Notes under the pieces: generated by a model
Told to the model about the DNA's origin: nothing
What the model saw: the letters and a program-made list of their open reading frames with translations, nothing else
Database searches by the model: none
NCBI GenBank assembly: GCA_016223205.1
Contig: JACRPM010000007.1
Location: 62,001 to 126,000, forward strand
DNA from: Candidatus Saganbacteria bacterium
GTDB lineage: Bacteria > Margulisbacteria > WOR-1 > XYC2-FULL-46-14 > WPAF01
Direction of reading: 5' to 3'
Length of the DNA stretch: 64,000 nucleotides
Part shown: positions 1 through 64,000 of the stretch, piece by piece
Layout: each line of letters opens with the position of its first letter
Numbering within the stretch: position 1 is the stretch's first letter
Made by a program: the position numbers and the translations under genes

Positions 1-486
1 CTTGATCGGCTTTCCCTTTTTTAGGTCGACCACCATCAAGTAGTTTTCGGGCATGCCGGCTTGCAGTTTCATTTGCAGGTAGGGGGCATCGTTGATCACG
101 ACAAAGAGCCTCCCCAGTGCGGGATAGACCACCAGCCGGGCTTTGAAATTCTTGAAGATTTCCTTGAGACTTTCGACCTGCTGCATTGAATTGGTAACCG
201 CATTAAAGAACGGCGCATTTTGATAGGCCGGCGGCAGTTTGGTTTCACCGTACCCCTTGATCGTAAGCGAGGTGCCGGGCGCTATGGTTTTCGTTAATAG
301 ATAAATATTCGAGGGGGTAAAGTGCAAACAGCCGTGGCTGTTATAAAGGTCGCCCAGGTAATTCTCGAAAAGCTTGGCCCAATTCATCGAATTCAAATAA
401 TCCACGGCTTCCAGGGTTTCACCCCGTGCGGGGCTGGGACAAATAAGTAGCAGAGCGGCTAAAAGCGATAATATAATATTTTTCAT
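1..486 (-). CDS. Secreted L,D-transpeptidase-like protein (partial, 3' end outside window)
   Basis: The 162 codons seen start at ATG 486 and run off the window edge. Residues 1-22 look like a Sec signal peptide (MKN, hydrophobic core, then PSPARG). At about residues 50-64 is NSHGCLHFTPSNIYLL, followed by PGTSLTIKG. This matches the SHGC nucleophile segment and following strand of YkuD-type L,D-transpeptidases, which crosslink peptidoglycan in the periplasm. In the usual family order this segment is near the C-terminus. Here it lies close to the N-terminus and is followed by strand-like sequence (RLVVYPALGRLFVV, YLMVVDLKKGKPIK) that looks like the start of a YkuD fold. A permuted or atypical domain is possible, and the missing part prevents a decision. 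Family assignment is by motif only. Confidence 0.55.
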   Translation of the reverse strand, partial: MKNIILSLLAALLLICPSPARGETLEAVDYLNSMNWAKLFENYLGDLYNSHGCLHFTPSNIYLLTKTIAPGTSLTIKGYGETKLPPAYQNAPFFNAVTNSMQQVESLKEIFKNFKARLVVYPALGRLFVVINDAPYLQMKLQAGMPENYLMVVDLKKGKPIK

Positions 487-493
487 ATCATTA

Positions 494-568
494 TGGTGGG
501 CAGTGCTGGGATCGAACCAGCGACCTCCTCGGTGTAAGCGAGGCATTCTACCACTGAACTAACTGCCC
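494..568 (-). tRNA. tRNA-Val (TAC anticodon)
   Basis: Cloverleaf of 75 nt with encoded CCA. The acceptor stem starts GGGCAGT, the anticodon stem is CCTCG/CGAGG around loop CTTACAC, and the T arm contains GGTTCGATCC. It is 8 nt from a second valine tRNA on the same strand, so the two are probably cotranscribed. Confidence 0.95.
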
Positions 569-576
569 AACAAAAA

Positions 577-648
577 TGGGCGCGACAGGGCTCGAACCTG
601 TGACTTCTTCCGTGTGAAGGAAGCGGTCTACCACTGACCTACGCGCCC
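577..648 (-). tRNA. tRNA-Val (CAC anticodon)
   Basis: Cloverleaf of 72 nt without encoded CCA. Acceptor GGGCGCG/CGCGCCC, anticodon arm CTTCC-TTCACAC-GGAAG, T arm AGGTTCGAGCC. It lies upstream of tRNA-Val(TAC) in transcription order. A TATAAT hexamer on the minus strand about 28 nt before its 5' end may be the -10 box. Confidence 0.95.
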
Positions 649-693
649 ATTGAATATAGGTGCCGTGATATAGTAAAATTATACCCTTAACTC

Positions 694-765
694 GGCCCCA
701 TCGTCTAGGGGTTAGGACATCAGCTTTTCAAGCTGACGACCGGGGTTCGAATCCCCGTGGGGCTA
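694..765 (+). tRNA. tRNA-Glu (TTC anticodon)
   Basis: Cloverleaf of 72 nt: acceptor GGCCCCA/TGGGGCT, anticodon arm TCAGC-TTTTCAA-GCTGA, T arm CGGGGTTCGAATCCCCG, no encoded CCA. The following kinase gene starts only 12 nt downstream, so the tRNA and the kinase operon may share a transcript. Confidence 0.96.
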
Positions 766-777
766 AAACCTTATACC

Positions 778-1827
778 ATGAATTTGCTTACCAAGCGAGC
801 GGAATACTTGCTCCCCATAATTCTGATCTCCCTGGCAACCCTGCTCTTTTTGCCGGGCCGGGCTTACTTTGCCAAGGGCCAATGGGCCCTGCTGTATTTG
901 CCGGTCATCGTTTTTATCGCCAGCCGCTATGGGGTCAAGGCCTCCGTGCTGACGGCGGTGTTGGCCTTTTTTACTTGGAATTATTTTTTCCTGCCCCCGT
1001 TCCATACGCTTTTCATCGACGACCCCAAAGACCTGCTTTCGCTTCTGGTCTTTCTGCTGGTTGGGATCGTAGTAGGCCTGCAGACCGCAAAGCTCAAGGA
1101 AAAGGAGGCGGCCCAGGCGCGGCTCGACGCCCTGCGCGAAGCGGACAAGCTGAAATCGAATTTTATTTCCTCGGTCTCACATGAGCTTAAGACCCCGCTG
1201 GCCTCGGTCATGGCGACGGTCACCAACCTGTTGGAAAAGGATATTGCCTGGAACGAGACCGAGGCCCGGGGAGAATTAGAATCGGTAAGATCCGATCTGG
1301 ACCGGCTGAACACCAGCATCGGTTCCCTGATCGATTTTTCCCGCTTGGAATCCGATAGCTGGCAATCGAAAAAAGCCTGGTATGGGGTGGGGGAGATACT
1401 CGGCTCCACCCTGGCGGCCTTCCCCGAGAAAAGGCGGCAGCGGGTAGAGATCGATCTGCCAAATGAGCTGCCTCAAATGAAAGCGGATTTCGTGCAGCTG
1501 TCGCGGGTATTCCAGACCCTGCTGGAAAACGCGCTGGTGTACAGCGGGGAGAAATCGAAGGTCAGGGTGGGCGCGCAAGACAACGGGGACCGGCTAAAGA
1601 TCTGGGTCCAAGACGAAGGCCCCGGTATTCCGGAGGCGGAACTGACCGCCGTATTCAAGAAATTTTATCGGGGAGCGGCGGCCGAAAAATTCCCTTCCGG
1701 AGTCGGACTGGGGCTGGCGATCGCCGCCGAAATAATCAAATCCCACCAGGGGAAGATCTGGGCGGAAAATATCAAGCCGCATGGGGCGCGGATCGTAATC
1801 ATTCTCCCCAAAGAAGGTATAAAATGA
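778..1827 (+). CDS. KdpD-like sensor histidine kinase, short form
   Basis: Membrane sensor kinase of 349 aa. An earlier in-frame GTG lies inside tRNA-Glu, so ATG 778 is taken as the start. Residues 10-105 hold about four hydrophobic segments of the DUF4118 type found in KdpD. A linker leads to the HisKA box SSVSHELKTPL (His about 135), an N box (TLLENAL), G1 (DEGPGIP) and G2 (GVGLGLAI). The large N-terminal KdpD and Usp domains and the GAF domain of full KdpD are absent. The stop overlaps the regulator start by ATGA, so the pair is translationally coupled. With a potassium channel next, sensing of potassium or turgor is a reasonable inference. Confidence 0.85.
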   Translation: MNLLTKRAEYLLPIILISLATLLFLPGRAYFAKGQWALLYLPVIVFIASRYGVKASVLTAVLAFFTWNYFFLPPFHTLFIDDPKDLLSLLVFLLVGIVVGLQTAKLKEKEAAQARLDALREADKLKSNFISSVSHELKTPLASVMATVTNLLEKDIAWNETEARGELESVRSDLDRLNTSIGSLIDFSRLESDSWQSKKAWYGVGEILGSTLAAFPEKRRQRVEIDLPNELPQMKADFVQLSRVFQTLLENALVYSGEKSKVRVGAQDNGDRLKIWVQDEGPGIPEAELTAVFKKFYRGAAAEKFPSGVGLGLAIAAEIIKSHQGKIWAENIKPHGARIVIILPKEGIK

Positions 1828-2519
1828 GCACGCCCGAAAAATCCCCGAAGATCCTGATAGTGGATGATGAGGAACAGATCCTAAGAGCGCTAAAATCCAT
1901 ACTTTCCGCCCGCAAATACAAGGTGGTCGCGGCGCATAACGGAGAAGAGGCCATCGACCTGGCTATCGACCATAACCCCGACTTGATCATAATGGACATC
2001 GTTTTGCCGGGGATCGGGGGGGTCGAGACCTGTCGGGAGCTGCGCGGCTGGTACACCGGGCCGATACTCATGCTGACCGTTAAAAGCGATGAAGAAGAGA
2101 AGATCAGGGCCCTGGATTCCGGAGCGGATGATTATTTGACCAAGCCCTTCTCCGCCGGTGAGCTGTTGGCCAGGGTCAGGGCGCTGCTGCGGCGTTCCGC
2201 AAAAGCCATGACCGCGCCCGCGACCATTAGCGCCGGCGATCTTACGATCGATCTGGCGCATCGCCGGGTTAGGTGCGCCGAGGTGGAAATTGATTTGACC
2301 CGGATAGAATTCGATATTCTGTCATATCTTGCGCAGAATCCCGACCGGGTGCTTACCTCAAAAATGATACTGGAAAAGGTCTGGGGTCCCGAATATCGGG
2401 ACGATACCCAAACCTTGAGGGTCCACATGAGCCATTTAAGGAAAAAGATCGAACCGCACTCGGCCGTGCCGCGCCATATCATGACCGAACCGGGGGTGGG
2501 ATTCCGCTTCGTAATTTAA
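1824..2519 (+). CDS. OmpR/KdpE-family response regulator
   Basis: 231 aa. The receiver domain (residues about 9-120) has the acidic pair DDEE, phospho-acceptor Asp58 in IIMDIVLPG and the conserved Lys in LTKPFSAGELL. The winged-helix DNA-binding domain (about 135-231) has the OmpR-type pattern LTRIEFDIL...VWG...TLRVHMSHLRKKIE. It overlaps the kinase gene by 4 nt and probably receives phosphate from it. The likely target is the potassium transporter 81 nt downstream, which would make this a Kdp-like sensing pair wired to a Ktr/Trk channel instead of to KdpFABC. The wiring is inference from position. Confidence 0.88.
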   Translation: MSTPEKSPKILIVDDEEQILRALKSILSARKYKVVAAHNGEEAIDLAIDHNPDLIIMDIVLPGIGGVETCRELRGWYTGPILMLTVKSDEEEKIRALDSGADDYLTKPFSAGELLARVRALLRRSAKAMTAPATISAGDLTIDLAHRRVRCAEVEIDLTRIEFDILSYLAQNPDRVLTSKMILEKVWGPEYRDDTQTLRVHMSHLRKKIEPHSAVPRHIMTEPGVGFRFVI

Positions 2520-2600
2520 CAAAAATTTAATGGATAGACCGCCTAACTTTATCCTTTCTTAACACCACAACCGGTATTCTTGACCTTCAGGAGAATCATC

Positions 2601-3944
2601 ATGAGCCCATCCAAGGGCAGATTAACCCCAATCCAGATACTCGTTTTAGGATATGCCGCCGTAACCCTGGCCGGGGCTTTTTTGCTTTCTTTGCCGATCT
2701 CCAATTCTCACGGGGTCTGGCAGCCGTTTATTGATTCCCTGTTCGTAGCGACTTCGGGAATCAGCACCTCGGGATTGAGCCCGGTCGATATCGGCACCTA
2801 CTACACTCTGTTCGGCCAGCTGGTACTGATGAGCATCTTCCAGATCGGCGGCATCGGCTATATGACCTTTATCATCTTCATTGCCTATTTGCTGGGGGAG
2901 AAGATCTCGGTCTGGACGGGCATGGTGGCGCGGGAGTCGCTGGCCACCCGCAGTTACGATTGGGGGATGCTGGGGAACTTTTTCCGCAACGTACTCTTTT
3001 ACACTTTCCTTTTTGAGTTTGTCGGGGCAATGATACTTGCGGTATTTTGGATGAGGGAATATTCCCTGGCGCGCTCCCTGTATCTGGGGGTGTTCCATTC
3101 GATCTCCGCTTTCTGCACCGCCGGTTTTGCTCTTTTTCCTTCCAGTTTAATGAACTGGCGAAGCAGTCCGACGCTCAATATGACGGTCAACATTATTTCC
3201 CTCATCGGCGGCATCGGTTTTTTTGTGCTGATGGATATTTTCGGCCTGCTTTATAAAAGATGGAAAAAGTTGCCGGGGCATCTATCCTTGCACAGCAAAT
3301 TGGCGCTCTGGGTGACCCTGGCAGTGATCGTGATCGGCGCCACAGTGATCTTTTCCGCGGAGAAGTGGCCCGCCGATCTTAATCTGGCGGATCGTCTCTG
3401 GACCTCGACTTTCCAATCTATTTCTGCCTCCACCACGGATGGATTTAACACCTTGGATATCGGGGCCATGTCAGCGGCCTCGCTGACCATGCTGATTGTT
3501 TTGATGTTCATCGGCGCCTCGCCGGGCTCGACCGGCGGCGGCATCAAGACCACCACCCTGGGGGCCATCTTTGTTTCGGTCGGATCTTACCTGAAAGGCC
3601 GCAGGAGAGTAAGGGCGTTTGAAAGAGAGTTCCCCTTGACGACCGTGTTGCGGGCTTTTACCATATTTGCCTTGTTTATTTTAATACTGCTGGTTGATCT
3701 GATAGTGCTGGGGAATGTAGAAAGGGCCTCTTATCTGCAATTGTTCTTTGAGATCACGTCGGCTCTGGGCAATACCGGCTTGTCGATGGGGATTACTTCC
3801 GCGCTCACATCCTTGGGGAAAGCTATGCTGATAATCACCATGTTCATCGGCAGGGTGGGGCCGGTAACTATTGCCATGTCGTTTCTGGCCAAACCGACCC
3901 GCGAATCCTTGAGGTTTCCGGAAGAAGATATTTTCGTCGGCTAG
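2601..3944 (+). CDS. KtrB/TrkH-type potassium uptake channel subunit
   Basis: 447 aa integral membrane protein with the four-fold M1-P-M2 repeat of the Trk/Ktr/HKT superfamily. The four selectivity-filter loops are visible: TSGISTSGLSPVD, SAFCTAGFALF, ASTTDGFNTLD and SALGNTGLSMG. The length suits KtrB. ATG 2601 is preferred over an upstream TTG because an AGGAG sits at 2589-2593. Channels of this kind normally need a cytoplasmic RCK subunit (KtrA/TrkA), and none is seen in this window. Co-orientation behind the KdpDE-like pair suggests control of potassium uptake by that pair. Confidence 0.9.
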   Translation: MSPSKGRLTPIQILVLGYAAVTLAGAFLLSLPISNSHGVWQPFIDSLFVATSGISTSGLSPVDIGTYYTLFGQLVLMSIFQIGGIGYMTFIIFIAYLLGEKISVWTGMVARESLATRSYDWGMLGNFFRNVLFYTFLFEFVGAMILAVFWMREYSLARSLYLGVFHSISAFCTAGFALFPSSLMNWRSSPTLNMTVNIISLIGGIGFFVLMDIFGLLYKRWKKLPGHLSLHSKLALWVTLAVIVIGATVIFSAEKWPADLNLADRLWTSTFQSISASTTDGFNTLDIGAMSAASLTMLIVLMFIGASPGSTGGGIKTTTLGAIFVSVGSYLKGRRRVRAFEREFPLTTVLRAFTIFALFILILLVDLIVLGNVERASYLQLFFEITSALGNTGLSMGITSALTSLGKAMLIITMFIGRVGPVTIAMSFLAKPTRESLRFPEEDIFVG

Positions 3945-3945
3945 C

Positions 3946-4110
3946 TTACATCTGCGGCCATTTGGAAATGTCGGACCCGTACTTCTCCTGGTTGGTCTGC
4001 AGTTTCTTCTTTAGATTTTCCACGTTCTTGGCCAGCTCCGAAACGGTCTTCTCGAACTCCTCGATCTGCTTCATGATCTCTTCAAAAGACGGGGATTTGC
4101 TTTCTGTCAT
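3946..4110 (-). CDS. Small hypothetical protein, 54 aa, coiled-coil-like
   Basis: A short ORF with a strong Shine-Dalgarno (AGGAGG on the minus strand, about 7 nt before the ATG). The product is charged and helical, with heptad-like spacing (EEIMKQIEEFEKTVSEL, then AKNVENLKKKLQ), and ends SKWPQM. It has no signal peptide and no cysteine. It is convergent with the potassium channel gene and separated from it by 1 nt. I do not recognise the family. The exact ribosome-binding site and absence of an overlapping gene make it likely to be real. Confidence 0.65.
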   Translation of the reverse strand: MTESKSPSFEEIMKQIEEFEKTVSELAKNVENLKKKLQTNQEKYGSDISKWPQM

Positions 4111-4132
4111 TTTAGACCTCCTAGTATTTTAA

Positions 4133-4204
4133 TGGGCCCACTAGGACTCGAACCTAGAACCTGTCGATTATGAGTCGATTGCTCCGCCATTGAGCTATGG
4201 GCCC
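4133..4204 (-). tRNA. tRNA with CAT anticodon (elongator Met or lysidine-type Ile2)
   Basis: 72 nt cloverleaf: acceptor GGGCCCA/TGGGCCC, D arm GCTC/GAGC, anticodon loop CTCATAA, T arm CTAGG/CCTAG, no encoded CCA. The first acceptor pair is a normal G-C, so it is not an initiator tRNA. Met and Ile2 (CAT modified to lysidine) cannot be told apart safely by eye. Confidence 0.9.
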
Positions 4205-4225
4205 GTTGAAAGGAATTATACACTA

Positions 4226-5266
<1,041 letters not shown>

Positions 5267-5282
5267 AGGTCCTCCTTATTCG

Positions 5283-6908
5283 TTATCGGGCGTAGGATCT
5301 TAGAATTTCACTTAAACCCTGAAATTCATAATTTAAGTTTTTAAGCTCGGTCATCTGCCCGTCTTTCTCGGCCCGCTCGATGTCGCTTTTAAGCTTGTCG
5401 AGCTGTTTCCTCAAGCTAAAGGCCTTGAGGGTGCTAATGCAGTCACGGATCACGTCGTTCTTGTTATCTACCACACATTCGGCAAGCAGCGCTTCCCGCG
5501 CGGCGCGGCGTCCGGCCTCATCCGGAAGGTTCTCGAGCAGCTCTTCCCGCGGATGGGACAGCAGGGCGCGGAAGACCGCCGAAAGCACGGGATCGGTGAA
5601 TTCCTCGGCGGTCAGGCTCTCCTTGATCAGCCCCAGATTTTCGTCGGATTCAAGCGCCAGCCGGATCAGGGTATGCTCCGCCTCAACTATCGCATTGGGC
5701 GGCCTGCCGGTGACCTTTCTTAAGGTAACTCCGCCGGTCTTTTTGTAAAAAGTATGCCGGTTGACCTCGGCGGCCACCAGCGTCTCATCGAGCCCCAACA
5801 GATTGGCCGCGAATTTAATATATTCCTTTTGTATCAGCGGTTCTTTTTCCCTGGTCAATAAATTGGCCACCTCAAAGGCCGCCCGGGCGCGGGATTCAAC
5901 TTCGCTCAAATTGAAACGGCCGACGATCCGCCGGATCTTGAATTCGAGCGCCGGGGCCGACTGCTTGATGGCCTCTAAAAACGATTCCCGTCCGGTCTTA
6001 TTTATGAACTCATCCGGGTCCTTGAATTTACCCAGATCCAAAATGCGCACCTTTAATCCGGCTTCCTTTAATATCTCGGTCACGCGCTCCGCTGCCGCCA
6101 ATCCTGCCGCATCCGAATCGTACGCCAAAACCACGGTCTCCCCGTGGCGGGCCAGCAGTTTGGCGTGATCCCCTGTCAGGGCGGTGCCCAAAGGCGCCAC
6201 GGCATTAGTTACCCCGGCTTGATGGCAGGTTACCAGATCAACGTTCCCTTCGACCAAAAGGGCAAAGTTATTCTTCTTGATCGCGTCCTTGGCGAAGTTC
6301 AGCCCGTACAGCGTCCCGCCCTTATAAAAGATGGGGGAGTCGGGAGAATTCAGATATTTGGGACCGTTGCCTGCCAGAATGCGGCCCGAAAAACCGACCA
6401 CCCTTCCCCGGATATCGAATATGGGGAACATCACGCGATCGCCGTTTTGGTCATAACCCAGGCGGAATTTCTGGATGGTCTCCGGCTGGAGCTTGCGATC
6501 CGCCAGATATTTGCGGGCGGCATTATTTTTATCGAGAGTTCTCTCATATAACTTGCAGGCGGCCTCCGCCTGCTCAAAGAGCTTATCCTTTTCGCTTCGG
6601 CTTATCCCGGATCCTCCGGTCTTCAAGAGCTTGATCCCCAGCTTGTCCCCCAGAATTTCCACCGCCTCGGCAAAGTTCACCTTTTCCATCTCCATGACGA
6701 ACGTAAAAAGGTTGCCGCCCTTGCCGCAGCCGAAGCAATGGAATAATTGTTTCTCTTCGGATACGGTGAAAGAAGGGGTCTTTTCGGAGTGGAAAGGGCA
6801 CAAGCCCAGGTAATTCTTGCCCCGCTTTTTGATCTGGACATAATCCGAGACCACGGAGACGATATTGGCCCGCTCTTTTACTTCTTCTATGCTCTTCTGG
6901 TCGATCAT
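5283..6908 (-). CDS. dnaG: DNA primase
   Basis: 541 aa; synthesises RNA primers at the replication fork. The N-terminal CHC2 zinc finger is LCPFHSEKTPSF...HCFGCGKGGN (residues about 39-66). The Toprim core follows, with ALLVEGNVDLVT and the acidic VLAYDSDAAG, and then a helical C-terminal DnaB-interaction region. The reading frame is open upstream to 7226, but that part lies entirely inside dgt. The start MIDQKSIEEVK at 6908 is the normal primase N-terminus and its ATG overlaps the dgt stop (ATGA). The first Toprim motif reads EGNVD where EGYxD is usual; the catalytic Glu and Asp are kept. Confidence 0.95.
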   Translation of the reverse strand: MIDQKSIEEVKERANIVSVVSDYVQIKKRGKNYLGLCPFHSEKTPSFTVSEEKQLFHCFGCGKGGNLFTFVMEMEKVNFAEAVEILGDKLGIKLLKTGGSGISRSEKDKLFEQAEAACKLYERTLDKNNAARKYLADRKLQPETIQKFRLGYDQNGDRVMFPIFDIRGRVVGFSGRILAGNGPKYLNSPDSPIFYKGGTLYGLNFAKDAIKKNNFALLVEGNVDLVTCHQAGVTNAVAPLGTALTGDHAKLLARHGETVVLAYDSDAAGLAAAERVTEILKEAGLKVRILDLGKFKDPDEFINKTGRESFLEAIKQSAPALEFKIRRIVGRFNLSEVESRARAAFEVANLLTREKEPLIQKEYIKFAANLLGLDETLVAAEVNRHTFYKKTGGVTLRKVTGRPPNAIVEAEHTLIRLALESDENLGLIKESLTAEEFTDPVLSAVFRALLSHPREELLENLPDEAGRRAAREALLAECVVDNKNDVIRDCISTLKAFSLRKQLDKLKSDIERAEKDGQMTELKNLNYEFQGLSEILRSYAR

Positions 6909-7903
6909 TCTTTCTCTGGGGTTCTCCACTCGGAAGGGACAAAAAGATCTTCGAACATGTTGATCGCGAAACGGTCCGTCATACCGGCGATAAAATCCAC
7001 GGTGTGCCGGAGCTGTTCGCTTTCGGGGATATTTTTCTGGAACTTGGGATCGTAATGGTAATGCCGGAAAAGCTGCTGCAAAAGGTAAGGGACTTTGGTC
7101 TCCTCCGATTTGGCTTGGTAGTTGGTATAAACATGCTCGTACATAAAATCGTACAGTCCGTTCATGGCGGCCTCTATCCGGGGGCTCATCTTGACGGCTT
7201 TTTGGCCCAAATTGTTCTTGATGCAATCGGGCACCAGGGTATCCAGTATTTTTTCTCCCAGCACACTCATGTGTTCTTTCGGCAGTTGATCGGCGGTCAA
7301 GACCCGGGCCAGCAAGGCGTCCTCGATGTCGTGGCGCAGGTAGGCAAACCGGTCGGCCAATCTCACCAACTGTCCTTCGAGTGTTTGGGGGGTGGGATCC
7401 TGGGGGCGGTGGGCGGCAATGCCGTCGATCACCTCACCGGTCAGGTTCAGGCCTTTACCATCTTTTTCGATGACCTCAACCACTCTCACGCTTTGCAGGT
7501 TGTGATGGAACTCCGCCCCATAGCCCTTGAGTATCTCTCTTAAGGCCTCTTCCCCGGCGTGGCCGAAAGGGGTATGCCCCAGGTCATGCGCCAGGGCGAT
7601 GGCTTCGGTCAGATCTTCATTCAACCTCAAAGCCCTTGCCAGGGTGCGGGCTATCTGCGAGACCTCGAGGGTATGGGTGAGCCGGGTGCGGTAATGGTCT
7701 CCCGCCGGCGAGATAAAGACCTGGGTCTTGTGTTTGAGCCGCCTGAAAGATTTGCAATGGATGACCCGGTCGCGGTCGCGCTGGTAGGCCGTGCGGTAGG
7801 GACACTCCGTCTCGGCCCGGGCCCGGCCCCGGGATTTGGCTGAAAGGCAGGCAAAGGGAGAAAGGATCTCTTTCTCCCTTTTTTCAATTTCTTCTCGAAT
7901 CAT
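6905..7903 (-). CDS. dgt: dGTPase-like HD-domain triphosphohydrolase
   Basis: 332 aa. A deoxyguanosinetriphosphate triphosphohydrolase-like protein that removes triphosphate from dNTPs and so adjusts nucleotide pools. The HD metal-binding set is visible: H in RLTHTLEVSQIA, HD in LAHDLGHTPFGHAGE and a later D in RLADRFAYLRHDIEDAL. The short form without insertions is the common bacterial type-2 protein. It overlaps ppdK upstream and dnaG downstream by ATGA junctions, so all three should be translated from one message. Substrate preference (dGTP or any dNTP) cannot be told from sequence. Confidence 0.9.
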   Translation of the reverse strand: MIREEIEKREKEILSPFACLSAKSRGRARAETECPYRTAYQRDRDRVIHCKSFRRLKHKTQVFISPAGDHYRTRLTHTLEVSQIARTLARALRLNEDLTEAIALAHDLGHTPFGHAGEEALREILKGYGAEFHHNLQSVRVVEVIEKDGKGLNLTGEVIDGIAAHRPQDPTPQTLEGQLVRLADRFAYLRHDIEDALLARVLTADQLPKEHMSVLGEKILDTLVPDCIKNNLGQKAVKMSPRIEAAMNGLYDFMYEHVYTNYQAKSEETKVPYLLQQLFRHYHYDPKFQKNIPESEQLRHTVDFIAGMTDRFAINMFEDLFVPSEWRTPEKE

Positions 7904-10632
7904 TCTTTGATAAGCGCAGCCTGCGCGGCGGCCAGGCGGGCGATCGGCACACGGAATGGCGAACAGGAGACGTAATTCATCCCGATCTTATGGCAGAACA
8001 CCACGGACTCGGGGTCCCCCCCGTGCTCTCCGCAGATGCCGACTTTCAAGTGCTTGCGGGTCTTGCGGCCGCGGGTGATACCCATCTCGATCAGCTCCCC
8101 GATGCCTTCCTGGTCGATGGTCTGGAAAGGATCGGCCGGCAAGATCTTGTTGGTCAGATAATCCGGCAGGAACGATCCAATGTCGTCGCGGCTGAAGCCG
8201 AAGCCCATCTGGGTAAGATCATTGGTGCCGAAGGAGAAAAATTCCGCGGTTTCGGCCATCTTATTGGCGGTGAGCGCGGCGCGCGGGATCTCGATCATCG
8301 TCCCGAAGAGGAAGGGGATCTGCTTGATCTTGAGCTTCTTTATGACCTCGGCGTAGACCTTGTCGACCAGCTGTTTCTGGTCATTTAATTCGTTCACCGT
8401 ACAGGTGACCGGGATCATGATCTCCGGCAGCGCTTTTTTCCCGGCTTTGATCAATTCCCCGGCGGCCTCGAGTATGGCCCGGATCTGCATTTCGGAAACC
8501 TCGGGGTAGGTGACCCCCAGACGGACCCCGCGGTGGCCCAGCATGGGGTTGTTCTCTTTCAAGCTCTCGCCGCGCTTTTTAACTTCCGCCACGTTCACCC
8601 CCAGGTCCTGGGCTAATGCCTCTAAACGATCCTCGCTGTGGGGGACGAATTCATGGAGCGGCGGATCCAACAGGCGGATGGTGATAGGCAGGCCGTTCAA
8701 CTCTTCCATGGTGGCCTTGATGTCTTTTTTTACGAAGACCGAAAGTTCGGCCAGGGCGTTCACCCGTTCTTCCTTGGTCTTGCTCATGATCATCTTGCGC
8801 AGTAGGAAGAGCGGCTTATCGCTGCCTTCCCCGTAGAACATGTGCTCGGTGCGGAAAAGCCCGATGCCTTCGGCGCCGAATTGCAGGGCTTTGGCGGTAT
8901 CTTTGGGAGTATCGGCGTTGGTGCGGATATTAAGTTCGCGATATTTATCGCAAAGCTTCATCAGTTCCCGATACGCGGCATTATGCTCGACGTCCACATC
9001 CTTAAGCGCCATGTCGGCCTGGTAAACCAACCCGCGTGTGCCGTTCAGCGATATCCACTCGCCTTCTTTGATCTCTTCACCGCTTTTGGTAGTGAAGGAA
9101 TGGCGGCCAACCTCGATATCGGAGCAGCCCACTACACAGCATTTTCCCCAGCCCCGTGCGACCAGCGCGGCGTGGCTGGTCATGCCTCCCTTGGAGGTTA
9201 AGATCGCTTGAGCTTTGTGCATGCCGTCCACGTCTTCGGGGGAGGTCTCTTCGCGGACCAGGATCACTTTCTCGCCCCGCGCCGCCCAGGCCACCGCGTC
9301 TTCGGAGGTGAACACTGCGCGGCCCTTGGCCCCGCCCGGCCCTGCCGGCAGCCCCTTGGCGATGGCCTTGGTGACTTTTTCGGCTTCGGGATCGAGCATG
9401 GGCAGCAGCAGTTCAACTAATTGCGTCGGCTGCACCCGCAGCAGGGCTTCCTTATCGGAGATCAGCTTTTCCTTGAACATTTCGGTCGCCATGCGGACCG
9501 CGGCCACGCCGTTGCGTTTGCCCACCCGGCACTGCAGCATGAAAAGCTTGCCTTTTTCGATGGTGAACTCGATATCCTGCATATCGCGGTAATGGAGTTC
9601 CAGCCGTTTTTCAATATTATCCAGTTCTTGATAGATCTTGGGCATGGTCTTTTGGAGAGTTGGCAGCTGTTTGCTGTGATCGTTCTTAGAATATTCGTTG
9701 ATAGGGGAGGGGGTGCGGATGCCGGCCACCACGTCCTCACCCTGGGCGTTGACCAGATATTCCCCGTAAAAATTCTTCTCTCCGGTGCCGGGGTTGCGGG
9801 TAAAGGCCACGCCGGTGGCGGAATCGTCCCCCATGTTGCCGAAGACCATGGCCTGGACGTTGACCGCGGTGCCCCATTCGTTGGGGATCTTTTCGATGCG
9901 GCGGTATTCGATCGCGCGTTTGCCGTTCCAGCTCATGAACACGGCGCCGATGCCGCCCCAGAGCTGTTCGGTGGGATCCTCGGGAAAGGGTTTTCCTAAA
10001 ACTTCTTCAACCTTGAGCTTGAACTCGGCCACCAGTTTTTTAAGCTCCGCGACGGTCAATTCGGTATCGGTCTTGTAGCCCTTTTGCTTTTTGACCTCGC
10101 CCAGCTTTTCATCGAGGAGCTTGCGGATGCCCTTGCCGCCCTTGGGTTCGAGACCCTCGGCTTTTTCCATCACTACATCGGCGTACATCATGATGAGGCG
10201 GCGGTAAGCGTCGTAAGCAAAACGCGCATTGCCGGTTTGCTCGATCAATCCTTTGATGGTGACGTCATTTAAGCCGACATTAAGCACCGTATCCATCATG
10301 CCGGGCATGGAGCGGCGCGCGCCGCTGCGAACCGAGACCAGCAGGGGATTCTTGGGATCGCCGAATTTTTTCCCCATGAGGTTCTCGACATTAAGGAGCG
10401 CGGACTCGGTCTGGGCCTTAAGCTCTTTGGGATAAGAGCGCTTATGGTCGTAATAATAAGTGCAAACCTCGGTGGTGATGGTAAATCCCGGCGGCACGGG
10501 CAGGCGCAGTTTTGGATGCCCCGCCATTTCCGCCAGATTAGCCCCCTTGCCCCCCAAAAGATTCTTCATCGATTCGTTGCCGTCCGCTTTGCCCCCGCCG
10601 AAACGATACACGTACTTTTTCCCTTTTGCCAT
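7900..10632 (-). CDS. ppdK: Pyruvate, phosphate dikinase
   Basis: 910 aa; interconverts pyruvate + ATP + Pi and PEP + AMP + PPi. The N-terminal ATP-grasp domain opens with MKNLLGGKGANLAEM. The swivelling phosphohistidine domain has KGGMTSHAALVARGWGKCC, with the catalytic His inside MTSHAA. The C-terminal PEP-binding TIM barrel has GIGLFRTEHMF, the long RLLDPPLHEFVP segment and GTNDLTQMGFGFSRDD. Full length for the family. ATG 10632 follows AAGGAGAAGG, and a TTG 18 nt upstream is inside that site, so it is not the start. In many uncultured anaerobes this enzyme runs a PPi-linked glycolysis; direction here is unknown. It heads the dgt-dnaG-rpoD string. Confidence 0.96.
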   Translation of the reverse strand: MAKGKKYVYRFGGGKADGNESMKNLLGGKGANLAEMAGHPKLRLPVPPGFTITTEVCTYYYDHKRSYPKELKAQTESALLNVENLMGKKFGDPKNPLLVSVRSGARRSMPGMMDTVLNVGLNDVTIKGLIEQTGNARFAYDAYRRLIMMYADVVMEKAEGLEPKGGKGIRKLLDEKLGEVKKQKGYKTDTELTVAELKKLVAEFKLKVEEVLGKPFPEDPTEQLWGGIGAVFMSWNGKRAIEYRRIEKIPNEWGTAVNVQAMVFGNMGDDSATGVAFTRNPGTGEKNFYGEYLVNAQGEDVVAGIRTPSPINEYSKNDHSKQLPTLQKTMPKIYQELDNIEKRLELHYRDMQDIEFTIEKGKLFMLQCRVGKRNGVAAVRMATEMFKEKLISDKEALLRVQPTQLVELLLPMLDPEAEKVTKAIAKGLPAGPGGAKGRAVFTSEDAVAWAARGEKVILVREETSPEDVDGMHKAQAILTSKGGMTSHAALVARGWGKCCVVGCSDIEVGRHSFTTKSGEEIKEGEWISLNGTRGLVYQADMALKDVDVEHNAAYRELMKLCDKYRELNIRTNADTPKDTAKALQFGAEGIGLFRTEHMFYGEGSDKPLFLLRKMIMSKTKEERVNALAELSVFVKKDIKATMEELNGLPITIRLLDPPLHEFVPHSEDRLEALAQDLGVNVAEVKKRGESLKENNPMLGHRGVRLGVTYPEVSEMQIRAILEAAGELIKAGKKALPEIMIPVTCTVNELNDQKQLVDKVYAEVIKKLKIKQIPFLFGTMIEIPRAALTANKMAETAEFFSFGTNDLTQMGFGFSRDDIGSFLPDYLTNKILPADPFQTIDQEGIGELIEMGITRGRKTRKHLKVGICGEHGGDPESVVFCHKIGMNYVSCSPFRVPIARLAAAQAALIKE

Positions 10633-10657
10633 TTTACCTTCTCCTTTCAAAATAGAG

Positions 10658-10730
10658 TGGAGCTGGGGGGAGTTGAACCCCCGACCTCTTGACTGCCAGT
10701 CAAGCGTTCTCCCAACTGAACTACAGCCCC
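10658..10730 (-). tRNA. tRNA-Ala (GGC anticodon)
   Basis: 73 nt cloverleaf: acceptor GGGGCTG/CAGCTCC with one G-T pair, anticodon arm CTTGA-CTGGCAG-TCAAG, T arm GGGGGTTCAACTCCCCC, no encoded CCA. It lies 25 nt before ppdK on the same strand and may be cotranscribed with it. Confidence 0.94.
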
Positions 10731-10767
10731 GCCTACGCTAAAGCTCCGGCGGGCAGGCCCACCGTGC

Positions 10768-11118
10768 TCACACGTGATATACGATTGCCTCCTTCCCCCA
10801 TAATCCTTCGATATCGTAATATTCCCTCATCCGGGGAGTCATTACATGCACGATGATCGTCCCCAGGTCCAAAACCAGCCAGCCCGATTCCACTTCGCCC
10901 TCATAATTGATGCCTTTTATCCCCGATCTTTTTACCCTTAGTTCCAGCTCGCGGGCGATGGCGCGCAGCTGCGGATTGCTCTCCCCGCTCATCAATACCA
11001 AATGATCGAACATCCCGGCGTGCGGCGGACGCAGGGTCAACACCGTGGTGTTCACCGCCTTCTTGTCTTCCGCGGTCTTGATAACCAGCTCCAATAGGGG
11101 GTCTTTTTTACTCTTCAA
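10768..11118 (-). CDS. rsfS: Ribosomal silencing factor RsfS (Iojap family)
   Basis: 116 aa, the usual length. Binds ribosomal protein uL14 and blocks subunit joining when nutrients are short. Seen: LELVIKTAEDKKAVNTTVLTL near the N-terminus, then the family signature YEGEVESGWLVLDLGTIIVH and MREYYDIEGLWG. The only suitable start is TTG at 11118, directly after the TGA of the upstream LCP gene, with AAGGAAG a few bases before it. The order yqeK-LCP-rsfS is a common bacterial cluster and supports the call. Confidence 0.94.
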   Translation of the reverse strand: MKSKKDPLLELVIKTAEDKKAVNTTVLTLRPPHAGMFDHLVLMSGESNPQLRAIARELELRVKRSGIKGINYEGEVESGWLVLDLGTIIVHVMTPRMREYYDIEGLWGKEAIVYHV

Positions 11119-12123
11119 TCAACTTCCTTTGAGGTACTGGTTGACCAGCCGCCCTACGGTCTCCATGTCCGGTTTCATGTAATAGACCCCGTTCAGCATA
11201 AGGTCGGTCCCCGGGATGGTCTCGATCCGGATCGATCCAAAATCGTACACCCGGCGCATGGAAAGCGCCAAGCCGATAACATCCCGAGTGTTCAAATTGG
11301 TATCCATATAAGAGAATAATTTTAATAAAAGTTGCGGGGAATGCATGAGATTATCCTTGTTGGTCAGCTGGCTGGCCAGGGCGCGGATGAACTTCTGCTG
11401 TCTCAATATCCGGTTGAGGTCCCCGCCGTCGTGCCGGTAGCGCAGGTAAGTGAGCGCCTGATGGCCGGTCAATTTTTGCATGCCGGGATAAAGGTCTACG
11501 AACAGGTTTTGCGAGTGATCGATATAATACATGCGTTTTTCGACATCGATATTTACCCCGCCGACCTCGTCTATCAGGTTCTCCAACCCCTTCATGTCAA
11601 TAGAAATGTAGTAAGGGATCTGGATCCCTAAGAAATTTTCGGCAGTGTGGCGAGCCAGCTCCGGGCCTCCGAAGGCGAAAGCGTGATTGACCTTATCCAG
11701 GTTCCTCCCGGGTATTTCAACTATGGTATCGCGCGGGATAGAAACGGCAGTGGCGGTGTTATTGGCCGGGTCGATGTGCACCACGATCATAGTGTCGGAC
11801 CGGTGGACGCCGTCGGAGGCATCCAATCCCATTACCAGAATATTGGTTTCCTTGAGGAGTTTATCCCCCGGCATAAGCGTCAACAGGGTCTCGAACAGCA
11901 TAAAGCGGGAAAAGATAGCCAGGGTGAAACCCAAAAGAGCCGAAAAAGAGATCAGCAGCACCAAACCGACGGTCGCTACAACCATAGGCCAGCGCGAAGG
12001 CCGCTTGGCCGGTTTAGGTTTCAGCTCCGGTGTGGGCAAAGGATTGGGCATAGGAGGAGCGGGAGGGATCACATCCTTCTTATAGATCCGTTTTAAATAT
12101 TCGCTTTCCCAGGTATCGCTCAT
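11119..12123 (-). CDS. LytR-CpsA-Psr (LCP) family wall-polymer transferase
   Basis: 334 aa. A proline-rich cytoplasmic N-terminus (residues 1-45), one transmembrane helix (about 47-72, MVVATVGLVLLISFSALLG), then an extracytoplasmic LCP domain with DTMIVVHIDP, the arginine-rich pocket AVSIPRDTIVEIPG and KVNHAFAFGG, and YLRYRHDGGDLNRILRQQKF. LCP enzymes move lipid-linked glycopolymers onto peptidoglycan or another acceptor; the polymer here is unknown. Start and stop join the neighbours without gaps (ATGA with yqeK; TGA then TTG with rsfS). Confidence 0.9.
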   Translation of the reverse strand: MSDTWESEYLKRIYKKDVIPPAPPMPNPLPTPELKPKPAKRPSRWPMVVATVGLVLLISFSALLGFTLAIFSRFMLFETLLTLMPGDKLLKETNILVMGLDASDGVHRSDTMIVVHIDPANNTATAVSIPRDTIVEIPGRNLDKVNHAFAFGGPELARHTAENFLGIQIPYYISIDMKGLENLIDEVGGVNIDVEKRMYYIDHSQNLFVDLYPGMQKLTGHQALTYLRYRHDGGDLNRILRQQKFIRALASQLTNKDNLMHSPQLLLKLFSYMDTNLNTRDVIGLALSMRRVYDFGSIRIETIPGTDLMLNGVYYMKPDMETVGRLVNQYLKGS

Positions 12124-12692
12124 ATTTTATTATTTATTAATAACCAATTCCGGGTCAAGATCGTCCCTTCAAATATCGGCAGGTCTTGCTCGATCAGATG
12201 CGCGATCATTTTATCGATCGAGGCCAAAATAGCCCGGTCCAAATCCTTATCTGCCAGTTCTCTAACCTTTTCAACCCCGGAATAATCCCGATCCGACTCG
12301 ATATGGTCGGCCAGGTAAACCACTTTTTCCAGTTTGCTCATGTTCGGCCGGCCCACGGTGTGACTCTCGATGGCCTGCAACACATCGGGATCGGTCACCC
12401 CGAATCGATCCCGCGCGATTTTAGCCGACAAGCGGGCGTGCAAGAGCTTGGGTTCCAATTCCTCGATGGGATCGATCTTATATCCGCCCTCCCGGGCGCT
12501 CTTTAACATTCCTTCGCGATTGAGATAACGGGAACAATCGTGGAGCAGGGCCGCGATCCCGGCCGGCTCCACCGAAACCTTGAATCTTCGGGCCAATTCT
12601 TCGGCCTGCTCCATCACCCGCAACGAATGCTCAAAACGTTCTTTAGGGAGCAGCTTTTTAAGGCCGGCTTTTAGGGAATTTAGGTCCGGCAT
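12120..12692 (-). CDS. yqeK: YqeK-like HD-domain phosphohydrolase (symmetrical Ap4A hydrolase)
   Basis: 190 aa. HD-fold residues: H in RFEHSLRVMEQAEEL, HD in ALLHDCSRYL, H in LLHARLSAKIA, the pattern AIESHTVGRPNMSKLEKVVYLADHIE, and D in ADKDLDRAIL. This is the YqeK arrangement; family members hydrolyse Ap4A to two ADP. In many bacteria it follows nadD. Here the upstream gene is an RNA-binding protein instead, and the two overlap by TGATG. The C-terminus ends in the LCP start. Confidence 0.87.
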   Translation of the reverse strand: MPDLNSLKAGLKKLLPKERFEHSLRVMEQAEELARRFKVSVEPAGIAALLHDCSRYLNREGMLKSAREGGYKIDPIEELEPKLLHARLSAKIARDRFGVTDPDVLQAIESHTVGRPNMSKLEKVVYLADHIESDRDYSGVEKVRELADKDLDRAILASIDKMIAHLIEQDLPIFEGTILTRNWLLINNKI

Positions 12693-12946
12693 CAGGTCTT
12701 TTTGGGTTTGGGACGGGCTTCGCTTATGGTAACGTTGCGTCCGCCCAGGGATTGGCCGTTTAGGCCCTTGATCACCTTTTCGGCATCCTCATCGGCCACT
12801 TCCACAAAGCCGAATCCCTTGCTACGGCCCTCGGGCCCCTCGGTGATGATGCGGGCCGAACTAGCCGGGGCGCAAATGGTGATAAATTCCACGAGCTGGG
12901 CTTCGGTCAGGTTATAGGCCAAATTTCCAACATATAAGGTTTTCAC
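12692..12946 (-). CDS. Small single-RRM RNA-binding protein
   Basis: 84 aa. One complete RRM: RNP2 as TLYVGNLAYNLT (residues 3-14) and RNP1 as SKGFGFVEVAD (about 43-53), followed by a short basic tail ARPKPKKT. Cyanobacterial Rbp-type and other bacterial glycine-poor RRM proteins look like this, and bind single-stranded RNA. GTG 12946 is chosen because GAGGAGGG lies 5-6 nt upstream and the protein then begins VKTLYVGNL; a GTG five codons earlier would overlap that site. It heads the yqeK-LCP-rsfS string and diverges from the GlmU-like gene. Confidence 0.9.
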   Translation of the reverse strand: MKTLYVGNLAYNLTEAQLVEFITICAPASSARIITEGPEGRSKGFGFVEVADEDAEKVIKGLNGQSLGGRNVTISEARPKPKKT

Positions 12947-12971
12947 ACAGTCCCTCCTCACACAAATTTCT

Positions 12972-13001
12972 ATTTTATTATAATGTAAGGGGGTTTGTCA
13001 A
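12972..13001 (-). promoter_or_regulatory. Sigma-70-type promoter for the RRM-yqeK-LCP-rsfS string
   Basis: On the minus strand TTGACA (12996-13001), 18 nt, TAAAAT (12972-12977). A TATAAT at 12977-12982 is also present but would leave only 13 nt. The -35 shares its bases with the -35 of the opposite promoter (TTGTCA on plus), so the two genes are read from back-to-back promoters. Confidence 0.6.
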
Positions 13002-13023
13002 GCGGAGGGAGATGCGATATACT
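12995..13023 (+). promoter_or_regulatory. Sigma-70-type promoter for the GlmU-like gene
   Basis: TTGTCA (12995-13000), 17 nt, TATACT (13018-13023). The ATG at 13032 is only 8 nt past the -10 box and has no clear Shine-Dalgarno, so the transcript is probably leaderless or nearly so. Confidence 0.7.
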
Positions 13024-13031
13024 AGGCCGAT

Positions 13032-13769
13032 ATGGACGACCTGCGGGCAATAATTTTGGCGGCGGGGAAGGGCGTGCGCATGAGATCCGACCTTCCCAAG
13101 GTCTTTCATAATGCTCTGGGCAAACCCCTCCTGGCTTATGTTATCGAAACGGTCCAGAAGCTTGGCGTCCAAAAGATCTATGTCGTAGTGGGCCATAAAA
13201 AAGAGGTCATCACCGATCATTTCAAGGATTCAGGCGTGGAATTTATGGAACAAAAAGAACAATTGGGAACCGGCCACGCGGTGATGCAGGTTGCGCCCCG
13301 CCTTAAGGGATTTTACGGCGAGGTTTTGGTGCTGGCGGGGGATGTGCCGCTCCTAAAAGTCGGGACGCTTAAAGGATTGATCGAATTTCATCGCCGGAAT
13401 AAAGCCGCCGCGACCGATCTGACCGCCAACCTCCCCGATGCCGCAAGCTACGGACGCATTATCCGCGATAAAGCCGGCCAGATCATTCGAATTGTAGAGA
13501 AAAAGGACGCCTCACCGGAGGATTTGAAGATTACAGAGATAAATACCGGCACATTTTGCTTCAATTCTCCGGCGCTATTTGAAGCGCTTTCCGAGGTCAA
13601 ATCCGAGAACGCGCAGAAAGAATATTATTTAACCGATACCATCGAGATCTTAAGGGAAAAAGGCCTGCCGGTTTTTGCTTTTTTGGCTTCCGACTGGCGC
13701 GAAACCCTGGGAGTCAATACCCCGGATGAGCTTAAACAGATCGAAGACCTCCTGAAATCCCGCCCCTAA
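13032..13769 (+). CDS. GlmU-like UDP-N-acetylglucosamine pyrophosphorylase, nucleotidyltransferase domain only
   Basis: 245 aa. Rossmann-like sugar-1-phosphate nucleotidyltransferase: signature LRAIILAAGKGVRMRSDLPKV (residues 4-24), EQLGTGHAV, VLAGDVPLL (metal Asp) and the substrate segment SYGRIIRDKAG...IVEKKDA...EINTGTF. It matches the N-terminal half of GlmU. The C-terminal left-handed beta-helix that acetylates GlcN-1-P is missing, and the gene ends cleanly rather than by frameshift. If the acetyltransferase step exists in this organism it must be a separate gene. The 3' end of the gene carries the -35 of the next promoter. Confidence 0.85.
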   Translation: MDDLRAIILAAGKGVRMRSDLPKVFHNALGKPLLAYVIETVQKLGVQKIYVVVGHKKEVITDHFKDSGVEFMEQKEQLGTGHAVMQVAPRLKGFYGEVLVLAGDVPLLKVGTLKGLIEFHRRNKAAATDLTANLPDAASYGRIIRDKAGQIIRIVEKKDASPEDLKITEINTGTFCFNSPALFEALSEVKSENAQKEYYLTDTIEILREKGLPVFAFLASDWRETLGVNTPDELKQIEDLLKSRP

Positions 13770-13780
13770 ATCGACGATAT
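13753..13780 (+). promoter_or_regulatory. Sigma-28-like promoter 1 (for the gene at 13790)
   Basis: TGAAATCC (13753-13760), 12 nt, GACGATAT (13773-13780). The weakest of ten sites in this window with the same 28-bp layout. It overlaps the end of the GlmU-like gene and leaves 9 nt before ATG 13790. Confidence 0.6.
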
Positions 13781-13789
13781 ATATCCAGG

Positions 13790-14392
13790 ATGATAGATTC
13801 ACCGACCGCTTTTTTTACCGTCGGCAAGTCGCTACGCATGGCGACCTTGTCGTGGCACGGCTTTAAGATCCGGCTCCGCACTTACCAGCTCAAAGGCGAA
13901 ACCCTAAGAAAGATCGGCATCAATCCCGATTATTGTCCGAAAGGGGTGGAGATCGGTCTGACCACCCCGGCTTATTTTAGAACTATCCAGCAGATCATGG
14001 GGATCGGGAATAACCGGTTGGGAGGCATCTACCATCCCCGACTGGAAAAAGTTCTGGTCCCGGAGAATATCAGCCAAATTAAACTTTGCCATGAGGTGCT
14101 CCATGCGGCATTTGACGCCCTTCCCCTTTCAGCGCGGGAAGCTTTTTCCCATCTGGTGAACGAGAGCCAAAAGCGTACGCCCGAATCCAGGTTTTTTAAG
14201 GGTGTTGCACAACGCACCAATGGCGATCGTCTCTTTTCTACCGAGGTCTTCGCTTTCGCCGGCACCAAAGTGATCTTTGAGAAGATGGGGAGAGGAGAGG
14301 TAGAACACGATCTGGGAGAGGTTCCCCCGGAACTTAAGGGCTATTTTGAAAGATCGGTAGTGGATCCCCGCCTGCTGCCAGCCGCCGCCTGA
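13790..14392 (+). CDS. Putative zincin-type metalloprotein, unknown family
   Basis: 200 aa, no signal peptide. Residues 101-105 read HEVLH within KLCHEVLHAAFDALP, which fits the HExxH zinc-peptidase motif with hydrophobic flanks. A Glu (about 152, in STEVFAFAGT) lies 47 residues on and could be the third ligand of a gluzincin-like site. The protein ends in a short alanine-rich tail. It has its own sigma-28-like promoter and starts a row of genes with such promoters. I do not recognise the family; protease activity is inferred from the motif alone, and the cytoplasmic location from the lack of an export signal. Confidence 0.6.
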   Translation: MIDSPTAFFTVGKSLRMATLSWHGFKIRLRTYQLKGETLRKIGINPDYCPKGVEIGLTTPAYFRTIQQIMGIGNNRLGGIYHPRLEKVLVPENISQIKLCHEVLHAAFDALPLSAREAFSHLVNESQKRTPESRFFKGVAQRTNGDRLFSTEVFAFAGTKVIFEKMGRGEVEHDLGEVPPELKGYFERSVVDPRLLPAAA

Positions 14393-14400
14393 AAATCACC

Positions 14401-14428
14401 TGAAATTATTTTCTTTCCACACCGATAT
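14401..14428 (+). promoter_or_regulatory. Sigma-28-like promoter 2 (for the gene at 14492)
   Basis: TGAAATTA (14401-14408), 12 nt, ACCGATAT (14421-14428). It has the same layout as the other nine sites. Unlike most of its neighbours it leaves a 63-nt leader, which contains a perfect inverted repeat. Confidence 0.75.
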
Positions 14429-14438
14429 CATGTGTTAG

Positions 14439-14460
14439 CCATGCACCATACGGTGCATGG
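14439..14460 (+). repeat. Perfect 9-bp inverted repeat in a leader
   Basis: CCATGCACC, 4-nt spacer ATAC, GGTGCATGG, placed 11 nt after the -10 box and about 30 nt before ATG 14492. No T tract follows, so it is not an intrinsic terminator. It could be a 5' stabilising hairpin in the mRNA or a palindromic operator. Confidence 0.7.
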
Positions 14461-14491
14461 TTAGCCAGTATATCAATAGAAAGGAAAATTC

Positions 14492-16300
14492 ATGGCATTT
14501 TTAGAAAGAGCCCGCAGTGTCGTTCCCCACTTAAGATATGAAGGTCCTCAAGCTTGTATCGGTCCCCGAGTAACCCAGGAGATAATCGCCGGCATCGACC
14601 GCCGGCAAACACCGCGGCAGATAGCCGAAAGATTGACAGCGATCGAAGGGGTGGGTGCTAAGGTAGAAGAAATAGAAGACCTGCTTATAAAGCACCAGGT
14701 CCTCTCCGACATTGTATCGGTAGCACGTTTAAATGAGATCGTATCCGCCGCCGCCCATAAGACCGCCTCGATCCAGAACGTGCTCAACCTCCTGCGGGGC
14801 GTGCAGACCGCTTTCGATGTCGATCGGGTGATCGCCCGGGAAGGAGGCATCAATACTTTAGGATTTTCCCGAGTGGTAGTTTGTGAGGTGGTTTCCGATG
14901 ATAAAATGGTTCCCATCAAGCAATGGACCAAAAAGGACGGGAAGATCGAGGAAGGTCCCGCTCCAACCGGCGAATCCTTGTCCGGAGACCATTTAATCTC
15001 AATCCCCGGCAACGGCAATGTTTACCTATTTGATCTCCGGGATACCGATCGTCCCATCTATAAAGAAGATATGGAACTATTGGAAAGCTTGATAAAGGCG
15101 GGAGTTGAGACCAAGCACCGCATCAAGTCCGAACGCCGGGTAAGGAACGAGAATATCTCCCATCGGACGCGCGAACTCGTTTCTCGCCAGGCCAACGACA
15201 TCCCCGACCTGATGAAGGTACTCTTGATTTCGGTTGGTTTCAATTTTCACGTGAATATAGCCGCTATATTTATGCGGGTTCCCCGCACCAATGAATATAA
15301 GGGAATCTTTGGCCTGGGCTCGCTTACCGAGGAAGAGCATCATCAGGCACTGGATAATCTGGCCGGGGTCAGGACCGAAGAAGATGTATTGGCGGTGGTG
15401 AAGTCCCAACGGAAAGTTGATTCGGTTTTTAATCAGCTGATCAGCAAGCTGAAATGGGAGGGGGAACTTAAAGAAGCGGTGGTGGTACGGGACGGCAGGT
15501 TCTATGATTCCGCAGGAAAAGAATTCGAAACCCCGCCTGCGGTTGCTGAATATTTATTGGGCATTGCGGAACTTCCACCTAAGGCAAAGGACTTTGTCGT
15601 TCTGCCGGTAAAGACCAGTAAGACCACCTATGGATTTTTGTTTCTGGCCAATCCCTGGACCGGGCGGGACATCGATCTCGAGGGTATCAGCGCCTTGAGC
15701 CGGGATTTTATAGATCTTCTGCGGGTTATGCGCCGACAAAGCGACCCGCCGGCCTCCCCCGGAGGATTGTTGCCGGTTAACCGCGACCATTTAATCGGTA
15801 TCCTACGAAGGGCTTTCAAGGGGGTTTCGGATAATGCCGAGGCGGCAAAAGAATTATTAGCCATCATCAGACCGGAAGACCGTGAAGTGGTAAATGAAGA
15901 AGATCTAAAAGAACTAGTTGAGACCTGGCGCGAGTGGCTGGGCATGCCCGAGGGCTTGATCAGGTTGGAGATAGTTGCCGGATTGGAGCCGCTAATGGAT
16001 AAGGAATGGATCGGCGCGGTGCTCGGGGCCGGCGTGATCGAGGCCCTGCAGGCCATGAAGGTCGGTTTTAATTCCGATCGGACCGGACTTTGTTTTAGCC
16101 CCCAGGATTGGGTCTCAATAAAGCTGGAAGGAAATACTATAATATTTGAAGTTTTAGAAGAAAAAACAGGGGAAGGGATGGGGATCGAAATGCTGAAGGC
16201 GCTGGATACCGAGCTCCGTAAGCAAGGAGTAGGAGGGATCAGGGTCTGGGCCGAGGGTAACACGCTCCGGGTGCGTCTGCAGGACTTCCAAAAAAAGTGA
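14492..16300 (+). CDS. Unknown 602-aa protein, possibly GAF plus degenerate kinase fold
   Basis: No signal peptide or membrane helix. Residues about 30-75 look like a small helical domain. About 90-210 could be a GAF-like sensor (TLGFSRVVVCEVVSDDKMVPIK, then SLIKAGVETKHRIKSERRV). A second similar segment follows at about 290-430. The last 60 residues resemble a histidine-kinase ATPase end, with GEGMGIEMLKALDTELRKQG and VGGIRVWAEGNTLRVRLQDF standing where G2 and the final strands would be, but no H, N or G1 box is evident. If related, it is catalytically dead. SD AAAGGAAA precedes the ATG. The stop codon TGA forms the first three bases of the next promoter's -35. Confidence 0.7.
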   Translation: MAFLERARSVVPHLRYEGPQACIGPRVTQEIIAGIDRRQTPRQIAERLTAIEGVGAKVEEIEDLLIKHQVLSDIVSVARLNEIVSAAAHKTASIQNVLNLLRGVQTAFDVDRVIAREGGINTLGFSRVVVCEVVSDDKMVPIKQWTKKDGKIEEGPAPTGESLSGDHLISIPGNGNVYLFDLRDTDRPIYKEDMELLESLIKAGVETKHRIKSERRVRNENISHRTRELVSRQANDIPDLMKVLLISVGFNFHVNIAAIFMRVPRTNEYKGIFGLGSLTEEEHHQALDNLAGVRTEEDVLAVVKSQRKVDSVFNQLISKLKWEGELKEAVVVRDGRFYDSAGKEFETPPAVAEYLLGIAELPPKAKDFVVLPVKTSKTTYGFLFLANPWTGRDIDLEGISALSRDFIDLLRVMRRQSDPPASPGGLLPVNRDHLIGILRRAFKGVSDNAEAAKELLAIIRPEDREVVNEEDLKELVETWREWLGMPEGLIRLEIVAGLEPLMDKEWIGAVLGAGVIEALQAMKVGFNSDRTGLCFSPQDWVSIKLEGNTIIFEVLEEKTGEGMGIEMLKALDTELRKQGVGGIRVWAEGNTLRVRLQDFQKK

Positions 16301-16325
16301 AATTTTAGTTAAGTGGAGCCGATAA
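16298..16325 (+). promoter_or_regulatory. Sigma-28-like promoter 3 (for the gene at 16342)
   Basis: TGAAATTT (16298-16305), 12 nt, GCCGATAA (16318-16325). The -10 is identical to the classical FliA -10 octamer. The TGA of the -35 is also the stop codon of the preceding gene. Confidence 0.85.
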
Positions 16326-16341
16326 CCAAACGGGAGTTTAT

Positions 16342-16818
16342 ATGCTTGAAAATTTTCATCCGATAAGATTTTTTACAAGGACAATTCGGTATAATGCATC
16401 TTATCGTGTTTTTCGTGGAATTAAGGAACCGCGCCTTGATTTGGAGAGGAAAGGGATTACCTATACCTGCTCGGTCGGATATGTCCTGCGCCGCCTGCCG
16501 ACAGACGACTTCAATGCTCTTAATAAATTTTTAAAGTTAATTGCTACAACGGTAGGGTGTTTTAGAGTAATAGATATTCCCGATGTTGCCGATATTATGG
16601 GCATACCCAAAGAAGATATACCCGGGATAAAATGGGCTGAATTTATGGTTTCTGACTCACAGCACCCCTTAAGCAAGGGGGATATTTTAGGCCATTTCCT
16701 GCAACACTGCTATGATCCTGAAACGCGAACTTTGGCCCTCTCCAAGACCAACGCGTTTAAAGAACATATGAAAACCCATCTGCTGCCCAGTTCACAAGTG
16801 CCCCTTAGAATGAACTGA
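16342..16818 (+). CDS. Unknown 158-aa protein
   Basis: Starts at ATG 16342 with GGGAG about 7 nt upstream. No signal peptide, no membrane helix, four scattered cysteines, mixed alpha/beta composition (TYTCSVGYVLRRLPTDDFNAL, then FLKLIATTVGCFRVIDIPDV). I recognise no domain. It lies between two sigma-28-like promoters: one drives it, and the other begins at its stop codon (TGA = first bases of the next -35). Presumed cytoplasmic and co-regulated with its neighbours. Confidence 0.7.
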   Translation: MLENFHPIRFFTRTIRYNASYRVFRGIKEPRLDLERKGITYTCSVGYVLRRLPTDDFNALNKFLKLIATTVGCFRVIDIPDVADIMGIPKEDIPGIKWAEFMVSDSQHPLSKGDILGHFLQHCYDPETRTLALSKTNAFKEHMKTHLLPSSQVPLRMN

Positions 16819-16843
16819 AATTTTCCACAAACCGCCCCGATAA
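16816..16843 (+). promoter_or_regulatory. Sigma-28-like promoter 4 (for the gene at 16856)
   Basis: TGAAATTT (16816-16823), 12 nt, CCCGATAA (16836-16843). ATG 16856 is 12 nt past the -10 without a Shine-Dalgarno, which suggests a leaderless transcript. Confidence 0.83.
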
Positions 16844-16855
16844 TATTCTGATATT

Positions 16856-18196
16856 ATGGAAGCTAAGCCAGTAACAAGTTTGGGGTCATCCGCCGTAGGG
16901 GTTTTTCGCAAACCCTCGACTATCAGAGCGGATTTAAGGGCCATGAATTTTGTTCTCGCAAAAGCAAATGTATTTGATACTGGCAGAACGAAGTATCTAG
17001 CTATTCTCGAGCGGATATCCCCGCAAAAATATACTGCAATAATGGAAAAGCTTCAAAAAATTGGCGAAACCCATCCACGTTTTGTACAATTACATCTTCC
17101 TGCGAAGGAAATATTGGAAAGAACTCCTTTTGAGGATGTCCCGCCGGAAGAGCTGGACGTGGTAAAGGACCAAGTTCTGGATTGGAGAGGAATCGAAAAT
17201 ATTGTTAATGAGGCCAAAAGACGAATTCAGAAAAGAACCATTTATGCAAACGATGGGATGGAAATCACTCCGGATCCGGTAATGCTTGGCGAGCTGGAAG
17301 CACTTAACCGTCGCCAGATTGGGATCGCCGCGGTTGAACCGCCGTCGGCAGCGGCAGAGGTTATCGAGGAGCTTAGCCGGGAAGCGCAGACCCCACCCGA
17401 TATCGAACAGCAATTTTATGACCTGGTTCAGCGCAAAAGCCCCCTGCTTAGGTTCGGCCGCACTATTACCGTCGGCATTATCAGGAATCCGTCTTCCGGA
17501 CTTACCCGTGATGAGCAGGATCTGGTCATTGACGCGCTCAATTTTACCTGCAGGGATCGCCAGGACATGTACACGCACTTGATCCCGGTGAAGGCGGTGG
17601 TGGTGCCGTTTTATAAGGGCAAACCCATGGCTTTTGGGGCCGGCAATGAGATCTCTTTTCAGAACAACGGTACGGCGGAACGCTTAATATATCTGGTGGC
17701 CACCCAGGTTCGGAGCGGGTTCTACGGCCAAGGTTTGCAAACTGTAGTGAACGGCATCTATTGCCTGCAAAGGGAAGGCGCCCCCCTGGCCATGATGCGC
17801 AGCCGGAGCGTCGGCACGATCATCGGGTTCCGGCAGCATTTTTCAAAAGTCAGCTTTCGTCTGGATACGCCTGCCAAAGCGCGCCGGGCTGGGGAATTCT
17901 CGCGCTTCATGGGCTGCGAATGCGATGAGAACGGGATTGTTAGGAACGCCTATGAGACGCCGCCCCACGATCCCGAACGCGATCAGCAAATCCTCGAAGC
18001 CCTGAAAAGAAATCATCCTAAAAGGTATAACTGGGTGATGACCGCGCTCGAGGGCCTGGGACCGCTCGATGCCCGTATTTTCCAGGGCAGATTGACCCAT
18101 CGAAAAAAGCTGCGATTTAAATTCGATATTGATGTGCTCTTTCGTCTCAGGAACCGGGGATTAGAGAGGAGGGAGAGGGTGCAATCCCCTGGTTAA
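16856..18196 (+). CDS. Unknown 446-aa protein with GNAT-like C-terminal half
   Basis: The N-terminal ~200 residues are helical and unrecognised. From about 215 the pattern resembles an N-acetyltransferase (GNAT) fold: AVVVPFYKGKPMAFGAGNEI (strand pair), LIYLVATQVRSGFYGQGLQT (the RxGxGxG-like acetyl-CoA loop, here RSGFYGQGL) and a late strand with AMMRSRSVGTIIGF. This is a fold-level guess; the canonical Q/RxxGxG/A is only approximately kept and the substrate is unknown. The protein ends in an arginine-rich tail. Its last 50 nt overlap the end of the convergent radical SAM gene. Confidence 0.65.
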   Translation: MEAKPVTSLGSSAVGVFRKPSTIRADLRAMNFVLAKANVFDTGRTKYLAILERISPQKYTAIMEKLQKIGETHPRFVQLHLPAKEILERTPFEDVPPEELDVVKDQVLDWRGIENIVNEAKRRIQKRTIYANDGMEITPDPVMLGELEALNRRQIGIAAVEPPSAAAEVIEELSREAQTPPDIEQQFYDLVQRKSPLLRFGRTITVGIIRNPSSGLTRDEQDLVIDALNFTCRDRQDMYTHLIPVKAVVVPFYKGKPMAFGAGNEISFQNNGTAERLIYLVATQVRSGFYGQGLQTVVNGIYCLQREGAPLAMMRSRSVGTIIGFRQHFSKVSFRLDTPAKARRAGEFSRFMGCECDENGIVRNAYETPPHDPERDQQILEALKRNHPKRYNWVMTALEGLGPLDARIFQGRLTHRKKLRFKFDIDVLFRLRNRGLERRERVQSPG

Positions 18197-19925
18197 AGCG
18201 GGCTATCAATTCATTGGTTATCACTGGATCCCCGGTTAGACTGCAATAAAACATTCTTTCAAAAAATTCCCGCGGGGGCATTTGTAGAACCTGGGATATT
18301 AAATAGTGGCTGTGAGAGAATCCCAAAAGTATTCCCAATTCTCCGATTTTTCTTTGCAGATCATTTGTCTCTCCGACATATTTTCCGAATGATTTACCGT
18401 CGATCTTGTAAGGCAGCGGCGGCCAAAGCCGCATAGGCAAAGACAGGATCAACGGATATCTCAATAAATATCTTAACACTTCAGGGCTTTGCATGGTAGG
18501 TTTGGGTTTTCTGTTTAAAAACCTCAAAACTCGATCCAATCTATCAGGATAAGTTATTTCCACACCAATCTCCGCCGCGTGCTCCGAACAATAAGTTCCC
18601 GGAAATAATCCCAGGGCCTGAACCGGAGCGGAGAGTGGGCGGACGTCTTCCAAAAATTGGACAATTAGTTCCGCCTCATTGGCGGGCATGCCTGGATAGG
18701 GATAAATAAAACTGCCGATAGCCGCTATGCCGGCTTGCTTGGCGGCCAGCATGGCCGCCTTGATATCTCCAAGGCCTTCCTTTTTGGCCATTTTTTTTAA
18801 GGTGCCATCGTCGGCGGCTTCTACTCCAAAGAAAATAGCCAATCCGCCCGCCCGTTTTATTCTCTTCATTAAATGACCCAGGTCGGTTTCCGAGGGCCTT
18901 TCATCGCGACCTCTCATGAACAAGACCCAGTTAAATTTCCTCTCTAATCCCCGAGCGGCCAGCGCTTCAGCAATCTCCCCGGCTTGGCGAGGGGAGGTGC
19001 TGCTGCCCACCAGCTCAAAGTGAGTAAGTCCAAACTTATTATTTAGAATGACCATTTCGTCCACGATGTCACCGGCCGGTTTTGAATATCTTTCCCGGCC
19101 GCTTAATAGCGGCTGAGCACAAAAATTACAAAGGAAATGACAACCCCGGGAAGTTTCAATAAAGGCATACCTCATTAATCCTTCGAAATCGGCTTCCTCA
19201 TAAGGTGCGCGAGAGAGGTCGACCCATTCTTTAAGCGGCAATCTTTTCCTGGCGGTGGCCATTATTCTGCCATCTTGGGCCTTAAAAACGACATTAGGAA
19301 CCCTGCTTAGATCATCCAGCTTTCCGGCTTTTAACGAATCGAGGATCTCGGCGATCCCCACCAGGGCCAGCTCACCCTCTCCCAATACCAAAGCGGTAGG
19401 GGCATTGGTTTCCTGGTAGATGGTCCGGGAGAAAAAAGTGGTTTGCGGCCCGCCGAAGATCAAGGGAAGATCAGAAAATTCCCTTCTTAAGCTATTCGCA
19501 ATGGCAATGGCACCCTCTGTGCTGCCTCCCAAAAACAAGGAGAATCCCACCGCATCGAATTTTTCTTCTTTTACACGTCGCGCGATTTCCTTTCCTACTT
19601 CCCCAAAAGTCCTTTTTTCCGTATCTGCCAACTTTCGGGAGATCTTCCGGAGCTGGCTTAGATCCCACAGGAAACGGAGCAGGTGGTGGGGACGGCGACC
19701 TTCTACCACTACCGGCTTAATGCTCCGCTCGTAGATTGCGGCGGCTTCCCCAACCAGAGGAGCGGGGAACATCCGGGGCATCAGCGCGGTTGAGTAATTG
19801 GCGACCACCCCTTCGTGGCCGGCACTCCTTAAGGCCTTCCTCAGCATCAGCAGGCTGGGGCGGGGTACTTTACCCGAAAGGTCGGTGTGCCCAAGTCCGC
19901 CAACTAGCAATATTCTGCTTTTCAT
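18147..19925 (-). CDS. B12-binding-domain radical SAM protein
   Basis: 592 aa. The N-terminal part (about 1-190) resembles a cobalamin-binding Rossmann domain (FDAVGFSLFLGGSTEGAIAI, then LPLIFGGPQTTFF). The radical SAM core begins at the iron-sulfur motif SRGCHFLCNFCAQP (CxxxCxxC, about residue 270) and has EGEL-type and GVEAADDGTLKKM segments. The C-terminal ~150 residues are unknown. Such proteins methylate or rearrange unactivated carbons; the substrate cannot be read from sequence. It is transcribed alone from a sigma-28-like promoter on the minus strand, with only 9 nt between the -10 and ATG. Confidence 0.85.
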   Translation of the reverse strand: MKSRILLVGGLGHTDLSGKVPRPSLLMLRKALRSAGHEGVVANYSTALMPRMFPAPLVGEAAAIYERSIKPVVVEGRRPHHLLRFLWDLSQLRKISRKLADTEKRTFGEVGKEIARRVKEEKFDAVGFSLFLGGSTEGAIAIANSLRREFSDLPLIFGGPQTTFFSRTIYQETNAPTALVLGEGELALVGIAEILDSLKAGKLDDLSRVPNVVFKAQDGRIMATARKRLPLKEWVDLSRAPYEEADFEGLMRYAFIETSRGCHFLCNFCAQPLLSGRERYSKPAGDIVDEMVILNNKFGLTHFELVGSSTSPRQAGEIAEALAARGLERKFNWVLFMRGRDERPSETDLGHLMKRIKRAGGLAIFFGVEAADDGTLKKMAKKEGLGDIKAAMLAAKQAGIAAIGSFIYPYPGMPANEAELIVQFLEDVRPLSAPVQALGLFPGTYCSEHAAEIGVEITYPDRLDRVLRFLNRKPKPTMQSPEVLRYLLRYPLILSLPMRLWPPLPYKIDGKSFGKYVGETNDLQRKIGELGILLGFSHSHYLISQVLQMPPREFFERMFYCSLTGDPVITNELIARFNQGIAPSPSSLIPGS

Positions 19926-19934
19926 GGCATAATA

Positions 19935-19962
19935 TTATCGGGGTCTTCCAATGGGAATTTCA
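19935..19962 (-). promoter_or_regulatory. Sigma-28-like promoter 5 (for the radical SAM gene)
   Basis: Read on the minus strand: TGAAATTC (19955-19962), 12 nt, CCCGATAA (19935-19942). It shows the same layout on the opposite strand, again directly before a gene start (ATG 19925). Confidence 0.82.
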
Positions 19963-19981
19963 TTATAATTAATTAATCTAC

Positions 19982-22513
19982 ATGAAAAACTATTCCTGGG
20001 GCTTAATCATTCCGTTCCTGATAATGGAAATCCTAACAATTACTGCCGCGATAATTGTGCGGGATATTAATGTGTTGGTGTTTTTCTCCTTATTGCTGGT
20101 CCAATCAAGCTTGGGCCTATATATATTTCTACAGAACCTAAAGAGTGAAATTAACCTTTCTTTTGCGGCCTTTTGCGGGGCGCTTTCGCTTTGGACCTTT
20201 TCGGTGTTTATGCTGCAGCACGCCCAAAATTTAACGGAGGTCATTTTCTGGGGAAGGTTTATTTATATTGGTCCGATCTTGATTGTTTATTTCTTTTTAT
20301 ATTTTACCTTCGTTTTCCCTAAGAGATCGGCTTCCCGATTCGAGCCCCCTAAACTCATCTTGTTTTTACCGGCTTTAATTTTTTTAATGATAGTCCCCGG
20401 TCCCCTGATCTTAAAGGGGGCGGAATTAACTGCTGCCGGGCCTCGTCCCCTCTTTGGGTACGCTTATCCGTTTTTTATGATTTATTTTTTATTATATTTT
20501 ATATATGGAATATTAAACTTGATCAGGAAGTACGGGGTCGCCAGCGGGATCGAAAAAAATCAGATCCGCTATGTTTTCTTGGGTTTGTTCTTGACTTTTC
20601 TTTTCAGCATAATCACCAATTTAATCCTGCCTGCCTTGGGGGAGGCCAGGTTTTTTAATTTGGGCCCGCTTTTTACGATATTCGTAATCGGCTTTACGAC
20701 TTATGCGGTCGTTAAGCATCGCCTGATGAGCATTGAACTGATCATTCAGCGCAGCACGGTTTATATTGCGGCCACCTTGGTAATTATGGCCCTGTATACA
20801 GGAGTAGTGATTGTATCAGAAATCTATATAAGGAAAATCCTGGGCTATACCTCTTTGGCTATCGCCGCCTTGGCGGCGTTGTTCATCGCAGTCCTCTATC
20901 AGCCTCTGGTTCGAATTTTCCAGAACCTGACCGATCGTATTTTCTTTAAGGGCCGCTATGATTACCAAAAAACATTAAAGAAAGTAAGCCAAGCCATTGC
21001 TACCAAGATAAAGATGGAAGAGTTGACCCGCCTGATCGTTGCCACCTTGGTTGAGACCATGGGGATCTCGGAGATCTCATTTTTGATCAACGACCGGGAG
21101 CGGGAACGTTTCCGGTCGGTGCCGGTAGAGCTCACCCACGCCGGTGCCAGCCGCTACAAACGCATCGAGCTGGATGCGGCCGCTTCCATCATTAAGTGGC
21201 TAAAAAAGAACCGGGATATCATGGTCTTTGACGAGATCAAAAGCCAGCCTGAAGTGGCAGAGGAGATGGAACGGCTGGGAGTTGCCATTCTGGTGCCCAT
21301 CATCTCCCAGGAAGAGCTGATCGGGGCGCTGTCTTTGGGCAATAAGCTGTCGGGCGATATTTTCACCTCCGAGGACATCGGCCTGCTTCTGACCCTGGCC
21401 AACCAGACCGCAGTGGCACTAGACAACGCCCGCCTCTTTGAAGAAGTGGTCAGTATGAAGGAATACAATGAGGAAATACTAAATTCCATGGTCTCCGGAG
21501 TGTTAACCTGCGACAACCGCGGTAAGATCATAACCTTCAATCCCATGGCGGAAAAGATCACCGGATATAAAACTGCCGAGGTCCTGGGCCGCACCTTTGG
21601 CGAGGCCTTCCCCCAGAAAAGCGCGCTATCCGGAGCTCTCGAGAGCACGCTCAAGGGCAGGAACCTGCGCCATCTCGAGGCCAGCATCGTTTCAAAAGAG
21701 CGGGGCCTGGTGCCGGTCTCGCTTTCCACCTGCACCCTGCATGACCTGCGCGGTAAAAAATCCGGCGCCCTGTTATTGATAAGCGATCTGACCGAGGTCA
21801 AGGAATTGGAGAACAAGGTGAGAAGGGCGGACAAACTGGGGGCCCTGGGGACCATGGCGGCCGGCATGGCGCATGAGATCAAAAATCCACTCTCCAGCAT
21901 GAAGGTGCTCTCCCAGCTTCTGCCCATTAAATATCAAGACGAAGAATTCCGCGGCAAGTTCATAGAGATCATGCCGCGCGAGATCAGCCGCATCGACCGG
22001 ATCGTGGAATCCCTTTTGGGCTTTGCCCGCGCCACCTCCCCCAAATTTACCAAGCTCAATATCCAGACGGTGCTCATGGAAGATCTCAAATACTACGACA
22101 GTCAGGCCAATAAATCGGGAGTGGAAATTGTCCGGGAATTCCAAGATGTGCCGGAAATCGAAGGGGATCCCGACCAGCTGCCCCAGGTCTTCTCCAACCT
22201 TATTTTGAACGCCATCCAGGCCATGCCGGAAGGCGGAAAGTTGAAAGTCGTCGTCCGGGAAGGGAAAAAGATCGAGAGTATACTGCAAAATATCGTAGTG
22301 GAAGTTTCCGATACCGGCCACGGCATCACCCCGGCCAACCTGGCGCGGCTCTTTGATCCTTTCTTTACCACTAAGTATGCCGGGACCGGCCTGGGGCTGA
22401 CCATTGCCCACAGCATAGTGGACGGCCACCGGGGCACCATTGATGTTAAAAGCGAAATAGGCCGGGGGACCAACTTTATAGTGACTTTACCTCTAAGCCA
22501 GGAACTTGTATAA
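19982..22513 (+). CDS. Membrane sensor histidine kinase (7TM-GAF-PAS-HisKA-HATPase)
   Basis: 843 aa. Residues 1-330 contain about eight hydrophobic helices of the N-terminal 7TM histidine-kinase type. Next come a GAF domain (about 340-490), a PAS domain (about 500-610, NSMVSGVLTCDNRGKIITFN), HisKA with His about 630 in AAGMAHEIKNPLSSM, and a complete ATPase: N box FSNLILNAIQAMPEGG, G1 VSDTGHGITP, F box LFDPFFTTK, G2 GTGLGLTIAHSI. The NtrB-like catalytic end suits the NtrC-like regulator 7 nt downstream. A TATAAT at 19964-19969 could be its -10. The sensed signal is unknown. Confidence 0.9.
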   Translation: MKNYSWGLIIPFLIMEILTITAAIIVRDINVLVFFSLLLVQSSLGLYIFLQNLKSEINLSFAAFCGALSLWTFSVFMLQHAQNLTEVIFWGRFIYIGPILIVYFFLYFTFVFPKRSASRFEPPKLILFLPALIFLMIVPGPLILKGAELTAAGPRPLFGYAYPFFMIYFLLYFIYGILNLIRKYGVASGIEKNQIRYVFLGLFLTFLFSIITNLILPALGEARFFNLGPLFTIFVIGFTTYAVVKHRLMSIELIIQRSTVYIAATLVIMALYTGVVIVSEIYIRKILGYTSLAIAALAALFIAVLYQPLVRIFQNLTDRIFFKGRYDYQKTLKKVSQAIATKIKMEELTRLIVATLVETMGISEISFLINDRERERFRSVPVELTHAGASRYKRIELDAAASIIKWLKKNRDIMVFDEIKSQPEVAEEMERLGVAILVPIISQEELIGALSLGNKLSGDIFTSEDIGLLLTLANQTAVALDNARLFEEVVSMKEYNEEILNSMVSGVLTCDNRGKIITFNPMAEKITGYKTAEVLGRTFGEAFPQKSALSGALESTLKGRNLRHLEASIVSKERGLVPVSLSTCTLHDLRGKKSGALLLISDLTEVKELENKVRRADKLGALGTMAAGMAHEIKNPLSSMKVLSQLLPIKYQDEEFRGKFIEIMPREISRIDRIVESLLGFARATSPKFTKLNIQTVLMEDLKYYDSQANKSGVEIVREFQDVPEIEGDPDQLPQVFSNLILNAIQAMPEGGKLKVVVREGKKIESILQNIVVEVSDTGHGITPANLARLFDPFFTTKYAGTGLGLTIAHSIVDGHRGTIDVKSEIGRGTNFIVTLPLSQELV

Positions 22514-22520
22514 TTGCCCC

Positions 22521-23774
22521 GTGATCTTACTCCTCGAAGATGATCTAAAGACCGCGGCGCAGATCAAGGAAGCCCTGGGCGAAGAATTGGTCGTCTGCGA
22601 TAAAGTGCAGGATTTTCTTCACCGGATAAACGAAAAGCCCCAACTGGCGATCATCGATTTCGATCTCCGCGAGACCGACGGCCTAATGGTCTATCGCAAA
22701 TTGCGGGAGCAAGCTCCTTATCTTAAGACCATTATGCTTTCGGGAAGCAATAATATCCCACTGGCAGTATCGGCCACGCGGATGGGAGTGGCCGATTTTT
22801 TACGGAAGCCTTTGGAGTTGGCCGCCTTCAAAGCGGCGGTCCAAACCCAGCTAAAAGCGATCGTCGCTCCGGGGCCCACACTTTCCGCGGAAGTAGGAGG
22901 AGAATGGCTGAACGGCACCAGCGAAAAGCTCCAGCATTTCCTGGCCGATTTTCAGTCAGCTCTGACGTCTAATCAAGACCTTGGTTTGGCGGCCGAGCGC
23001 GGGATCAATCTCGGCCTGCTCGCGCGGACCCTGCACAAACACGGGCCCAGCGGGAAAAGAAAATTCGTAGAGTTCAACCTGGCTGCTTTCAGCCGCGATA
23101 CGCTCGAGAGCCACTTTTGGGCTACGCTCCAGGAACTTTTACTTTCCCGGGAAGAAGCCAGCCTGCCCGAACAGCAGGAATTGGCCGGGACCTTGTATTT
23201 CGAGGGCTGGGAAGCCATCCCCGACCATTTTAAGAACAGTTTATTGGAATTCCTGAAAAAACGTCCCGCCATGGCGGGACTCATGAAAGACGTAAGGGTG
23301 ATCGTAGCCGCCGGCCAAGAGATCGCGGGATTTGGCAGGTTGGTGGTGCCCCCCTTGAGGGAAAGAAAGGAAGACCTTCCCCTGATCGTAGCGGCCGAGG
23401 TGCGGCGCCTCGCCCGGGATCCGGTCTACCTTTCTCCCCGGGTGATGGAGTTTTTCGCCTATTATGATTTCCCGGGAAATTACGAGGAACTCCGGGTAAT
23501 ACTGGAATGTGCCCTGCGCAATCATCCGCGGGACTTAAAATTGTCCTCCTTCCTGCTTAATGCGGGACAATTGGTGCAGGCGCAGTTTAAGCAGGCAATG
23601 GCCGGTCAATCCTATGAGCTAAAATCGGTCCGCGAAAGATTCGAGTCCGAACTATTGACCTATGTTGTTCAAAGCGCCGGAGGAGATACCTCCCAGGCCG
23701 CCCGTTTTCTGGACCTGCCGCGCACCGCACTGCTCGAAAGATTGAAGACCCTAGGCATTAAGACGGAGGATTAG
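22521..23774 (+). CDS. Degenerate NtrC-family response regulator
   Basis: About 417 aa from GTG 22521; a TTG at 22506 lies inside the kinase gene. The receiver (1-115) keeps LLEDD, the acceptor Asp in LAIIDFDLRETDG and the Lys in DFLRKPLEL. The middle resembles a sigma-54 AAA+ domain (LPLIVAAEVRRLARDPVYLSP, FPGNYEELRVILECAL) and the end a Fis-type helix-turn-helix (GGDTSQAARFLDLPRTALLERLKTLGI). However, there is no Walker A GxxGxGK, no GAFTGA loop, and Walker B reads GTLYFEG. It should not hydrolyse ATP or activate sigma-54, so it probably acts as an ordinary DNA-binding regulator. Cotranscribed with the kinase. Confidence 0.85.
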   Translation: MILLLEDDLKTAAQIKEALGEELVVCDKVQDFLHRINEKPQLAIIDFDLRETDGLMVYRKLREQAPYLKTIMLSGSNNIPLAVSATRMGVADFLRKPLELAAFKAAVQTQLKAIVAPGPTLSAEVGGEWLNGTSEKLQHFLADFQSALTSNQDLGLAAERGINLGLLARTLHKHGPSGKRKFVEFNLAAFSRDTLESHFWATLQELLLSREEASLPEQQELAGTLYFEGWEAIPDHFKNSLLEFLKKRPAMAGLMKDVRVIVAAGQEIAGFGRLVVPPLRERKEDLPLIVAAEVRRLARDPVYLSPRVMEFFAYYDFPGNYEELRVILECALRNHPRDLKLSSFLLNAGQLVQAQFKQAMAGQSYELKSVRERFESELLTYVVQSAGGDTSQAARFLDLPRTALLERLKTLGIKTED

Positions 23775-25118
23775 GTCTTGGGCCAGCTTTTGGGCTTCAT
23801 CCAGGGTGGGAGCTTCGGCGATAATCCTTACGATGGGTTCGGTATTGCTGGCCCGCAGATGTACCCAGGACTTTTTGAAGTAAACTTTTACCCCCTCGGT
23901 CAGGTCCAGGGTCTCTTTTTTATAAAGCTCTTTGGCCCGCTCGATGAGGTCTTCGGCGGCCGCCTGACTTAAGCACTCCAGCTTTTTCTTGACGATATGA
24001 TAAACGGGAAGCTCGGCCAAAAGTTCGGAAATGGATCTGCCGGTCTTGGCCATCAACATTAGGATCAAAGCGATGCCGGCCAAAGAATCGCGGTTCATCC
24101 CAACTTTGGGGTAGATCACTCCGCCGTTGCCTTCCCCGCCGATCACCGCGCGCACGCTTTTCATCTCTTCAGCCACATGCACTTCGCCGATCTTGGTCCG
24201 GATGACCACGCCATTCAGGGATTTGGTCACGTCCTCAATGGCGCGGGTGGTGGAAAGATTGGTGACCACAACTTTTTTGCCGGCGATCATCGAAGAGAGC
24301 ACGCTCTTAACGCACAGCGCCAGGGTATATTCTTCCGAAACCGCGACTCCTTTTTCGGAGATTATGGCCAGGCGGTCGGCATCGGGATCTTGGGCAAAGC
24401 CGATGTCCGCGCCCTCCCGTTTTACCAGCGCGGCCAGATCCGCCAAATTATCCGGCGTAGGTTCCGCGCCATGAGGGAAAGGGGCGTTCAGGGAAGTGTT
24501 GATGGGAATGACCTTGCAGCCCAATTTTTTTAAGAGTTGAGGGGTAATGAGGGACCCCGCGCCGTTCACCGAATCGAGTGCCACGCGGAATTTTTGTGAC
24601 CGGATCAGGGCGGGGGAGACGACCTTGAGGACCTTTTTGATGTGCAGGTCGGACGCTTTGGAATAGGTCTTAACCAAGCCGCCGGACCGGGCTTCGAACG
24701 CATGGGATTCGTAAAGCGCGATCAGTTTTTCCGCTTGCTTCTGATTGAGAAAGATCCCGTCTTCCCTGATGAATTTAAGCCCGTTCCATTCCGGAGGATT
24801 GTGGGAAGCGGTGATTATCATTCCGCCGGAGGCACAAAGCTCCCGGACCGTGATCCCTACGGTGGGGGTGGGGACGATCCCCAGATCGATGACCCGGCAA
24901 CCACACGACAGCAAACCCTGCATAACGATGCCTTTGATGAATTCGGAAGAAGACCGGGTATCGGTGCCGATCGCCACGCAGCCGCCTTTAAGATAAGTGC
25001 CGAAGGCCTTGGCGAAATTGAGGCAAACCTCGGGAGTTAGGGAATCTCCCGCCGTGCCTACCGGCAGGCAGGCGATACCGCGCACTCCGGAAATGCTGAT
25101 CTTCAACATGCGAGTCAT
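23751..25118 (-). CDS. glmM: Phosphoglucosamine mutase / phosphomannomutase family enzyme
   Basis: 455 aa alpha-D-phosphohexomutase. The phosphoserine loop is ITASHNPPEWNG (Ser about 105), the metal loop DPDADRL, the sugar loop GEGNGGVIY and the phosphate-binding tail RASNTEPIVRIIAEA. The opening KISISGVRGIA is the normal GlmM/PMM start. The GlmM, PMM and PGM types differ by a few residues that I cannot settle by eye. GlmM is favoured because a GlmU-like gene occurs nearby. The 3' end overlaps the response regulator by 24 nt in convergent orientation. There is no visible Shine-Dalgarno, so the start may be leaderless. Confidence 0.85.
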   Translation of the reverse strand: MTRMLKISISGVRGIACLPVGTAGDSLTPEVCLNFAKAFGTYLKGGCVAIGTDTRSSSEFIKGIVMQGLLSCGCRVIDLGIVPTPTVGITVRELCASGGMIITASHNPPEWNGLKFIREDGIFLNQKQAEKLIALYESHAFEARSGGLVKTYSKASDLHIKKVLKVVSPALIRSQKFRVALDSVNGAGSLITPQLLKKLGCKVIPINTSLNAPFPHGAEPTPDNLADLAALVKREGADIGFAQDPDADRLAIISEKGVAVSEEYTLALCVKSVLSSMIAGKKVVVTNLSTTRAIEDVTKSLNGVVIRTKIGEVHVAEEMKSVRAVIGGEGNGGVIYPKVGMNRDSLAGIALILMLMAKTGRSISELLAELPVYHIVKKKLECLSQAAAEDLIERAKELYKKETLDLTEGVKVYFKKSWVHLRASNTEPIVRIIAEAPTLDEAQKLAQDLILRLNA

Positions 25119-25139
25119 TGTATGTTATAATATTTCGCT

Positions 25140-25931
25140 ATGTCAAGTTTGGTATTCGGTGTAGTTTTGCCTCATCCTCCCATCATTGTTCCCCAAGTCG
25201 GGAAAGACCGCTTAAAAGACGCGGCGCGTACCCGGCAGGCCGCACTTACCGCTGCCCAAAAATTAAAGTCCAAAATATTTGACACACTGGTGGTAATAAC
25301 TCCGCATGGAGCGGTATCCCAGGCCACGGTGCCCGTCTACGCCGGCCCGGTGTTCGAGGGGGATTTCGGCGGATTCGGCGCGCCCAAACCCAGATACCAG
25401 TTCAAAGGTGACACGGAGCTGGCGGTGGCGATCATCCGCGAAGAGCCCCAGCTCACCTCCCGCTCGCCCGAGACCATACTCGATCACGGAGCCCTGGTCC
25501 CCCTGCATTACATGGTTGAAGCGGGGATCAAGAAAAACATCCTGCCGGTCGCCATCGGTTTTCTGCCGCTTAAAAAATTGTTCGAGTTCGGCCGCGCCCT
25601 GGTGGCGGCCGCGGGTAAATTAGATCGCAAGATCGCGATCGTCGCTTCGGCCGACATGTCGCACCGGCTGACTCCCGACGCGCCCGCCGGGTTCGATCCG
25701 CAGGGCAAAAAGTTCGATGAAAAACTGGTGGACCTGATGCGCAATTATGATGTTAAAGGCATCCTCAATTTTCCCGAAGATCTGGCGGAAGGGGCGGGCC
25801 AGGACGCGCTCTGGTCCATTGCCATGCTTTTAGGCGCATTAGACGGATTAGAGGTAAAACACGAGGTCCTATCGTACGAAGGGCCTTTCGGGGTAGGTTA
25901 CATGGTGGCAACTTTTGAACCCCTTAGTTGA
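25140..25931 (+). CDS. amrB: AmmeMemoRadiSam system protein B (MEMO1/class III extradiol dioxygenase-like)
   Basis: 263 aa. Begins with the family pattern VVLPHPPIIVPQVG (His pair), then VVITPHGAV and DHGALVPLHYMVEAG, SADMSHRLTP and a C-terminal YEGPFGVGYMVATF. This is the LigB-like fold used by class III ring-cleaving enzymes and MEMO1. In the AmmeMemoRadiSam group it occurs with an AMMECR1 protein and a radical SAM protein; the AMMECR1 partner follows directly, the radical SAM partner is not in the window. TATAAT at 25126-25131 lies 8 nt before the ATG, so the message looks leaderless. The biochemical role of the group is unsettled. Confidence 0.83.
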   Translation: MSSLVFGVVLPHPPIIVPQVGKDRLKDAARTRQAALTAAQKLKSKIFDTLVVITPHGAVSQATVPVYAGPVFEGDFGGFGAPKPRYQFKGDTELAVAIIREEPQLTSRSPETILDHGALVPLHYMVEAGIKKNILPVAIGFLPLKKLFEFGRALVAAAGKLDRKIAIVASADMSHRLTPDAPAGFDPQGKKFDEKLVDLMRNYDVKGILNFPEDLAEGAGQDALWSIAMLLGALDGLEVKHEVLSYEGPFGVGYMVATFEPLS

Positions 25932-26421
25932 ACTCGCGCGTAAAACTATCGAGACCTATGTCAAAACCGGAAAGCTGATACCCCCGCCCGCCCAACTTCC
26001 AGCCGAAATGAAGGGTAAGGCCGGGGTCTTTGTTTCATTGAAAAAGCACGGGGAATTGCGCGGCTGTATCGGCACCATCGCCTCGACCACCGATAATATC
26101 GCAGAAGAAATAATAAGGAACGCCATCGAAGCCGCCGCCCACGATCCCCGCTTTGCCCCTGTGACCAAAACAGAATTGGCCGACCTGGAGATCTCGGTGG
26201 ATGTGCTGGGGGAGCCCGAGCCGGCGGCCTCGATCAAAGATTTAGATGTAAAACGATTTGGAGTTATAGTAAAATCAGGACAACGGCGCGGACTGCTTTT
26301 GCCGGCGCTTAAAGGAGTGGACACTCCCGAAGAGCAGATCGCCATTTGCCGGAGAAAAGCGGGAATAGGGTTAAGCGAGCCCGTGGAGTTATTTAAGTTT
26401 GAGGTAAGGAGATACACATGA
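25915..26421 (+). CDS. amrA: AmmeMemoRadiSam system protein A (AMMECR1 domain)
   Basis: 168 aa, a single AMMECR1 domain with the hallmark ELRGCIGTI (residues about 47-55), preceded by ELARKTIETYVKTGK and AGVFVSLKK, and followed by NAIEAAAHDPRF and LEISVDVLGEPE. The only plausible start is TTG 25915, inside the last codons of the upstream gene, so translation is probably coupled. It ends ATGA into argC. The family is widespread from bacteria to man, with no agreed reaction. Its place at the head of arginine genes is probably operon packing. Confidence 0.86.
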   Translation: MNPLVELARKTIETYVKTGKLIPPPAQLPAEMKGKAGVFVSLKKHGELRGCIGTIASTTDNIAEEIIRNAIEAAAHDPRFAPVTKTELADLEISVDVLGEPEPAASIKDLDVKRFGVIVKSGQRRGLLLPALKGVDTPEEQIAICRRKAGIGLSEPVELFKFEVRRYT

Positions 26422-27464
26422 CGAAAATCGGACTTATTGGAGCGGGAGGGTACGCGGGAGTAAATCTTCTATCGATCCTTTTGCGGCATAAAGAAGCGGA
26501 AGTGGCCTGGCTGATGTCGGAAGAAGCGCATAAGGGTAAAAAGATCACCGAACTTTATCCTCATCTTTTGGGGCTATGCGATCTGTCCTGCCAAACCTTT
26601 GACGACCTGGATAAAGTTCTCGGGAAAGCGGACGTGATCTTTCTGGCCCTGCCGCACGGCTTGTCATTAAAATATGTCCCCAAAATGCTGGCGGCCGGTA
26701 AAAAGGTGATCGATCTGGGAGCGGACTATCGTTTCAACGACGAAGCGGTTTTCAAAAAGTGGTATCAGCTGGAGCATCCTGATAAAAAAGCATTGGCCGA
26801 AGCGGTCTTCGGCCTACCCGAGCTTTATAAAGAGCAGATCAAAAAGGCGCGGCTTATCGGCAATCCCGGCTGTTACCCCACGGCCTCCATTCTCGGTCTG
26901 GCGCCGCTCGTAAAAAATTTGCTCATCGATCCAGATTCCATCGTGGTAGACGCTAAGTCGGGGGTAACGGGTGCGGGGCGGGGGATATCGCTTAAGGTCC
27001 ACTTTTGTGAGCGTAATGAAGGGATCACGGCTTACGCGGTCAATAACCACCGTCATATGGGAGAGATAGAGTATCAGGTTACCAGGATATCGGGGGATCA
27101 GGAGATCAGGGTCACGTTTGTCCCGCATCTGGTGCCGATGAATCGGGGGATACTGGCGACTTGCTATGCCAAGCTGATAAAGGAAATACCCACCAATAAA
27201 TTGGTGGGATTGTATAAGGAATTCTATAAGGGCCAGGCGTTCGTTAGGATCTATGAGAATGGTGAGCCCTGTACCAAGAACGTTTCGGGCACGAACTTCT
27301 GCGATATCGGAATATCCGTTAACGAAGCGACCGGAACGGTCATTGTGATGTCCTGCATCGACAATTTGATAAAAGGCGCGGCGGGCCAGGCCGTGCAGAA
27401 TATGAACCTCCTGCTGGGCTATCCGGAGGACGAGGGTCTTAAACAGATAGCGGTCTATCCATGA
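26418..27464 (+). CDS. argC: N-acetyl-gamma-glutamyl-phosphate reductase
   Basis: 348 aa; NADPH-dependent reduction in arginine biosynthesis. Rossmann start KIGLIGAGGYAGVNLL (GxGxxG), VIFLALPHGLS, IDLGADYRF, the catalytic Cys in IGNPGCYPTASILGL (about residue 152), and HRHMGEI. Full length. Coupled to amrA upstream and argJ downstream by overlapping stop/start codons. SD AAGGAG lies before the ATG. Confidence 0.96.
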   Translation: MTKIGLIGAGGYAGVNLLSILLRHKEAEVAWLMSEEAHKGKKITELYPHLLGLCDLSCQTFDDLDKVLGKADVIFLALPHGLSLKYVPKMLAAGKKVIDLGADYRFNDEAVFKKWYQLEHPDKKALAEAVFGLPELYKEQIKKARLIGNPGCYPTASILGLAPLVKNLLIDPDSIVVDAKSGVTGAGRGISLKVHFCERNEGITAYAVNNHRHMGEIEYQVTRISGDQEIRVTFVPHLVPMNRGILATCYAKLIKEIPTNKLVGLYKEFYKGQAFVRIYENGEPCTKNVSGTNFCDIGISVNEATGTVIVMSCIDNLIKGAAGQAVQNMNLLLGYPEDEGLKQIAVYP

Positions 27465-28561
27465 TCACCAAACCGCGGGGATTTATCGCTGCGGGGATGC
27501 ATGCCGGGATAAAAAGATCCGGCAAACCCGATATGGCCCTGATAGTCTCCGAGGTTCCCGCGACGACCGCCGCGGTTTTTACCTCCAATCAATATAAGGC
27601 CGCACCCATTCTCATTTCACAGGGACAAATAAAGTCCGGCAAATGCCGTGCTATTATCTCTAATTCCGGCAATGCCAACTGCGGGACCGGCAAACGCGGT
27701 TTGATCGATGCCCAGCACATGGTGCTCGAAACGGCCCGGGCTTTAAAGATAGACCCGAAACAGGTCCTGGTCACCTCTACCGGTTCGATCGGCAAATTCC
27801 TCCCCATGAACAAGATCATTCCGGGGATCCGGGCGCTTTCGAAAAAACTTTCCAAAGCGGGCGGCCGGATGGCGGCCAAAGCCATCTTGACGACCGACAC
27901 CCGGGCCAAAGAGATCGCTGTCAGGGTGGGGGGCTATACCGTCGCGGGCATTGCCAAGGGCTCGGGCATGATCCATCCGAATATGGCTACCATGCATGCT
28001 TTTATCACCACCGATGCCAAGCTCGACCGCGGATTGCTGCAGAAGCTCTTGAAGCAAGCGGTAGACAAGTCCTTCAACATGATAACCGTCGATCAATGCC
28101 AATCGACCAACGACTGCGTGTTCGCTTTGGCCAATGGAAAATCAAAAGTCAAAATTCAAAAGTCAAAAGTTCTGGGATTTCAAAAGGCTCTGGAGAAGGT
28201 TTGTATATATCTGGCCAAGGAGATAGCTCGTGACGGTGAAGGGGCGACCCAAATGATCGAGGTTAAGGTGACGGGGGCGCGCAACGAGAAAGAAGCCCGG
28301 ATCGCGGCGCGGGCCATTGCCGGCAACGACCTGTTAAAATGCGCCATCTACGGGCGGGACTATAACCTGGGCCGGATCTTGGCGGCGGTGGGCGCAACTT
28401 CGGCCAAGATCGATCCGTCGAAGATCAAAGCCGATATAAAGTTCGGAAGGAACTTGTCTCTTGTATCTTGTAATTTGGGGATTGGGCGGTCGGAGGCGGT
28501 GGCCTGGGGTTGTGACCTGACCGAGGGCTATGTGAGGATAAATGCAAAATACCATACCTAA
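27461..28561 (+). CDS. argJ: Bifunctional ornithine acetyltransferase / N-acetylglutamate synthase
   Basis: 366 aa; recycles the acetyl group between N-acetylornithine and glutamate in arginine synthesis. The self-cleavage site is in KGSGMIHPNMATMHAF, with Thr about 177 becoming the nucleophile of the beta chain. Other conserved parts: SNSGNANCGTG, DQCQSTNDCV, RDGEGATQMIEV and the end AVAWGCDLTEGYVRINAKY. A lysine/serine-rich stretch (KSKVKIQKSKV, about residues 227-237) replaces a variable loop and is encoded by an AT-rich micro-repeat. ATGA overlap with argC. The end lies just before a palindromic element that separates it from argB. Confidence 0.95.
   Translation: MITKPRGFIAAGMHAGIKRSGKPDMALIVSEVPATTAAVFTSNQYKAAPILISQGQIKSGKCRAIISNSGNANCGTGKRGLIDAQHMVLETARALKIDPKQVLVTSTGSIGKFLPMNKIIPGIRALSKKLSKAGGRMAAKAILTTDTRAKEIAVRVGGYTVAGIAKGSGMIHPNMATMHAFITTDAKLDRGLLQKLLKQAVDKSFNMITVDQCQSTNDCVFALANGKSKVKIQKSKVLGFQKALEKVCIYLAKEIARDGEGATQMIEVKVTGARNEKEARIAARAIAGNDLLKCAIYGRDYNLGRILAAVGATSAKIDPSKIKADIKFGRNLSLVSCNLGIGRSEAVAWGCDLTEGYVRINAKYHT
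28141..28170 (+). repeat. AT-rich micro-repeat inside argJ
   Basis: Three near copies of TCAAAAGTC/TCAAAATTC in a row. They encode KSKVKIQKSKV in frame, in a surface loop of ArgJ. The base composition differs sharply from the surrounding gene. Similar low-complexity stretches occur twice in hemW. Confidence 0.7.
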
Positions 28562-28566
28562 CTGCG

Positions 28567-28723
28567 CCTCACCCCGCCCTCGACAAGCTCGGGCACCCCT
28601 CTCCATCAGAGATGGAGAGGGGAAAATACTATATGAGGGACTTTTATTTAAAATGAATAGTTATCGTTTATTGGCTTTCCCTCTCCACGTAGTGGAGAGG
28701 GATGCCCGAAGGGCAGGGTGAGG
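28567..28723 (+). repeat. GC-rich palindromic element, copy upstream of argB
   Basis: About 157 bp bounded by CCTCACCC and GGGTGAGG. Inside are a hairpin CCCCTCTCCAT/ATGGAGAGGGG, an AT-rich middle (28624-28672), a second hairpin CCCTCTCCAC/GTGGAGAGGG and the short palindrome GCCCGAAGGGC. The same modules recur at 29596-29723 and from 63905. There is no ORF inside, so it is a non-autonomous MITE/REP-like element. Confidence 0.8.
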
Positions 28724-28725
28724 TG

Positions 28726-29595
28726 ATGTTCAGACATCTGATAAAACGAGCGGGGGCGGTGATCGAAGCGCTTCCGTATCTCATCAAGTTCAACAACAAG
28801 ATCATCGTCATCAAGTACGGCGGGGCGGCCATGGAGAACGAAGAGCTCAAACAGAGCGTGATCCAGGATGTGGTGCTGCTCAAGATGGTGGGGATGGAGC
28901 CGATCCTGGTGCATGGCGGCGGGCCCGAGATCAACCGCTATTTAAAGAAAAAAGGCCTGGAGCCCAGGTTCGTCGGCGGTTACCGGGTGACCGATAAAGA
29001 GACCATGAAGATCGTGCAAAAAGTGCTGGGGGAAAAGATCAACCAGCAGATCGTATCGCTCATCAAAAAAGCCGGCGGCAAGGCCAAGGGCTTTTATGGC
29101 AAAAAAGGCCGGGTGATCAAGGCCTTTAAATACTGGAAAAAGGACGAAGAAGGGAACAAGATCGACCTGGGCTTTACCGGCCAGGTGGGAGGCATCCGTT
29201 TCCGCTATTTAAGGAAATGGATGAAGCTTGGCTACATCCCGGTTTTGACCTCGATCGGGGTGGGGAAAAGGGGCGGGGTCTACAACATCAATGCCGACAA
29301 GGCCGCGGCCGGCATCGCCGCCTATCTCAAAGCCGAAAAGCTGATAATGATGACGGATGTTTTGGGAGTGCTCGATGCCCAAGGCAAGCTAATCTCGCAG
29401 GTAAACACCTACCGCGCCGGCAAGATGATAAAATCCGGCGCCATTTCCGGCGGGATGATACCCAAGGTCAAATCGTGCCTCTATGCCCTGCGCAAAGGCA
29501 TCAAATCCGCGCATATCATCGACGGCCGCCTGCCCCACGCGATCCTGCTCGAGCTCTTTACCGACCATGGTATCGGCACCATGGTGGTCAAATAA
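28726..29595 (+). CDS. argB: Acetylglutamate kinase
   Basis: 289 aa; phosphorylates N-acetylglutamate in arginine synthesis. Amino-acid-kinase fold: VIKYGGAAMENEEL (phosphate loop), ILVHGGGPEINRYL, FVGGYRVTD, and the nucleotide region NINADKAAAGIAAYLKAEK with MMTDVLGVLD. ATG 28726 is chosen; the frame is open to ATG 28702, but those eight codons are the tail of the palindromic element (MPEGQGEV) and are not kinase sequence. The element's GGGTGAGG then lies directly upstream and may act as the ribosome-binding site. Normal ArgB proteins begin at about this point. It is flanked on both sides by the same type of element. Confidence 0.95.
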   Translation: MFRHLIKRAGAVIEALPYLIKFNNKIIVIKYGGAAMENEELKQSVIQDVVLLKMVGMEPILVHGGGPEINRYLKKKGLEPRFVGGYRVTDKETMKIVQKVLGEKINQQIVSLIKKAGGKAKGFYGKKGRVIKAFKYWKKDEEGNKIDLGFTGQVGGIRFRYLRKWMKLGYIPVLTSIGVGKRGGVYNINADKAAAGIAAYLKAEKLIMMTDVLGVLDAQGKLISQVNTYRAGKMIKSGAISGGMIPKVKSCLYALRKGIKSAHIIDGRLPHAILLELFTDHGIGTMVVK

Positions 29596-29723
29596 CCTCA
29601 CCCCTTCCTTCGCCTTCGGCGAATTCCTTCCCCTCTCCATCTTCGATAGAGAGGGGATATCAATATTAGAAATACCCCTTCTCCACGAAGTGGAGAGGGG
29701 GTGCCCGAAGGGCGGGGGTGAGG
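29596..29723 (+). repeat. GC-rich palindromic element, copy downstream of argB
   Basis: About 128 bp starting at the base after the argB stop. It begins CCTCACCCC and ends GGGGGTGAGG, with hairpins CGCCTTCGGCG, CCCCTCTCCAT...GAGAGGGG and CCCTTCTCCAC/GTGGAGAGGGG, then GCCCGAAGGGC. Same modules as the upstream copy, separated by an AT-rich spacer. A sigma-28-like -35 begins 3 nt after its end. Confidence 0.8.
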
Positions 29724-29725
29724 AC

Positions 29726-29753
29726 GCAAGTTTTCCGCCCCCTCCTCCGATAA
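29726..29753 (+). promoter_or_regulatory. Sigma-28-like promoter 6 (for the gene at 29799)
   Basis: GCAAGTTT (29726-29733), 12 nt, TCCGATAA (29746-29753). It belongs to the GCAAGTTN subgroup found only in the 30-37 kb island. The spacer is C-rich. Confidence 0.82.
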
Positions 29754-29764
29754 TATAGATGAAG

Positions 29765-29792
29765 CTCCAAGATTTGCCTGTCAATTTAGGAG
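29765..29792 (+). promoter_or_regulatory. Leader hairpin with TGCCTGTC loop that covers the Shine-Dalgarno
   Basis: CTCC-A-AGATT (29765-29774), loop TGCCTGTC (29775-29782), AATTT-A-GGAG (29783-29792), with one A-A mismatch and one G-T pair. The 3' arm includes most of the AGGAGG ribosome-binding site of the gene at 29799. The folded RNA should hinder translation. The loop matches those of two later leaders. Confidence 0.65.
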
Positions 29793-29798
29793 GAATGC

Positions 29799-32700
29799 AT
29801 GACAAACGTATCGCCATTGAGCGGAAAAGACGCCTGGGTCAAATACTTCCAATCCCGCGGATTATCCAAAGAACAAGCCCAAACTGCCGTTGATACGGTC
29901 GACCTTTCCGATGGTCTAAGCCAGGAAGAAGCCACAACTTTGGGCCTTGAAGCCGAAGGGACCATTGACCGCTATATTCGCCAGGGATGGGCGGCCGACG
30001 GGGAAGCGGGGATTGAGACCGAAGAGCAAGGGGTCAATGTGGTGGAGGCCGACGAACTCGAGAGGGCCTACGCCGCGATCGCCCGCTATGCCGACGCCCA
30101 CAACCTTTCATACGAACAGGCCCAGCGGATCTATTTTCAAACCGACATTTCTTTTACCCGGCAAAGTTTAAGCGAAGTAAAGGCAGAGCGTGAGGCAACC
30201 CGCGCCGCCTGGGTTTCCGAATACAACGCCAAGAAAGCGGAAAGTCCCGATCTTACTTTTGTGGACTGGGCAAAAGAAAGATTTGGAATAACCGATGAAA
30301 ATGATCCGGTTCTGGCCAACCTTCAAGCTTACGTAACCGCCCATGCCGATGCCACCCCCGAACAGTTGGTCGACTTTATACTGCTCAACGGCTTTGCCGC
30401 GCGTTTAACTGCCGACATCCAGACCGATCCAGCCGAAGGCGATAATCCCGGCTTGGGTCTGTCGCAGGCCGTTACCGGCCGCACTGCTCCGGCGGATTAT
30501 CAAGTCGCCACACTGGAGCCATTTTATCGGAATGCCCCGGCCGCCACGGAAGAGCCGGCAAGTGTTGAGACCGAAACCCAGCAGGCTGAAACTGCACCGC
30601 CGCCGGCTGAAACCACTGCCTCAACCGAAACATCCGGTACAACTGAAGCTTCCGCAACACTTGACGCTCGTAGATATTTCGATTCTTTGGCAGGCCTGCT
30701 AAGAGAACATCCGGGGATGACCCTGCAGGTGGGCTCTTTTAGGTATAGCTGGTATAACGGGCAGGTGGCGGCGGTAGATACTTTTGGGACTATAAAGACC
30801 GGTGAAGAGGTTATTCCGCTTTTGCAAGAATCACTTAGTGTCTTCGAAGGACACTTCACTGACGGCGATGTAACCGGCGCATTGAGCTGGATAAACGGGC
30901 AATATGGCGCTGATGCCCAAGCCCATCTTAATTTATTGCTCACGATCGAAGGCTATATTTCCGGTGGAAGACAGGCTTATGCGGGAGTTGAAGATACCGG
31001 CTATAACGCTGAAGATTACAATCCCGCCAGTCAGGCCAGCCAACCTTCCAATCCCCCCGTAACGCCCAATACTCCCAGCGCTCCCGCAACAGTCGCCCAA
31101 ACGACTACGATGCCGGAACAGATTACTATAGATGCTGGAGAATTATTTAGGCAGGGAGAGGAAGCTTTTGGGCGTGGAGAGTATCAACAGGCCATTGATT
31201 TATATCAAACGGCCTTTGATAACCTTCCAGGAGGAAGGCCATTGATGGAAATGGCCCGCTGTCAGATAGCGCTCGGGAGGGCAGAGGAAGCTCGTGCGAC
31301 ATTGGCAAGGCTGCGCAGTGAATATCCTAACTTCGTCGCCTTTCCCGCTTACGATGAATATGTATCAGGATTAGAAGCTTCACTTTCTCTCCCTTCGGTT
31401 ACTCAAACCGCTCCACAAGAAGCTCGTCTCGATGAACCTCCGCCAACTGCTCCTCCACCGCCACCCTCAACTCCGGCACCGGCCGCTCCTGTGGTTGCCG
31501 AACCGAGCCCTGAAAATCCAGTGGATATCACACAGGATATTGCCGCTCTTCAAGCGCCCGCTGTCCCGATTGTCTCACCGGAACCCGAAATAGTCCCCGA
31601 ACCGGAAATAGCGCCACAACCGTCAGTCGTAGCCGAAGCGCCTGCACCGCCTCCGCCTCCCCCGGCCACCCTTCGCCAAACCGCAGGGGAAAGCTTGGCT
31701 CAATTAATTGCAGCCGGCGATTATAACTTGATCTCTATTACCACGCTCTTGCCCGGCCCAGAAAATTTTTCCTTAAGAGGAGTGTTAACCACTGCCAATA
31801 ACCAATTTAGAAATCTTGGTCAGGGGGATCCCTTAAAAGATCAATTTAAGGCCGAATATATAAGATTATTGTCGGAAATTTCGGCAGTTCTGAAAAGCCC
31901 GGATACGACTGATGACCAAGCCGTCATCGATGCCTTAAACGGCTTGAATAATATCTATTATGCGTTTGATGGCGCCGAAATGGCCGTTGCCAGAGGAGAT
32001 TACAGCAGGGCCATAGCGGCTTATGAAGGGATAGAAAATCCTCCAGCTTTCATTACTGCACGGCTGGAAGCACTGAAAGGATTACGGGACACGGCGGCCG
32101 CGCAACAGACACAATTGGCAGATTTACGCGCGAAAGCCAATGTGGAATATCAAACGCTTTTGACTTACGTTTCTGATAACGGTTTGAACGATCAGGACCT
32201 GACCGGAAACCTGGCTTGGATCGAAGCCGAATATGGTCGGCTGGATTCAACGCAAGATCCGGCGGAGATCCAGAAATTCATTGATTCCCTTCCGGGCATC
32301 AGGACCATGGGAGAACAAGTGATAGCGCGAAGAGAATCCGGCGAGCTGACGGAAGCCACCGTCAGCGCAGGAACCGAATCGGCGCCTCCTGCCGCACGGG
32401 TAAATCTGGGCGATATTCCGACGATTCAGTTAATATCGGCAAATCCACAAGTGCCGGCAGATAGAGTGGAACAAGCACTGCGAGATAAATGGCAAACGAT
32501 CGCTGATAAATTTAACGGAATAGCCGGCGGTATAGCGCGGCGCAACACCTATCAATATGTGATTATTTCGGGGTATATAGAATTCAACCCATCAACCGGC
32601 CGGATCCGTTGGGCCGATGTGGGATTTACCTCGGATTCCGGCACCGTCAGTGATTTTGCAACATTACAGAGGGATGCCAATGGAGATGGAAGGGTGGAAG

Positions 32701-32852
32701 AAGTAGGGATAAATGAAGCAGTGGCAGATCTTGAAAACGACCTGCGGTTTACCGCCGATATGGAATTTACAGCCGACTCACACTATCAAGACGTGGGTGG
32801 AGGTTGGTATCGTTACAATCAAAGGATGAGAGCTACCGCTTCGGCGAATTAA
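29799..32852 (+). CDS. Unknown 1017-aa protein with TPR and proline-rich segments
   Basis: No signal peptide. The N-terminal region (1-215) is helical and includes SRGLSKEQAQTAVDTVDLSDG-LSQEEA, a motif echoed in the 777-aa protein. Residues about 240-295 are Thr/Glu-rich and disordered. A TPR-like pair lies at about 447-530 (LFRQGEEAFGRGEYQQAIDL and ARCQIALGRAEEARATLARL). A proline-rich linker spans about 545-625 (PPPPPSTPAPAAP, PAPPPPPPAT). Another helical part (AMAVARGDYSRAIAAYEGIE-like) follows, then a beta-rich C-terminal domain of about 145 residues with DANGDGRVEEVG, which resembles a calcium loop. Scaffold-like architecture. Function unknown. Confidence 0.8.
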   Translation: MTNVSPLSGKDAWVKYFQSRGLSKEQAQTAVDTVDLSDGLSQEEATTLGLEAEGTIDRYIRQGWAADGEAGIETEEQGVNVVEADELERAYAAIARYADAHNLSYEQAQRIYFQTDISFTRQSLSEVKAEREATRAAWVSEYNAKKAESPDLTFVDWAKERFGITDENDPVLANLQAYVTAHADATPEQLVDFILLNGFAARLTADIQTDPAEGDNPGLGLSQAVTGRTAPADYQVATLEPFYRNAPAATEEPASVETETQQAETAPPPAETTASTETSGTTEASATLDARRYFDSLAGLLREHPGMTLQVGSFRYSWYNGQVAAVDTFGTIKTGEEVIPLLQESLSVFEGHFTDGDVTGALSWINGQYGADAQAHLNLLLTIEGYISGGRQAYAGVEDTGYNAEDYNPASQASQPSNPPVTPNTPSAPATVAQTTTMPEQITIDAGELFRQGEEAFGRGEYQQAIDLYQTAFDNLPGGRPLMEMARCQIALGRAEEARATLARLRSEYPNFVAFPAYDEYVSGLEASLSLPSVTQTAPQEARLDEPPPTAPPPPPSTPAPAAPVVAEPSPENPVDITQDIAALQAPAVPIVSPEPEIVPEPEIAPQPSVVAEAPAPPPPPPATLRQTAGESLAQLIAAGDYNLISITTLLPGPENFSLRGVLTTANNQFRNLGQGDPLKDQFKAEYIRLLSEISAVLKSPDTTDDQAVIDALNGLNNIYYAFDGAEMAVARGDYSRAIAAYEGIENPPAFITARLEALKGLRDTAAAQQTQLADLRAKANVEYQTLLTYVSDNGLNDQDLTGNLAWIEAEYGRLDSTQDPAEIQKFIDSLPGIRTMGEQVIARRESGELTEATVSAGTESAPPAARVNLGDIPTIQLISANPQVPADRVEQALRDKWQTIADKFNGIAGGIARRNTYQYVIISGYIEFNPSTGRIRWADVGFTSDSGTVSDFATLQRDANGDGRVEEVGINEAVADLENDLRFTADMEFTADSHYQDVGGGWYRYNQRMRATASAN

Positions 32853-33712
32853 TTGATGATCAGGACGTGGGTCGATTCGCGGTCTATCCGGTTCACGCCG
32901 GTTTCGGGCCTAAGCCGCTGCCAGTTCTGCATTTCAAGCAATTCCAGGACTATCGCAGATTGCGTAGCAAGCCCATCCGCCGGAAAAAGTTCGATCTCGA
33001 TATAATTGTCAGTTAACCGCCCCGCTAGATATTCGCCGTAATTGGTTCCACCTTCGCACTCCCTGATCCGGCTCGACACAAAATTGTGATGTTTAGCTCC
33101 TCCGTAGATAGCGAACCGGCCTTCGCCTTCCAATAATCTATCTACTGCCGCCCGGCCCGCGCTTTCGGTGTAATTCCAGGATCGCAATTTCAGTTCTATA
33201 CTGTGCTGATAGTTGGAATTATGAATGGTTTCGGCAGCTTGCTCGAGAGTCATCCCTCCTGGGTGCACTCGGATGCCCAGTTCACGCGCTCTGTTCAGTA
33301 TGTTGATCAGATCCTGTTGGTTTATATAGAATTTAAAGGTTTTCCATAGGGTAGGGGTGGTCGTCTCACCGATAACCATAGTTTTATCTTCATAAAAAGC
33401 ATCCAGTTCGGCGATGATGGCGGGATCGTTCAAGATCTGTTCAATTATCAAATCGGTTATTCCTTCATCTTTCAGGACGGGCAAAACCTCTTCGGCAAAA
33501 TAGGCCTTGGCGGTCTTATAACCGGGAGGATCCGAACAGGGGTGGAATTCGCCGAAGGCAATGACCCGGGGGTCGGCATCATCCAGAAGGTCGCGGACTG
33601 CCGCGGCCGTAGAATCGTAATGGACGGGGGTTTCGGAGGGTGGTGTGGTTGCCTGCTTCATGGCCAGCTTCGTGCTATATATATAATAAGGTAGGGTTGC
33701 GGCGATCCTCAT
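32849..33712 (-). CDS. ChaN/EreA/Tiki-like protein, unknown substrate
   Basis: 287 aa. RVIAFGEFHPCSDPPGYKTA (residues about 49-68) has the GE-x-H signature of the erythromycin-esterase/ChaN/Tiki superfamily. The later IYGGAKHHNFVSSRI would supply the second histidine pair. Family members are hydrolases, proteases or haem-binding proteins; the type cannot be chosen here. The first 18 residues are weakly hydrophobic (MRIAATLPYYIYSTKLAM) and not a convincing signal peptide. The 3' end overlaps the 1017-aa gene by 4 nt (convergent). Its promoter lies back to back with that of the gene at 33785, and the ATG is 6 nt after the -10. Confidence 0.6.
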   Translation of the reverse strand: MRIAATLPYYIYSTKLAMKQATTPPSETPVHYDSTAAAVRDLLDDADPRVIAFGEFHPCSDPPGYKTAKAYFAEEVLPVLKDEGITDLIIEQILNDPAIIAELDAFYEDKTMVIGETTTPTLWKTFKFYINQQDLINILNRARELGIRVHPGGMTLEQAAETIHNSNYQHSIELKLRSWNYTESAGRAAVDRLLEGEGRFAIYGGAKHHNFVSSRIRECEGGTNYGEYLAGRLTDNYIEIELFPADGLATQSAIVLELLEMQNWQRLRPETGVNRIDRESTHVLIIN

Positions 33713-33718
33713 GCCTTC

Positions 33719-33746
33719 TTATCGGGGACGTGATCCTGAAATTTCA
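33719..33746 (-). promoter_or_regulatory. Sigma-28-like promoter 7 (for the ChaN/EreA-like gene)
   Basis: Minus strand: TGAAATTT (33739-33746), 12 nt, CCCGATAA (33719-33726). Its -35 is separated from the -35 of promoter 8 on the other strand by a single base. Confidence 0.83.
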
Positions 33747-33747
33747 T

Positions 33748-33775
33748 GCAAGTTGCGCTTCTTTTTAACCGATAT
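33748..33775 (+). promoter_or_regulatory. Sigma-28-like promoter 8 (for genes at 33785 and 34261)
   Basis: GCAAGTTG (33748-33755), 12 nt, ACCGATAT (33768-33775). ATG 33785 is 9 nt past the -10, so the first gene is probably leaderless. Confidence 0.8.
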
Positions 33776-33784
33776 ATATTCTGA

Positions 33785-34222
33785 ATGAGTGACCCGACTA
33801 TACATATAACGCCTGGAAGGGGAGTTGTGGTTTTGCCCCAGCAAGGGGAAAGGCCCAATGTTCGCATAACCCCCAATCCCGATGTGACCCCGGTGGAGAC
33901 CGCCCCCGCCACTGCTCCGCCCGATATTGAAAAGGTAAAAGCAGAAAGCCGGGCTACCATCGACGGCGAGGAAGTCACCGCCAAACAAAGGATCCGAGCC
34001 CTGCAAACCCGGGTCGGCACAGATGAAAGCCCCGAAGCGGCCCTAGAACGCCTGCAGGAAGAAGACCGATTCGAAGGTAAAACCCTGATCCCGGTAGTAT
34101 TTGAGGAAGATGGAGAAGAGGAGATCATTGGATATTTGCCCCTGGAAGAAGCACAGCTTTTTGCCGAATCAGGTCATTCCATCACTATTCACCCCGGTCC
34201 GGGGGTAACAGTATTACAATAG
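33785..34222 (+). CDS. Unknown 145-aa acidic protein with matching ends
   Basis: Starts without leader and lacks a signal peptide. Its first and last segments are versions of one strand-like motif: HITPGRGVVVLPQ at residues 6-18 and TIHPGPGVTVLQ at the C-terminus. Between them are a Pro/Thr/Ala-rich linker (TPVETAPATAPPDIEKV) and an acidic alpha/beta stretch (ESPEAALERLQEEDRFEGK, EEDGEEEIIGYLPLEEAQLF). No known domain recognised. Followed after 38 nt by the 197-aa gene, with which it forms a two-gene operon. Confidence 0.72.
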   Translation: MSDPTIHITPGRGVVVLPQQGERPNVRITPNPDVTPVETAPATAPPDIEKVKAESRATIDGEEVTAKQRIRALQTRVGTDESPEAALERLQEEDRFEGKTLIPVVFEEDGEEEIIGYLPLEEAQLFAESGHSITIHPGPGVTVLQ

Positions 34223-34260
34223 ATTTAGCAACAGATCATTCCCTAAGAGGAGGAGTATAA

Positions 34261-34854
34261 ATGGCCGAAGATAATGTTGTCAGATCCTGTTCCTACCATG
34301 GAAACCCCTGTCCCAAAGCTGCGGTGAACCCCGATCGGGCGGATACCACGCCTGCCTCCGGCACACAAACCCGGCCCGGCTCTTTGATGAGCGCTTCTGA
34401 CGGGCAGATGGTGTGGGGCGGACCGGTGGTCTATCGCGGTATCACTCTGGCCGCAGGATCGTACATCAGTTCCGACGGCTCAACCATAGAACTGGATTGG
34501 CCAACCCAGATCGGAGATGCCTGGTATAGCGGGATCGTCCGGGTATCCGAAGAGGGAGAAGTCCTTTCCGGCATCCTGGCCAGTGAAGCCCGCACCAAGA
34601 ACGGAGACGTTTTACCGGCCGGAACCGAGGTCTGGTATAGCGGGACCGACCTGGCCAAGGTGCGTTCTTCCACCCATAACTTGACCATTCGGGGAGTGTC
34701 CGTCCCAGCCAATACCGATATTGAGCTGGATAACGAGGGCTATGCCCGCCGTTTGGAGTTCCATAGCGCGAGGGGAACCACCTACGACAATCGTTCTTAT
34801 CCTAACTATTATTCGATCATCATCGATCATCAGGGGCACCGAATAGGGCAGTAA
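34261..34854 (+). CDS. Unknown 197-aa beta-rich protein
   Basis: Strong ribosome-binding site AGGAGGAG, 6 nt before the ATG. The N-terminal 45 residues are polar and flexible, with the cysteines CSYHGNPC near the start. The rest consists of short alternating strands with repeated elements (ITLAAGSYISSDGSTIELD, VSVPANTDIELDNEGYARRL; DAWYSGIVRVSEEGEVLSGI, TEVWYSGTDLAK). This looks like a small beta sandwich or beta-solenoid-like domain built from two similar halves. No signal peptide. It follows the 145-aa gene in the same transcript. Function unknown. Confidence 0.72.
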   Translation: MAEDNVVRSCSYHGNPCPKAAVNPDRADTTPASGTQTRPGSLMSASDGQMVWGGPVVYRGITLAAGSYISSDGSTIELDWPTQIGDAWYSGIVRVSEEGEVLSGILASEARTKNGDVLPAGTEVWYSGTDLAKVRSSTHNLTIRGVSVPANTDIELDNEGYARRLEFHSARGTTYDNRSYPNYYSIIIDHQGHRIGQ

Positions 34855-34869
34855 ATAAATATTTTAAAA

Positions 34870-34892
34870 GGGATGCAAGTTTTTTGCATCCC
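34870..34892 (+). repeat. Perfect 9-bp inverted repeat over promoter 9
   Basis: GGGATGCAA, 5-nt spacer, TTGCATCCC. The left arm and spacer contain most of the -35 of promoter 9. No T tract follows, so termination of the upstream operon here is unlikely. It could be an operator. Confidence 0.6.
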
Positions 34893-34902
34893 ATGCCGAT
34901 AT
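34875..34902 (+). promoter_or_regulatory. Sigma-28-like promoter 9 (for the gene at 35006)
   Basis: GCAAGTTT (34875-34882), 12 nt, GCCGATAT (34895-34902). The -10 equals the SigD consensus octamer. A leader of about 95 nt follows. Confidence 0.85.
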
Positions 34903-34912
34903 ATAGATGGAA

Positions 34913-34933
34913 GCCAGATCGCCTGTTTCTGGC
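34913..34933 (+). promoter_or_regulatory. Leader hairpin with TCGCCTGTT loop
   Basis: Stem GCCAGA (34913-34918) with TCTGGC (34928-34933), six perfect pairs. The loop TCGCCTGTT (34919-34927) is identical to the loop of the leader at 37395-37425, though the stems are unrelated in sequence. The loop is also the left arm of the terminator that follows, so the two structures share bases. Confidence 0.7.
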
Positions 34934-34983
34934 AGAAGTCACTAGAGGATTCTTGAGTCCGTCCGTAACAGGCGGGCTTTTTT
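34920..34983 (+). terminator. Intrinsic terminator inside the leader of the 777-aa gene (attenuator)
   Basis: CGCCTGTT (34920-34927) pairs perfectly with AACAGGCG (34967-34974), followed by GGC and six T (34978-34983). The ~39-nt loop contains a further hairpin, GGATT-CTTG-AGTCC. It stands between the promoter and the ribosome-binding site GGAGGAG (34991-34997), so read-through is needed for expression. Confidence 0.6.
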
Positions 34984-35005
34984 GTTTTATGGAGGAGAAT
35001 ATTAA

Positions 35006-37339
35006 ATGGTACAGATAGTCAGCAACCCGGATGGATCACCATCTGTATTACTTTCTGTTCCGCGGACACCCGCTGTTCCGCGGTCAACCGGAGAACAGTC
35101 ACCCCAAATGAGCGTGGATGGCGTAGTATCTACCAACCCCGCCGGTCAAACACCCGATCTTTCTCAACCAGCCGCAATTGGAGAAGATTATCAATTGGGG
35201 ACACCGGCCCTGATCAGTACTCCTCCTATCATTCCTCCTCCTATTGCTCAAGACCAAATTCCCAGCGTATTAAGTGGCGGGGAGCCCCCGAGCGAGGCCG
35301 AAGGCCGAGTCGAGTGGGGACAGGCCTCCCCGCCTTCTTCTTTAAAAGAGGCGCTTAAGACCCTGGGATTTTCCGATTCCCAGATCGCTAAGCTGACCGA
35401 CGAGGAGCTCGAGGACGGCATATCCCTCGAAGAGCTCCGCCGGCTGGACCCCGACAAGACCATCGTCACCGACATGGCCTATAACCTTTTAAGCCGGGGC
35501 GGATTGGGAGTGAATGCCCTGGGTGGAGTGGCGGCCGATGAGGATGGTATTCAGTTGGCTGACGTTAATAGGTTCTTAACCGAAGTTGTAGCTCCTCTGG
35601 TAAGCGGCACCGGCCGGTCCCTTGAAGTTATTGCCCGGTTTCTTAAGGCCAATAAGTTCAGGATTATCTCCCGCCACGCGGCCGCCCGCGCCTTTAGGGA
35701 ATCCACAAAGGAAAAAGAGGGTCTCTGGACCACTACCGACGGCGCCACCACTTTGAGCGTTAAAACCCTCATCGACAAATACGTTAGGGGAGAGCTTAAG
35801 GGATTGGCCGGCAAGGTTTTGGCCAATATCCTAGGTCACGAGATTTCCGAAAGCGACCGCCTGACCGAGGACCAATTGGCCAACTTTTTCCTGACCATGT
35901 ATTTTGTGGCCAAATCGGACTCCCCCGAAAACATCATGTCCGAGGCCAAGGATATCCCGGAACTCGAAGGCGATTCCCCCGCCAAGCTCATCGCCTGGCT
36001 GACCACGGGGGCGGAGAACCCGGTGCAGGCCGCGAGCACCGGCGCCGCCGAACAGAGCCAGCAAAACCCGCAGGGTGATATGCCGGAAGAATTGAGAGAG
36101 GGCTTAAAACTATTGTATGAGTTTAACAATGATCAGATCATGATGGATAACGACAATAAACCGCTGCTTAAGCATTATAACACCAGGGTCGAACAGCGAC
36201 AAGCTTATCAAAAAGCTGCGGAACATTTCTTGAATGTGATGAATAATGACGGCATCTCAACCCTTTATAAGCGGCAAGCCGCAGAATACCTTGCAAATTG
36301 TTATCAGGCCTTGACCCAGATAGCCGGAACCGTAGCCGATCTTAATGAAATCATTGATGCTGCGGAAAATCAGTTAGGAAAAATTGAAAGTATTTTAGGG
36401 GTAGATAAAGTAATTGATCTACGTAATTCCTGGATGCAACAGGCCTCGGCCCTTCCTCAAGATGGCACGAACGAAGGAATCGTTTTTGCTCAAATTAAAG
36501 CTCTGGATGAGATCTATACCAGGCCCAATGCCCCGGCAGGCCTGGTAGTGGTGGCCATTCCCGGCGAGATTCTAAACTTAGCCCTTAAATGTATCGAGCT
36601 TGCCAATCCGGAATATCAGCGTTACGCTTTAACTTTGGCGGAACAACTGCCGGAGCGGTTTATTAGGCAAACCCAAGACGAAAGGGGCCAAGCCCAAACC
36701 CAAGAGATAAGTAAAGAAGAAGTTAAAGATCAGCTGAAATTAACAATAGCCCAAAAGTCCCTACCGTCCACTATATTTAGCGGTTCTGAACTTACCGGCG
36801 AAGCGCTGGCCAGCGAGGCACAGGCATTGCTGGGGATTCTTGGGGAAGTGGTGGGAGTGGGGGCTCCTGATACCGGCCTGCTTTCTTCCGTGATTACGTC
36901 TTTAACCGGTTTAATAGCCCAGACCACCGATCCACAGAAACGGTCAAGCTATGAAAGCCTGCGCGACAACGCTATCCGCATCATGTTCATGATCGCCCAG
37001 ACCTTCATTAAGGCTTCGAAAGACCAGGGAATTGACGCTGAAACCAGAGAAAATTGCAAGGCGGCATACAAAGCCATTGCCCAGCTGATGAAGGATTTGG
37101 GACTTGAAGAAGTTTCACTTCTGCCTGGGGAGCAAGGTGGGGATCCAATTGCCCTGGGTGGCAGGCAAGGGTTGATCAGAGCGTTGGAAAGGGGTCTAAA
37201 TACCAATATATCATCCTCCGAAGCCCAGCGTGAAGTTGCCCATCGGACAACGGAGACACCCTATGAACGGCCGGAAGATAGAGAAAGAGGAGCTTCCCAC
37301 ACCCATCAACCCGACCGCCGAACCAGGCCCTCGCGCTAA
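35006..37339 (+). CDS. Unknown 777-aa helical protein
   Basis: No signal peptide. Residues 1-110 are Pro/Ser/Thr-rich and probably disordered. At about 113-145 is LGFSDSQIAKLTDEELEDGI-SLEELRRLD, which parallels a motif near the start of the 1017-aa protein. The rest is nearly all alpha helix (for example KAAEHFLNVMNNDGISTLYK, RQAAEYLANCYQALTQIAGT, QLPERFIRQTQDERGQAQT) and suggests a repeat scaffold. The last 35 residues are basic and polar. Strong Shine-Dalgarno GGAGGAG. It is preceded by a leader with hairpin and terminator. No recognised domain and no enzymatic motif. Confidence 0.8.
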   Translation: MVQIVSNPDGSPSVLLSVPRTPAVPRSTGEQSPQMSVDGVVSTNPAGQTPDLSQPAAIGEDYQLGTPALISTPPIIPPPIAQDQIPSVLSGGEPPSEAEGRVEWGQASPPSSLKEALKTLGFSDSQIAKLTDEELEDGISLEELRRLDPDKTIVTDMAYNLLSRGGLGVNALGGVAADEDGIQLADVNRFLTEVVAPLVSGTGRSLEVIARFLKANKFRIISRHAAARAFRESTKEKEGLWTTTDGATTLSVKTLIDKYVRGELKGLAGKVLANILGHEISESDRLTEDQLANFFLTMYFVAKSDSPENIMSEAKDIPELEGDSPAKLIAWLTTGAENPVQAASTGAAEQSQQNPQGDMPEELREGLKLLYEFNNDQIMMDNDNKPLLKHYNTRVEQRQAYQKAAEHFLNVMNNDGISTLYKRQAAEYLANCYQALTQIAGTVADLNEIIDAAENQLGKIESILGVDKVIDLRNSWMQQASALPQDGTNEGIVFAQIKALDEIYTRPNAPAGLVVVAIPGEILNLALKCIELANPEYQRYALTLAEQLPERFIRQTQDERGQAQTQEISKEEVKDQLKLTIAQKSLPSTIFSGSELTGEALASEAQALLGILGEVVGVGAPDTGLLSSVITSLTGLIAQTTDPQKRSSYESLRDNAIRIMFMIAQTFIKASKDQGIDAETRENCKAAYKAIAQLMKDLGLEEVSLLPGEQGGDPIALGGRQGLIRALERGLNTNISSSEAQREVAHRTTETPYERPEDRERGASHTHQPDRRTRPSR

Positions 37340-37347
37340 CCTTTAAT

Positions 37348-37375
37348 GCAAGTTTTTGGCCCCTCCTTCCGATAT
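37348..37375 (+). promoter_or_regulatory. Sigma-28-like promoter 10 (for the giant gene)
   Basis: GCAAGTTT (37348-37355), 12 nt, TCCGATAT (37368-37375). It begins 8 nt after the stop of the 777-aa gene and is followed by a ~105-nt leader. Confidence 0.84.
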
Positions 37376-37394
37376 ATATAGTAGAAACCCGGAG

Positions 37395-37425
37395 CTAAAT
37401 CTAAGTCGCCTGTTCTTGGATTTGG
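37395..37425 (+). promoter_or_regulatory. Leader hairpin with TCGCCTGTT loop
   Basis: Stem CTAAATCTAAG (37395-37405) with CTTGGATTTGG (37415-37425): eleven pairs including two G-T. The loop TCGCCTGTT (37406-37414) is identical to that at 34919-34927. The loop core GCCTGT can also pair with ATAGGC (37432-37437) or with ACAGGT (37454-37459) inside the following terminator. Confidence 0.72.
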
Positions 37426-37443
37426 CGTCAGATAGGCAATTTA

Positions 37444-37468
37444 AGCACACTTTACAGGTGTGCTTTTT
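37444..37468 (+). terminator. Intrinsic terminator inside the leader of the giant gene
   Basis: AGCACAC (37444-37450), 7-nt loop TTTACAG, GTGTGCT (37458-37464), then TTTT. It lies 18 nt before ATG 37487, downstream of the promoter, so it acts as an attenuator and not as the end of the previous gene. Part of it is complementary to the upstream hairpin loop. Confidence 0.7.
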
Positions 37469-37486
37469 GTTTGAAAAAAGATCACT

Positions 37487-40400
37487 ATGAGTGACAATAT
37501 ATCAAATATAGGATCCGCAATCGCCGCGCCGGTGACCAGTACCGGCCAGGCGCCCCGGTCTGCCCAGACCGGCCCCTCAACTTCACAAAGCCCCGCGGCG
37601 GCCTTAAGCTCAACCATTCCTCCCTGGTTGGAAGAACAATATGCGGCCGATACCCAACTTTTAGAAGAAGCCCGCAGGATCTATTCAGGTGAATTGGCTT
37701 ATTATTATATTCCGCAAAACGACCAATTTGGTCCCGCTTTGTACGTTGGCAGGGAGGGCTCCGAAAGAAGCATCTTCCTCGATCCTAACAATAAAAGCTT
37801 GGCCGCATTGGAACTGCTCTATCGGACCGTTTGCGCTAACGCCGAGGACAGCTTGATCGACAATTCAAACTTAATACAAAGCTTAAAGACCTACCTCAAG
37901 GATTTCGCCAAAGAACTTAAAGAAAAGAGCGATGAGCTTAGGGATGCCTTAGCCCACCCCGAACATCGCCTCAACCAGGATCCCGCCCAGAATATAATCA
38001 GCATCAGAAAACTGGTCACCAGAACGGCTTCACTTTTGGGGATAGAATTGGCAGGGATAGATCTTACCTCTTATCAAGGGTTGAAGGCCGCACTGGATAA
38101 GATACTGGACAGCGACCAGTTCCAGAAGCTGGGTGAAGCGGGGGACGATCAAATGGTGGAGCTGGCCTCCAAGATATTGGCCCTTAAGGTCGGCGATGAC
38201 AATGCCGAGCTTGCCGAAATCAATGGGCTGGCCCAAGGGATCAAAAATGTTCTCGATGCGATAAAAAATGGCCAGGGCGAAGATCGCCTTTCCCTGAATT
38301 ATGCCGCATATCCGAGGACGGGCATTCTAAGAACTTTGACCCGTACCACCGAACTCCCCGGGATAGGCGAGGCCTATATCATGGGAAGCGTGGATATCTC
38401 CGGTGAGTTGCCGGCTTTCTTAAAAACTCTTGCCGGAACGATGGGAATTATTGACTTTGCCGGTTTCATCGCTTATCTCGACAATCCCGCCGACCAAGCC
38501 GTCCTAATTGACCGTTCCTTTGTGGAAGCCAACCTGGCATTAGGGGGGATCTCCCAGGAGCCATCGGACCTGCCGGGTGAGGTTATAGGCGCTTTTCTGC
38601 CTTCTATTGCCGGAGAGACCACTCTTTTTCTAGCGGGTGACCTGGCTTATTTCTATACCGGTGAAGAGCGACATTCCGGAGAAGGTGTGAAGGTCCTGGT
38701 GTTGGGGATCGGTCTCGAAGGCCACGAAAACCTGGTCTACCTGGACCAAACCGACCATCGCCTGCAAGCTCTTTATAACTTTTTCTTCGCGATCAGTGAT
38801 GAGGAAGTCAATAGCGAGAACCTGAAAAACTGCCTGGAGGAATACTTAAAGAACATATTGGCCGGCTTTACCCAGGAGGGACAGATCAGCGACCTGGCAG
38901 ACCGCTTAGGAATAGATATCTGGGGCCGGGCCCTTCCGGGAGCGGTGGCAGACATTCGGCAGGGGTTGGCAGATGTCGATATCATCAAATTAATATCAAC
39001 CGTTGCGCATTATCTGGCGCTGGGAGTTAACTCATCCCCCGAATCGATCGAAGAACTTTTTACCCTGATCAAGGATGGGACCGGCGATACGGAAAGCTAC
39101 CTGGCGATATGCCCCTTTGATCCCAAAACAATGGTTGAACTTGAAAAGAAGACCATCGGCAACATTGAGGGCTTATGGATCTTTGGTGAAAACCTGGCCC
39201 AAGGACATCTGCCGGCTAATATTGCTCCCGAAGACCTGCAAGCAATGTCCGCCGGCCAATTGATCGACGTCAACTTCTATCGCGGCCGCTTGCAGAGCGC
39301 GGAGATCCCGACCGCCATTCGTTTGCCTTTGGAACTGAACAGCGACCCGGCGGTCAAGCAGGCCGCCTTCCGTTTCTTTACTAATGAGCTTGAATACCGC
39401 TATGTCGCCCCCTATGCCGGGCCGGAAGTGGTGGGGATTTTAGGCGAGGGAGAAAACAGCCAATTGATCAGCCTGGGCAGCGATCCGCTGTTATCCCCCT
39501 TGAAGCTGTTCTATCAGCGTGCTTTCGAAGATATTACCATCCACTCCATTGTGGATGCCCGGCGTTTTAACGGCGGACTGCGGGAATACCTGAACAGCCA
39601 GGCCGATGAATTGCAAGCCGTACTGGACATATTGTCCCTTTTGGAACAAGAGCTCCAATCCAATTCCGAAGAGGCGGAACAACTGCAGAAGAAGATCCAG
39701 GATATCAAATATCAATATATTACGGTGTTGCAGGTGCTGGCGGACCACTTTGATCTGCCGGCTTTTAACCCCGGGGGTGATGCGGGATCGTTTGCTCTGG
39801 GTTTGGCGCAGATCATTGACAGTTTGGAAGGGGTGGATGAAGACGACCGCCGTGAAGTGGTGGAAAAGATGCTGGCGGCGGAAACCGGTCTGCCGAAAAG
39901 CAACGTTCATGAAATATTGGACCTGGTGGCCGAAGGCCGGATCAAGATCGGCCAAAGGCAATTTGAGAACGGCCGCATCTATGAACTGGACCGCAAGGTG
40001 CTGGACGGGATAAAGATCGGCGGATTCGAAGTGCGGGCTTTGGTTTATTCCAACCAGCCCCTGCCGGAACAATTGTCGCCCCTGCTTCAGATCATGGGAA
40101 ATTCGCTCTTTGGCAGCGCTGCTCAAACCTATGAAAGTTTCTGTAATGAGGTCTACGAAAGGGCGAACGACGGCCTGATAGACGCCAATTTCTTCGAGAT
40201 CTTTTCCGGTGAAGATCCCAATGGCCAGCTTAGGGTGTTTTTCCACCAGCATGAACCGGCCAACGACCGCGAAAGAGTTGCCGGCTCGGGCAAGTTCGAC
40301 TTTAGGGTCTATGCCGGGAACGAACTGCTTATCCGCTGCGAATACCAAGAAGATGGACAAGAGCCGGTCTCCGCTGGCGATGCTTCCGACCCGCGCCTGC

Positions 40401-43400
40401 AATATTTGTGGGAGCAATTAAGCCGCTATAACCACGGGCAGGAATTTGCTACCGACAAAGAGCGCTTTACGGCGCTTTACAATTTTTACGTTGAGAACCA
40501 GGAACAGCTTTCGGGCGGACGCGGGGAGATCTCGGAGCAGGCCGGCACTTTTGAGCAGGCCATGGCTTTCAACCTCTACATGCGCGATTTTGCTTCGCTG
40601 GGCAATGAAGAAGTTGAAAAGCAGATCTTGACCCGGGCCCGAGAATTGGCCCGCGACCTGACCTTGTCCGAGCGGCAGCTAATGTTTTTGACCCTAAGCT
40701 TGATGATGGAAGGCAAGGTGTTGAAGCCGGGAAGCGAGACCGAGTGGGTAGAAGTTACCGCCGACGGAGAAGCCCAGCAATTCTTGACCGACGCCGATCT
40801 TGCGGCCATCATCAATTCGATCCACGAACTGCGGGAGAGCGGGACCGAGGGAATAAGCTTTACGGTTAATGGAGCTTCCAGGAAATATTACTGGCGGCCC
40901 GACACTTATGCTGCCGCTTTCCGGGTGGTGGACCGTATCGGCCAGGCCCCGGCCACCCGCAACGATATGGAGACCATCAACGGCCTGGCGGAATTCATCC
41001 ACAATGCCCTTCTGCCCAAATTACAGGATATTTCACAGGTACCCGCGTCAGATAAGAGAGAAGTAAGCCAGCTGCAGAACATGGCGGGTATCGCGATCTA
41101 CGGACCCTTTATGAACCCGGCGGTGGATGACGCCCACACCCATATTATCCTCCAGGGATTGAGCTCCATGTTGGCCTCGATCAACGAAAGCCAGCAGCTT
41201 GATCTGGAGGTGCGGCAGGCCTACTCGGCTTCCGCGGTTTCATCCATCGATATCGATGCGCACTTTTTAACTACCCTGCTGGAGCAGACCAATAAACGCT
41301 GCCGGCTGGGACCTATTGCTTTTGAGCTGGCGCTTGAGGATTCGCGTTTGATCCGCGCCGCCCGCTCTATGGGATCCAGAGCGGATGCTTATTCGATCCT
41401 TTTGGGCTATGCCGGCAAAACCAATCTGTCTGCGCAAGAAGTTCTGGCTGTCTTAAATGCGCAGGTGGATTTGAGAAAATTAGCGACCAAACTGGCTCCT
41501 CAACAGACCGTTGCCGTTCCCGAAGCCTTGGCAGACCTTTACTTTGATATCGATCGTCTGACCCATAAATATTTTATTTCGGAAGAACAGCCAACTGAAG
41601 GAATTGATATTTCTCCATGGGAGCCAAGCGGAGCACAGCCGGTTGCCGTTCCGCAAACCGGGACCGCCGGACTATATCTGGCCGGGGTATCGAGCTTAAC
41701 CCAAGATGACCTGGGCAAACTGGCCAACCTGTGGCTCTATGCCTTCACCATGCACCCCAGCGCCATTCCCCAGCAAGAGTGGGAAGCCATGGCCGCTTAC
41801 TTCGGAGCGGAGTCGGTGGATCAGATCCCCTTGGGAGATGAATCCCGCCGCGATTTTATCAATCTTCTGCATCGGGTGCCGGCCTTCCTGACCCCGTCAT
41901 TGATCCGGGGTCTCGGCCAGCTCTATCGACCGCGTTTTTATACATTCTTGAGCATCAGCGATCTGGGTTCTGCGGCCTTAAAGAAGATCAGGGACAATAA
42001 TTGGTTCGGTTTAAGCGAACCGGAAAAGAGCATTATTGAGCTGTTGCTCAACCAGAAGGTAAATGAGATGGCGGGAGAAGAAGGTTTGCTTTCCAAGATA
42101 ATCTCCGAAGAAAATAAGGCCGGACTGCAAGCTCTGCTTGCCAGATTGGATGGATTGCTGGCCGGCAACACCGGTAACGACGAATCGGCTCGAGCGTTGA
42201 AACAAGCGGTGGCCGCACTCAAGCTTTATTTGATCCCGTCCAATATTGCGCCGATTCAGCAAGAGGCCCCCAGCGCTGCGGATCTGCAAGCCCTGCAGGG
42301 CCTAGCGGACCTGATCGACTCCGGCCGCTTGACCATAAACGGTCAAATAGTTAGAGGAGTAGCGAGCTTTGAGGCCCCTCAAGGGCTCTCCTGCAGCGCG
42401 GCGGATCGCCAAATATACGAAAAAGGCATCACGGCACTTAGGAATTTATCCGACCGTGTCGCCCGCGCCACATTTGTGGAGCCGCCGGCGGAGATCCAAG
42501 TCACCGACATGTCCAGCTTTTTTAGCAGCTTGTGGTCCAGTATCCATAGGGGATATTCGACCACCATTGTTCCTTATGTTGCAGAAGAGCAATTGCTCAA
42601 CGGTCCCGAGGCCGGCACCATCCGCACCTTTAAGACCATCATGTATCTCGACTGTATCATCAATCCCACCCCGCAGTTCGCCCAAGATCGCGCGGCCGGC
42701 CTGTCCCTGATCTCCGAGCGGGATGCGGCCTGGACCGAGATCGAACGCTTGAGGAACGAACAAGCGCAATATCGCCTGGATCATGAGGGAGCCGAATCAC
42801 CGGAGACCAAGGATAAATTGAATTCCGCGATCCGTGCTTTCAAGGAGCTATCTGCCAGATTCGAGTCATTTATCAACGAGATCAAGACCCGCATGCCGAA
42901 TGAAAATGACGGCACCCAGACCGGCGTCCGTTTAATGTGCCTCAAATTCCTGGCCGAGGGCTATCGAACCCTGGCCAAAGCAAAAGAACTCGATAAAGAA
43001 CAGGAAGTGGAAGTCGGCGTCAACAACCTTTTGGTTGAAATGTACGGGACAACTTCCGTTAATGTATTTCAGCGGGCCGAGGCCACCCAACGTTATTTGA
43101 GCGCGCACGGAAGGGAGCTGGATGATCGCTATAGCCCGATCTTTGAGGACTTAAATCAGCAAGCGGTGGATTTTGAGACCAAATTCACCCTGCTTTATCA
43201 GAATTTAAACAGCGACACGGTGGACGCGCTATTCGTTAAAACCTTCGATAAATTGTTCGGCGGCGTACAGGCGGCCGACGGCTCCCGCACCGATTACGGT
43301 ATCTTTGAATGGAATTTCGATCCCTATCTTCCGCAGATCAGCGGCGCCGCCTACATGGCCACCATAGAGGGCGACCACGGCGAAATAAGGAGCGGCCGCG

Positions 43401-46400
43401 AACTGCGCAATTATATAGTGAAATTATTCGAGAACAACTCTTCTCTCCAGTGGGCCAGCTTATCTTCTTCCAAAGACGATCTCTCTACGGAAGCCCGCGC
43501 CCGCCGGGCACTGACCTACGTTTTGATGCTCATGCCGCGGGAAAACGTGGAATTCAATTCCCTGAATGCCGTTTTGTCCCTTTTGGGGAACTTTGCCGAA
43601 CGCACCAGTTTTGGCAGTGTGATTATGCCGGCGGTGGGCGTGTTTGAAGCAGGAATGGAAGTGTGGGGAGCGAGCGATGAATTCTCGGTGACCGTCGGAC
43701 CCAATGACGGCCATAATCAGCAGAGCTACCTCAACAACCTAAGGCAGACCGTGAACAATCAGGGGAACCTGGATAATCTGCCTAATCCCCTGGCCTGCAT
43801 TTCGGAGCCGGGCGGCAGTGATTGTCTGGGCCTTTTTGCGGAGCATAGCCGGGCCAGCTATATGGCGGCGCTCATGCTGCGGGGCTATTCGGTGCCCGAC
43901 AGCCGCATGCGGTTTAACATGGCGGGCATTGCTTCTCTCTTTTTCGGCGAGCAGATCGACCTCACCAATCCGTTGGACCAACAGACCATCGGACTGCGGG
44001 AAGTCGAAAATGCTCTTCAGTCCTTCAACAATTTAAGGCGCCGGGTTGAAGATAACGATGAAGCCAAAGACAGCTACCTTAACCTGGTCGAACAGGGCAA
44101 GGTCAATACCGGTCTGTTAAATGCGGGACAAGAAGCTTATTTGATGGACCCTGTACGGGCCGCAGATGCCCTGGTTCAGCTCAAAAATTACCTGCGCGCC
44201 CATCCGGAATTAAGATTCCGGCTTTATGATGATATTAATGCGGCCAGCGTGTTGGAAGAGTGGGGGGTAACCCAAGATGATCCCTGGTTCGGCTCCCTGG
44301 CATTGGGACTTTTGGTATTGTCCCGCTTGGTAATAGATTATTCGGCCCTCACTTCGGCCATCATGCCGGGAGAGCGGCTTTCCGCCACCGGTGAGTTGGA
44401 TGCGGCCAGCGGCTATTCTCCCGCCGATACCTTCCGGATATATAGAGTGCAGGGTGAAGGGAACCAGGATAACTTTGTAGTAGAACGAGTAACTCCCACC
44501 GGGCAAACCGTGACCGCCATCACTCCCACAGCAGAGCGCCTGCGCCAGGAAAGTGGCGGGAACTTCCTTTGGGACGGTATCAATACTTATGGCGCCGTGT
44601 ATAGCGGGTTGGCGCAAAATGCCGGCCACATCGCCAATGAACTGCCCGTGGCTTTTGACGAGGCATTTTTAAAGGGCTTTGAGTTCGGGGCCACTATTCC
44701 GGCCAGCATTTTCGCCCAATTTACACAGATAATCACCAAAGCCAAGGACCTGGCCCAACTCTATGTGCTTTCGGAATCCGCCGAAGATCCCAATGCCCGG
44801 GAATATTACCGCGGTGTGTACAACTCGCTCTACCAGCAGTTCTGGTCGGTGCTGGGCCAGACCTACGGGTCGTTTTTGGCCTTTGAAATGATCCCCTGGG
44901 TGATGCTTAAAGAAGTGGAAGACCTTCTGGATAACGAACAATACGGCCTGGCCGCCGGTCTGGCCACGGTAGCGGTTCCTTTCGCTATCCAGATATTGAA
45001 AAAAGACGCTATGTTTGTGAACCAATTATTGAGATTTTTAACCAACGAGGATGTGTCCTCCGCTGTATGGAATCGATACGGCCTAGCCAGCGCTCCTTTG
45101 AGCGTTATACAAAACATCTTGCGCCGGACGCAAAGGGTCTACCGCCGGCTGGGGCGGCTGGCCGACCGGATCGGTACATTTATCATGGATAGTCCGGGGA
45201 TGGATTATCTGGCAGAAAGATATCCTCGCTTGGCCAGGACATTTAGAGCGATCGGCAAGACCCTGCGGTTGTTAGGGAAAGGATACATGGGGACATTTGG
45301 CGGTCTGGAAGTAGCTACCGGGATCATAAGTCGGGACGGGATCACGGGTGGAGCGGAGAGAGCGGTCCGGGGGATTTTTGGGCTTCCTCAACCTCAAATC
45401 GTAGGGCTGACGCATAGACGCCTTGAGGTCGATATCAATCCTATTCAATTGATAAATGAATTGAAATCCATCCTCAACGGCAGGCGGTTAGGGGGAAGGA
45501 TAAGCCGGACATTAAACCGTTTGATTAAAGATAATCCTCAACTTAAAGTAAGAATTGAAGAATGCTTAAAGTGGTTCAGCGAAGCTCTCGGCACTGGCAT
45601 GGATATTGAGGAATTAAAGAGTGAACTCCAGCGCCGGGTTGAGGCGATTTTCGAAGGCATTCCAGTCGATCAATCCGTAAAGGATGCCGTGGTCAGAAGG
45701 GTCAATAGGTTTTTGCAAAACAAATTTAATCCCGGACGGGGCAGAAGAGCTGCGGCGCGGGGAGGAAGATTGATCGGTCGGCTGGTGAGCACAGTCAATG
45801 ATCTCTTGGGCTTCAGATGGGGCGGCTTCCGCGACCTTAGCCGGGTTGAAGCCAGAGTATTTGAGGGAAGGAATCCCTCGGGTCCAGGCGCCGTGGTGGG
45901 GCGCGGGATAAGGGCCGGGGAGATCTTGGCCAGAGCCGGTTCCGCTATCCGCGACGGCGCACGCGAAGCTTTGCAAGAAATGGGATTTGAGGGAGCAACT
46001 CTGGATGCCCTGACCGCGGAATATTCTCGAAGGTATATGTCACAGGGCTTGGGATTGATCAATCCTTTGCCGATAGGGGAGCAGATTGAACAAGCCCAGG
46101 AGCAAGCGCTACAAGGAGCGATCGCGCAAAAAAGCATCGATCTGATCGCGGGGGATGTGGGAAGGTTATTGAGGGTTCCAGCGAGCGCGCAGACCATCGA
46201 GACCTGGCTAAAAGGCGAACTTCCCAAAGTTTTGAACGGGACGCTTGGACTGGAAGAATTAATAACCCAACTGAAGGCCAAGATAGCCGAGCTATTGCAG
46301 GGAATACCCGGCACCGCGGAGTTGACAGAGAAACTTCAGAAGAAAGCCGAAAAAATCATTAGAAGCAGCCTAACGGAAGAAGGGCTTTCGGAATCAGTTC

Positions 46401-49400
46401 AAACTCGAGCCTTGAGCGATAAAAGCTATCTAAGGCGGGCGATCCGTGCGGCCCGCCGCCAGGTCATGAATGCGTTCAGGAATAACCAGCAATCGCGCGC
46501 CCGCGATTATGTGATGAGCCAGGAGATCAGCTCTCGGCTTTCCAATATACCGGTTGAGGTGGAGCCGGGGATGCCCGCACCTTCAGAAGATAATTTGAGA
46601 ATTATCCGGGAAGCCGTGGATTCTATTCCGGCGGACGCCCGCAGGGGATTGAAGATATTGATCACCCGTGAGGGTTTTGCCCTGGTCGGCAGAGATCTCG
46701 AACGCGCTTTCCGCTGGGATGAAAAGATCGAAGGGATCACAGCTAATGGAGTTAGGGAATGTTTTGCGGGATATCGGATAGAGATGGACCCGCAGCTAAC
46801 CCTTACCGAAGACAAACTGGTCCAGATCCAGAAGATGATAGAAATCGTACCCGAAGAATACCGCAGCGGGATAAAGATAATAGTTACCGAGGAAGGATTC
46901 CAAATAAAAGTAGCCGGATCCCGGGCGGTCAGTGACCGGTGGTCGACAGTTGAAACCATCCGTTGGGAGGGTTCTGCTGTTCAAGCGCCCCCGGCCGCGC
47001 CCGCGGAGCCCATCATCCGCTGGGATGCCTTGGCCGAAGGCGTGGCCATCCGGGTGGCCGATAATGTTCGCAATCCCCACGAGCTGGCTTTCACCGCCGA
47101 GCACCAGGCACAGGTCAAACAAGCCATCGAAAACCTCCGCAGACTGGGAGCCCAATTTACCGAGGGGTTGGAAATTGAGATCAGCGAAGAAGGGTTCAGA
47201 TTAGTTGGCGATAGATATACCTCCTCCGATCCCACTCCCTGGGAAAAACCGGTGCGCCGGGAGCCGGTAGAAGGCGGGCAGGGCGGAGCGGCCGCGCCGC
47301 TTTCTATCCTGACTCCTCTCGCAGTACTAAGCAGACCGAATGCCGAACCGGTTCAGCCGACCCCTTCTTTGGAAGCCGAGATCGCCGCACAACTCGAAGG
47401 CGTTTCTATGGTCGACAGCCAAGGGAATGTTCTGGATGAGGCCGCCCGCACGGCGAAGATCGCCGATATCGCCCGCGCCGCAAGCGAACACGGCTTCACG
47501 GCCATTGATCTTTCGGTAATAGAAGCCGCAGCCGAACACGCCCAAGGACTCGACGACCAGGCGCGCTCACTTGCTCAAGTTAATGCCGACAAACTATTGG
47601 AATTTGTGAGCCAGGATCGTTCGTCCGGCAGCCGCGTTCTCATTGCCGCCACTCCCGAGAACTTCTATTCCATCGGCGGATTTGAAGGGGCGGATAAGAT
47701 CGAACTGCAAGTTCGCGGCGGCACTTACCGCTTTGTTAACAACGAGGACGGGACGGTATTGGCAGAATACGAATTGCGCGACGGGTATAAACTGGAGCAA
47801 ACCTATCAAGTCCAGGGGGACAACCGTTTGGCCGAAAGATTGGGACGGGACATCGCGCGGCAAGCGCGCCAACTGGAAGTCAAGATATTGGAGCCGTTCT
47901 ACCGGAGCTTGGGCGAGAGCGAAGTCAGGATCAGGGTCAGACAATTTTTGGCGAACAATCCTTGGCTAGGTTCGGCCGCCGCGAGCTTAACCATGCAGGG
48001 CAGTATGCTGGGCGCCGGTGCGGTGGGCGCCTGGTGGGCAAATGGCCTGATCGACGCCCTGGCGGGCGACGATCCCGAAGCCCGGATAAAATACGCCCCG
48101 GTCAGGTTCATCGCCACCCTCGTTTCTTTCGAGGGCTTCAGCCGCCTGGCGGAGATGACTTTCTCCGAATTGCTGACCGGCCAAACGCCGGCCTGGATAA
48201 GCGGCCCTTCAGCTTTGGAGCAGGCGGTCAATCCCAATGTGATCACCGGGGTTGAGGGCTTCGGTGTCTTTACCGCGGTCATGCACGGCTACGATCTGGT
48301 GCTCAACGGTTTAGACGTGAGTGAAGATAGTTTATTAAGATCTCAATGGGTCTCCTTGCCGATAGGCGCGGTGGCCAACCACCTGTTGCTTACCGCTTTT
48401 ACCAATCCCGAAGGCAAACTGGGCTGGATGGCGCGGGGCGCGGAACAGCTGTTCGGCGAGAACTGGGCCAAGTTCCTCTCGGTGTGGGGCACCCGGGCGC
48501 TTAAGGCGATCGGCACCGTGGGTGCCATCGCTTCCGCCATGCCGGTGGGATTAGAGTTGGGAGCCTCGGTCTCCTCTTGGATCAGTTCCGATGTGGCCGA
48601 TTTTGAGACCGATATCGTCGACTCCGCCCGGGCTACCTATCCCACCGCCCAAAATGTGGGTTCGTTCATCTTCGGTGAGACCGTTTCCGCTTGCTTTATT
48701 AATTTGGTAAGCAGATTTTCCACTGATATCACCAATTTGATCACCGGCGGATCAGAGGACGGCGACATTCGAGACGTTTACCAGGCAGCCCGTGAAGCCA
48801 TGATCGCCGCCGAATCTTCCAAGGTGGAAGAGATGTCGCAGATGATCTGGCAGGCGCTGGAGGAGGCCTATGTCGGCTACCTGGCGGCCAATCCCCTGCT
48901 GCTTATGGCTCTCAATTCCGACAATATGGATGATGTCAAAGCCATGTTCATGCGGGACATGTTCGAGATGTTCAGCCACCTGCCGCCGCAGTTGACCGAG
49001 ATGATCGCCGCAGTTAGAGAGCGGATTAGCCAATTGAGAGAAATGAACGACGGCCAGTATGTGATGGGCACCTACAGCCAGCGCATCGGCGCGTTCTTTT
49101 CGATGAACGGATCTTTGGATACCCACTCGCAAGTAGCGGGCATCGCCCTGGTGCCGGTCTGGGATGAAGGTCCGCAGATGCTGAACCTTTTGCTCGAAGG
49201 CCGCACCGAGGAAATATCCGAGATCATGGATGAGCAGGAAAATTACCTGGCCTATGAAATGTTCCTGCGGATGTCACAGGGAGCCGATGATCTTGAGACC
49301 TACCGGGTATTGGGATTCATCAATGAGAACGACGAGCTGAACCTCGAGAACGAGCATGTCAAACGCGGGCTCGAGATGTTCAAGACCGAACAGAGAGCCG

Positions 49401-50140
49401 CGATCGTGAACCGCCTGGCGTATCTGATGTCGCGCGAATTCAGCGGGCATACTCTCTATTCGGAAGAGGACCAGAACAATTACTTTATGTGCGAGATGGA
49501 CCAGTGGCTGGGATTGGTGGTAACCGATGGCCAGGGGATCTTGCGCACCAACCAGAATGAGCAGAATGAATGGCTCTCGGGCATTATCGATGAGGCCGGG
49601 CAAAAGATCCTGAACGGACAGGCAGGAGCCCAGAGCAATACCGGCGATGAAGTTGAGAACCTGGTCAGGAATTTACTGGCGGTCGGTTTCATGGCCGATC
49701 CGCAGGCGATCGGGGAACAGCTTGAACAACTGGACTTAACTCCGGAAGCGATCGCCGAGAAACTGCAGTCGATGATCGAGGACGGCAGCCTGCTCCATCT
49801 GGCGCGTGAAAGAAGGGAAGTTAACCGGGGAGTGGGAGAAGACCGGGTCAACCTCGGCCGGATCAGGTTGACTTATCTGCTGTATATCGAATCCTGCGGG
49901 GCGGATTCGGTCCCCGCACAGATCCTGCGCGCTTATCTTACGGCGCTTGAAGGCGGGGAGCAATATGATGACAGCTGGATGAGCAGGCCGGGGACCCGGC
50001 GCGCGGCGCAATCATATTTAGCCGGCTTTAAGACCGCGATCGAAGAGATCAAGAACGGGGAGAACGTCGAGGATAACGCACTCGAACTTTCCTCGCTTTT
50101 CTGGAAGACCTCTTCTTTGGCTTCGCTCTCCGACTTTTAA
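37487..50140 (+). CDS. Giant 4217-aa protein of unknown function
   Basis: One uninterrupted frame of 12.65 kb. No signal peptide; the first 45 residues are Ser/Thr/Pro/Ala-rich. The N-terminal ~850 residues contain three diverged copies of one unit (around 70, 385 and 636: LAYYYIP/LAYFYTG/LEYRYVAP, each followed by a short strand and a YLREYL-like helix). Residues 850-2400 are mainly helical. Weakly hydrophobic segments occur near 2397-2505. A duplicated helical unit lies near 2691-2745 and 2906-2961. Three tandem alpha/beta units span about 3018-3254. A hydrophobic zone with several possible membrane helices lies near 3503-3745. The Shine-Dalgarno is weak (AAAAAAG). I find no catalytic motif. 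Confidence 0.85.
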   Translation: MSDNISNIGSAIAAPVTSTGQAPRSAQTGPSTSQSPAAALSSTIPPWLEEQYAADTQLLEEARRIYSGELAYYYIPQNDQFGPALYVGREGSERSIFLDPNNKSLAALELLYRTVCANAEDSLIDNSNLIQSLKTYLKDFAKELKEKSDELRDALAHPEHRLNQDPAQNIISIRKLVTRTASLLGIELAGIDLTSYQGLKAALDKILDSDQFQKLGEAGDDQMVELASKILALKVGDDNAELAEINGLAQGIKNVLDAIKNGQGEDRLSLNYAAYPRTGILRTLTRTTELPGIGEAYIMGSVDISGELPAFLKTLAGTMGIIDFAGFIAYLDNPADQAVLIDRSFVEANLALGGISQEPSDLPGEVIGAFLPSIAGETTLFLAGDLAYFYTGEERHSGEGVKVLVLGIGLEGHENLVYLDQTDHRLQALYNFFFAISDEEVNSENLKNCLEEYLKNILAGFTQEGQISDLADRLGIDIWGRALPGAVADIRQGLADVDIIKLISTVAHYLALGVNSSPESIEELFTLIKDGTGDTESYLAICPFDPKTMVELEKKTIGNIEGLWIFGENLAQGHLPANIAPEDLQAMSAGQLIDVNFYRGRLQSAEIPTAIRLPLELNSDPAVKQAAFRFFTNELEYRYVAPYAGPEVVGILGEGENSQLISLGSDPLLSPLKLFYQRAFEDITIHSIVDARRFNGGLREYLNSQADELQAVLDILSLLEQELQSNSEEAEQLQKKIQDIKYQYITVLQVLADHFDLPAFNPGGDAGSFALGLAQIIDSLEGVDEDDRREVVEKMLAAETGLPKSNVHEILDLVAEGRIKIGQRQFENGRIYELDRKVLDGIKIGGFEVRALVYSNQPLPEQLSPLLQIMGNSLFGSAAQTYESFCNEVYERANDGLIDANFFEIFSGEDPNGQLRVFFHQHEPANDRERVAGSGKFDFRVYAGNELLIRCEYQEDGQEPVSAGDASDPRLQYLWEQLSRYNHGQEFATDKERFTALYNFYVENQEQLSGGRGEISEQAGTFEQAMAFNLYMRDFASLGNEEVEKQILTRARELARDLTLSERQLMFLTLSLMMEGKVLKPGSETEWVEVTADGEAQQFLTDADLAAIINSIHELRESGTEGISFTVNGASRKYYWRPDTYAAAFRVVDRIGQAPATRNDMETINGLAEFIHNALLPKLQDISQVPASDKREVSQLQNMAGIAIYGPFMNPAVDDAHTHIILQGLSSMLASINESQQLDLEVRQAYSASAVSSIDIDAHFLTTLLEQTNKRCRLGPIAFELALEDSRLIRAARSMGSRADAYSILLGYAGKTNLSAQEVLAVLNAQVDLRKLATKLAPQQTVAVPEALADLYFDIDRLTHKYFISEEQPTEGIDISPWEPSGAQPVAVPQTGTAGLYLAGVSSLTQDDLGKLANLWLYAFTMHPSAIPQQEWEAMAAYFGAESVDQIPLGDESRRDFINLLHRVPAFLTPSLIRGLGQLYRPRFYTFLSISDLGSAALKKIRDNNWFGLSEPEKSIIELLLNQKVNEMAGEEGLLSKIISEENKAGLQALLARLDGLLAGNTGNDESARALKQAVAALKLYLIPSNIAPIQQEAPSAADLQALQGLADLIDSGRLTINGQIVRGVASFEAPQGLSCSAADRQIYEKGITALRNLSDRVARATFVEPPAEIQVTDMSSFFSSLWSSIHRGYSTTIVPYVAEEQLLNGPEAGTIRTFKTIMYLDCIINPTPQFAQDRAAGLSLISERDAAWTEIERLRNEQAQYRLDHEGAESPETKDKLNSAIRAFKELSARFESFINEIKTRMPNENDGTQTGVRLMCLKFLAEGYRTLAKAKELDKEQEVEVGVNNLLVEMYGTTSVNVFQRAEATQRYLSAHGRELDDRYSPIFEDLNQQAVDFETKFTLLYQNLNSDTVDALFVKTFDKLFGGVQAADGSRTDYGIFEWNFDPYLPQISGAAYMATIEGDHGEIRSGRELRNYIVKLFENNSSLQWASLSSSKDDLSTEARARRALTYVLMLMPRENVEFNSLNAVLSLLGNFAERTSFGSVIMPAVGVFEAGMEVWGASDEFSVTVGPNDGHNQQSYLNNLRQTVNNQGNLDNLPNPLACISEPGGSDCLGLFAEHSRASYMAALMLRGYSVPDSRMRFNMAGIASLFFGEQIDLTNPLDQQTIGLREVENALQSFNNLRRRVEDNDEAKDSYLNLVEQGKVNTGLLNAGQEAYLMDPVRAADALVQLKNYLRAHPELRFRLYDDINAASVLEEWGVTQDDPWFGSLALGLLVLSRLVIDYSALTSAIMPGERLSATGELDAASGYSPADTFRIYRVQGEGNQDNFVVERVTPTGQTVTAITPTAERLRQESGGNFLWDGINTYGAVYSGLAQNAGHIANELPVAFDEAFLKGFEFGATIPASIFAQFTQIITKAKDLAQLYVLSESAEDPNAREYYRGVYNSLYQQFWSVLGQTYGSFLAFEMIPWVMLKEVEDLLDNEQYGLAAGLATVAVPFAIQILKKDAMFVNQLLRFLTNEDVSSAVWNRYGLASAPLSVIQNILRRTQRVYRRLGRLADRIGTFIMDSPGMDYLAERYPRLARTFRAIGKTLRLLGKGYMGTFGGLEVATGIISRDGITGGAERAVRGIFGLPQPQIVGLTHRRLEVDINPIQLINELKSILNGRRLGGRISRTLNRLIKDNPQLKVRIEECLKWFSEALGTGMDIEELKSELQRRVEAIFEGIPVDQSVKDAVVRRVNRFLQNKFNPGRGRRAAARGGRLIGRLVSTVNDLLGFRWGGFRDLSRVEARVFEGRNPSGPGAVVGRGIRAGEILARAGSAIRDGAREALQEMGFEGATLDALTAEYSRRYMSQGLGLINPLPIGEQIEQAQEQALQGAIAQKSIDLIAGDVGRLLRVPASAQTIETWLKGELPKVLNGTLGLEELITQLKAKIAELLQGIPGTAELTEKLQKKAEKIIRSSLTEEGLSESVQTRALSDKSYLRRAIRAARRQVMNAFRNNQQSRARDYVMSQEISSRLSNIPVEVEPGMPAPSEDNLRIIREAVDSIPADARRGLKILITREGFALVGRDLERAFRWDEKIEGITANGVRECFAGYRIEMDPQLTLTEDKLVQIQKMIEIVPEEYRSGIKIIVTEEGFQIKVAGSRAVSDRWSTVETIRWEGSAVQAPPAAPAEPIIRWDALAEGVAIRVADNVRNPHELAFTAEHQAQVKQAIENLRRLGAQFTEGLEIEISEEGFRLVGDRYTSSDPTPWEKPVRREPVEGGQGGAAAPLSILTPLAVLSRPNAEPVQPTPSLEAEIAAQLEGVSMVDSQGNVLDEAARTAKIADIARAASEHGFTAIDLSVIEAAAEHAQGLDDQARSLAQVNADKLLEFVSQDRSSGSRVLIAATPENFYSIGGFEGADKIELQVRGGTYRFVNNEDGTVLAEYELRDGYKLEQTYQVQGDNRLAERLGRDIARQARQLEVKILEPFYRSLGESEVRIRVRQFLANNPWLGSAAASLTMQGSMLGAGAVGAWWANGLIDALAGDDPEARIKYAPVRFIATLVSFEGFSRLAEMTFSELLTGQTPAWISGPSALEQAVNPNVITGVEGFGVFTAVMHGYDLVLNGLDVSEDSLLRSQWVSLPIGAVANHLLLTAFTNPEGKLGWMARGAEQLFGENWAKFLSVWGTRALKAIGTVGAIASAMPVGLELGASVSSWISSDVADFETDIVDSARATYPTAQNVGSFIFGETVSACFINLVSRFSTDITNLITGGSEDGDIRDVYQAAREAMIAAESSKVEEMSQMIWQALEEAYVGYLAANPLLLMALNSDNMDDVKAMFMRDMFEMFSHLPPQLTEMIAAVRERISQLREMNDGQYVMGTYSQRIGAFFSMNGSLDTHSQVAGIALVPVWDEGPQMLNLLLEGRTEEISEIMDEQENYLAYEMFLRMSQGADDLETYRVLGFINENDELNLENEHVKRGLEMFKTEQRAAIVNRLAYLMSREFSGHTLYSEEDQNNYFMCEMDQWLGLVVTDGQGILRTNQNEQNEWLSGIIDEAGQKILNGQAGAQSNTGDEVENLVRNLLAVGFMADPQAIGEQLEQLDLTPEAIAEKLQSMIEDGSLLHLARERREVNRGVGEDRVNLGRIRLTYLLYIESCGADSVPAQILRAYLTALEGGEQYDDSWMSRPGTRRAAQSYLAGFKTAIEEIKNGENVEDNALELSSLFWKTSSLASLSDF

Positions 50141-50969
50141 CTATCTTCCCCGGCTGATAGGCCTCGTACACATAGGCCGAAATGGCGTTGATTATCTCCC
50201 GCGCTTCGCGCTTTTTGGGAAACCCGTTGGTGAAGATGGAGAGAACATAATCTCCCGCCGGAGTGAAGACAATCCCTACATCGTTCAACACGCCATCATA
50301 ATTCCCGGTTTTGTTGGCGATCTTGGTGCGCCAGGGCAGGGGGCGGCAGATGCCCCAGCGGTAACGCTGGTTCTCCATAAAGGCCAGCATGTCCTTTACC
50401 GATTGTTCCGTGAAACCATCCCGGCTATAAATTTTCATCAACAAGTTGGCCATATCCCGGGGGCTGGTGTAGTTGGCTTCGGCCGAGGGCGGTTCGACCA
50501 GGGCGGTGCCGTCTTTCACCACCGTCTGCTTTAAATTTACGGTTTGGCAATAAGCATTGATCTTTTCCAGCCCCAGCTTGTCGGAGATCAGCCGCGTGGC
50601 GGTGTTGTCGGAAAGCGAGATCATCATGCGGGTCAGGTTCCAAATGGTATAAGTGTTGGGCTTAAGCCATTGCAAAACCCCGGAGCCGGGCAATTTTTTT
50701 TCCTCGGTCATCGCGAGCCGATCTTCGAGCGATATTTTATGCTCTTCCGCTTCCTTAAAGGTCGCCGCCATGATGGGGAGCTTGATCACCGAAGCGGCGG
50801 GGAAAGCCAGGTCGCCGTTTATGGAGACGGCCCGTCCGCTTTTGACATCCACATAGGTTAACCCCACTCTTTCGCCATAGCGATCCACGATTTGGCGCAG
50901 GCCGGCCTCGAGTTTGAGCGGGTCCATCACTGCCAGGGCCAATAAAATAATCGAGAAAAACTTCCTCAT
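50049..50969 (-). CDS. Secreted class A beta-lactamase-like serine hydrolase
   Basis: 306 aa from ATG 50969, with a signal peptide (MRKFFSIILLALAVMDP). Active-site elements of the penicillin-recognising fold: SVIK (Ser60, Lys63), SDN (120-122) and KTG (220-222). The omega loop is short, and the class A Glu166-x-x-x-Asn pattern is not clear (EPPSAEANYT). A cell-wall peptidase or transferase role is therefore as likely as antibiotic hydrolysis. The last ~30 residues are extremely basic (RRAKPKKRSSRKARKVRVR) and lie antisense to the end of the giant gene (92 nt overlap). They might bind the wall, or be run-on sequence. The frame is open upstream to 51800, but that is the shadow of the DUF2207 gene. 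Confidence 0.85.
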   Translation of the reverse strand: MRKFFSIILLALAVMDPLKLEAGLRQIVDRYGERVGLTYVDVKSGRAVSINGDLAFPAASVIKLPIMAATFKEAEEHKISLEDRLAMTEEKKLPGSGVLQWLKPNTYTIWNLTRMMISLSDNTATRLISDKLGLEKINAYCQTVNLKQTVVKDGTALVEPPSAEANYTSPRDMANLLMKIYSRDGFTEQSVKDMLAFMENQRYRWGICRPLPWRTKIANKTGNYDGVLNDVGIVFTPAGDYVLSIFTNGFPKKREAREIINAISAYVYEAYQPGKIVKSRRAKPKKRSSRKARKVRVRYPRRSPRS

Positions 50970-50973
50970 TTGT

Positions 50974-50985
50974 ATTATAATTCTA
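50974..50985. promoter_or_regulatory. Shared -10 region of two divergent genes
   Basis: ATTATAAT (50974-50981) is its own reverse complement, so TATAAT reads on both strands. On plus, TATAAT (50976-50981) is 9 nt before ATG 50991. On minus, TAGAAT (50980-50985) is 10 nt before ATG 50969, a better distance than the TATAAT 4 nt away. Both transcripts look leaderless. The -35 boxes are not clear. Confidence 0.5.
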
Positions 50986-50990
50986 ACACA

Positions 50991-52715
50991 ATGGTCAAAT
51001 TCCTGGTTTCTTTTTTGACTTTTGCCGCACTGATCTTGCCGGCTTGCGCAGCTGAACGCAGCTTGTACTGGGACGCCATCCAAACCGATATTTATCTCAA
51101 CGAAGACTCCAGCTTTAATGTAGTTGAACGATTGGATTATGTCTTTAGCGGGGAGTGGAACGGCGGCTATCGTTCGATCAATCTTAAGGGATTGGATAAT
51201 ATCTCGGGGATCGAGCTGTGGGAAGATAAATTGCAATATATCGAGGGAAGTTTGGATAAATACCATTTCACCGCCGCCAAAAATGGCGGCCAAATGGAGG
51301 TCAAATGGCGCAGCCGCAATGTGGACGAGCCCCCTTACCAAAATACCCGCAAGACCTTTATCCTGAAATATATAGTTGACGGCGCCATCAATTATCTGGA
51401 CGGACAGGATGAACTTTATTGGAAAGCCATATTTGAGGAGCGGGAGGGAGTGGTCAAGCAGGCCCGGGCGATCGTTCACTTTCCACAAGATGTAGGCGGC
51501 GATAAGCTTAAAGCGGCGCTTTATACCGGAGCCCAAGGCGCGGCCTGGAAGGTGCAGGATAAAAGGACGCTGACTTTCGCCGCCGACAACCTGGCGCCGG
51601 GCGAGCTTTTTGAGGTGCAGGTCAAATTCCCGGTGGGAGTAGTGGAGAGGCGCGTTTCGTTCAAAAGATTCATCAACCGGAGGGTCTCCCCATTGGCGGT
51701 CTTTATGCTCCCGGTGGCCGCTTTCTTGATAATGCTTTATCTCTTTTTGAAATTCGGCCGCGACTACGAGATCAAGGACGTAAAAAAAGAATTCCCCCAA
51801 AAACCGTCCGACCTGCCGCCCGCCCTGGCCGGGACGCTCATTGACGAGCGCGCGGACCTTAAAGAGATCCTGGCCACCATGGTGGATCTGGCGCGGCGGG
51901 GTTATATCGAGATCACCGAACTTTTGGAGCGCGACTTTGAGCTTAAACTGCTTAAACTCCCCCTTAATCTGATGACCTTTGAGATCAAACTGGTCGAAGC
52001 CCTTTTTGGGATCCCGCTGGTCTTAGGTTGCAAGGTCAAGATGTCGGACCTTAACAACCGGTTCTATATCTATGTCGGAGATCTCAAAAATACTATTTAT
52101 GACGAGACCCTGAAATTAGGTTATTTTGAAGAAGATCCCCGCGGGGTGCGCAATCGTTTCCTTGTCATCGGCATCTTGTTGGCCGTCTTGGGCCTGATCC
52201 CCATGGGGATCTCGTTTATTGCCGAGTGGCTGGAGATCGGCTCATTCCCCGTTACGATCGGATTTGGAATGACGGCGGCCGGATTGGTAGTGGCGGCTTT
52301 TTCGGGGGCCATGCCGCGCAAGACGCTTTTGGGATCCCGCGAGAAAATAAAATGGCTGGCTTTTCGCAAATACCTGGACAACGGCAAGGCCGCCGATAAA
52401 TTCGAAGAGTACCTGCCTTATGCCATCGCTTTCGGCTTGAGCGATCATTTTACCAATGCCTTTTGCGGCAAATCGGTCGCCGCTCCGGTCTGGTTCATTC
52501 CCAGTTCGGGCGCTGCCGGGGGTGGAGGCGGCCGTTCCGGCGGAGCGGGAGCAGGCCGTTCCTTTTCTGTGGATCAGATGAGCGGCAGTTTCAATTCCAT
52601 GATGGATAATATGGGTTCCGCCATGACCAGCTCGCCTTCTTCTTCCGGAAGCGGGGGTGGCGGGTCGAGCGGTGGCGGCGGCGGAGGCGGTGGAGGAGGG
52701 GGCGGAGGGTGGTAA
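50991..52715 (+). CDS. DUF2207-type membrane protein
   Basis: About 574 aa. Signal peptide (residues 1-20, ending PACAA; a Cys at the possible cleavage point could make it a lipoprotein). An extracytoplasmic beta-rich domain follows (IQTDIYLNEDSSFNVVERLD, GGYRSINLKG), then a transmembrane helix at about 228-248, a cytoplasmic winged-helix-like part (EILATMVDLARRGYIEITEL), two more helices (about 383-430) and a C-terminal tail of Gly/Ser runs ending GW. This is the DUF2207 plan, common in bacteria and of unknown function; the glycine tail is typical. It is divergent from the serine hydrolase and followed by the LolA-like gene. Confidence 0.85.
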   Translation: MVKFLVSFLTFAALILPACAAERSLYWDAIQTDIYLNEDSSFNVVERLDYVFSGEWNGGYRSINLKGLDNISGIELWEDKLQYIEGSLDKYHFTAAKNGGQMEVKWRSRNVDEPPYQNTRKTFILKYIVDGAINYLDGQDELYWKAIFEEREGVVKQARAIVHFPQDVGGDKLKAALYTGAQGAAWKVQDKRTLTFAADNLAPGELFEVQVKFPVGVVERRVSFKRFINRRVSPLAVFMLPVAAFLIMLYLFLKFGRDYEIKDVKKEFPQKPSDLPPALAGTLIDERADLKEILATMVDLARRGYIEITELLERDFELKLLKLPLNLMTFEIKLVEALFGIPLVLGCKVKMSDLNNRFYIYVGDLKNTIYDETLKLGYFEEDPRGVRNRFLVIGILLAVLGLIPMGISFIAEWLEIGSFPVTIGFGMTAAGLVVAAFSGAMPRKTLLGSREKIKWLAFRKYLDNGKAADKFEEYLPYAIAFGLSDHFTNAFCGKSVAAPVWFIPSSGAAGGGGGRSGGAGAGRSFSVDQMSGSFNSMMDNMGSAMTSSPSSSGSGGGGSSGGGGGGGGGGGGGW

Positions 52716-52732
52716 TAAAAAGGAGAACTGTT

Positions 52733-53467
52733 ATGAAAAGGAAAATCATCTGCCTGTTGGTCCTGTTGTCGGTAGGGGTTTCGGTATCGTTTGGCGCCAT
52801 GAGAGTGGAAGACCTGCTGGCTAAAATACGGGAAGGACAATCAAAAGTAAAAGACCTGCAGGCGGATATTGTGACGATCATCAAATCCGACATGGGAGGG
52901 AAAAAGGAGGCCGAGCAGAGGGGGCATATCTGGATCAAAGGCGAGGACATGAGCAAGATGGAAATGACGGCCCCCATGAAACAGATCTCCATAACCTCCG
53001 GCAAAAAGATGGCGATCATCAATCCCGAGACGGGACAAAAGCTGGTGCAGGACCTCGAGGCCATGAGGAAAAAGACCGGGCAAACCGACCTGGGCAAGAA
53101 CGTGATGGACCAGACCAAGGCGCTTGAATATTTCAACCTAACGGTCAGGGAAGTTTCGAGCTTTATGGGCGGGGTAAAAGAATACGTGATCGTCGGCGTG
53201 CCCAAGGAAAAGAACAAGTTTTTGGGAAAAGTGGAATTCACGGTGGACGCGAACAAATACGTGCCCACCCGGATAGATATCTACAATCCGCAAGGCAACC
53301 TGGTTTCTTCTTCTTCAATCGAATATGCGCGGCTCAAAGATATCTGGGTGATCGCCAAAAACGTCTCCGAAGTCAAATTGCCTTCGGGTAAAATGAAGAT
53401 GGAGATGCGGTTCGACAACATCAAGCTCAACGAGGGGATCCCCGACAAAGAATTTAAGATTGACTAA
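52733..53467 (+). CDS. LolA-like outer-membrane lipoprotein-sorting protein
   Basis: About 244 aa with signal peptide (MKRKIICLLVLLSVGVSVSFG). The mature part follows the LolA/RseB fold: VEDLLAKIREGQSKVKDLQA, then alternating strands (GHIWIKGEDMSKMEM, KMAIINPETGQKLVQDL), and a final KMKMEMRFDNIKLNEGIPDKEF, which fits the LolA C-terminal pattern. It presumably carries lipoproteins or lipids across the periplasm. AAAGGAGA precedes ATG 52733; it lies 17 nt after the DUF2207 gene and is probably in its operon. The presence of such a protein supports an outer membrane. Confidence 0.8.
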   Translation: MKRKIICLLVLLSVGVSVSFGAMRVEDLLAKIREGQSKVKDLQADIVTIIKSDMGGKKEAEQRGHIWIKGEDMSKMEMTAPMKQISITSGKKMAIINPETGQKLVQDLEAMRKKTGQTDLGKNVMDQTKALEYFNLTVREVSSFMGGVKEYVIVGVPKEKNKFLGKVEFTVDANKYVPTRIDIYNPQGNLVSSSSIEYARLKDIWVIAKNVSEVKLPSGKMKMEMRFDNIKLNEGIPDKEFKID

Positions 53468-53489
53468 ATGGTTGGGTTTATACTATAAT
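53460..53489 (+). promoter_or_regulatory. Sigma-70-type promoter for the Ycf48/IPT-SLH operon
   Basis: TTGACT (53460-53465), 18 nt, TATAAT (53484-53489). The next ATG (53523) is 33 nt downstream with GGGAG in between. The -35 overlaps the stop of the LolA-like gene. Confidence 0.72.
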
Positions 53490-53522
53490 ATTTATGTGGG
53501 CAGAAACCCGGGGAGCTTTAAT

Positions 53523-55646
53523 ATGAAGACAATTAAGCGCCGGCTCTTTTGGTCGCTGTTGTTTCTCACCGTGGTCATTCTTACCCCAAGTTTTGCCGCC
53601 TCCAGCTGGAACCTCCAGATAAACACCGCCGATCCAACCTTGTACGGCGTTTATGCCGTAAGCGATACCGTGCTGACCGCAGCAGGGAGCGAAGGGGCGG
53701 TGATGAAGTCGACCGACCGCGGAGCAACTTGGAGTTCGTCAGTCGTACCTGCCGCGACTTATACCTGGTATGGAGTCGCTTTCCCCACTTCATTGGTAGG
53801 ATATATCACGGGCACCAAAAGCGGTACGAACTGCTATATTTATAAAACCACCAACGGCGGGACCAGTTGGAGCCAAAATTATACCGACGGAGTAAGTGAG
53901 GTTTTCTTTGATACTTATTTTGCGGATGCCGATACGGGTTGGGCGGTGGGCCGCAACGTGGTTTCTCCCCCCGTCCGGGTTTATCGCACCACCAACGGCG
54001 GCACCGACTGGAACAGAACCAGTTTAAATTGGTCCAGCCGGGCTTACGGCGTGCATGCGGTTTTGGACGGTGGGGCCTATAGTGTATGGGTGGTGGGAGA
54101 AGGCGGACATATATCCAAATCGACCGACGGCGGTGTTTTATTTAGCGATCAAACCAGCGGTACCGCGAACACACTTTACGATGTGTTCTTTTACAATAAT
54201 AATACCGGTTGGGCGGTAGGCGACGGTGGGACCATACTTTCCACCACTAATGGGGGGACGAACTGGACCGCGCAAACCAGTGGAGTTACGGCCCTTTTAA
54301 CCGGAGTGCAGTTTGTCAGCGCGACCACCGGTTTCGCAGTGGGCGCCGGCGGAACCATACTTTCCACCACCAACGGCGGCTCCACCTGGACTGCGGAGAC
54401 CAGCGGCACCACTGCCAACCTTTACCGGGTATATTTCTACGATGCTTATAACGGCTGGGCGGTGGGCGGCAGCAGCCGGGCGGCGCTGATAAGGGAAGAG
54501 GCGAGCATCAATTCTTTAAGCCGGAGCTCGGCGACCCAGGGAACGAATAGCGTTACCGTAACTATCCAGGGGGCGGGCTTTAAGGCCGGCATGACCCCCT
54601 CCTTCAGCGGCAGCGGGATCACCGTTACTTCGACGACCATCACCAGCGCCACGGAAATGTCGATCACTTTTGATATCGCCGCAGGCGCAGCCACCGGCTC
54701 GCGAGATATAAGATATTTAACCGCGGCGGGGAATCTGCTGACGTTCTCTAATCGATTTACGGTCTTGTCCTCTTCGGTCACCAACCCGACCATATCCTCT
54801 TTGAGCCAAAATATTTTAAGCGTGGGAAATACTTATAACATTGTGGGGACCGGGACCGGATACCAGAGCGGCGCAACCGTGACCATAAACGGAGTCACCG
54901 TTAATAGCGTTACGGTGAACAGTTCGACGCAACTAACTGCCAATGTCACTGTTCCTGCGGGCCATGCAACCGGACTTTTTAATTGGACGGTGACCAACAC
55001 CGATGGCGGAGCAGGCACTTTTGCGAACGGCATTATTATAGCTTCGACCTCGGGCGGGCCCACTGTAACGGGAGTGATAACCGAATACGGCTACAAAGGA
55101 ACAGTTTCAAACGTGGTCGTGAACGGCACCGGCTTTGCCAATAATTCACAAGTTTTCTTTTCCGGCTCGGGGGTTGCGGGAACGGTAACCTATATTTCCT
55201 CCACCCAGCTTAGGGTCGCGGTGACCATATCCGCCGATGATTCGACTGCGGTCGGCAGCCGAACCGTCACGGTCTTTAATCCCACCGACAGCACCGTGGG
55301 AGCGCTGGAAGGCGGCTTTGAGATCAAAGCGGCTTCCACCACCGGGAAAGTCATTAAAAATGTGGTAATCGGGCCCAATCCGGCAAGAAGAGGAACCACT
55401 GTTATCAATATCCAAGGCGAAGCCACCACCGCGCCGCTGACTTTGGATATCCCGATATTCGATGCCACCGGCCGAATGCTGGCCCGCCTGTCGCGCAACA
55501 TAACTCAACCGGGAAGATTCAGCATCCCCTGGAATATATTGACCGATAATCTAATCCCTGGCGACGTGAGCAATGGATTACATATAATCTCAATTAATAC
55601 CTTGGGAGTCGTACAACAAAGAGCAAAGGTGGTTATCGCTAGATGA
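53523..55646 (+). CDS. Secreted Ycf48-like beta-propeller protein with IPT/TIG domains
   Basis: 707 aa, signal peptide ending SFAAS. Residues about 25-325 are repeats of the Ycf48/BNR type with the marker STTNGGTNWTAQTSG (also KSTDRGATWSS, KTTNGGTSWSQN, RTTNGGTDWNRT) and WAVG turns: a propeller of about six or seven blades. Then come three IPT/TIG-like immunoglobulin domains (about 330-610), and a C-terminal domain with DATGRMLARLSRN and NGLHIISINTLG that resembles FlgD-Ig or type IX sorting tails. This is a cell-surface or periplasmic adhesive or assembly protein. ATG 53523 is favoured over a frame open to 53460 because of the signal peptide and GGGAG. It overlaps the next gene by ATGA. Confidence 0.82.
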   Translation: MKTIKRRLFWSLLFLTVVILTPSFAASSWNLQINTADPTLYGVYAVSDTVLTAAGSEGAVMKSTDRGATWSSSVVPAATYTWYGVAFPTSLVGYITGTKSGTNCYIYKTTNGGTSWSQNYTDGVSEVFFDTYFADADTGWAVGRNVVSPPVRVYRTTNGGTDWNRTSLNWSSRAYGVHAVLDGGAYSVWVVGEGGHISKSTDGGVLFSDQTSGTANTLYDVFFYNNNTGWAVGDGGTILSTTNGGTNWTAQTSGVTALLTGVQFVSATTGFAVGAGGTILSTTNGGSTWTAETSGTTANLYRVYFYDAYNGWAVGGSSRAALIREEASINSLSRSSATQGTNSVTVTIQGAGFKAGMTPSFSGSGITVTSTTITSATEMSITFDIAAGAATGSRDIRYLTAAGNLLTFSNRFTVLSSSVTNPTISSLSQNILSVGNTYNIVGTGTGYQSGATVTINGVTVNSVTVNSSTQLTANVTVPAGHATGLFNWTVTNTDGGAGTFANGIIIASTSGGPTVTGVITEYGYKGTVSNVVVNGTGFANNSQVFFSGSGVAGTVTYISSTQLRVAVTISADDSTAVGSRTVTVFNPTDSTVGALEGGFEIKAASTTGKVIKNVVIGPNPARRGTTVINIQGEATTAPLTLDIPIFDATGRMLARLSRNITQPGRFSIPWNILTDNLIPGDVSNGLHIISINTLGVVQQRAKVVIAR

Positions 55647-57613
55647 AGAAAATAATCGCGGTCCTGGGCTTGCTGATCGTGCTCTGCCTCCCCACACTTG
55701 CCGATAACGCCGCCGCTCCCGATCCCATCCGCTTATCGGTCGGTTCCCGCACCCTGGGCATGGGCAAGGCCATGGTGGGCCTGGCCGATGACCTGGGTTC
55801 GGTCTATGTCAATCCCGCCGGCGTGGCCAATGTGGAAAAATGGCAATTAACTTCCCTTTCGGGCAAACTGCTGGATGAATTCAATTATATTTCTCTGGCC
55901 GGCGTATATCCCACCAACTTCGGAAAAGTAGGCCTGGCCTTTGCCGGGTCCTCGATCGGCGGCGCTATACCGACCAGGGTGAAAGCCGGGTCCGATCCGG
56001 ACGATCCCGTATATGAGGCGGATCCCACCCAAGAGCTCATGAATTATTACAACAATGTATTTATCCTCACCTATGCCGACAAGATCGGGCGGCTGCTCAC
56101 CCCCGGCTTTATGAAGCCGATAGCCGACCGCGCTCCCTGGCTCAAAGATGTGAACTTCGGCGTAAACCTTAAACTTTTTTCCGTGGGACTTTCCGGCGAC
56201 GGCATCACCCAAGGCAACGCCAACGGCCAGGAATTGGACTTTGGATTGCAAGCCAAGCCCCGGCATTTCCTCTCGGTCGGCATGGGACTGCAGAACCTTC
56301 TGCCTTTCAGCTTAGGAGGTAAACTGCGTTATGCTTCCGGCTGGGAAGAAAGCTATCCCGCGGTCTTAAAGACCGGATTGGCGCTCGCCGTGATCGGCCC
56401 GCCCGAATCGGCTTTGCGCGAGATCGGCGAGCATCGCGTCAATGTCCTCCTTGACGCGGATTGGGAGCCCACCCGTACGGCCAATGTTCCCATGCTGTTC
56501 CATCTGGGGACAGAATGGATGCCGGTCGAAATGCTGGCCATACGTATGGGGATCGATCAGGAGCAAGTGGGGGTGGGGACCACCGCCAACAATCTCACCG
56601 CGGGCGTGGGAATTTTCTTCCGCGGTTTCCGCTTCGACTACGCTTATCACCAGTTCGCCGGGGCGCCGGGCGTGGACAACCACTTCTTCTCGCTTTCTTA
56701 CGGCATCTTCCCGCCGAAAAAGAAATTCGTCGAAAAAGTGGTCGTAACCCCGGCCACGCTCATCACCACCGAAAGCCGGGTCATTATCAAGGGCAAAGTG
56801 CAAACCTATGACGTGGCTACCGTGAGGGTCTCGGGTGAAGCGGTGAAGATCACCAAGCAAAACACCTTTGAGGTGGAAGTGCCCATATTAAATTCCGGCA
56901 AGAACACCATCTGGGTGGAGGCCTTCGATTCGCGAGGCAATCTAATAGAGACCGATCCCGTAAAAGTGGTTAAGCTCAATACTTATCCCGATGTGCCGGC
57001 CGATCATTGGGCCGCCTCACAGGTAAGCTATATCGGGACGCTCGGCATCATCAAGGGATATCCGGACGGCAACTTCAAACCCGACGGCAACATCACCCGC
57101 GCCGAAATGTCGGCGTTACTTATGCGCACCAAGGCCTCGGGCGAAGCCAACGTGCCCATTCCCACGATCCAGCTATTTAAGGATGTGCCGCTCAAGAACT
57201 GGGCGGTGAAATATGTGAACCAGGCGGCGAGGGTAGGGATCGTCAAAGGTTATCCCGACGGCAGCTTTAAGCCCAACGCCAACATCAACCGCGCGGAAGG
57301 CCTGGCCATGGTAGGCAGATTCGGCGGGGTAAGGGAGATCCCCTACACCAGGGAATTTTCGGATATCAAACCCAGCTTCTGGGCGGCATCGCTCATTGCC
57401 GGGGCCGATAAGGAAGGCATGCTCCAATACTTTAGCGGCAAGGCCTTCCAGGCCGCGCGCAAGCTCAACCGCTCCGAATCGGTGGAATTGCTCTATCGTT
57501 CAACTCCCGTGAAGGGCTTGATATTAGAGCTTACCGATTTTAGCAAGGGGTTTGAGACCAAATCCCCGGTGCAGCTGGAGAAAGAACGCGCGGCTCAATC
57601 CAAGAAGAAGTAA
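55643..57613 (+). CDS. PorV/UPF0164-like beta-barrel protein with C-terminal SLH repeats
   Basis: 656 aa with signal peptide (MKKIIAVLGLLIVLCLPTLA). Residues about 28-350 match the PorV/PorQ-type outer-membrane barrel (IRLSVGSRTLGMGKAMVGLA, GSVYVNPAGVAN). About 360-440 is a short Ig-like linker (RVIIKGKVQTYDVATVRVSG). Three SLH repeats then follow, with DVPADHWAASQVSYIGTLGI...KGYPDGNFKPDGNITRAEM and KGYPDGSFKPNANINRAEG. Barrel plus SLH in one chain suggests an outer membrane held to the wall by SLH domains. The SLH order here is C-terminal, the reverse of cyanobacterial Slr-type porins. Translationally coupled to the propeller gene. Confidence 0.87.
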   Translation: MKKIIAVLGLLIVLCLPTLADNAAAPDPIRLSVGSRTLGMGKAMVGLADDLGSVYVNPAGVANVEKWQLTSLSGKLLDEFNYISLAGVYPTNFGKVGLAFAGSSIGGAIPTRVKAGSDPDDPVYEADPTQELMNYYNNVFILTYADKIGRLLTPGFMKPIADRAPWLKDVNFGVNLKLFSVGLSGDGITQGNANGQELDFGLQAKPRHFLSVGMGLQNLLPFSLGGKLRYASGWEESYPAVLKTGLALAVIGPPESALREIGEHRVNVLLDADWEPTRTANVPMLFHLGTEWMPVEMLAIRMGIDQEQVGVGTTANNLTAGVGIFFRGFRFDYAYHQFAGAPGVDNHFFSLSYGIFPPKKKFVEKVVVTPATLITTESRVIIKGKVQTYDVATVRVSGEAVKITKQNTFEVEVPILNSGKNTIWVEAFDSRGNLIETDPVKVVKLNTYPDVPADHWAASQVSYIGTLGIIKGYPDGNFKPDGNITRAEMSALLMRTKASGEANVPIPTIQLFKDVPLKNWAVKYVNQAARVGIVKGYPDGSFKPNANINRAEGLAMVGRFGGVREIPYTREFSDIKPSFWAASLIAGADKEGMLQYFSGKAFQAARKLNRSESVELLYRSTPVKGLILELTDFSKGFETKSPVQLEKERAAQSKKK

Positions 57614-58327
57614 ATATTAGCCAGGGTTGAGATAGCGGCGGTCTCGGCGCGCAGTATCCTTCGGCCTAAACTCACGGCTTTAAAGCCCGCTGATCCGGCT
57701 TTAGCGATCTCCTCATTTGAAAAACCGCCCTCGGGGCCGATGGTGACTAGGAAACTCGCGGGTCCTGCGGCTAAACGCCGCGGTTCCTTTAATGCCTGTT
57801 TTAATGAATTTCCAGTTTCCAGTTCCCAGGGGACCAGAGCCAGGTCAAAGGTTTTCCCGAGCTTCAATAATTCCTCGAAACTCAATAGAGAAGAAATATC
57901 AGGGACGAGAGTACGGCCGCACTGCTCGGCGGCTTCCTTGGCGATGGTTCGCCAATGAGACAGCTTTTTATCCTCTTTTTCTTTTATGTCCGGCACCGAG
58001 CGTTCGGAGGTGACCGGAATTACCCGATCGACTCCCAGCTCCACCGCTTTTTGGATGACCAGGTCCATTTTCTTGCCCTTGAGCAGACATTGGGCGAGGG
58101 TGACTTTAATTGTTGGTTCGATGTCTTTCTTTGTCTCCGAAATTATCATCCCGCGAATGAATTCGCGGTTAAATTCCTGAAGTTCACAAAGGTAGGACTT
58201 CTGCGAGCCGTCAAAAACCTCGATCTTATCGCCGGCTTTAAGGCGCAAGACATTCTTGATGTGATTTACATCGGAGCCGGTGATCGAAACTTCATCGCCT
58301 TTAATTTGGTCGGAGGGGACATAGAAC

Positions 58328-58335
<8 letters not shown>
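57595..58335 (-). CDS. rsmE: 16S rRNA m3U1498 methyltransferase
   Basis: 246 aa. N-terminal PUA-like domain (MNRFYVPSDQ, VNHIKNVLRLKAGDKIEVFD) and a C-terminal SPOUT knot: LAQCLLKGKKMDLVIQKAVE-LGVDRVIPVTSERS, IGPEGGFSNEEI and SLGRRILRAETAA. It methylates N3 of U1498 in 16S rRNA. It overlaps dnaJ by 8 nt at its start, a common pairing, and the porin gene by 19 nt at its end (convergent). Confidence 0.95.
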
Positions 58336-61734
<3,399 letters not shown>

Positions 61735-61735
<1 letters not shown>

Positions 61736-62466
61736 TAAAAGGCCTCCAATTCTTCCGATACGAAATTTAAAAGCGAGGCCACGTGGTCGTAATCCATGCG
61801 GGTGGGGCCGATGATGCCGATGGCGCCGGGATTGAGCCCGCGCAGGTGGCATTGCGCCACCACTACCGAGAGATCGCGGGTCTGGCGATAGGGATTTTCG
61901 TGCCCGATGTGGATATTGAGCCCCTGCTTGCGGGCATATTCGGCCAAGAGCCGGGCCAAAAATTCCTCCTGCTCGATGGTCTCCACGAACTGGCGGGCGC
62001 TGTTAATGTCCGAGAATTCCGGTTGTTTTAAGGTCTGGGAAAGCCCGGCCTTATAGACCGGGGAAGGCCGGTGACCAAAAGGCACAAAGACCGCCACATA
62101 ATCCAAAAGCGAGGATAAGATCCTGGCGGCGCCGTGGAAGATCTCCTCCACGCCCCGGCCGATCTTCTTGATGCCGCTCTTGATGAGCGCGATCTCGCGC
62201 CCGGAGATCTTTTTGGTTTCCATTATATGATCGACATAATAGCGATAGCCCGTATCAGTGGGGGTGCGCCCGGCGGAGGTGTGGGGGTGGGTCAGGTATC
62301 CTATGCGCTCGAGCTCCGCCATCTCGGCCCGGAGCGTGGCCGGAGAGAACTGGCGGAAATAGCTGTGGGTCAAGGAGACCGAGCCCACCGGCTCGGCGGA
62401 CTCCACGTATTTGCTGATCAGGGCCTCCAGGATCTTCCTTTTACGGTCGTTAAGCTCGATGATCAT
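61735..62466 (-). CDS. hrcA: Heat-inducible transcription repressor HrcA
   Basis: About 243 aa. N-terminal winged helix (LNDRKRKILEALISKYVESA, EPVGSVSLTHSY, SPATLRAEMAELERIGYLTHPHTSAGRTPTDTGYRYYVD) and a GAF-like core (LSVVVAQCHL, GAIGIIGPTRMDYDHVASLL). It represses its own operon by binding CIRCE, and GroEL normally keeps it folded. It is about 100 residues shorter than typical HrcA; the loss is in the central inserted dimerisation domain. ATG 62466 is preferred to GTG 62478, which overlaps the AAGGAG site. Confidence 0.93.
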
Positions 62467-62471
62467 GTGCT

Positions 62472-62498
62472 TTGGCACTCCTTATAGTTGAGTGCTAA
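62472..62498 (-). promoter_or_regulatory. CIRCE operator
   Basis: On the minus strand TTAGCACTC, 9 nt, GAGTGCCAA: the CIRCE inverted repeat (TTAGCACTC-N9-GAGTGCTAA) with one mismatch in the right arm. It overlaps the end of the -10 box and contains the Shine-Dalgarno of hrcA, so HrcA binding would block transcription and the mRNA repeat may affect translation. Confidence 0.95.
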
Positions 62499-62527
62499 TT
62501 ATAGCAAGTTTTGAGGTGTAAAGTCAA
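62498..62527 (-). promoter_or_regulatory. Sigma-70-type promoter of the hrcA operon
   Basis: TTGACT (62522-62527), 18 nt, TATAAT (62498-62503) on the minus strand, with CIRCE directly at and after the -10. Confidence 0.85.
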
Positions 62528-62695
62528 CTCCTAACCGGCTCTATAGCAAACAGTGTGCCAAATAGTAAACGATAATTAATTATTTTTCCTTGCAGTTATG
62601 AGAAAAATCAAGAAGAGATGCAGGTAAAAAATGGTTAACAGAAAAAATGACATGAGAAATCAGGAAACCCGCGAGTTTGCTGAGGAACCCTCCTA
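62528..62695. other. Non-coding, AT-rich stretch before hrcA
   Basis: Between the hrcA promoter and the palindromic element I see no ORF, tRNA or clear terminator. It is much richer in A and T than the surroundings (for example 62565-62600). Confidence 0.5.
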
Positions 62696-62762
62696 ACCCC
62701 CTCTCTATCTCCCCCTTGATAAGGGGGAGATGTCCCGAGCGAAGTCGAGGGACAGAGGGGGT
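62696..62762. repeat. GC-rich palindromic element abutting the hemW stop codon
   Basis: About 67 bp with ends ACCCCCTCT and AGAGGGGGT. Inside are ATCTCCCCCTT/AAGGGGGAGAT and TGTCCC...GGGACA. The last base is the first of the hemW stop triplet read on minus. With no other terminator in sight, the hairpins may end hemW transcription. Confidence 0.78.
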
Positions 62763-63910
62763 CAAACAAACCTCTCAAACACCTGGTTGCCCAGCATGAT
62801 CCCCCGGCGGGTCAAATGGTAATGGCCGTGGTTCCTGGCGAGCAGGCCTTCGTTCAGCAGTTGGTTTACTTCTTCCTCAAAACCCTGGAATTTGGCGGCC
62901 GAGAGGCCATCCAGCATTCTTAGACCGAGGAAGAGGGTTTCTCGTTGACCCCCTCTTGCCTCATCCGCCAAGGCGGATTCGGCGTTCTCCCCCTTGCTAA
63001 GGGGGAGAAAAGAAGAGGGGGTATTAATATATTCTTCAATGGAGGCAGTATTTGACCAGCGTTGGCCATTGATATGCGAATGAGCTCCGGCACCAATGCC
63101 GATATAATTGCCGTTCTTCCAATAATTGAGATTATGTTGGCACTCGAATCCGGGCCGGGCGAAATTGGAGATCTCGTAATGCTGGTATCCCGCAGCCACT
63201 AAAGCCTCAATTGAATATTCGAACATTGTTGCTTCTGTTTCATTGTTTGTAATTTGTATTCTGTTATTTGTTATTTCCTCATGAAGAGGCGTGCTTTCTT
63301 CTATCGTTAAATTGTAGGTAGATAGGTGGTTAGGTCTTAGGCCTATGGCGGTTTTCAGGTCAGTTTGCCATTCTTCTAGAGTTTGCCCCGGAATGGCAAA
63401 GATGAGGTCCAGACTGATATTCTCAAAGCCGATGGAACGGGCGTCGTCGTAAAACCGGAGGATATCTGCCGAGTCGTGGATGCGGCCCAAGGTTTTCAGA
63501 TGGCGATCGTTAAAAGATTGAGCGCCGATCGAGAGGCGATTGACTCCCAGTTCCTTGAGGGCCTGGAGCTTCTGCCGGTCTGCGGTTTTGGGGTTGGCTT
63601 CTACGGTTATTTCCGAATGACAAATGTCCAATGACAAATGACAAATGATTGAAGAAATTATTTTTTCGAAATGAGCCGATTCGAGCAGAGTCGGGGTGCC
63701 GCCGCCGATAAAGAGGGTCTCCAACTCACCCCCTTTATCCCCCTCTCTTAATAAGAGAGGGGGAAACCCGAAGGGAGGGGGTGAGTTAATCTCTTTAATG
63801 AGAGCTTCCACATACCGATCTATCAATTCTTCCTTGCCTGCATAGGATACGAAGTCGCAGTAGTCGCATTTTTTCCTGCAGAATGGAATGTGAATATAGA
63901 CACACCTCAC
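62762..63910 (-). CDS. hemW: HemW-like radical SAM protein (coproporphyrinogen dehydrogenase family)
   Basis: About 382 aa. CVYIHIPFCRKKCDYCDF holds the CxxxCxxC iron-sulfur motif; then FIGGGTPTLL, LSIGAQSFNDRHLKTLGRIH, ISLDLIFAIPGQTLEEW, STYNLTIEESTPL and the HemW C-terminal part (YEISNFARPGFECQHNLNYW, YIGIGAGAHS). HemW inserts haem into respiratory proteins; the HemN oxidase role is less likely without the HemN N-terminal extension. Four repeat-derived stretches sit in frame (residues near 45, 95, 225 and 300-325). The start is GTG 63910 (VRCVYIH) or ATG 63928; both lie within the palindromic element, which also gives a GGAGAGGGG ribosome-binding sequence. Confidence 0.9.
   Translation of the reverse strand: MRCVYIHIPFCRKKCDYCDFVSYAGKEELIDRYVEALIKEINSPPPFGFPPLLLREGDKGGELETLFIGGGTPTLLESAHFEKIISSIICHLSLDICHSEITVEANPKTADRQKLQALKELGVNRLSIGAQSFNDRHLKTLGRIHDSADILRFYDDARSIGFENISLDLIFAIPGQTLEEWQTDLKTAIGLRPNHLSTYNLTIEESTPLHEEITNNRIQITNNETEATMFEYSIEALVAAGYQHYEISNFARPGFECQHNLNYWKNGNYIGIGAGAHSHINGQRWSNTASIEEYINTPSSFLPLSKGENAESALADEARGGQRETLFLGLRMLDGLSAAKFQGFEEEVNQLLNEGLLARNHGHYHLTRRGIMLGNQVFERFV
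62948..63022. repeat. Palindromic element inserted in frame in hemW (C-terminal part)
   Basis: 75 bp (25 codons) with ends ACCCCCTCTT and AAGAGGGGGT. Inner hairpins ATCCGCC/GGCGGAT and TTCTCCCCCTT/AAGGGGGAGAA. It encodes the stretch NTPSSFLPLSKGENAESALA and DEARGGQ of HemW, residues that do not belong to the family. Confidence 0.8.
63241..63276. repeat. AT-rich micro-repeat in hemW
   Basis: On the coding strand the units AATAACAAATAACAG and AATACAAATTACAAAC encode ITNNRIQITNN. Low complexity, AT-rich and in frame, like the micro-repeat in argJ. Confidence 0.6.
63616..63648. repeat. Micro-repeat (ATGACAAATG units) in hemW
   Basis: AATGACAAATG, TCC, AATGACAAATG, ACAAATGA on plus; read on minus they encode CHLSLDICHS in frame. 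Three near-identical units. Confidence 0.65.
63723..63787. repeat. Palindromic element inserted in frame in hemW (N-terminal part)
   Basis: 65 bp with perfect 12-bp terminal inverted repeats AACTCACCCCCT/AGGGGGTGAGTT. Inside are CCCCCTCTCTT/AAGAGAGGGGG and CCCGAAGGG. It encodes PPPFGFPPLLLREGDKGGEL of HemW between two conserved blocks, with the frame kept. Confidence 0.82.
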
Positions 63911-64000
63911 CCCTGCACCCCTCTCCATTTCATGGAGAGGGGACGACGATATTTGATGACATTGAATCCCCTCTCCATCTTTGATGGAGAGGGGAAGAGC
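63905..64000. repeat. GC-rich palindromic element at the hemW start, cut by the window end
   Basis: Begins CCTCACCCC like the argB-flanking copies. It has CCCCTCTCCATttcATGGAGAGGGG and, after a short AT-rich part, CCCCTCTCCATctttgATGGAGAGGGG. The start codon(s) of hemW fall inside the first hairpin. Confidence 0.75.

What the first reader, a model, noticed from the sequence alone, without database searches (positions are those of the whole stretch)
13753..37375. Ten identical-layout sigma-28-like promoters control the unknown genes of the window
Seen: ten 28-bp sites, eight bases + exactly 12 nt + NCCGATAA/T, on plus at 13753, 14401, 16298, 16816, 29726, 33748, 34875, 37348 and on minus at 19935 and 33719. 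The left box is TGAAATTN (six) or GCAAGTTN (four); the right box matches the FliA/SigD -10 (GCCGATAA/T). Every site lies just before a gene start and none was noticed before housekeeping genes. Known: sigma-28 promoters read TAAAGTTT-N11-GCCGATAA; the spacer here is one base longer. Inference: a dedicated sigma-28-type factor runs a regulon of uncharacterised genes, perhaps unrelated to motility.
Basis: partly seen in the sequence, partly recalled or inferred. Interest (0 to 1): 0.88.

Follow-up and report, generated by a model that had tools for sequence, protein, structure and literature searches.

The report
Two sigma-28-like promoters, filamentless flagellar exporter
The repeated sites are real gene switches of two fixed kinds, found across a whole class of uncultured bacteria that keep a flagellum's export machine but have no detectable filament or motor, and they sit before unusual genes that may make the cargo of that machine.

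Summary
Nine of ten sites are exact; the tenth (13753) is one base off in each box. A further exact site (5283-5310, minus) precedes rpoD, so "none before housekeeping genes" is wrong. Genome-wide the layout occurs 37 times against 1 for the reversed control, only at this spacing. Left boxes fall into two discrete types: TGAAATT (28 sites) and [GA]CAAGTT (7). Both recur in all 31 genomes of the class (Saganbacteria/WOR-1): 346 sites vs 4 control, and 143 vs 1. The genome has two FliA-like sigma genes, neither reaching the FliA/WhiG cut-off. A 193-aa one follows flhA in most of the phylum, and a TGAAATT-type site lies in the flhA-sigma gap of seven relatives (exact in three), tying that box to it. 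No class genome has detectable flagellin or MotB, while rod, ring and export genes persist: a stator-less, filament-less export apparatus. Promoter products lack Sec-like N-termini; TGAAATT products have Arg-rich N-termini, [GA]CAAGTT products are often giant. Most likely two sigma-28-type factors drive two regulons, partly cargo of this apparatus (export is inferred). In passing: a covarying leader hairpin, absent from Rfam, before giant genes.

The parts
14401..14428 (+). TGAAATT-type promoter before ORF 14492-16300
   Evidence: exact match
16298..16325 (+). TGAAATT-type promoter before ORF 16342-16818
   Evidence: exact match
16816..16843 (+). TGAAATT-type promoter before ORF 16856-18196
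   Evidence: exact match
19935..19962 (-). TGAAATT-type promoter before radical-SAM ORF 18147-19925
   Evidence: exact match; orthologue in G019 has the same promoter
33719..33746 (-). TGAAATT-type promoter before ORF 32849-33712
   Evidence: exact match
5283..5310 (-).
   Evidence: exact match; same promoter before rpoD in G009, G018, G019
13753..13780 (+). degenerate TGAAATT-type site (one mismatch per box) before ORF 13790-14392
   Evidence: sites with one mismatch are still far above control
29726..29753 (+). GCAAGTT-type promoter before 1017-aa ORF 29799-32852
   Evidence: exact match
33748..33775 (+). GCAAGTT-type promoter before ORF 33785-34222
   Evidence: exact match
34875..34902 (+). 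GCAAGTT-type promoter before 777-aa ORF 35006-37339
   Evidence: exact match; homologue in G001 under the same promoter type
37348..37375 (+). GCAAGTT-type promoter before giant 4217-aa ORF 37487-50140
   Evidence: exact match
34913..34983 (+). leader hairpin with loop UCGCCUGUU, then AACAGGC in a terminator-like stem and U run
37394..37468 (+). leader hairpin with loop UCGCCUGUU, then ACAGG in a terminator-like stem and U run
29765..29792 (+). weaker leader hairpin with loop UGCCUGUC, no downstream ACAGGC
4226..5266 (-). rpoD, housekeeping sigma factor, target of a TGAAATT-type promoter
   Evidence: NCBIfam RpoD_Cterm above cut-off
37487..50140 (+). giant ORF of 4217 aa, no Pfam family, no Sec-like N-terminus

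Best explanation
The sites are promoters of two alternative sigma factors of the FliA/sigma-28 lineage in a Saganbacteria/WOR-1 (Margulisbacteria) genome. They share the -10 box NCCGATAW and a spacer one base longer than E. coli sigma-28's, and differ in the -35 box. TGAAATT is most likely read by a 193-aa factor (called SigX here; FliA-like regions 2 and 4, short linker) whose gene ends the fliP-Q-R-flhB-flhA operon in most of the phylum and has its own TGAAATT-type promoter in relatives. [GA]CAAGTT is probably read by the 235-aa FliA-like factor encoded between flgI and flgB. Both sigma genes belong to operons for a flagellar basal body and export gate that lacks detectable flagellin and MotB and has a short FliG: a protein export machine, not a motor. 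The two regulons would act like late flagellar genes: expressed with the apparatus and at least partly encoding proteins it exports (large non-Sec products for [GA]CAAGTT; many single genes with Arg-rich, weakly hydrophobic N-termini for TGAAATT), plus some cytoplasmic regulators such as rpoD. Shown by computation: promoter architecture, two discrete classes, conservation, gene content. Inferred: which sigma reads which box, export of the products, timing.
For: Genome-wide excess with fixed spacing. Boxes never intermix: before N14-CCGATAW only TGAAATT (28) and GCAAGTT (6) recur. Both classes in all 31 class genomes: TGAAATT 346 vs 4 control, [GA]CAAGTT 143 vs 1 (my sums). SigX full-length in 28 of 31 class genomes (relatives 60-79% identical), the 235-aa factor in 30 of 31 (relatives 65-80%); their region 4.2 is nearly invariant and differs between the two (LSESQVSRI vs LSRPKVCR). 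TGAAATT-type site in the short flhA-SigX gap of G009, G037, G047 (exact), G010 (1 mismatch), G042, G045, G050 (2 mismatches). [GA]CAAGTT is nearly restricted to the class, like orthologues of the 235-aa factor, while TGAAATT (55 vs 2) and SigX homologues extend to outgroups. A GCAAGTT site heads the flgF-G-A-H-I-sigma-flgB-C operon in this genome. Outgroup flagellin promoters keep canonical spacing (TTAAAGAT..ACCGATAA). No flagellin or MotB in 31/31, FlhA in 30/31. Sec-like N-termini 0/48 and 1/24 vs 68/323 (pooled p=8e-6). TGAAATT products: Arg 10.4% vs 5.3% in residues 2-41, p=7.5e-11; replicated in four other genomes, 8.7% vs 6.1%, p=0.01. [GA]CAAGTT products >700 aa 12/29 vs 17/335, replicated 9/17 vs 4/62.
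Against: No transcript, protein or secretion data exist here. Neither sigma reaches the FliA_WhiG cut-off (72 and 141 vs 189.6 bits). Both factors co-occur throughout the class, so co-occurrence cannot fully separate them; a [GA]CAAGTT site before the operon of the 235-aa factor was not seen in G010 or G011. Outgroup family f10 has SigX homologues but no TGAAATT sites. Several TGAAATT targets (rpoD, a LacI-type regulator, an RRM protein) are hardly export cargo. The Arg enrichment is weaker in the replicate. No good site was found before SigX in this genome itself.
Confidence: 0.68

Rival explanations
1. One sigma factor reads both -35 types, and the two boxes are strong and weak (or early and late) versions within a single regulon.
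For: Same -10 box and same spacing in both classes. Both boxes keep the AA-TT core; E. coli FliA itself was found bound at a TGAAATT-type site (otsA, PMC4183435).
Against: No mixed boxes exist; upstream flanks, downstream sequence, leader RNA and product types differ between classes; two factors with different near-invariant region 4.2 are present throughout the class.
Confidence: 0.17
2. The promoters are sigma-28-like, but the TGAAATT regulon is a general regulatory or stress regulon with no link to export; the flagellar apparatus is a separate relic.
For: rpoD, a LacI-type regulator, a zinc-ribbon protein and an RRM protein are targets, the first three conserved in other genomes.
Against: SigX sits in the export-gate operon in most of the phylum with its own TGAAATT-type promoter; the apparatus is kept intact in all class genomes tested, unlike a relic; products avoid Sec-like N-termini.
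Confidence: 0.3
3. An ECF sigma factor (the 163-aa RpoE-like one) reads TGAAATT; the spacing resembles ECF promoters such as SigW's TGAAAC-N16-CGTA (own knowledge).
For: The genome has such a factor, and the TGAAAT-to-CGATA distance (16) is ECF-like.
Against: No such site was seen before the ECF gene; the -10 box is sigma-28's; the autoregulatory site lies before SigX. Its distribution in the class was not tested.
Confidence: 0.1
4. The sites bind a DNA-binding regulator rather than a sigma factor.
For: Two-box motifs with fixed spacing can be operator sites.
Against: Asymmetric boxes, all oriented toward the gene, -10-like CCGATA box, start codons a short distance downstream; invariant spacing.
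Confidence: 0.04

Closest known systems
Sigma-28 (FliA/SigD) flagellar late-gene regulon
   Same: -10 box NCCGATAW, -35 with AA-TT core, FliA-like sigma genes inside flagellar operons
   Different: spacer one base longer, two -35 types, two factors, no flagellin or stator targets, mostly unknown genes
Non-motility FliA/WhiG-type regulons (WhiG of Streptomyces, sigma-28 of Chlamydia)
   Same: sigma-28 family factor used outside motility (own knowledge); the SigX model matches WhiG structures weakly
   Different: two factors here, both encoded within a flagellum-type export system
Filament-less flagellar basal bodies of Buchnera (PMC8109811)
   Same: basal body and export genes kept, flagellin and motor proteins lost
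   Different: a whole class with sigma-28-type regulons of many genes, not a reduced endosymbiont
Myxococcales intermediate non-flagellar T3SS (PMC3459982)
   Same: export machine without parts needed for motility
   Different: rod genes and FlgH/FlgI ring genes are kept here as in a flagellum
HrpL / hrp-box regulon of Pseudomonas syringae (PMC3879358)
   Same: alternative sigma, scattered genes each with a fixed two-box promoter, tied to a type III apparatus
   Different: HrpL is an ECF factor; export of the products here is untested

Membership tests
sigma-28 promoters | -10 box of GCCGATAA type | tested here: met
   NCCGATAW at all exact sites
sigma-28 promoters | -35 box of TAAAGTTT type | tested here: inconclusive
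   TGAAATTT and GCAAGTTT, each two positions off; no TAAAGTT at any spacing in 401 kb
sigma-28 promoters | 11-nt spacer | tested here: not met
   12 nt; canonical spacing gives 2 vs 2 control
FliA/WhiG sigma factors (TIGR02479) | score above the curated cut-off of 189.6 bits | tested here: not met
   235-aa factor 141 bits, 193-aa factor 72.4 bits, though FliA_WhiG is the best match of both
FliA/WhiG sigma factors (TIGR02479) | regions 2, 3 and 4 | tested here: inconclusive
   235-aa factor matches over its length; in the 193-aa factor regions 2 and 4 match and the linker is short
bacterial flagellum (motility organelle) | flagellin | tested here: not met
   PF00669 absent in 31/31 class genomes, present in 8 outgroups
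bacterial flagellum (motility organelle) | stator (MotB) | tested here: not met
   PF13677 absent in 31/31 class genomes, present in 17 outgroups
bacterial flagellum (motility organelle) | basal body, rings and export gate | tested here: met
   FliF, short FliG, FliM, FliN and rod/hook-type proteins by Pfam; FlhA by search; flgA/H/I, fliI/J, fliP, flhB by sequence and gene order
non-flagellar T3SS (injectisome) | secretin and SctF needle protein | not tested
   not searched; flagellar FlgH/FlgI-type ring genes are kept
type III export cargo | export through the apparatus | not testable with these tools
   only N-terminal composition was examined

The most novel reading that the evidence does not exclude
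A whole class of uncultured bacteria has turned the flagellum into a non-rotating, filament-less secretion machine run by two dedicated sigma-28-type factors; the two promoter boxes list its cargo genome by genome, including giant proteins under an additional leader-RNA attenuator, giving a living intermediate between flagellum and injectisome.
Probability: 0.42. Interest if true: 0.9.

Novelty: new variant of a known kind. Interest (0 to 1): 0.74.

Why it matters
If right, a simple two-box search predicts the output of a secretion machine in uncultured relatives of Cyanobacteria, for which a main genome paper does not mention motility, secretion or sigma factors (PMC6349859). It makes testable whether a flagellum can become a secretion system while keeping its rod and rings, an open step in the proposed origin of type III secretion (PMC3459982). 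It also offers paired sigma-28-type factors that share a -10 box and spacer and differ in -35 recognition.

Tried and rejected
One accession look-up was an empty guess. Rfam on the window and on seven leader loci gave no credible family. Pfam, NCBIfam and PHROGs gave nothing for most unknown window proteins tested. Chance origin of the sites and a DNA-binding regulator instead of a sigma factor were considered and rejected. A search for conserved promoters before the operon of the 235-aa factor in relatives found nothing consistent. A known riboswitch was considered for the leader hairpins, without Rfam support. Paper searches found no description of this system; subscription papers are not covered. 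A protein comparison with wrong coordinates failed and was replaced by tblastn. A Pfam call on giant products failed for wrong coordinates and was not repeated. A family tree of the sigma factors was not built.
Full report
OBSERVATION. The ten coordinates were read directly. Nine sites fit TGAAATT or GCAAGTT + N14 + CCGATA[AT] exactly; 13753 has one mismatch in each box but the right spacing. Across the 1.57-Mb genome the pattern NNAARTT-N14-CCGATAW occurs 37 times against 1 for its reversed control, the one-base-shorter spacing 2 against 2, and a TGAAATT pattern with up to one mismatch 48 against 3. In 401 kb of own sequence both boxes occur at spacing 14 only.

TWO CLASSES. Before N14-CCGATAW only TGAAATT (28) and GCAAGTT (6, plus one ACAAGTT) recur; no mixed box does. 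The classes also differ around the boxes: TGAAATT sites have an A/T-rich upstream flank, [GA]CAAGTT sites continue as CCGATATata.agtgaa. Of 35 consensus sites 34 point at a start codon 2-194 bp downstream, one lies at a contig edge, and the two off-consensus hits are inside genes.

RELATIVES. All 31 class genomes hold both classes: TGAAATT 346 vs 4 control hits, [GA]CAAGTT 143 vs 1 (my sums). In 26 same-phylum outgroups the numbers are 55 vs 2 and 13 vs 2. Conserved TGAAATT targets include rpoD in four genomes, a LacI-type regulator in two and a small zinc-ribbon protein in three, and the window's radical-SAM protein, whose 57.5% identical homologue in G019 also has the promoter.

SIGMA FACTORS. 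Region-2 searches found RpoD (in the window), a 235-aa FliA-like factor between flgI and flgB, a 163-aa RpoE-like factor, a 193-aa factor (SigX) and a divergent 402-aa protein. SigX and the 235-aa factor both match FliA_WhiG best, below its cut-off; a model of a SigX form resembles WhiG and sigma-28 structures weakly. In most of the phylum SigX lies just after flhA, at the end of the export-gate operon; in this genome it has moved a few kb away. TGAAATT-type sites lie in the flhA-SigX gap in G009, G037, G047 (exact), G010 (one mismatch), G042, G045 and G050 (two). This is the main reason to assign TGAAATT to SigX. The assignment of [GA]CAAGTT to the 235-aa factor rests on class restriction of both and on one site before its operon in this genome, and is weaker. 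Two flagellin loci of outgroup genomes keep canonical sigma-28 spacing.

APPARATUS. FlhA is found in 30 of 31 class genomes, flagellin and MotB in none, although the same searches find them in outgroups and control genomes. The own genome and G011 (one contig) contain flgF-G-A-H-I-(sigma)-flgB-C-(fliE)-fliF-G-(H)-I-J, and own, G011 and G016 contain fliM-N-O-P-(Q-R)-flhB-flhA in order; FliG is 159-165 aa, with only N-terminal and middle domains detected in the own copy. A stator-less, filament-less export machine is the simplest reading. Eight outgroups with flagellin have two flhA genes, so two such systems can coexist.

PRODUCTS. Among products whose starts are bounded by the promoter, Sec-like N-termini are 0/48 (TGAAATT), 1/24 ([GA]CAAGTT) and 68/323 in neighbouring genes. 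TGAAATT products have 10.4% Arg in residues 2-41 vs 5.3% (p=7.5e-11); the excess is strongest at the N-terminus and small further in. [GA]CAAGTT products are Ser/Thr/Pro-rich at the N-terminus and often above 700 aa (12/29 vs 17/335). A second set of genomes gave the same directions: Arg 8.7% vs 6.1% (p=0.01), large products 9/17 vs 4/62; Sec-like 2/37 and 1/17 vs 11/62. Gene starts came from a simple longest-ORF rule and the Sec test is crude, so these are supporting, not decisive.

MECHANISM. Best reading: each factor, made with the apparatus, turns on its own regulon, and part of the products leave through the flagellar gate as late flagellar proteins do. Promoter identity is well supported, sigma assignment moderately, export only by indirect signs.

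LEADER RNA. 13 of 61 [GA]CAAGTT leaders and 0 of 102 TGAAATT leaders carry the loop motif YGCCUGU early in the leader; the flanking arms, of unrelated sequence, pair in 70 of 78 cells in 13 hairpins, and 0 of 100,000 permutations of the arms reach this (the arms were chosen for pairing, which favours the observed value, but background YGCCTGT sites pair far less often). In most, an ACAGGC complementary to the loop follows, usually with a U run. No Rfam family matches.

LITERATURE. E. coli FliA sites show the canonical spacing (PMC4183435). Buchnera keeps basal bodies without flagellin or motor proteins (PMC8109811), and type III secretion is proposed to have passed through forms lacking motility parts (PMC3459982). 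The Saganbacteria genome paper checked does not mention motility, secretion or sigma factors (PMC6349859). No paper found describes this system; the library is open-access only.

Noticed in passing
window 34913-34983, 37394-37468, 29765-29792; L243, L248, L307, L320, L321, L323, L324, L199: Candidate new leader RNA, often before large genes: hairpin with loop YGCCUGU(U), covarying arms, downstream complementary ACAGGC in a terminator-like stem; possible attenuator or antiterminator.
   Followed up: partly
window 33719-33775: A TGAAATT-type and a GCAAGTT-type promoter lie back to back, 1 bp apart, so both may not be occupied at once.
   Followed up: no
L036:1201-1416; L125:1285-2127; L126:1282-2127: A 70-aa protein is encoded just before SigX and is fused to its N-terminus in G019 and G018; possible partner or anti-sigma.
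   Followed up: partly
L224:3986-4387 and equivalents in other genomes: An unknown 80-133-aa protein encoded between flhA and the 70-aa gene, possibly a chaperone.
   Followed up: no
L047:12367-13860 and L054:3184-5100: Two TGAAATT-type products share a GAFSFTxAACDC segment and acidic stretches, without a Sec-like N-terminus.
   Followed up: no
L057:2625-10094: A 2489-aa product of an ACAAGTT-type promoter whose N-terminal part looks by eye like a degenerate GGDEF domain.
   Followed up: no
L002:1171-2379: A divergent 402-aa sigma-70-like protein with weak RpoD similarity.
   Followed up: no
outgroup genomes G032, G034, G037, G039, G042, G045, G047, G050: They have flagellin and at least two flhA genes; in G034 one is beside a 258-aa FliA and one beside SigX, so two flagellar-type systems in one cell.
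   Followed up: partly
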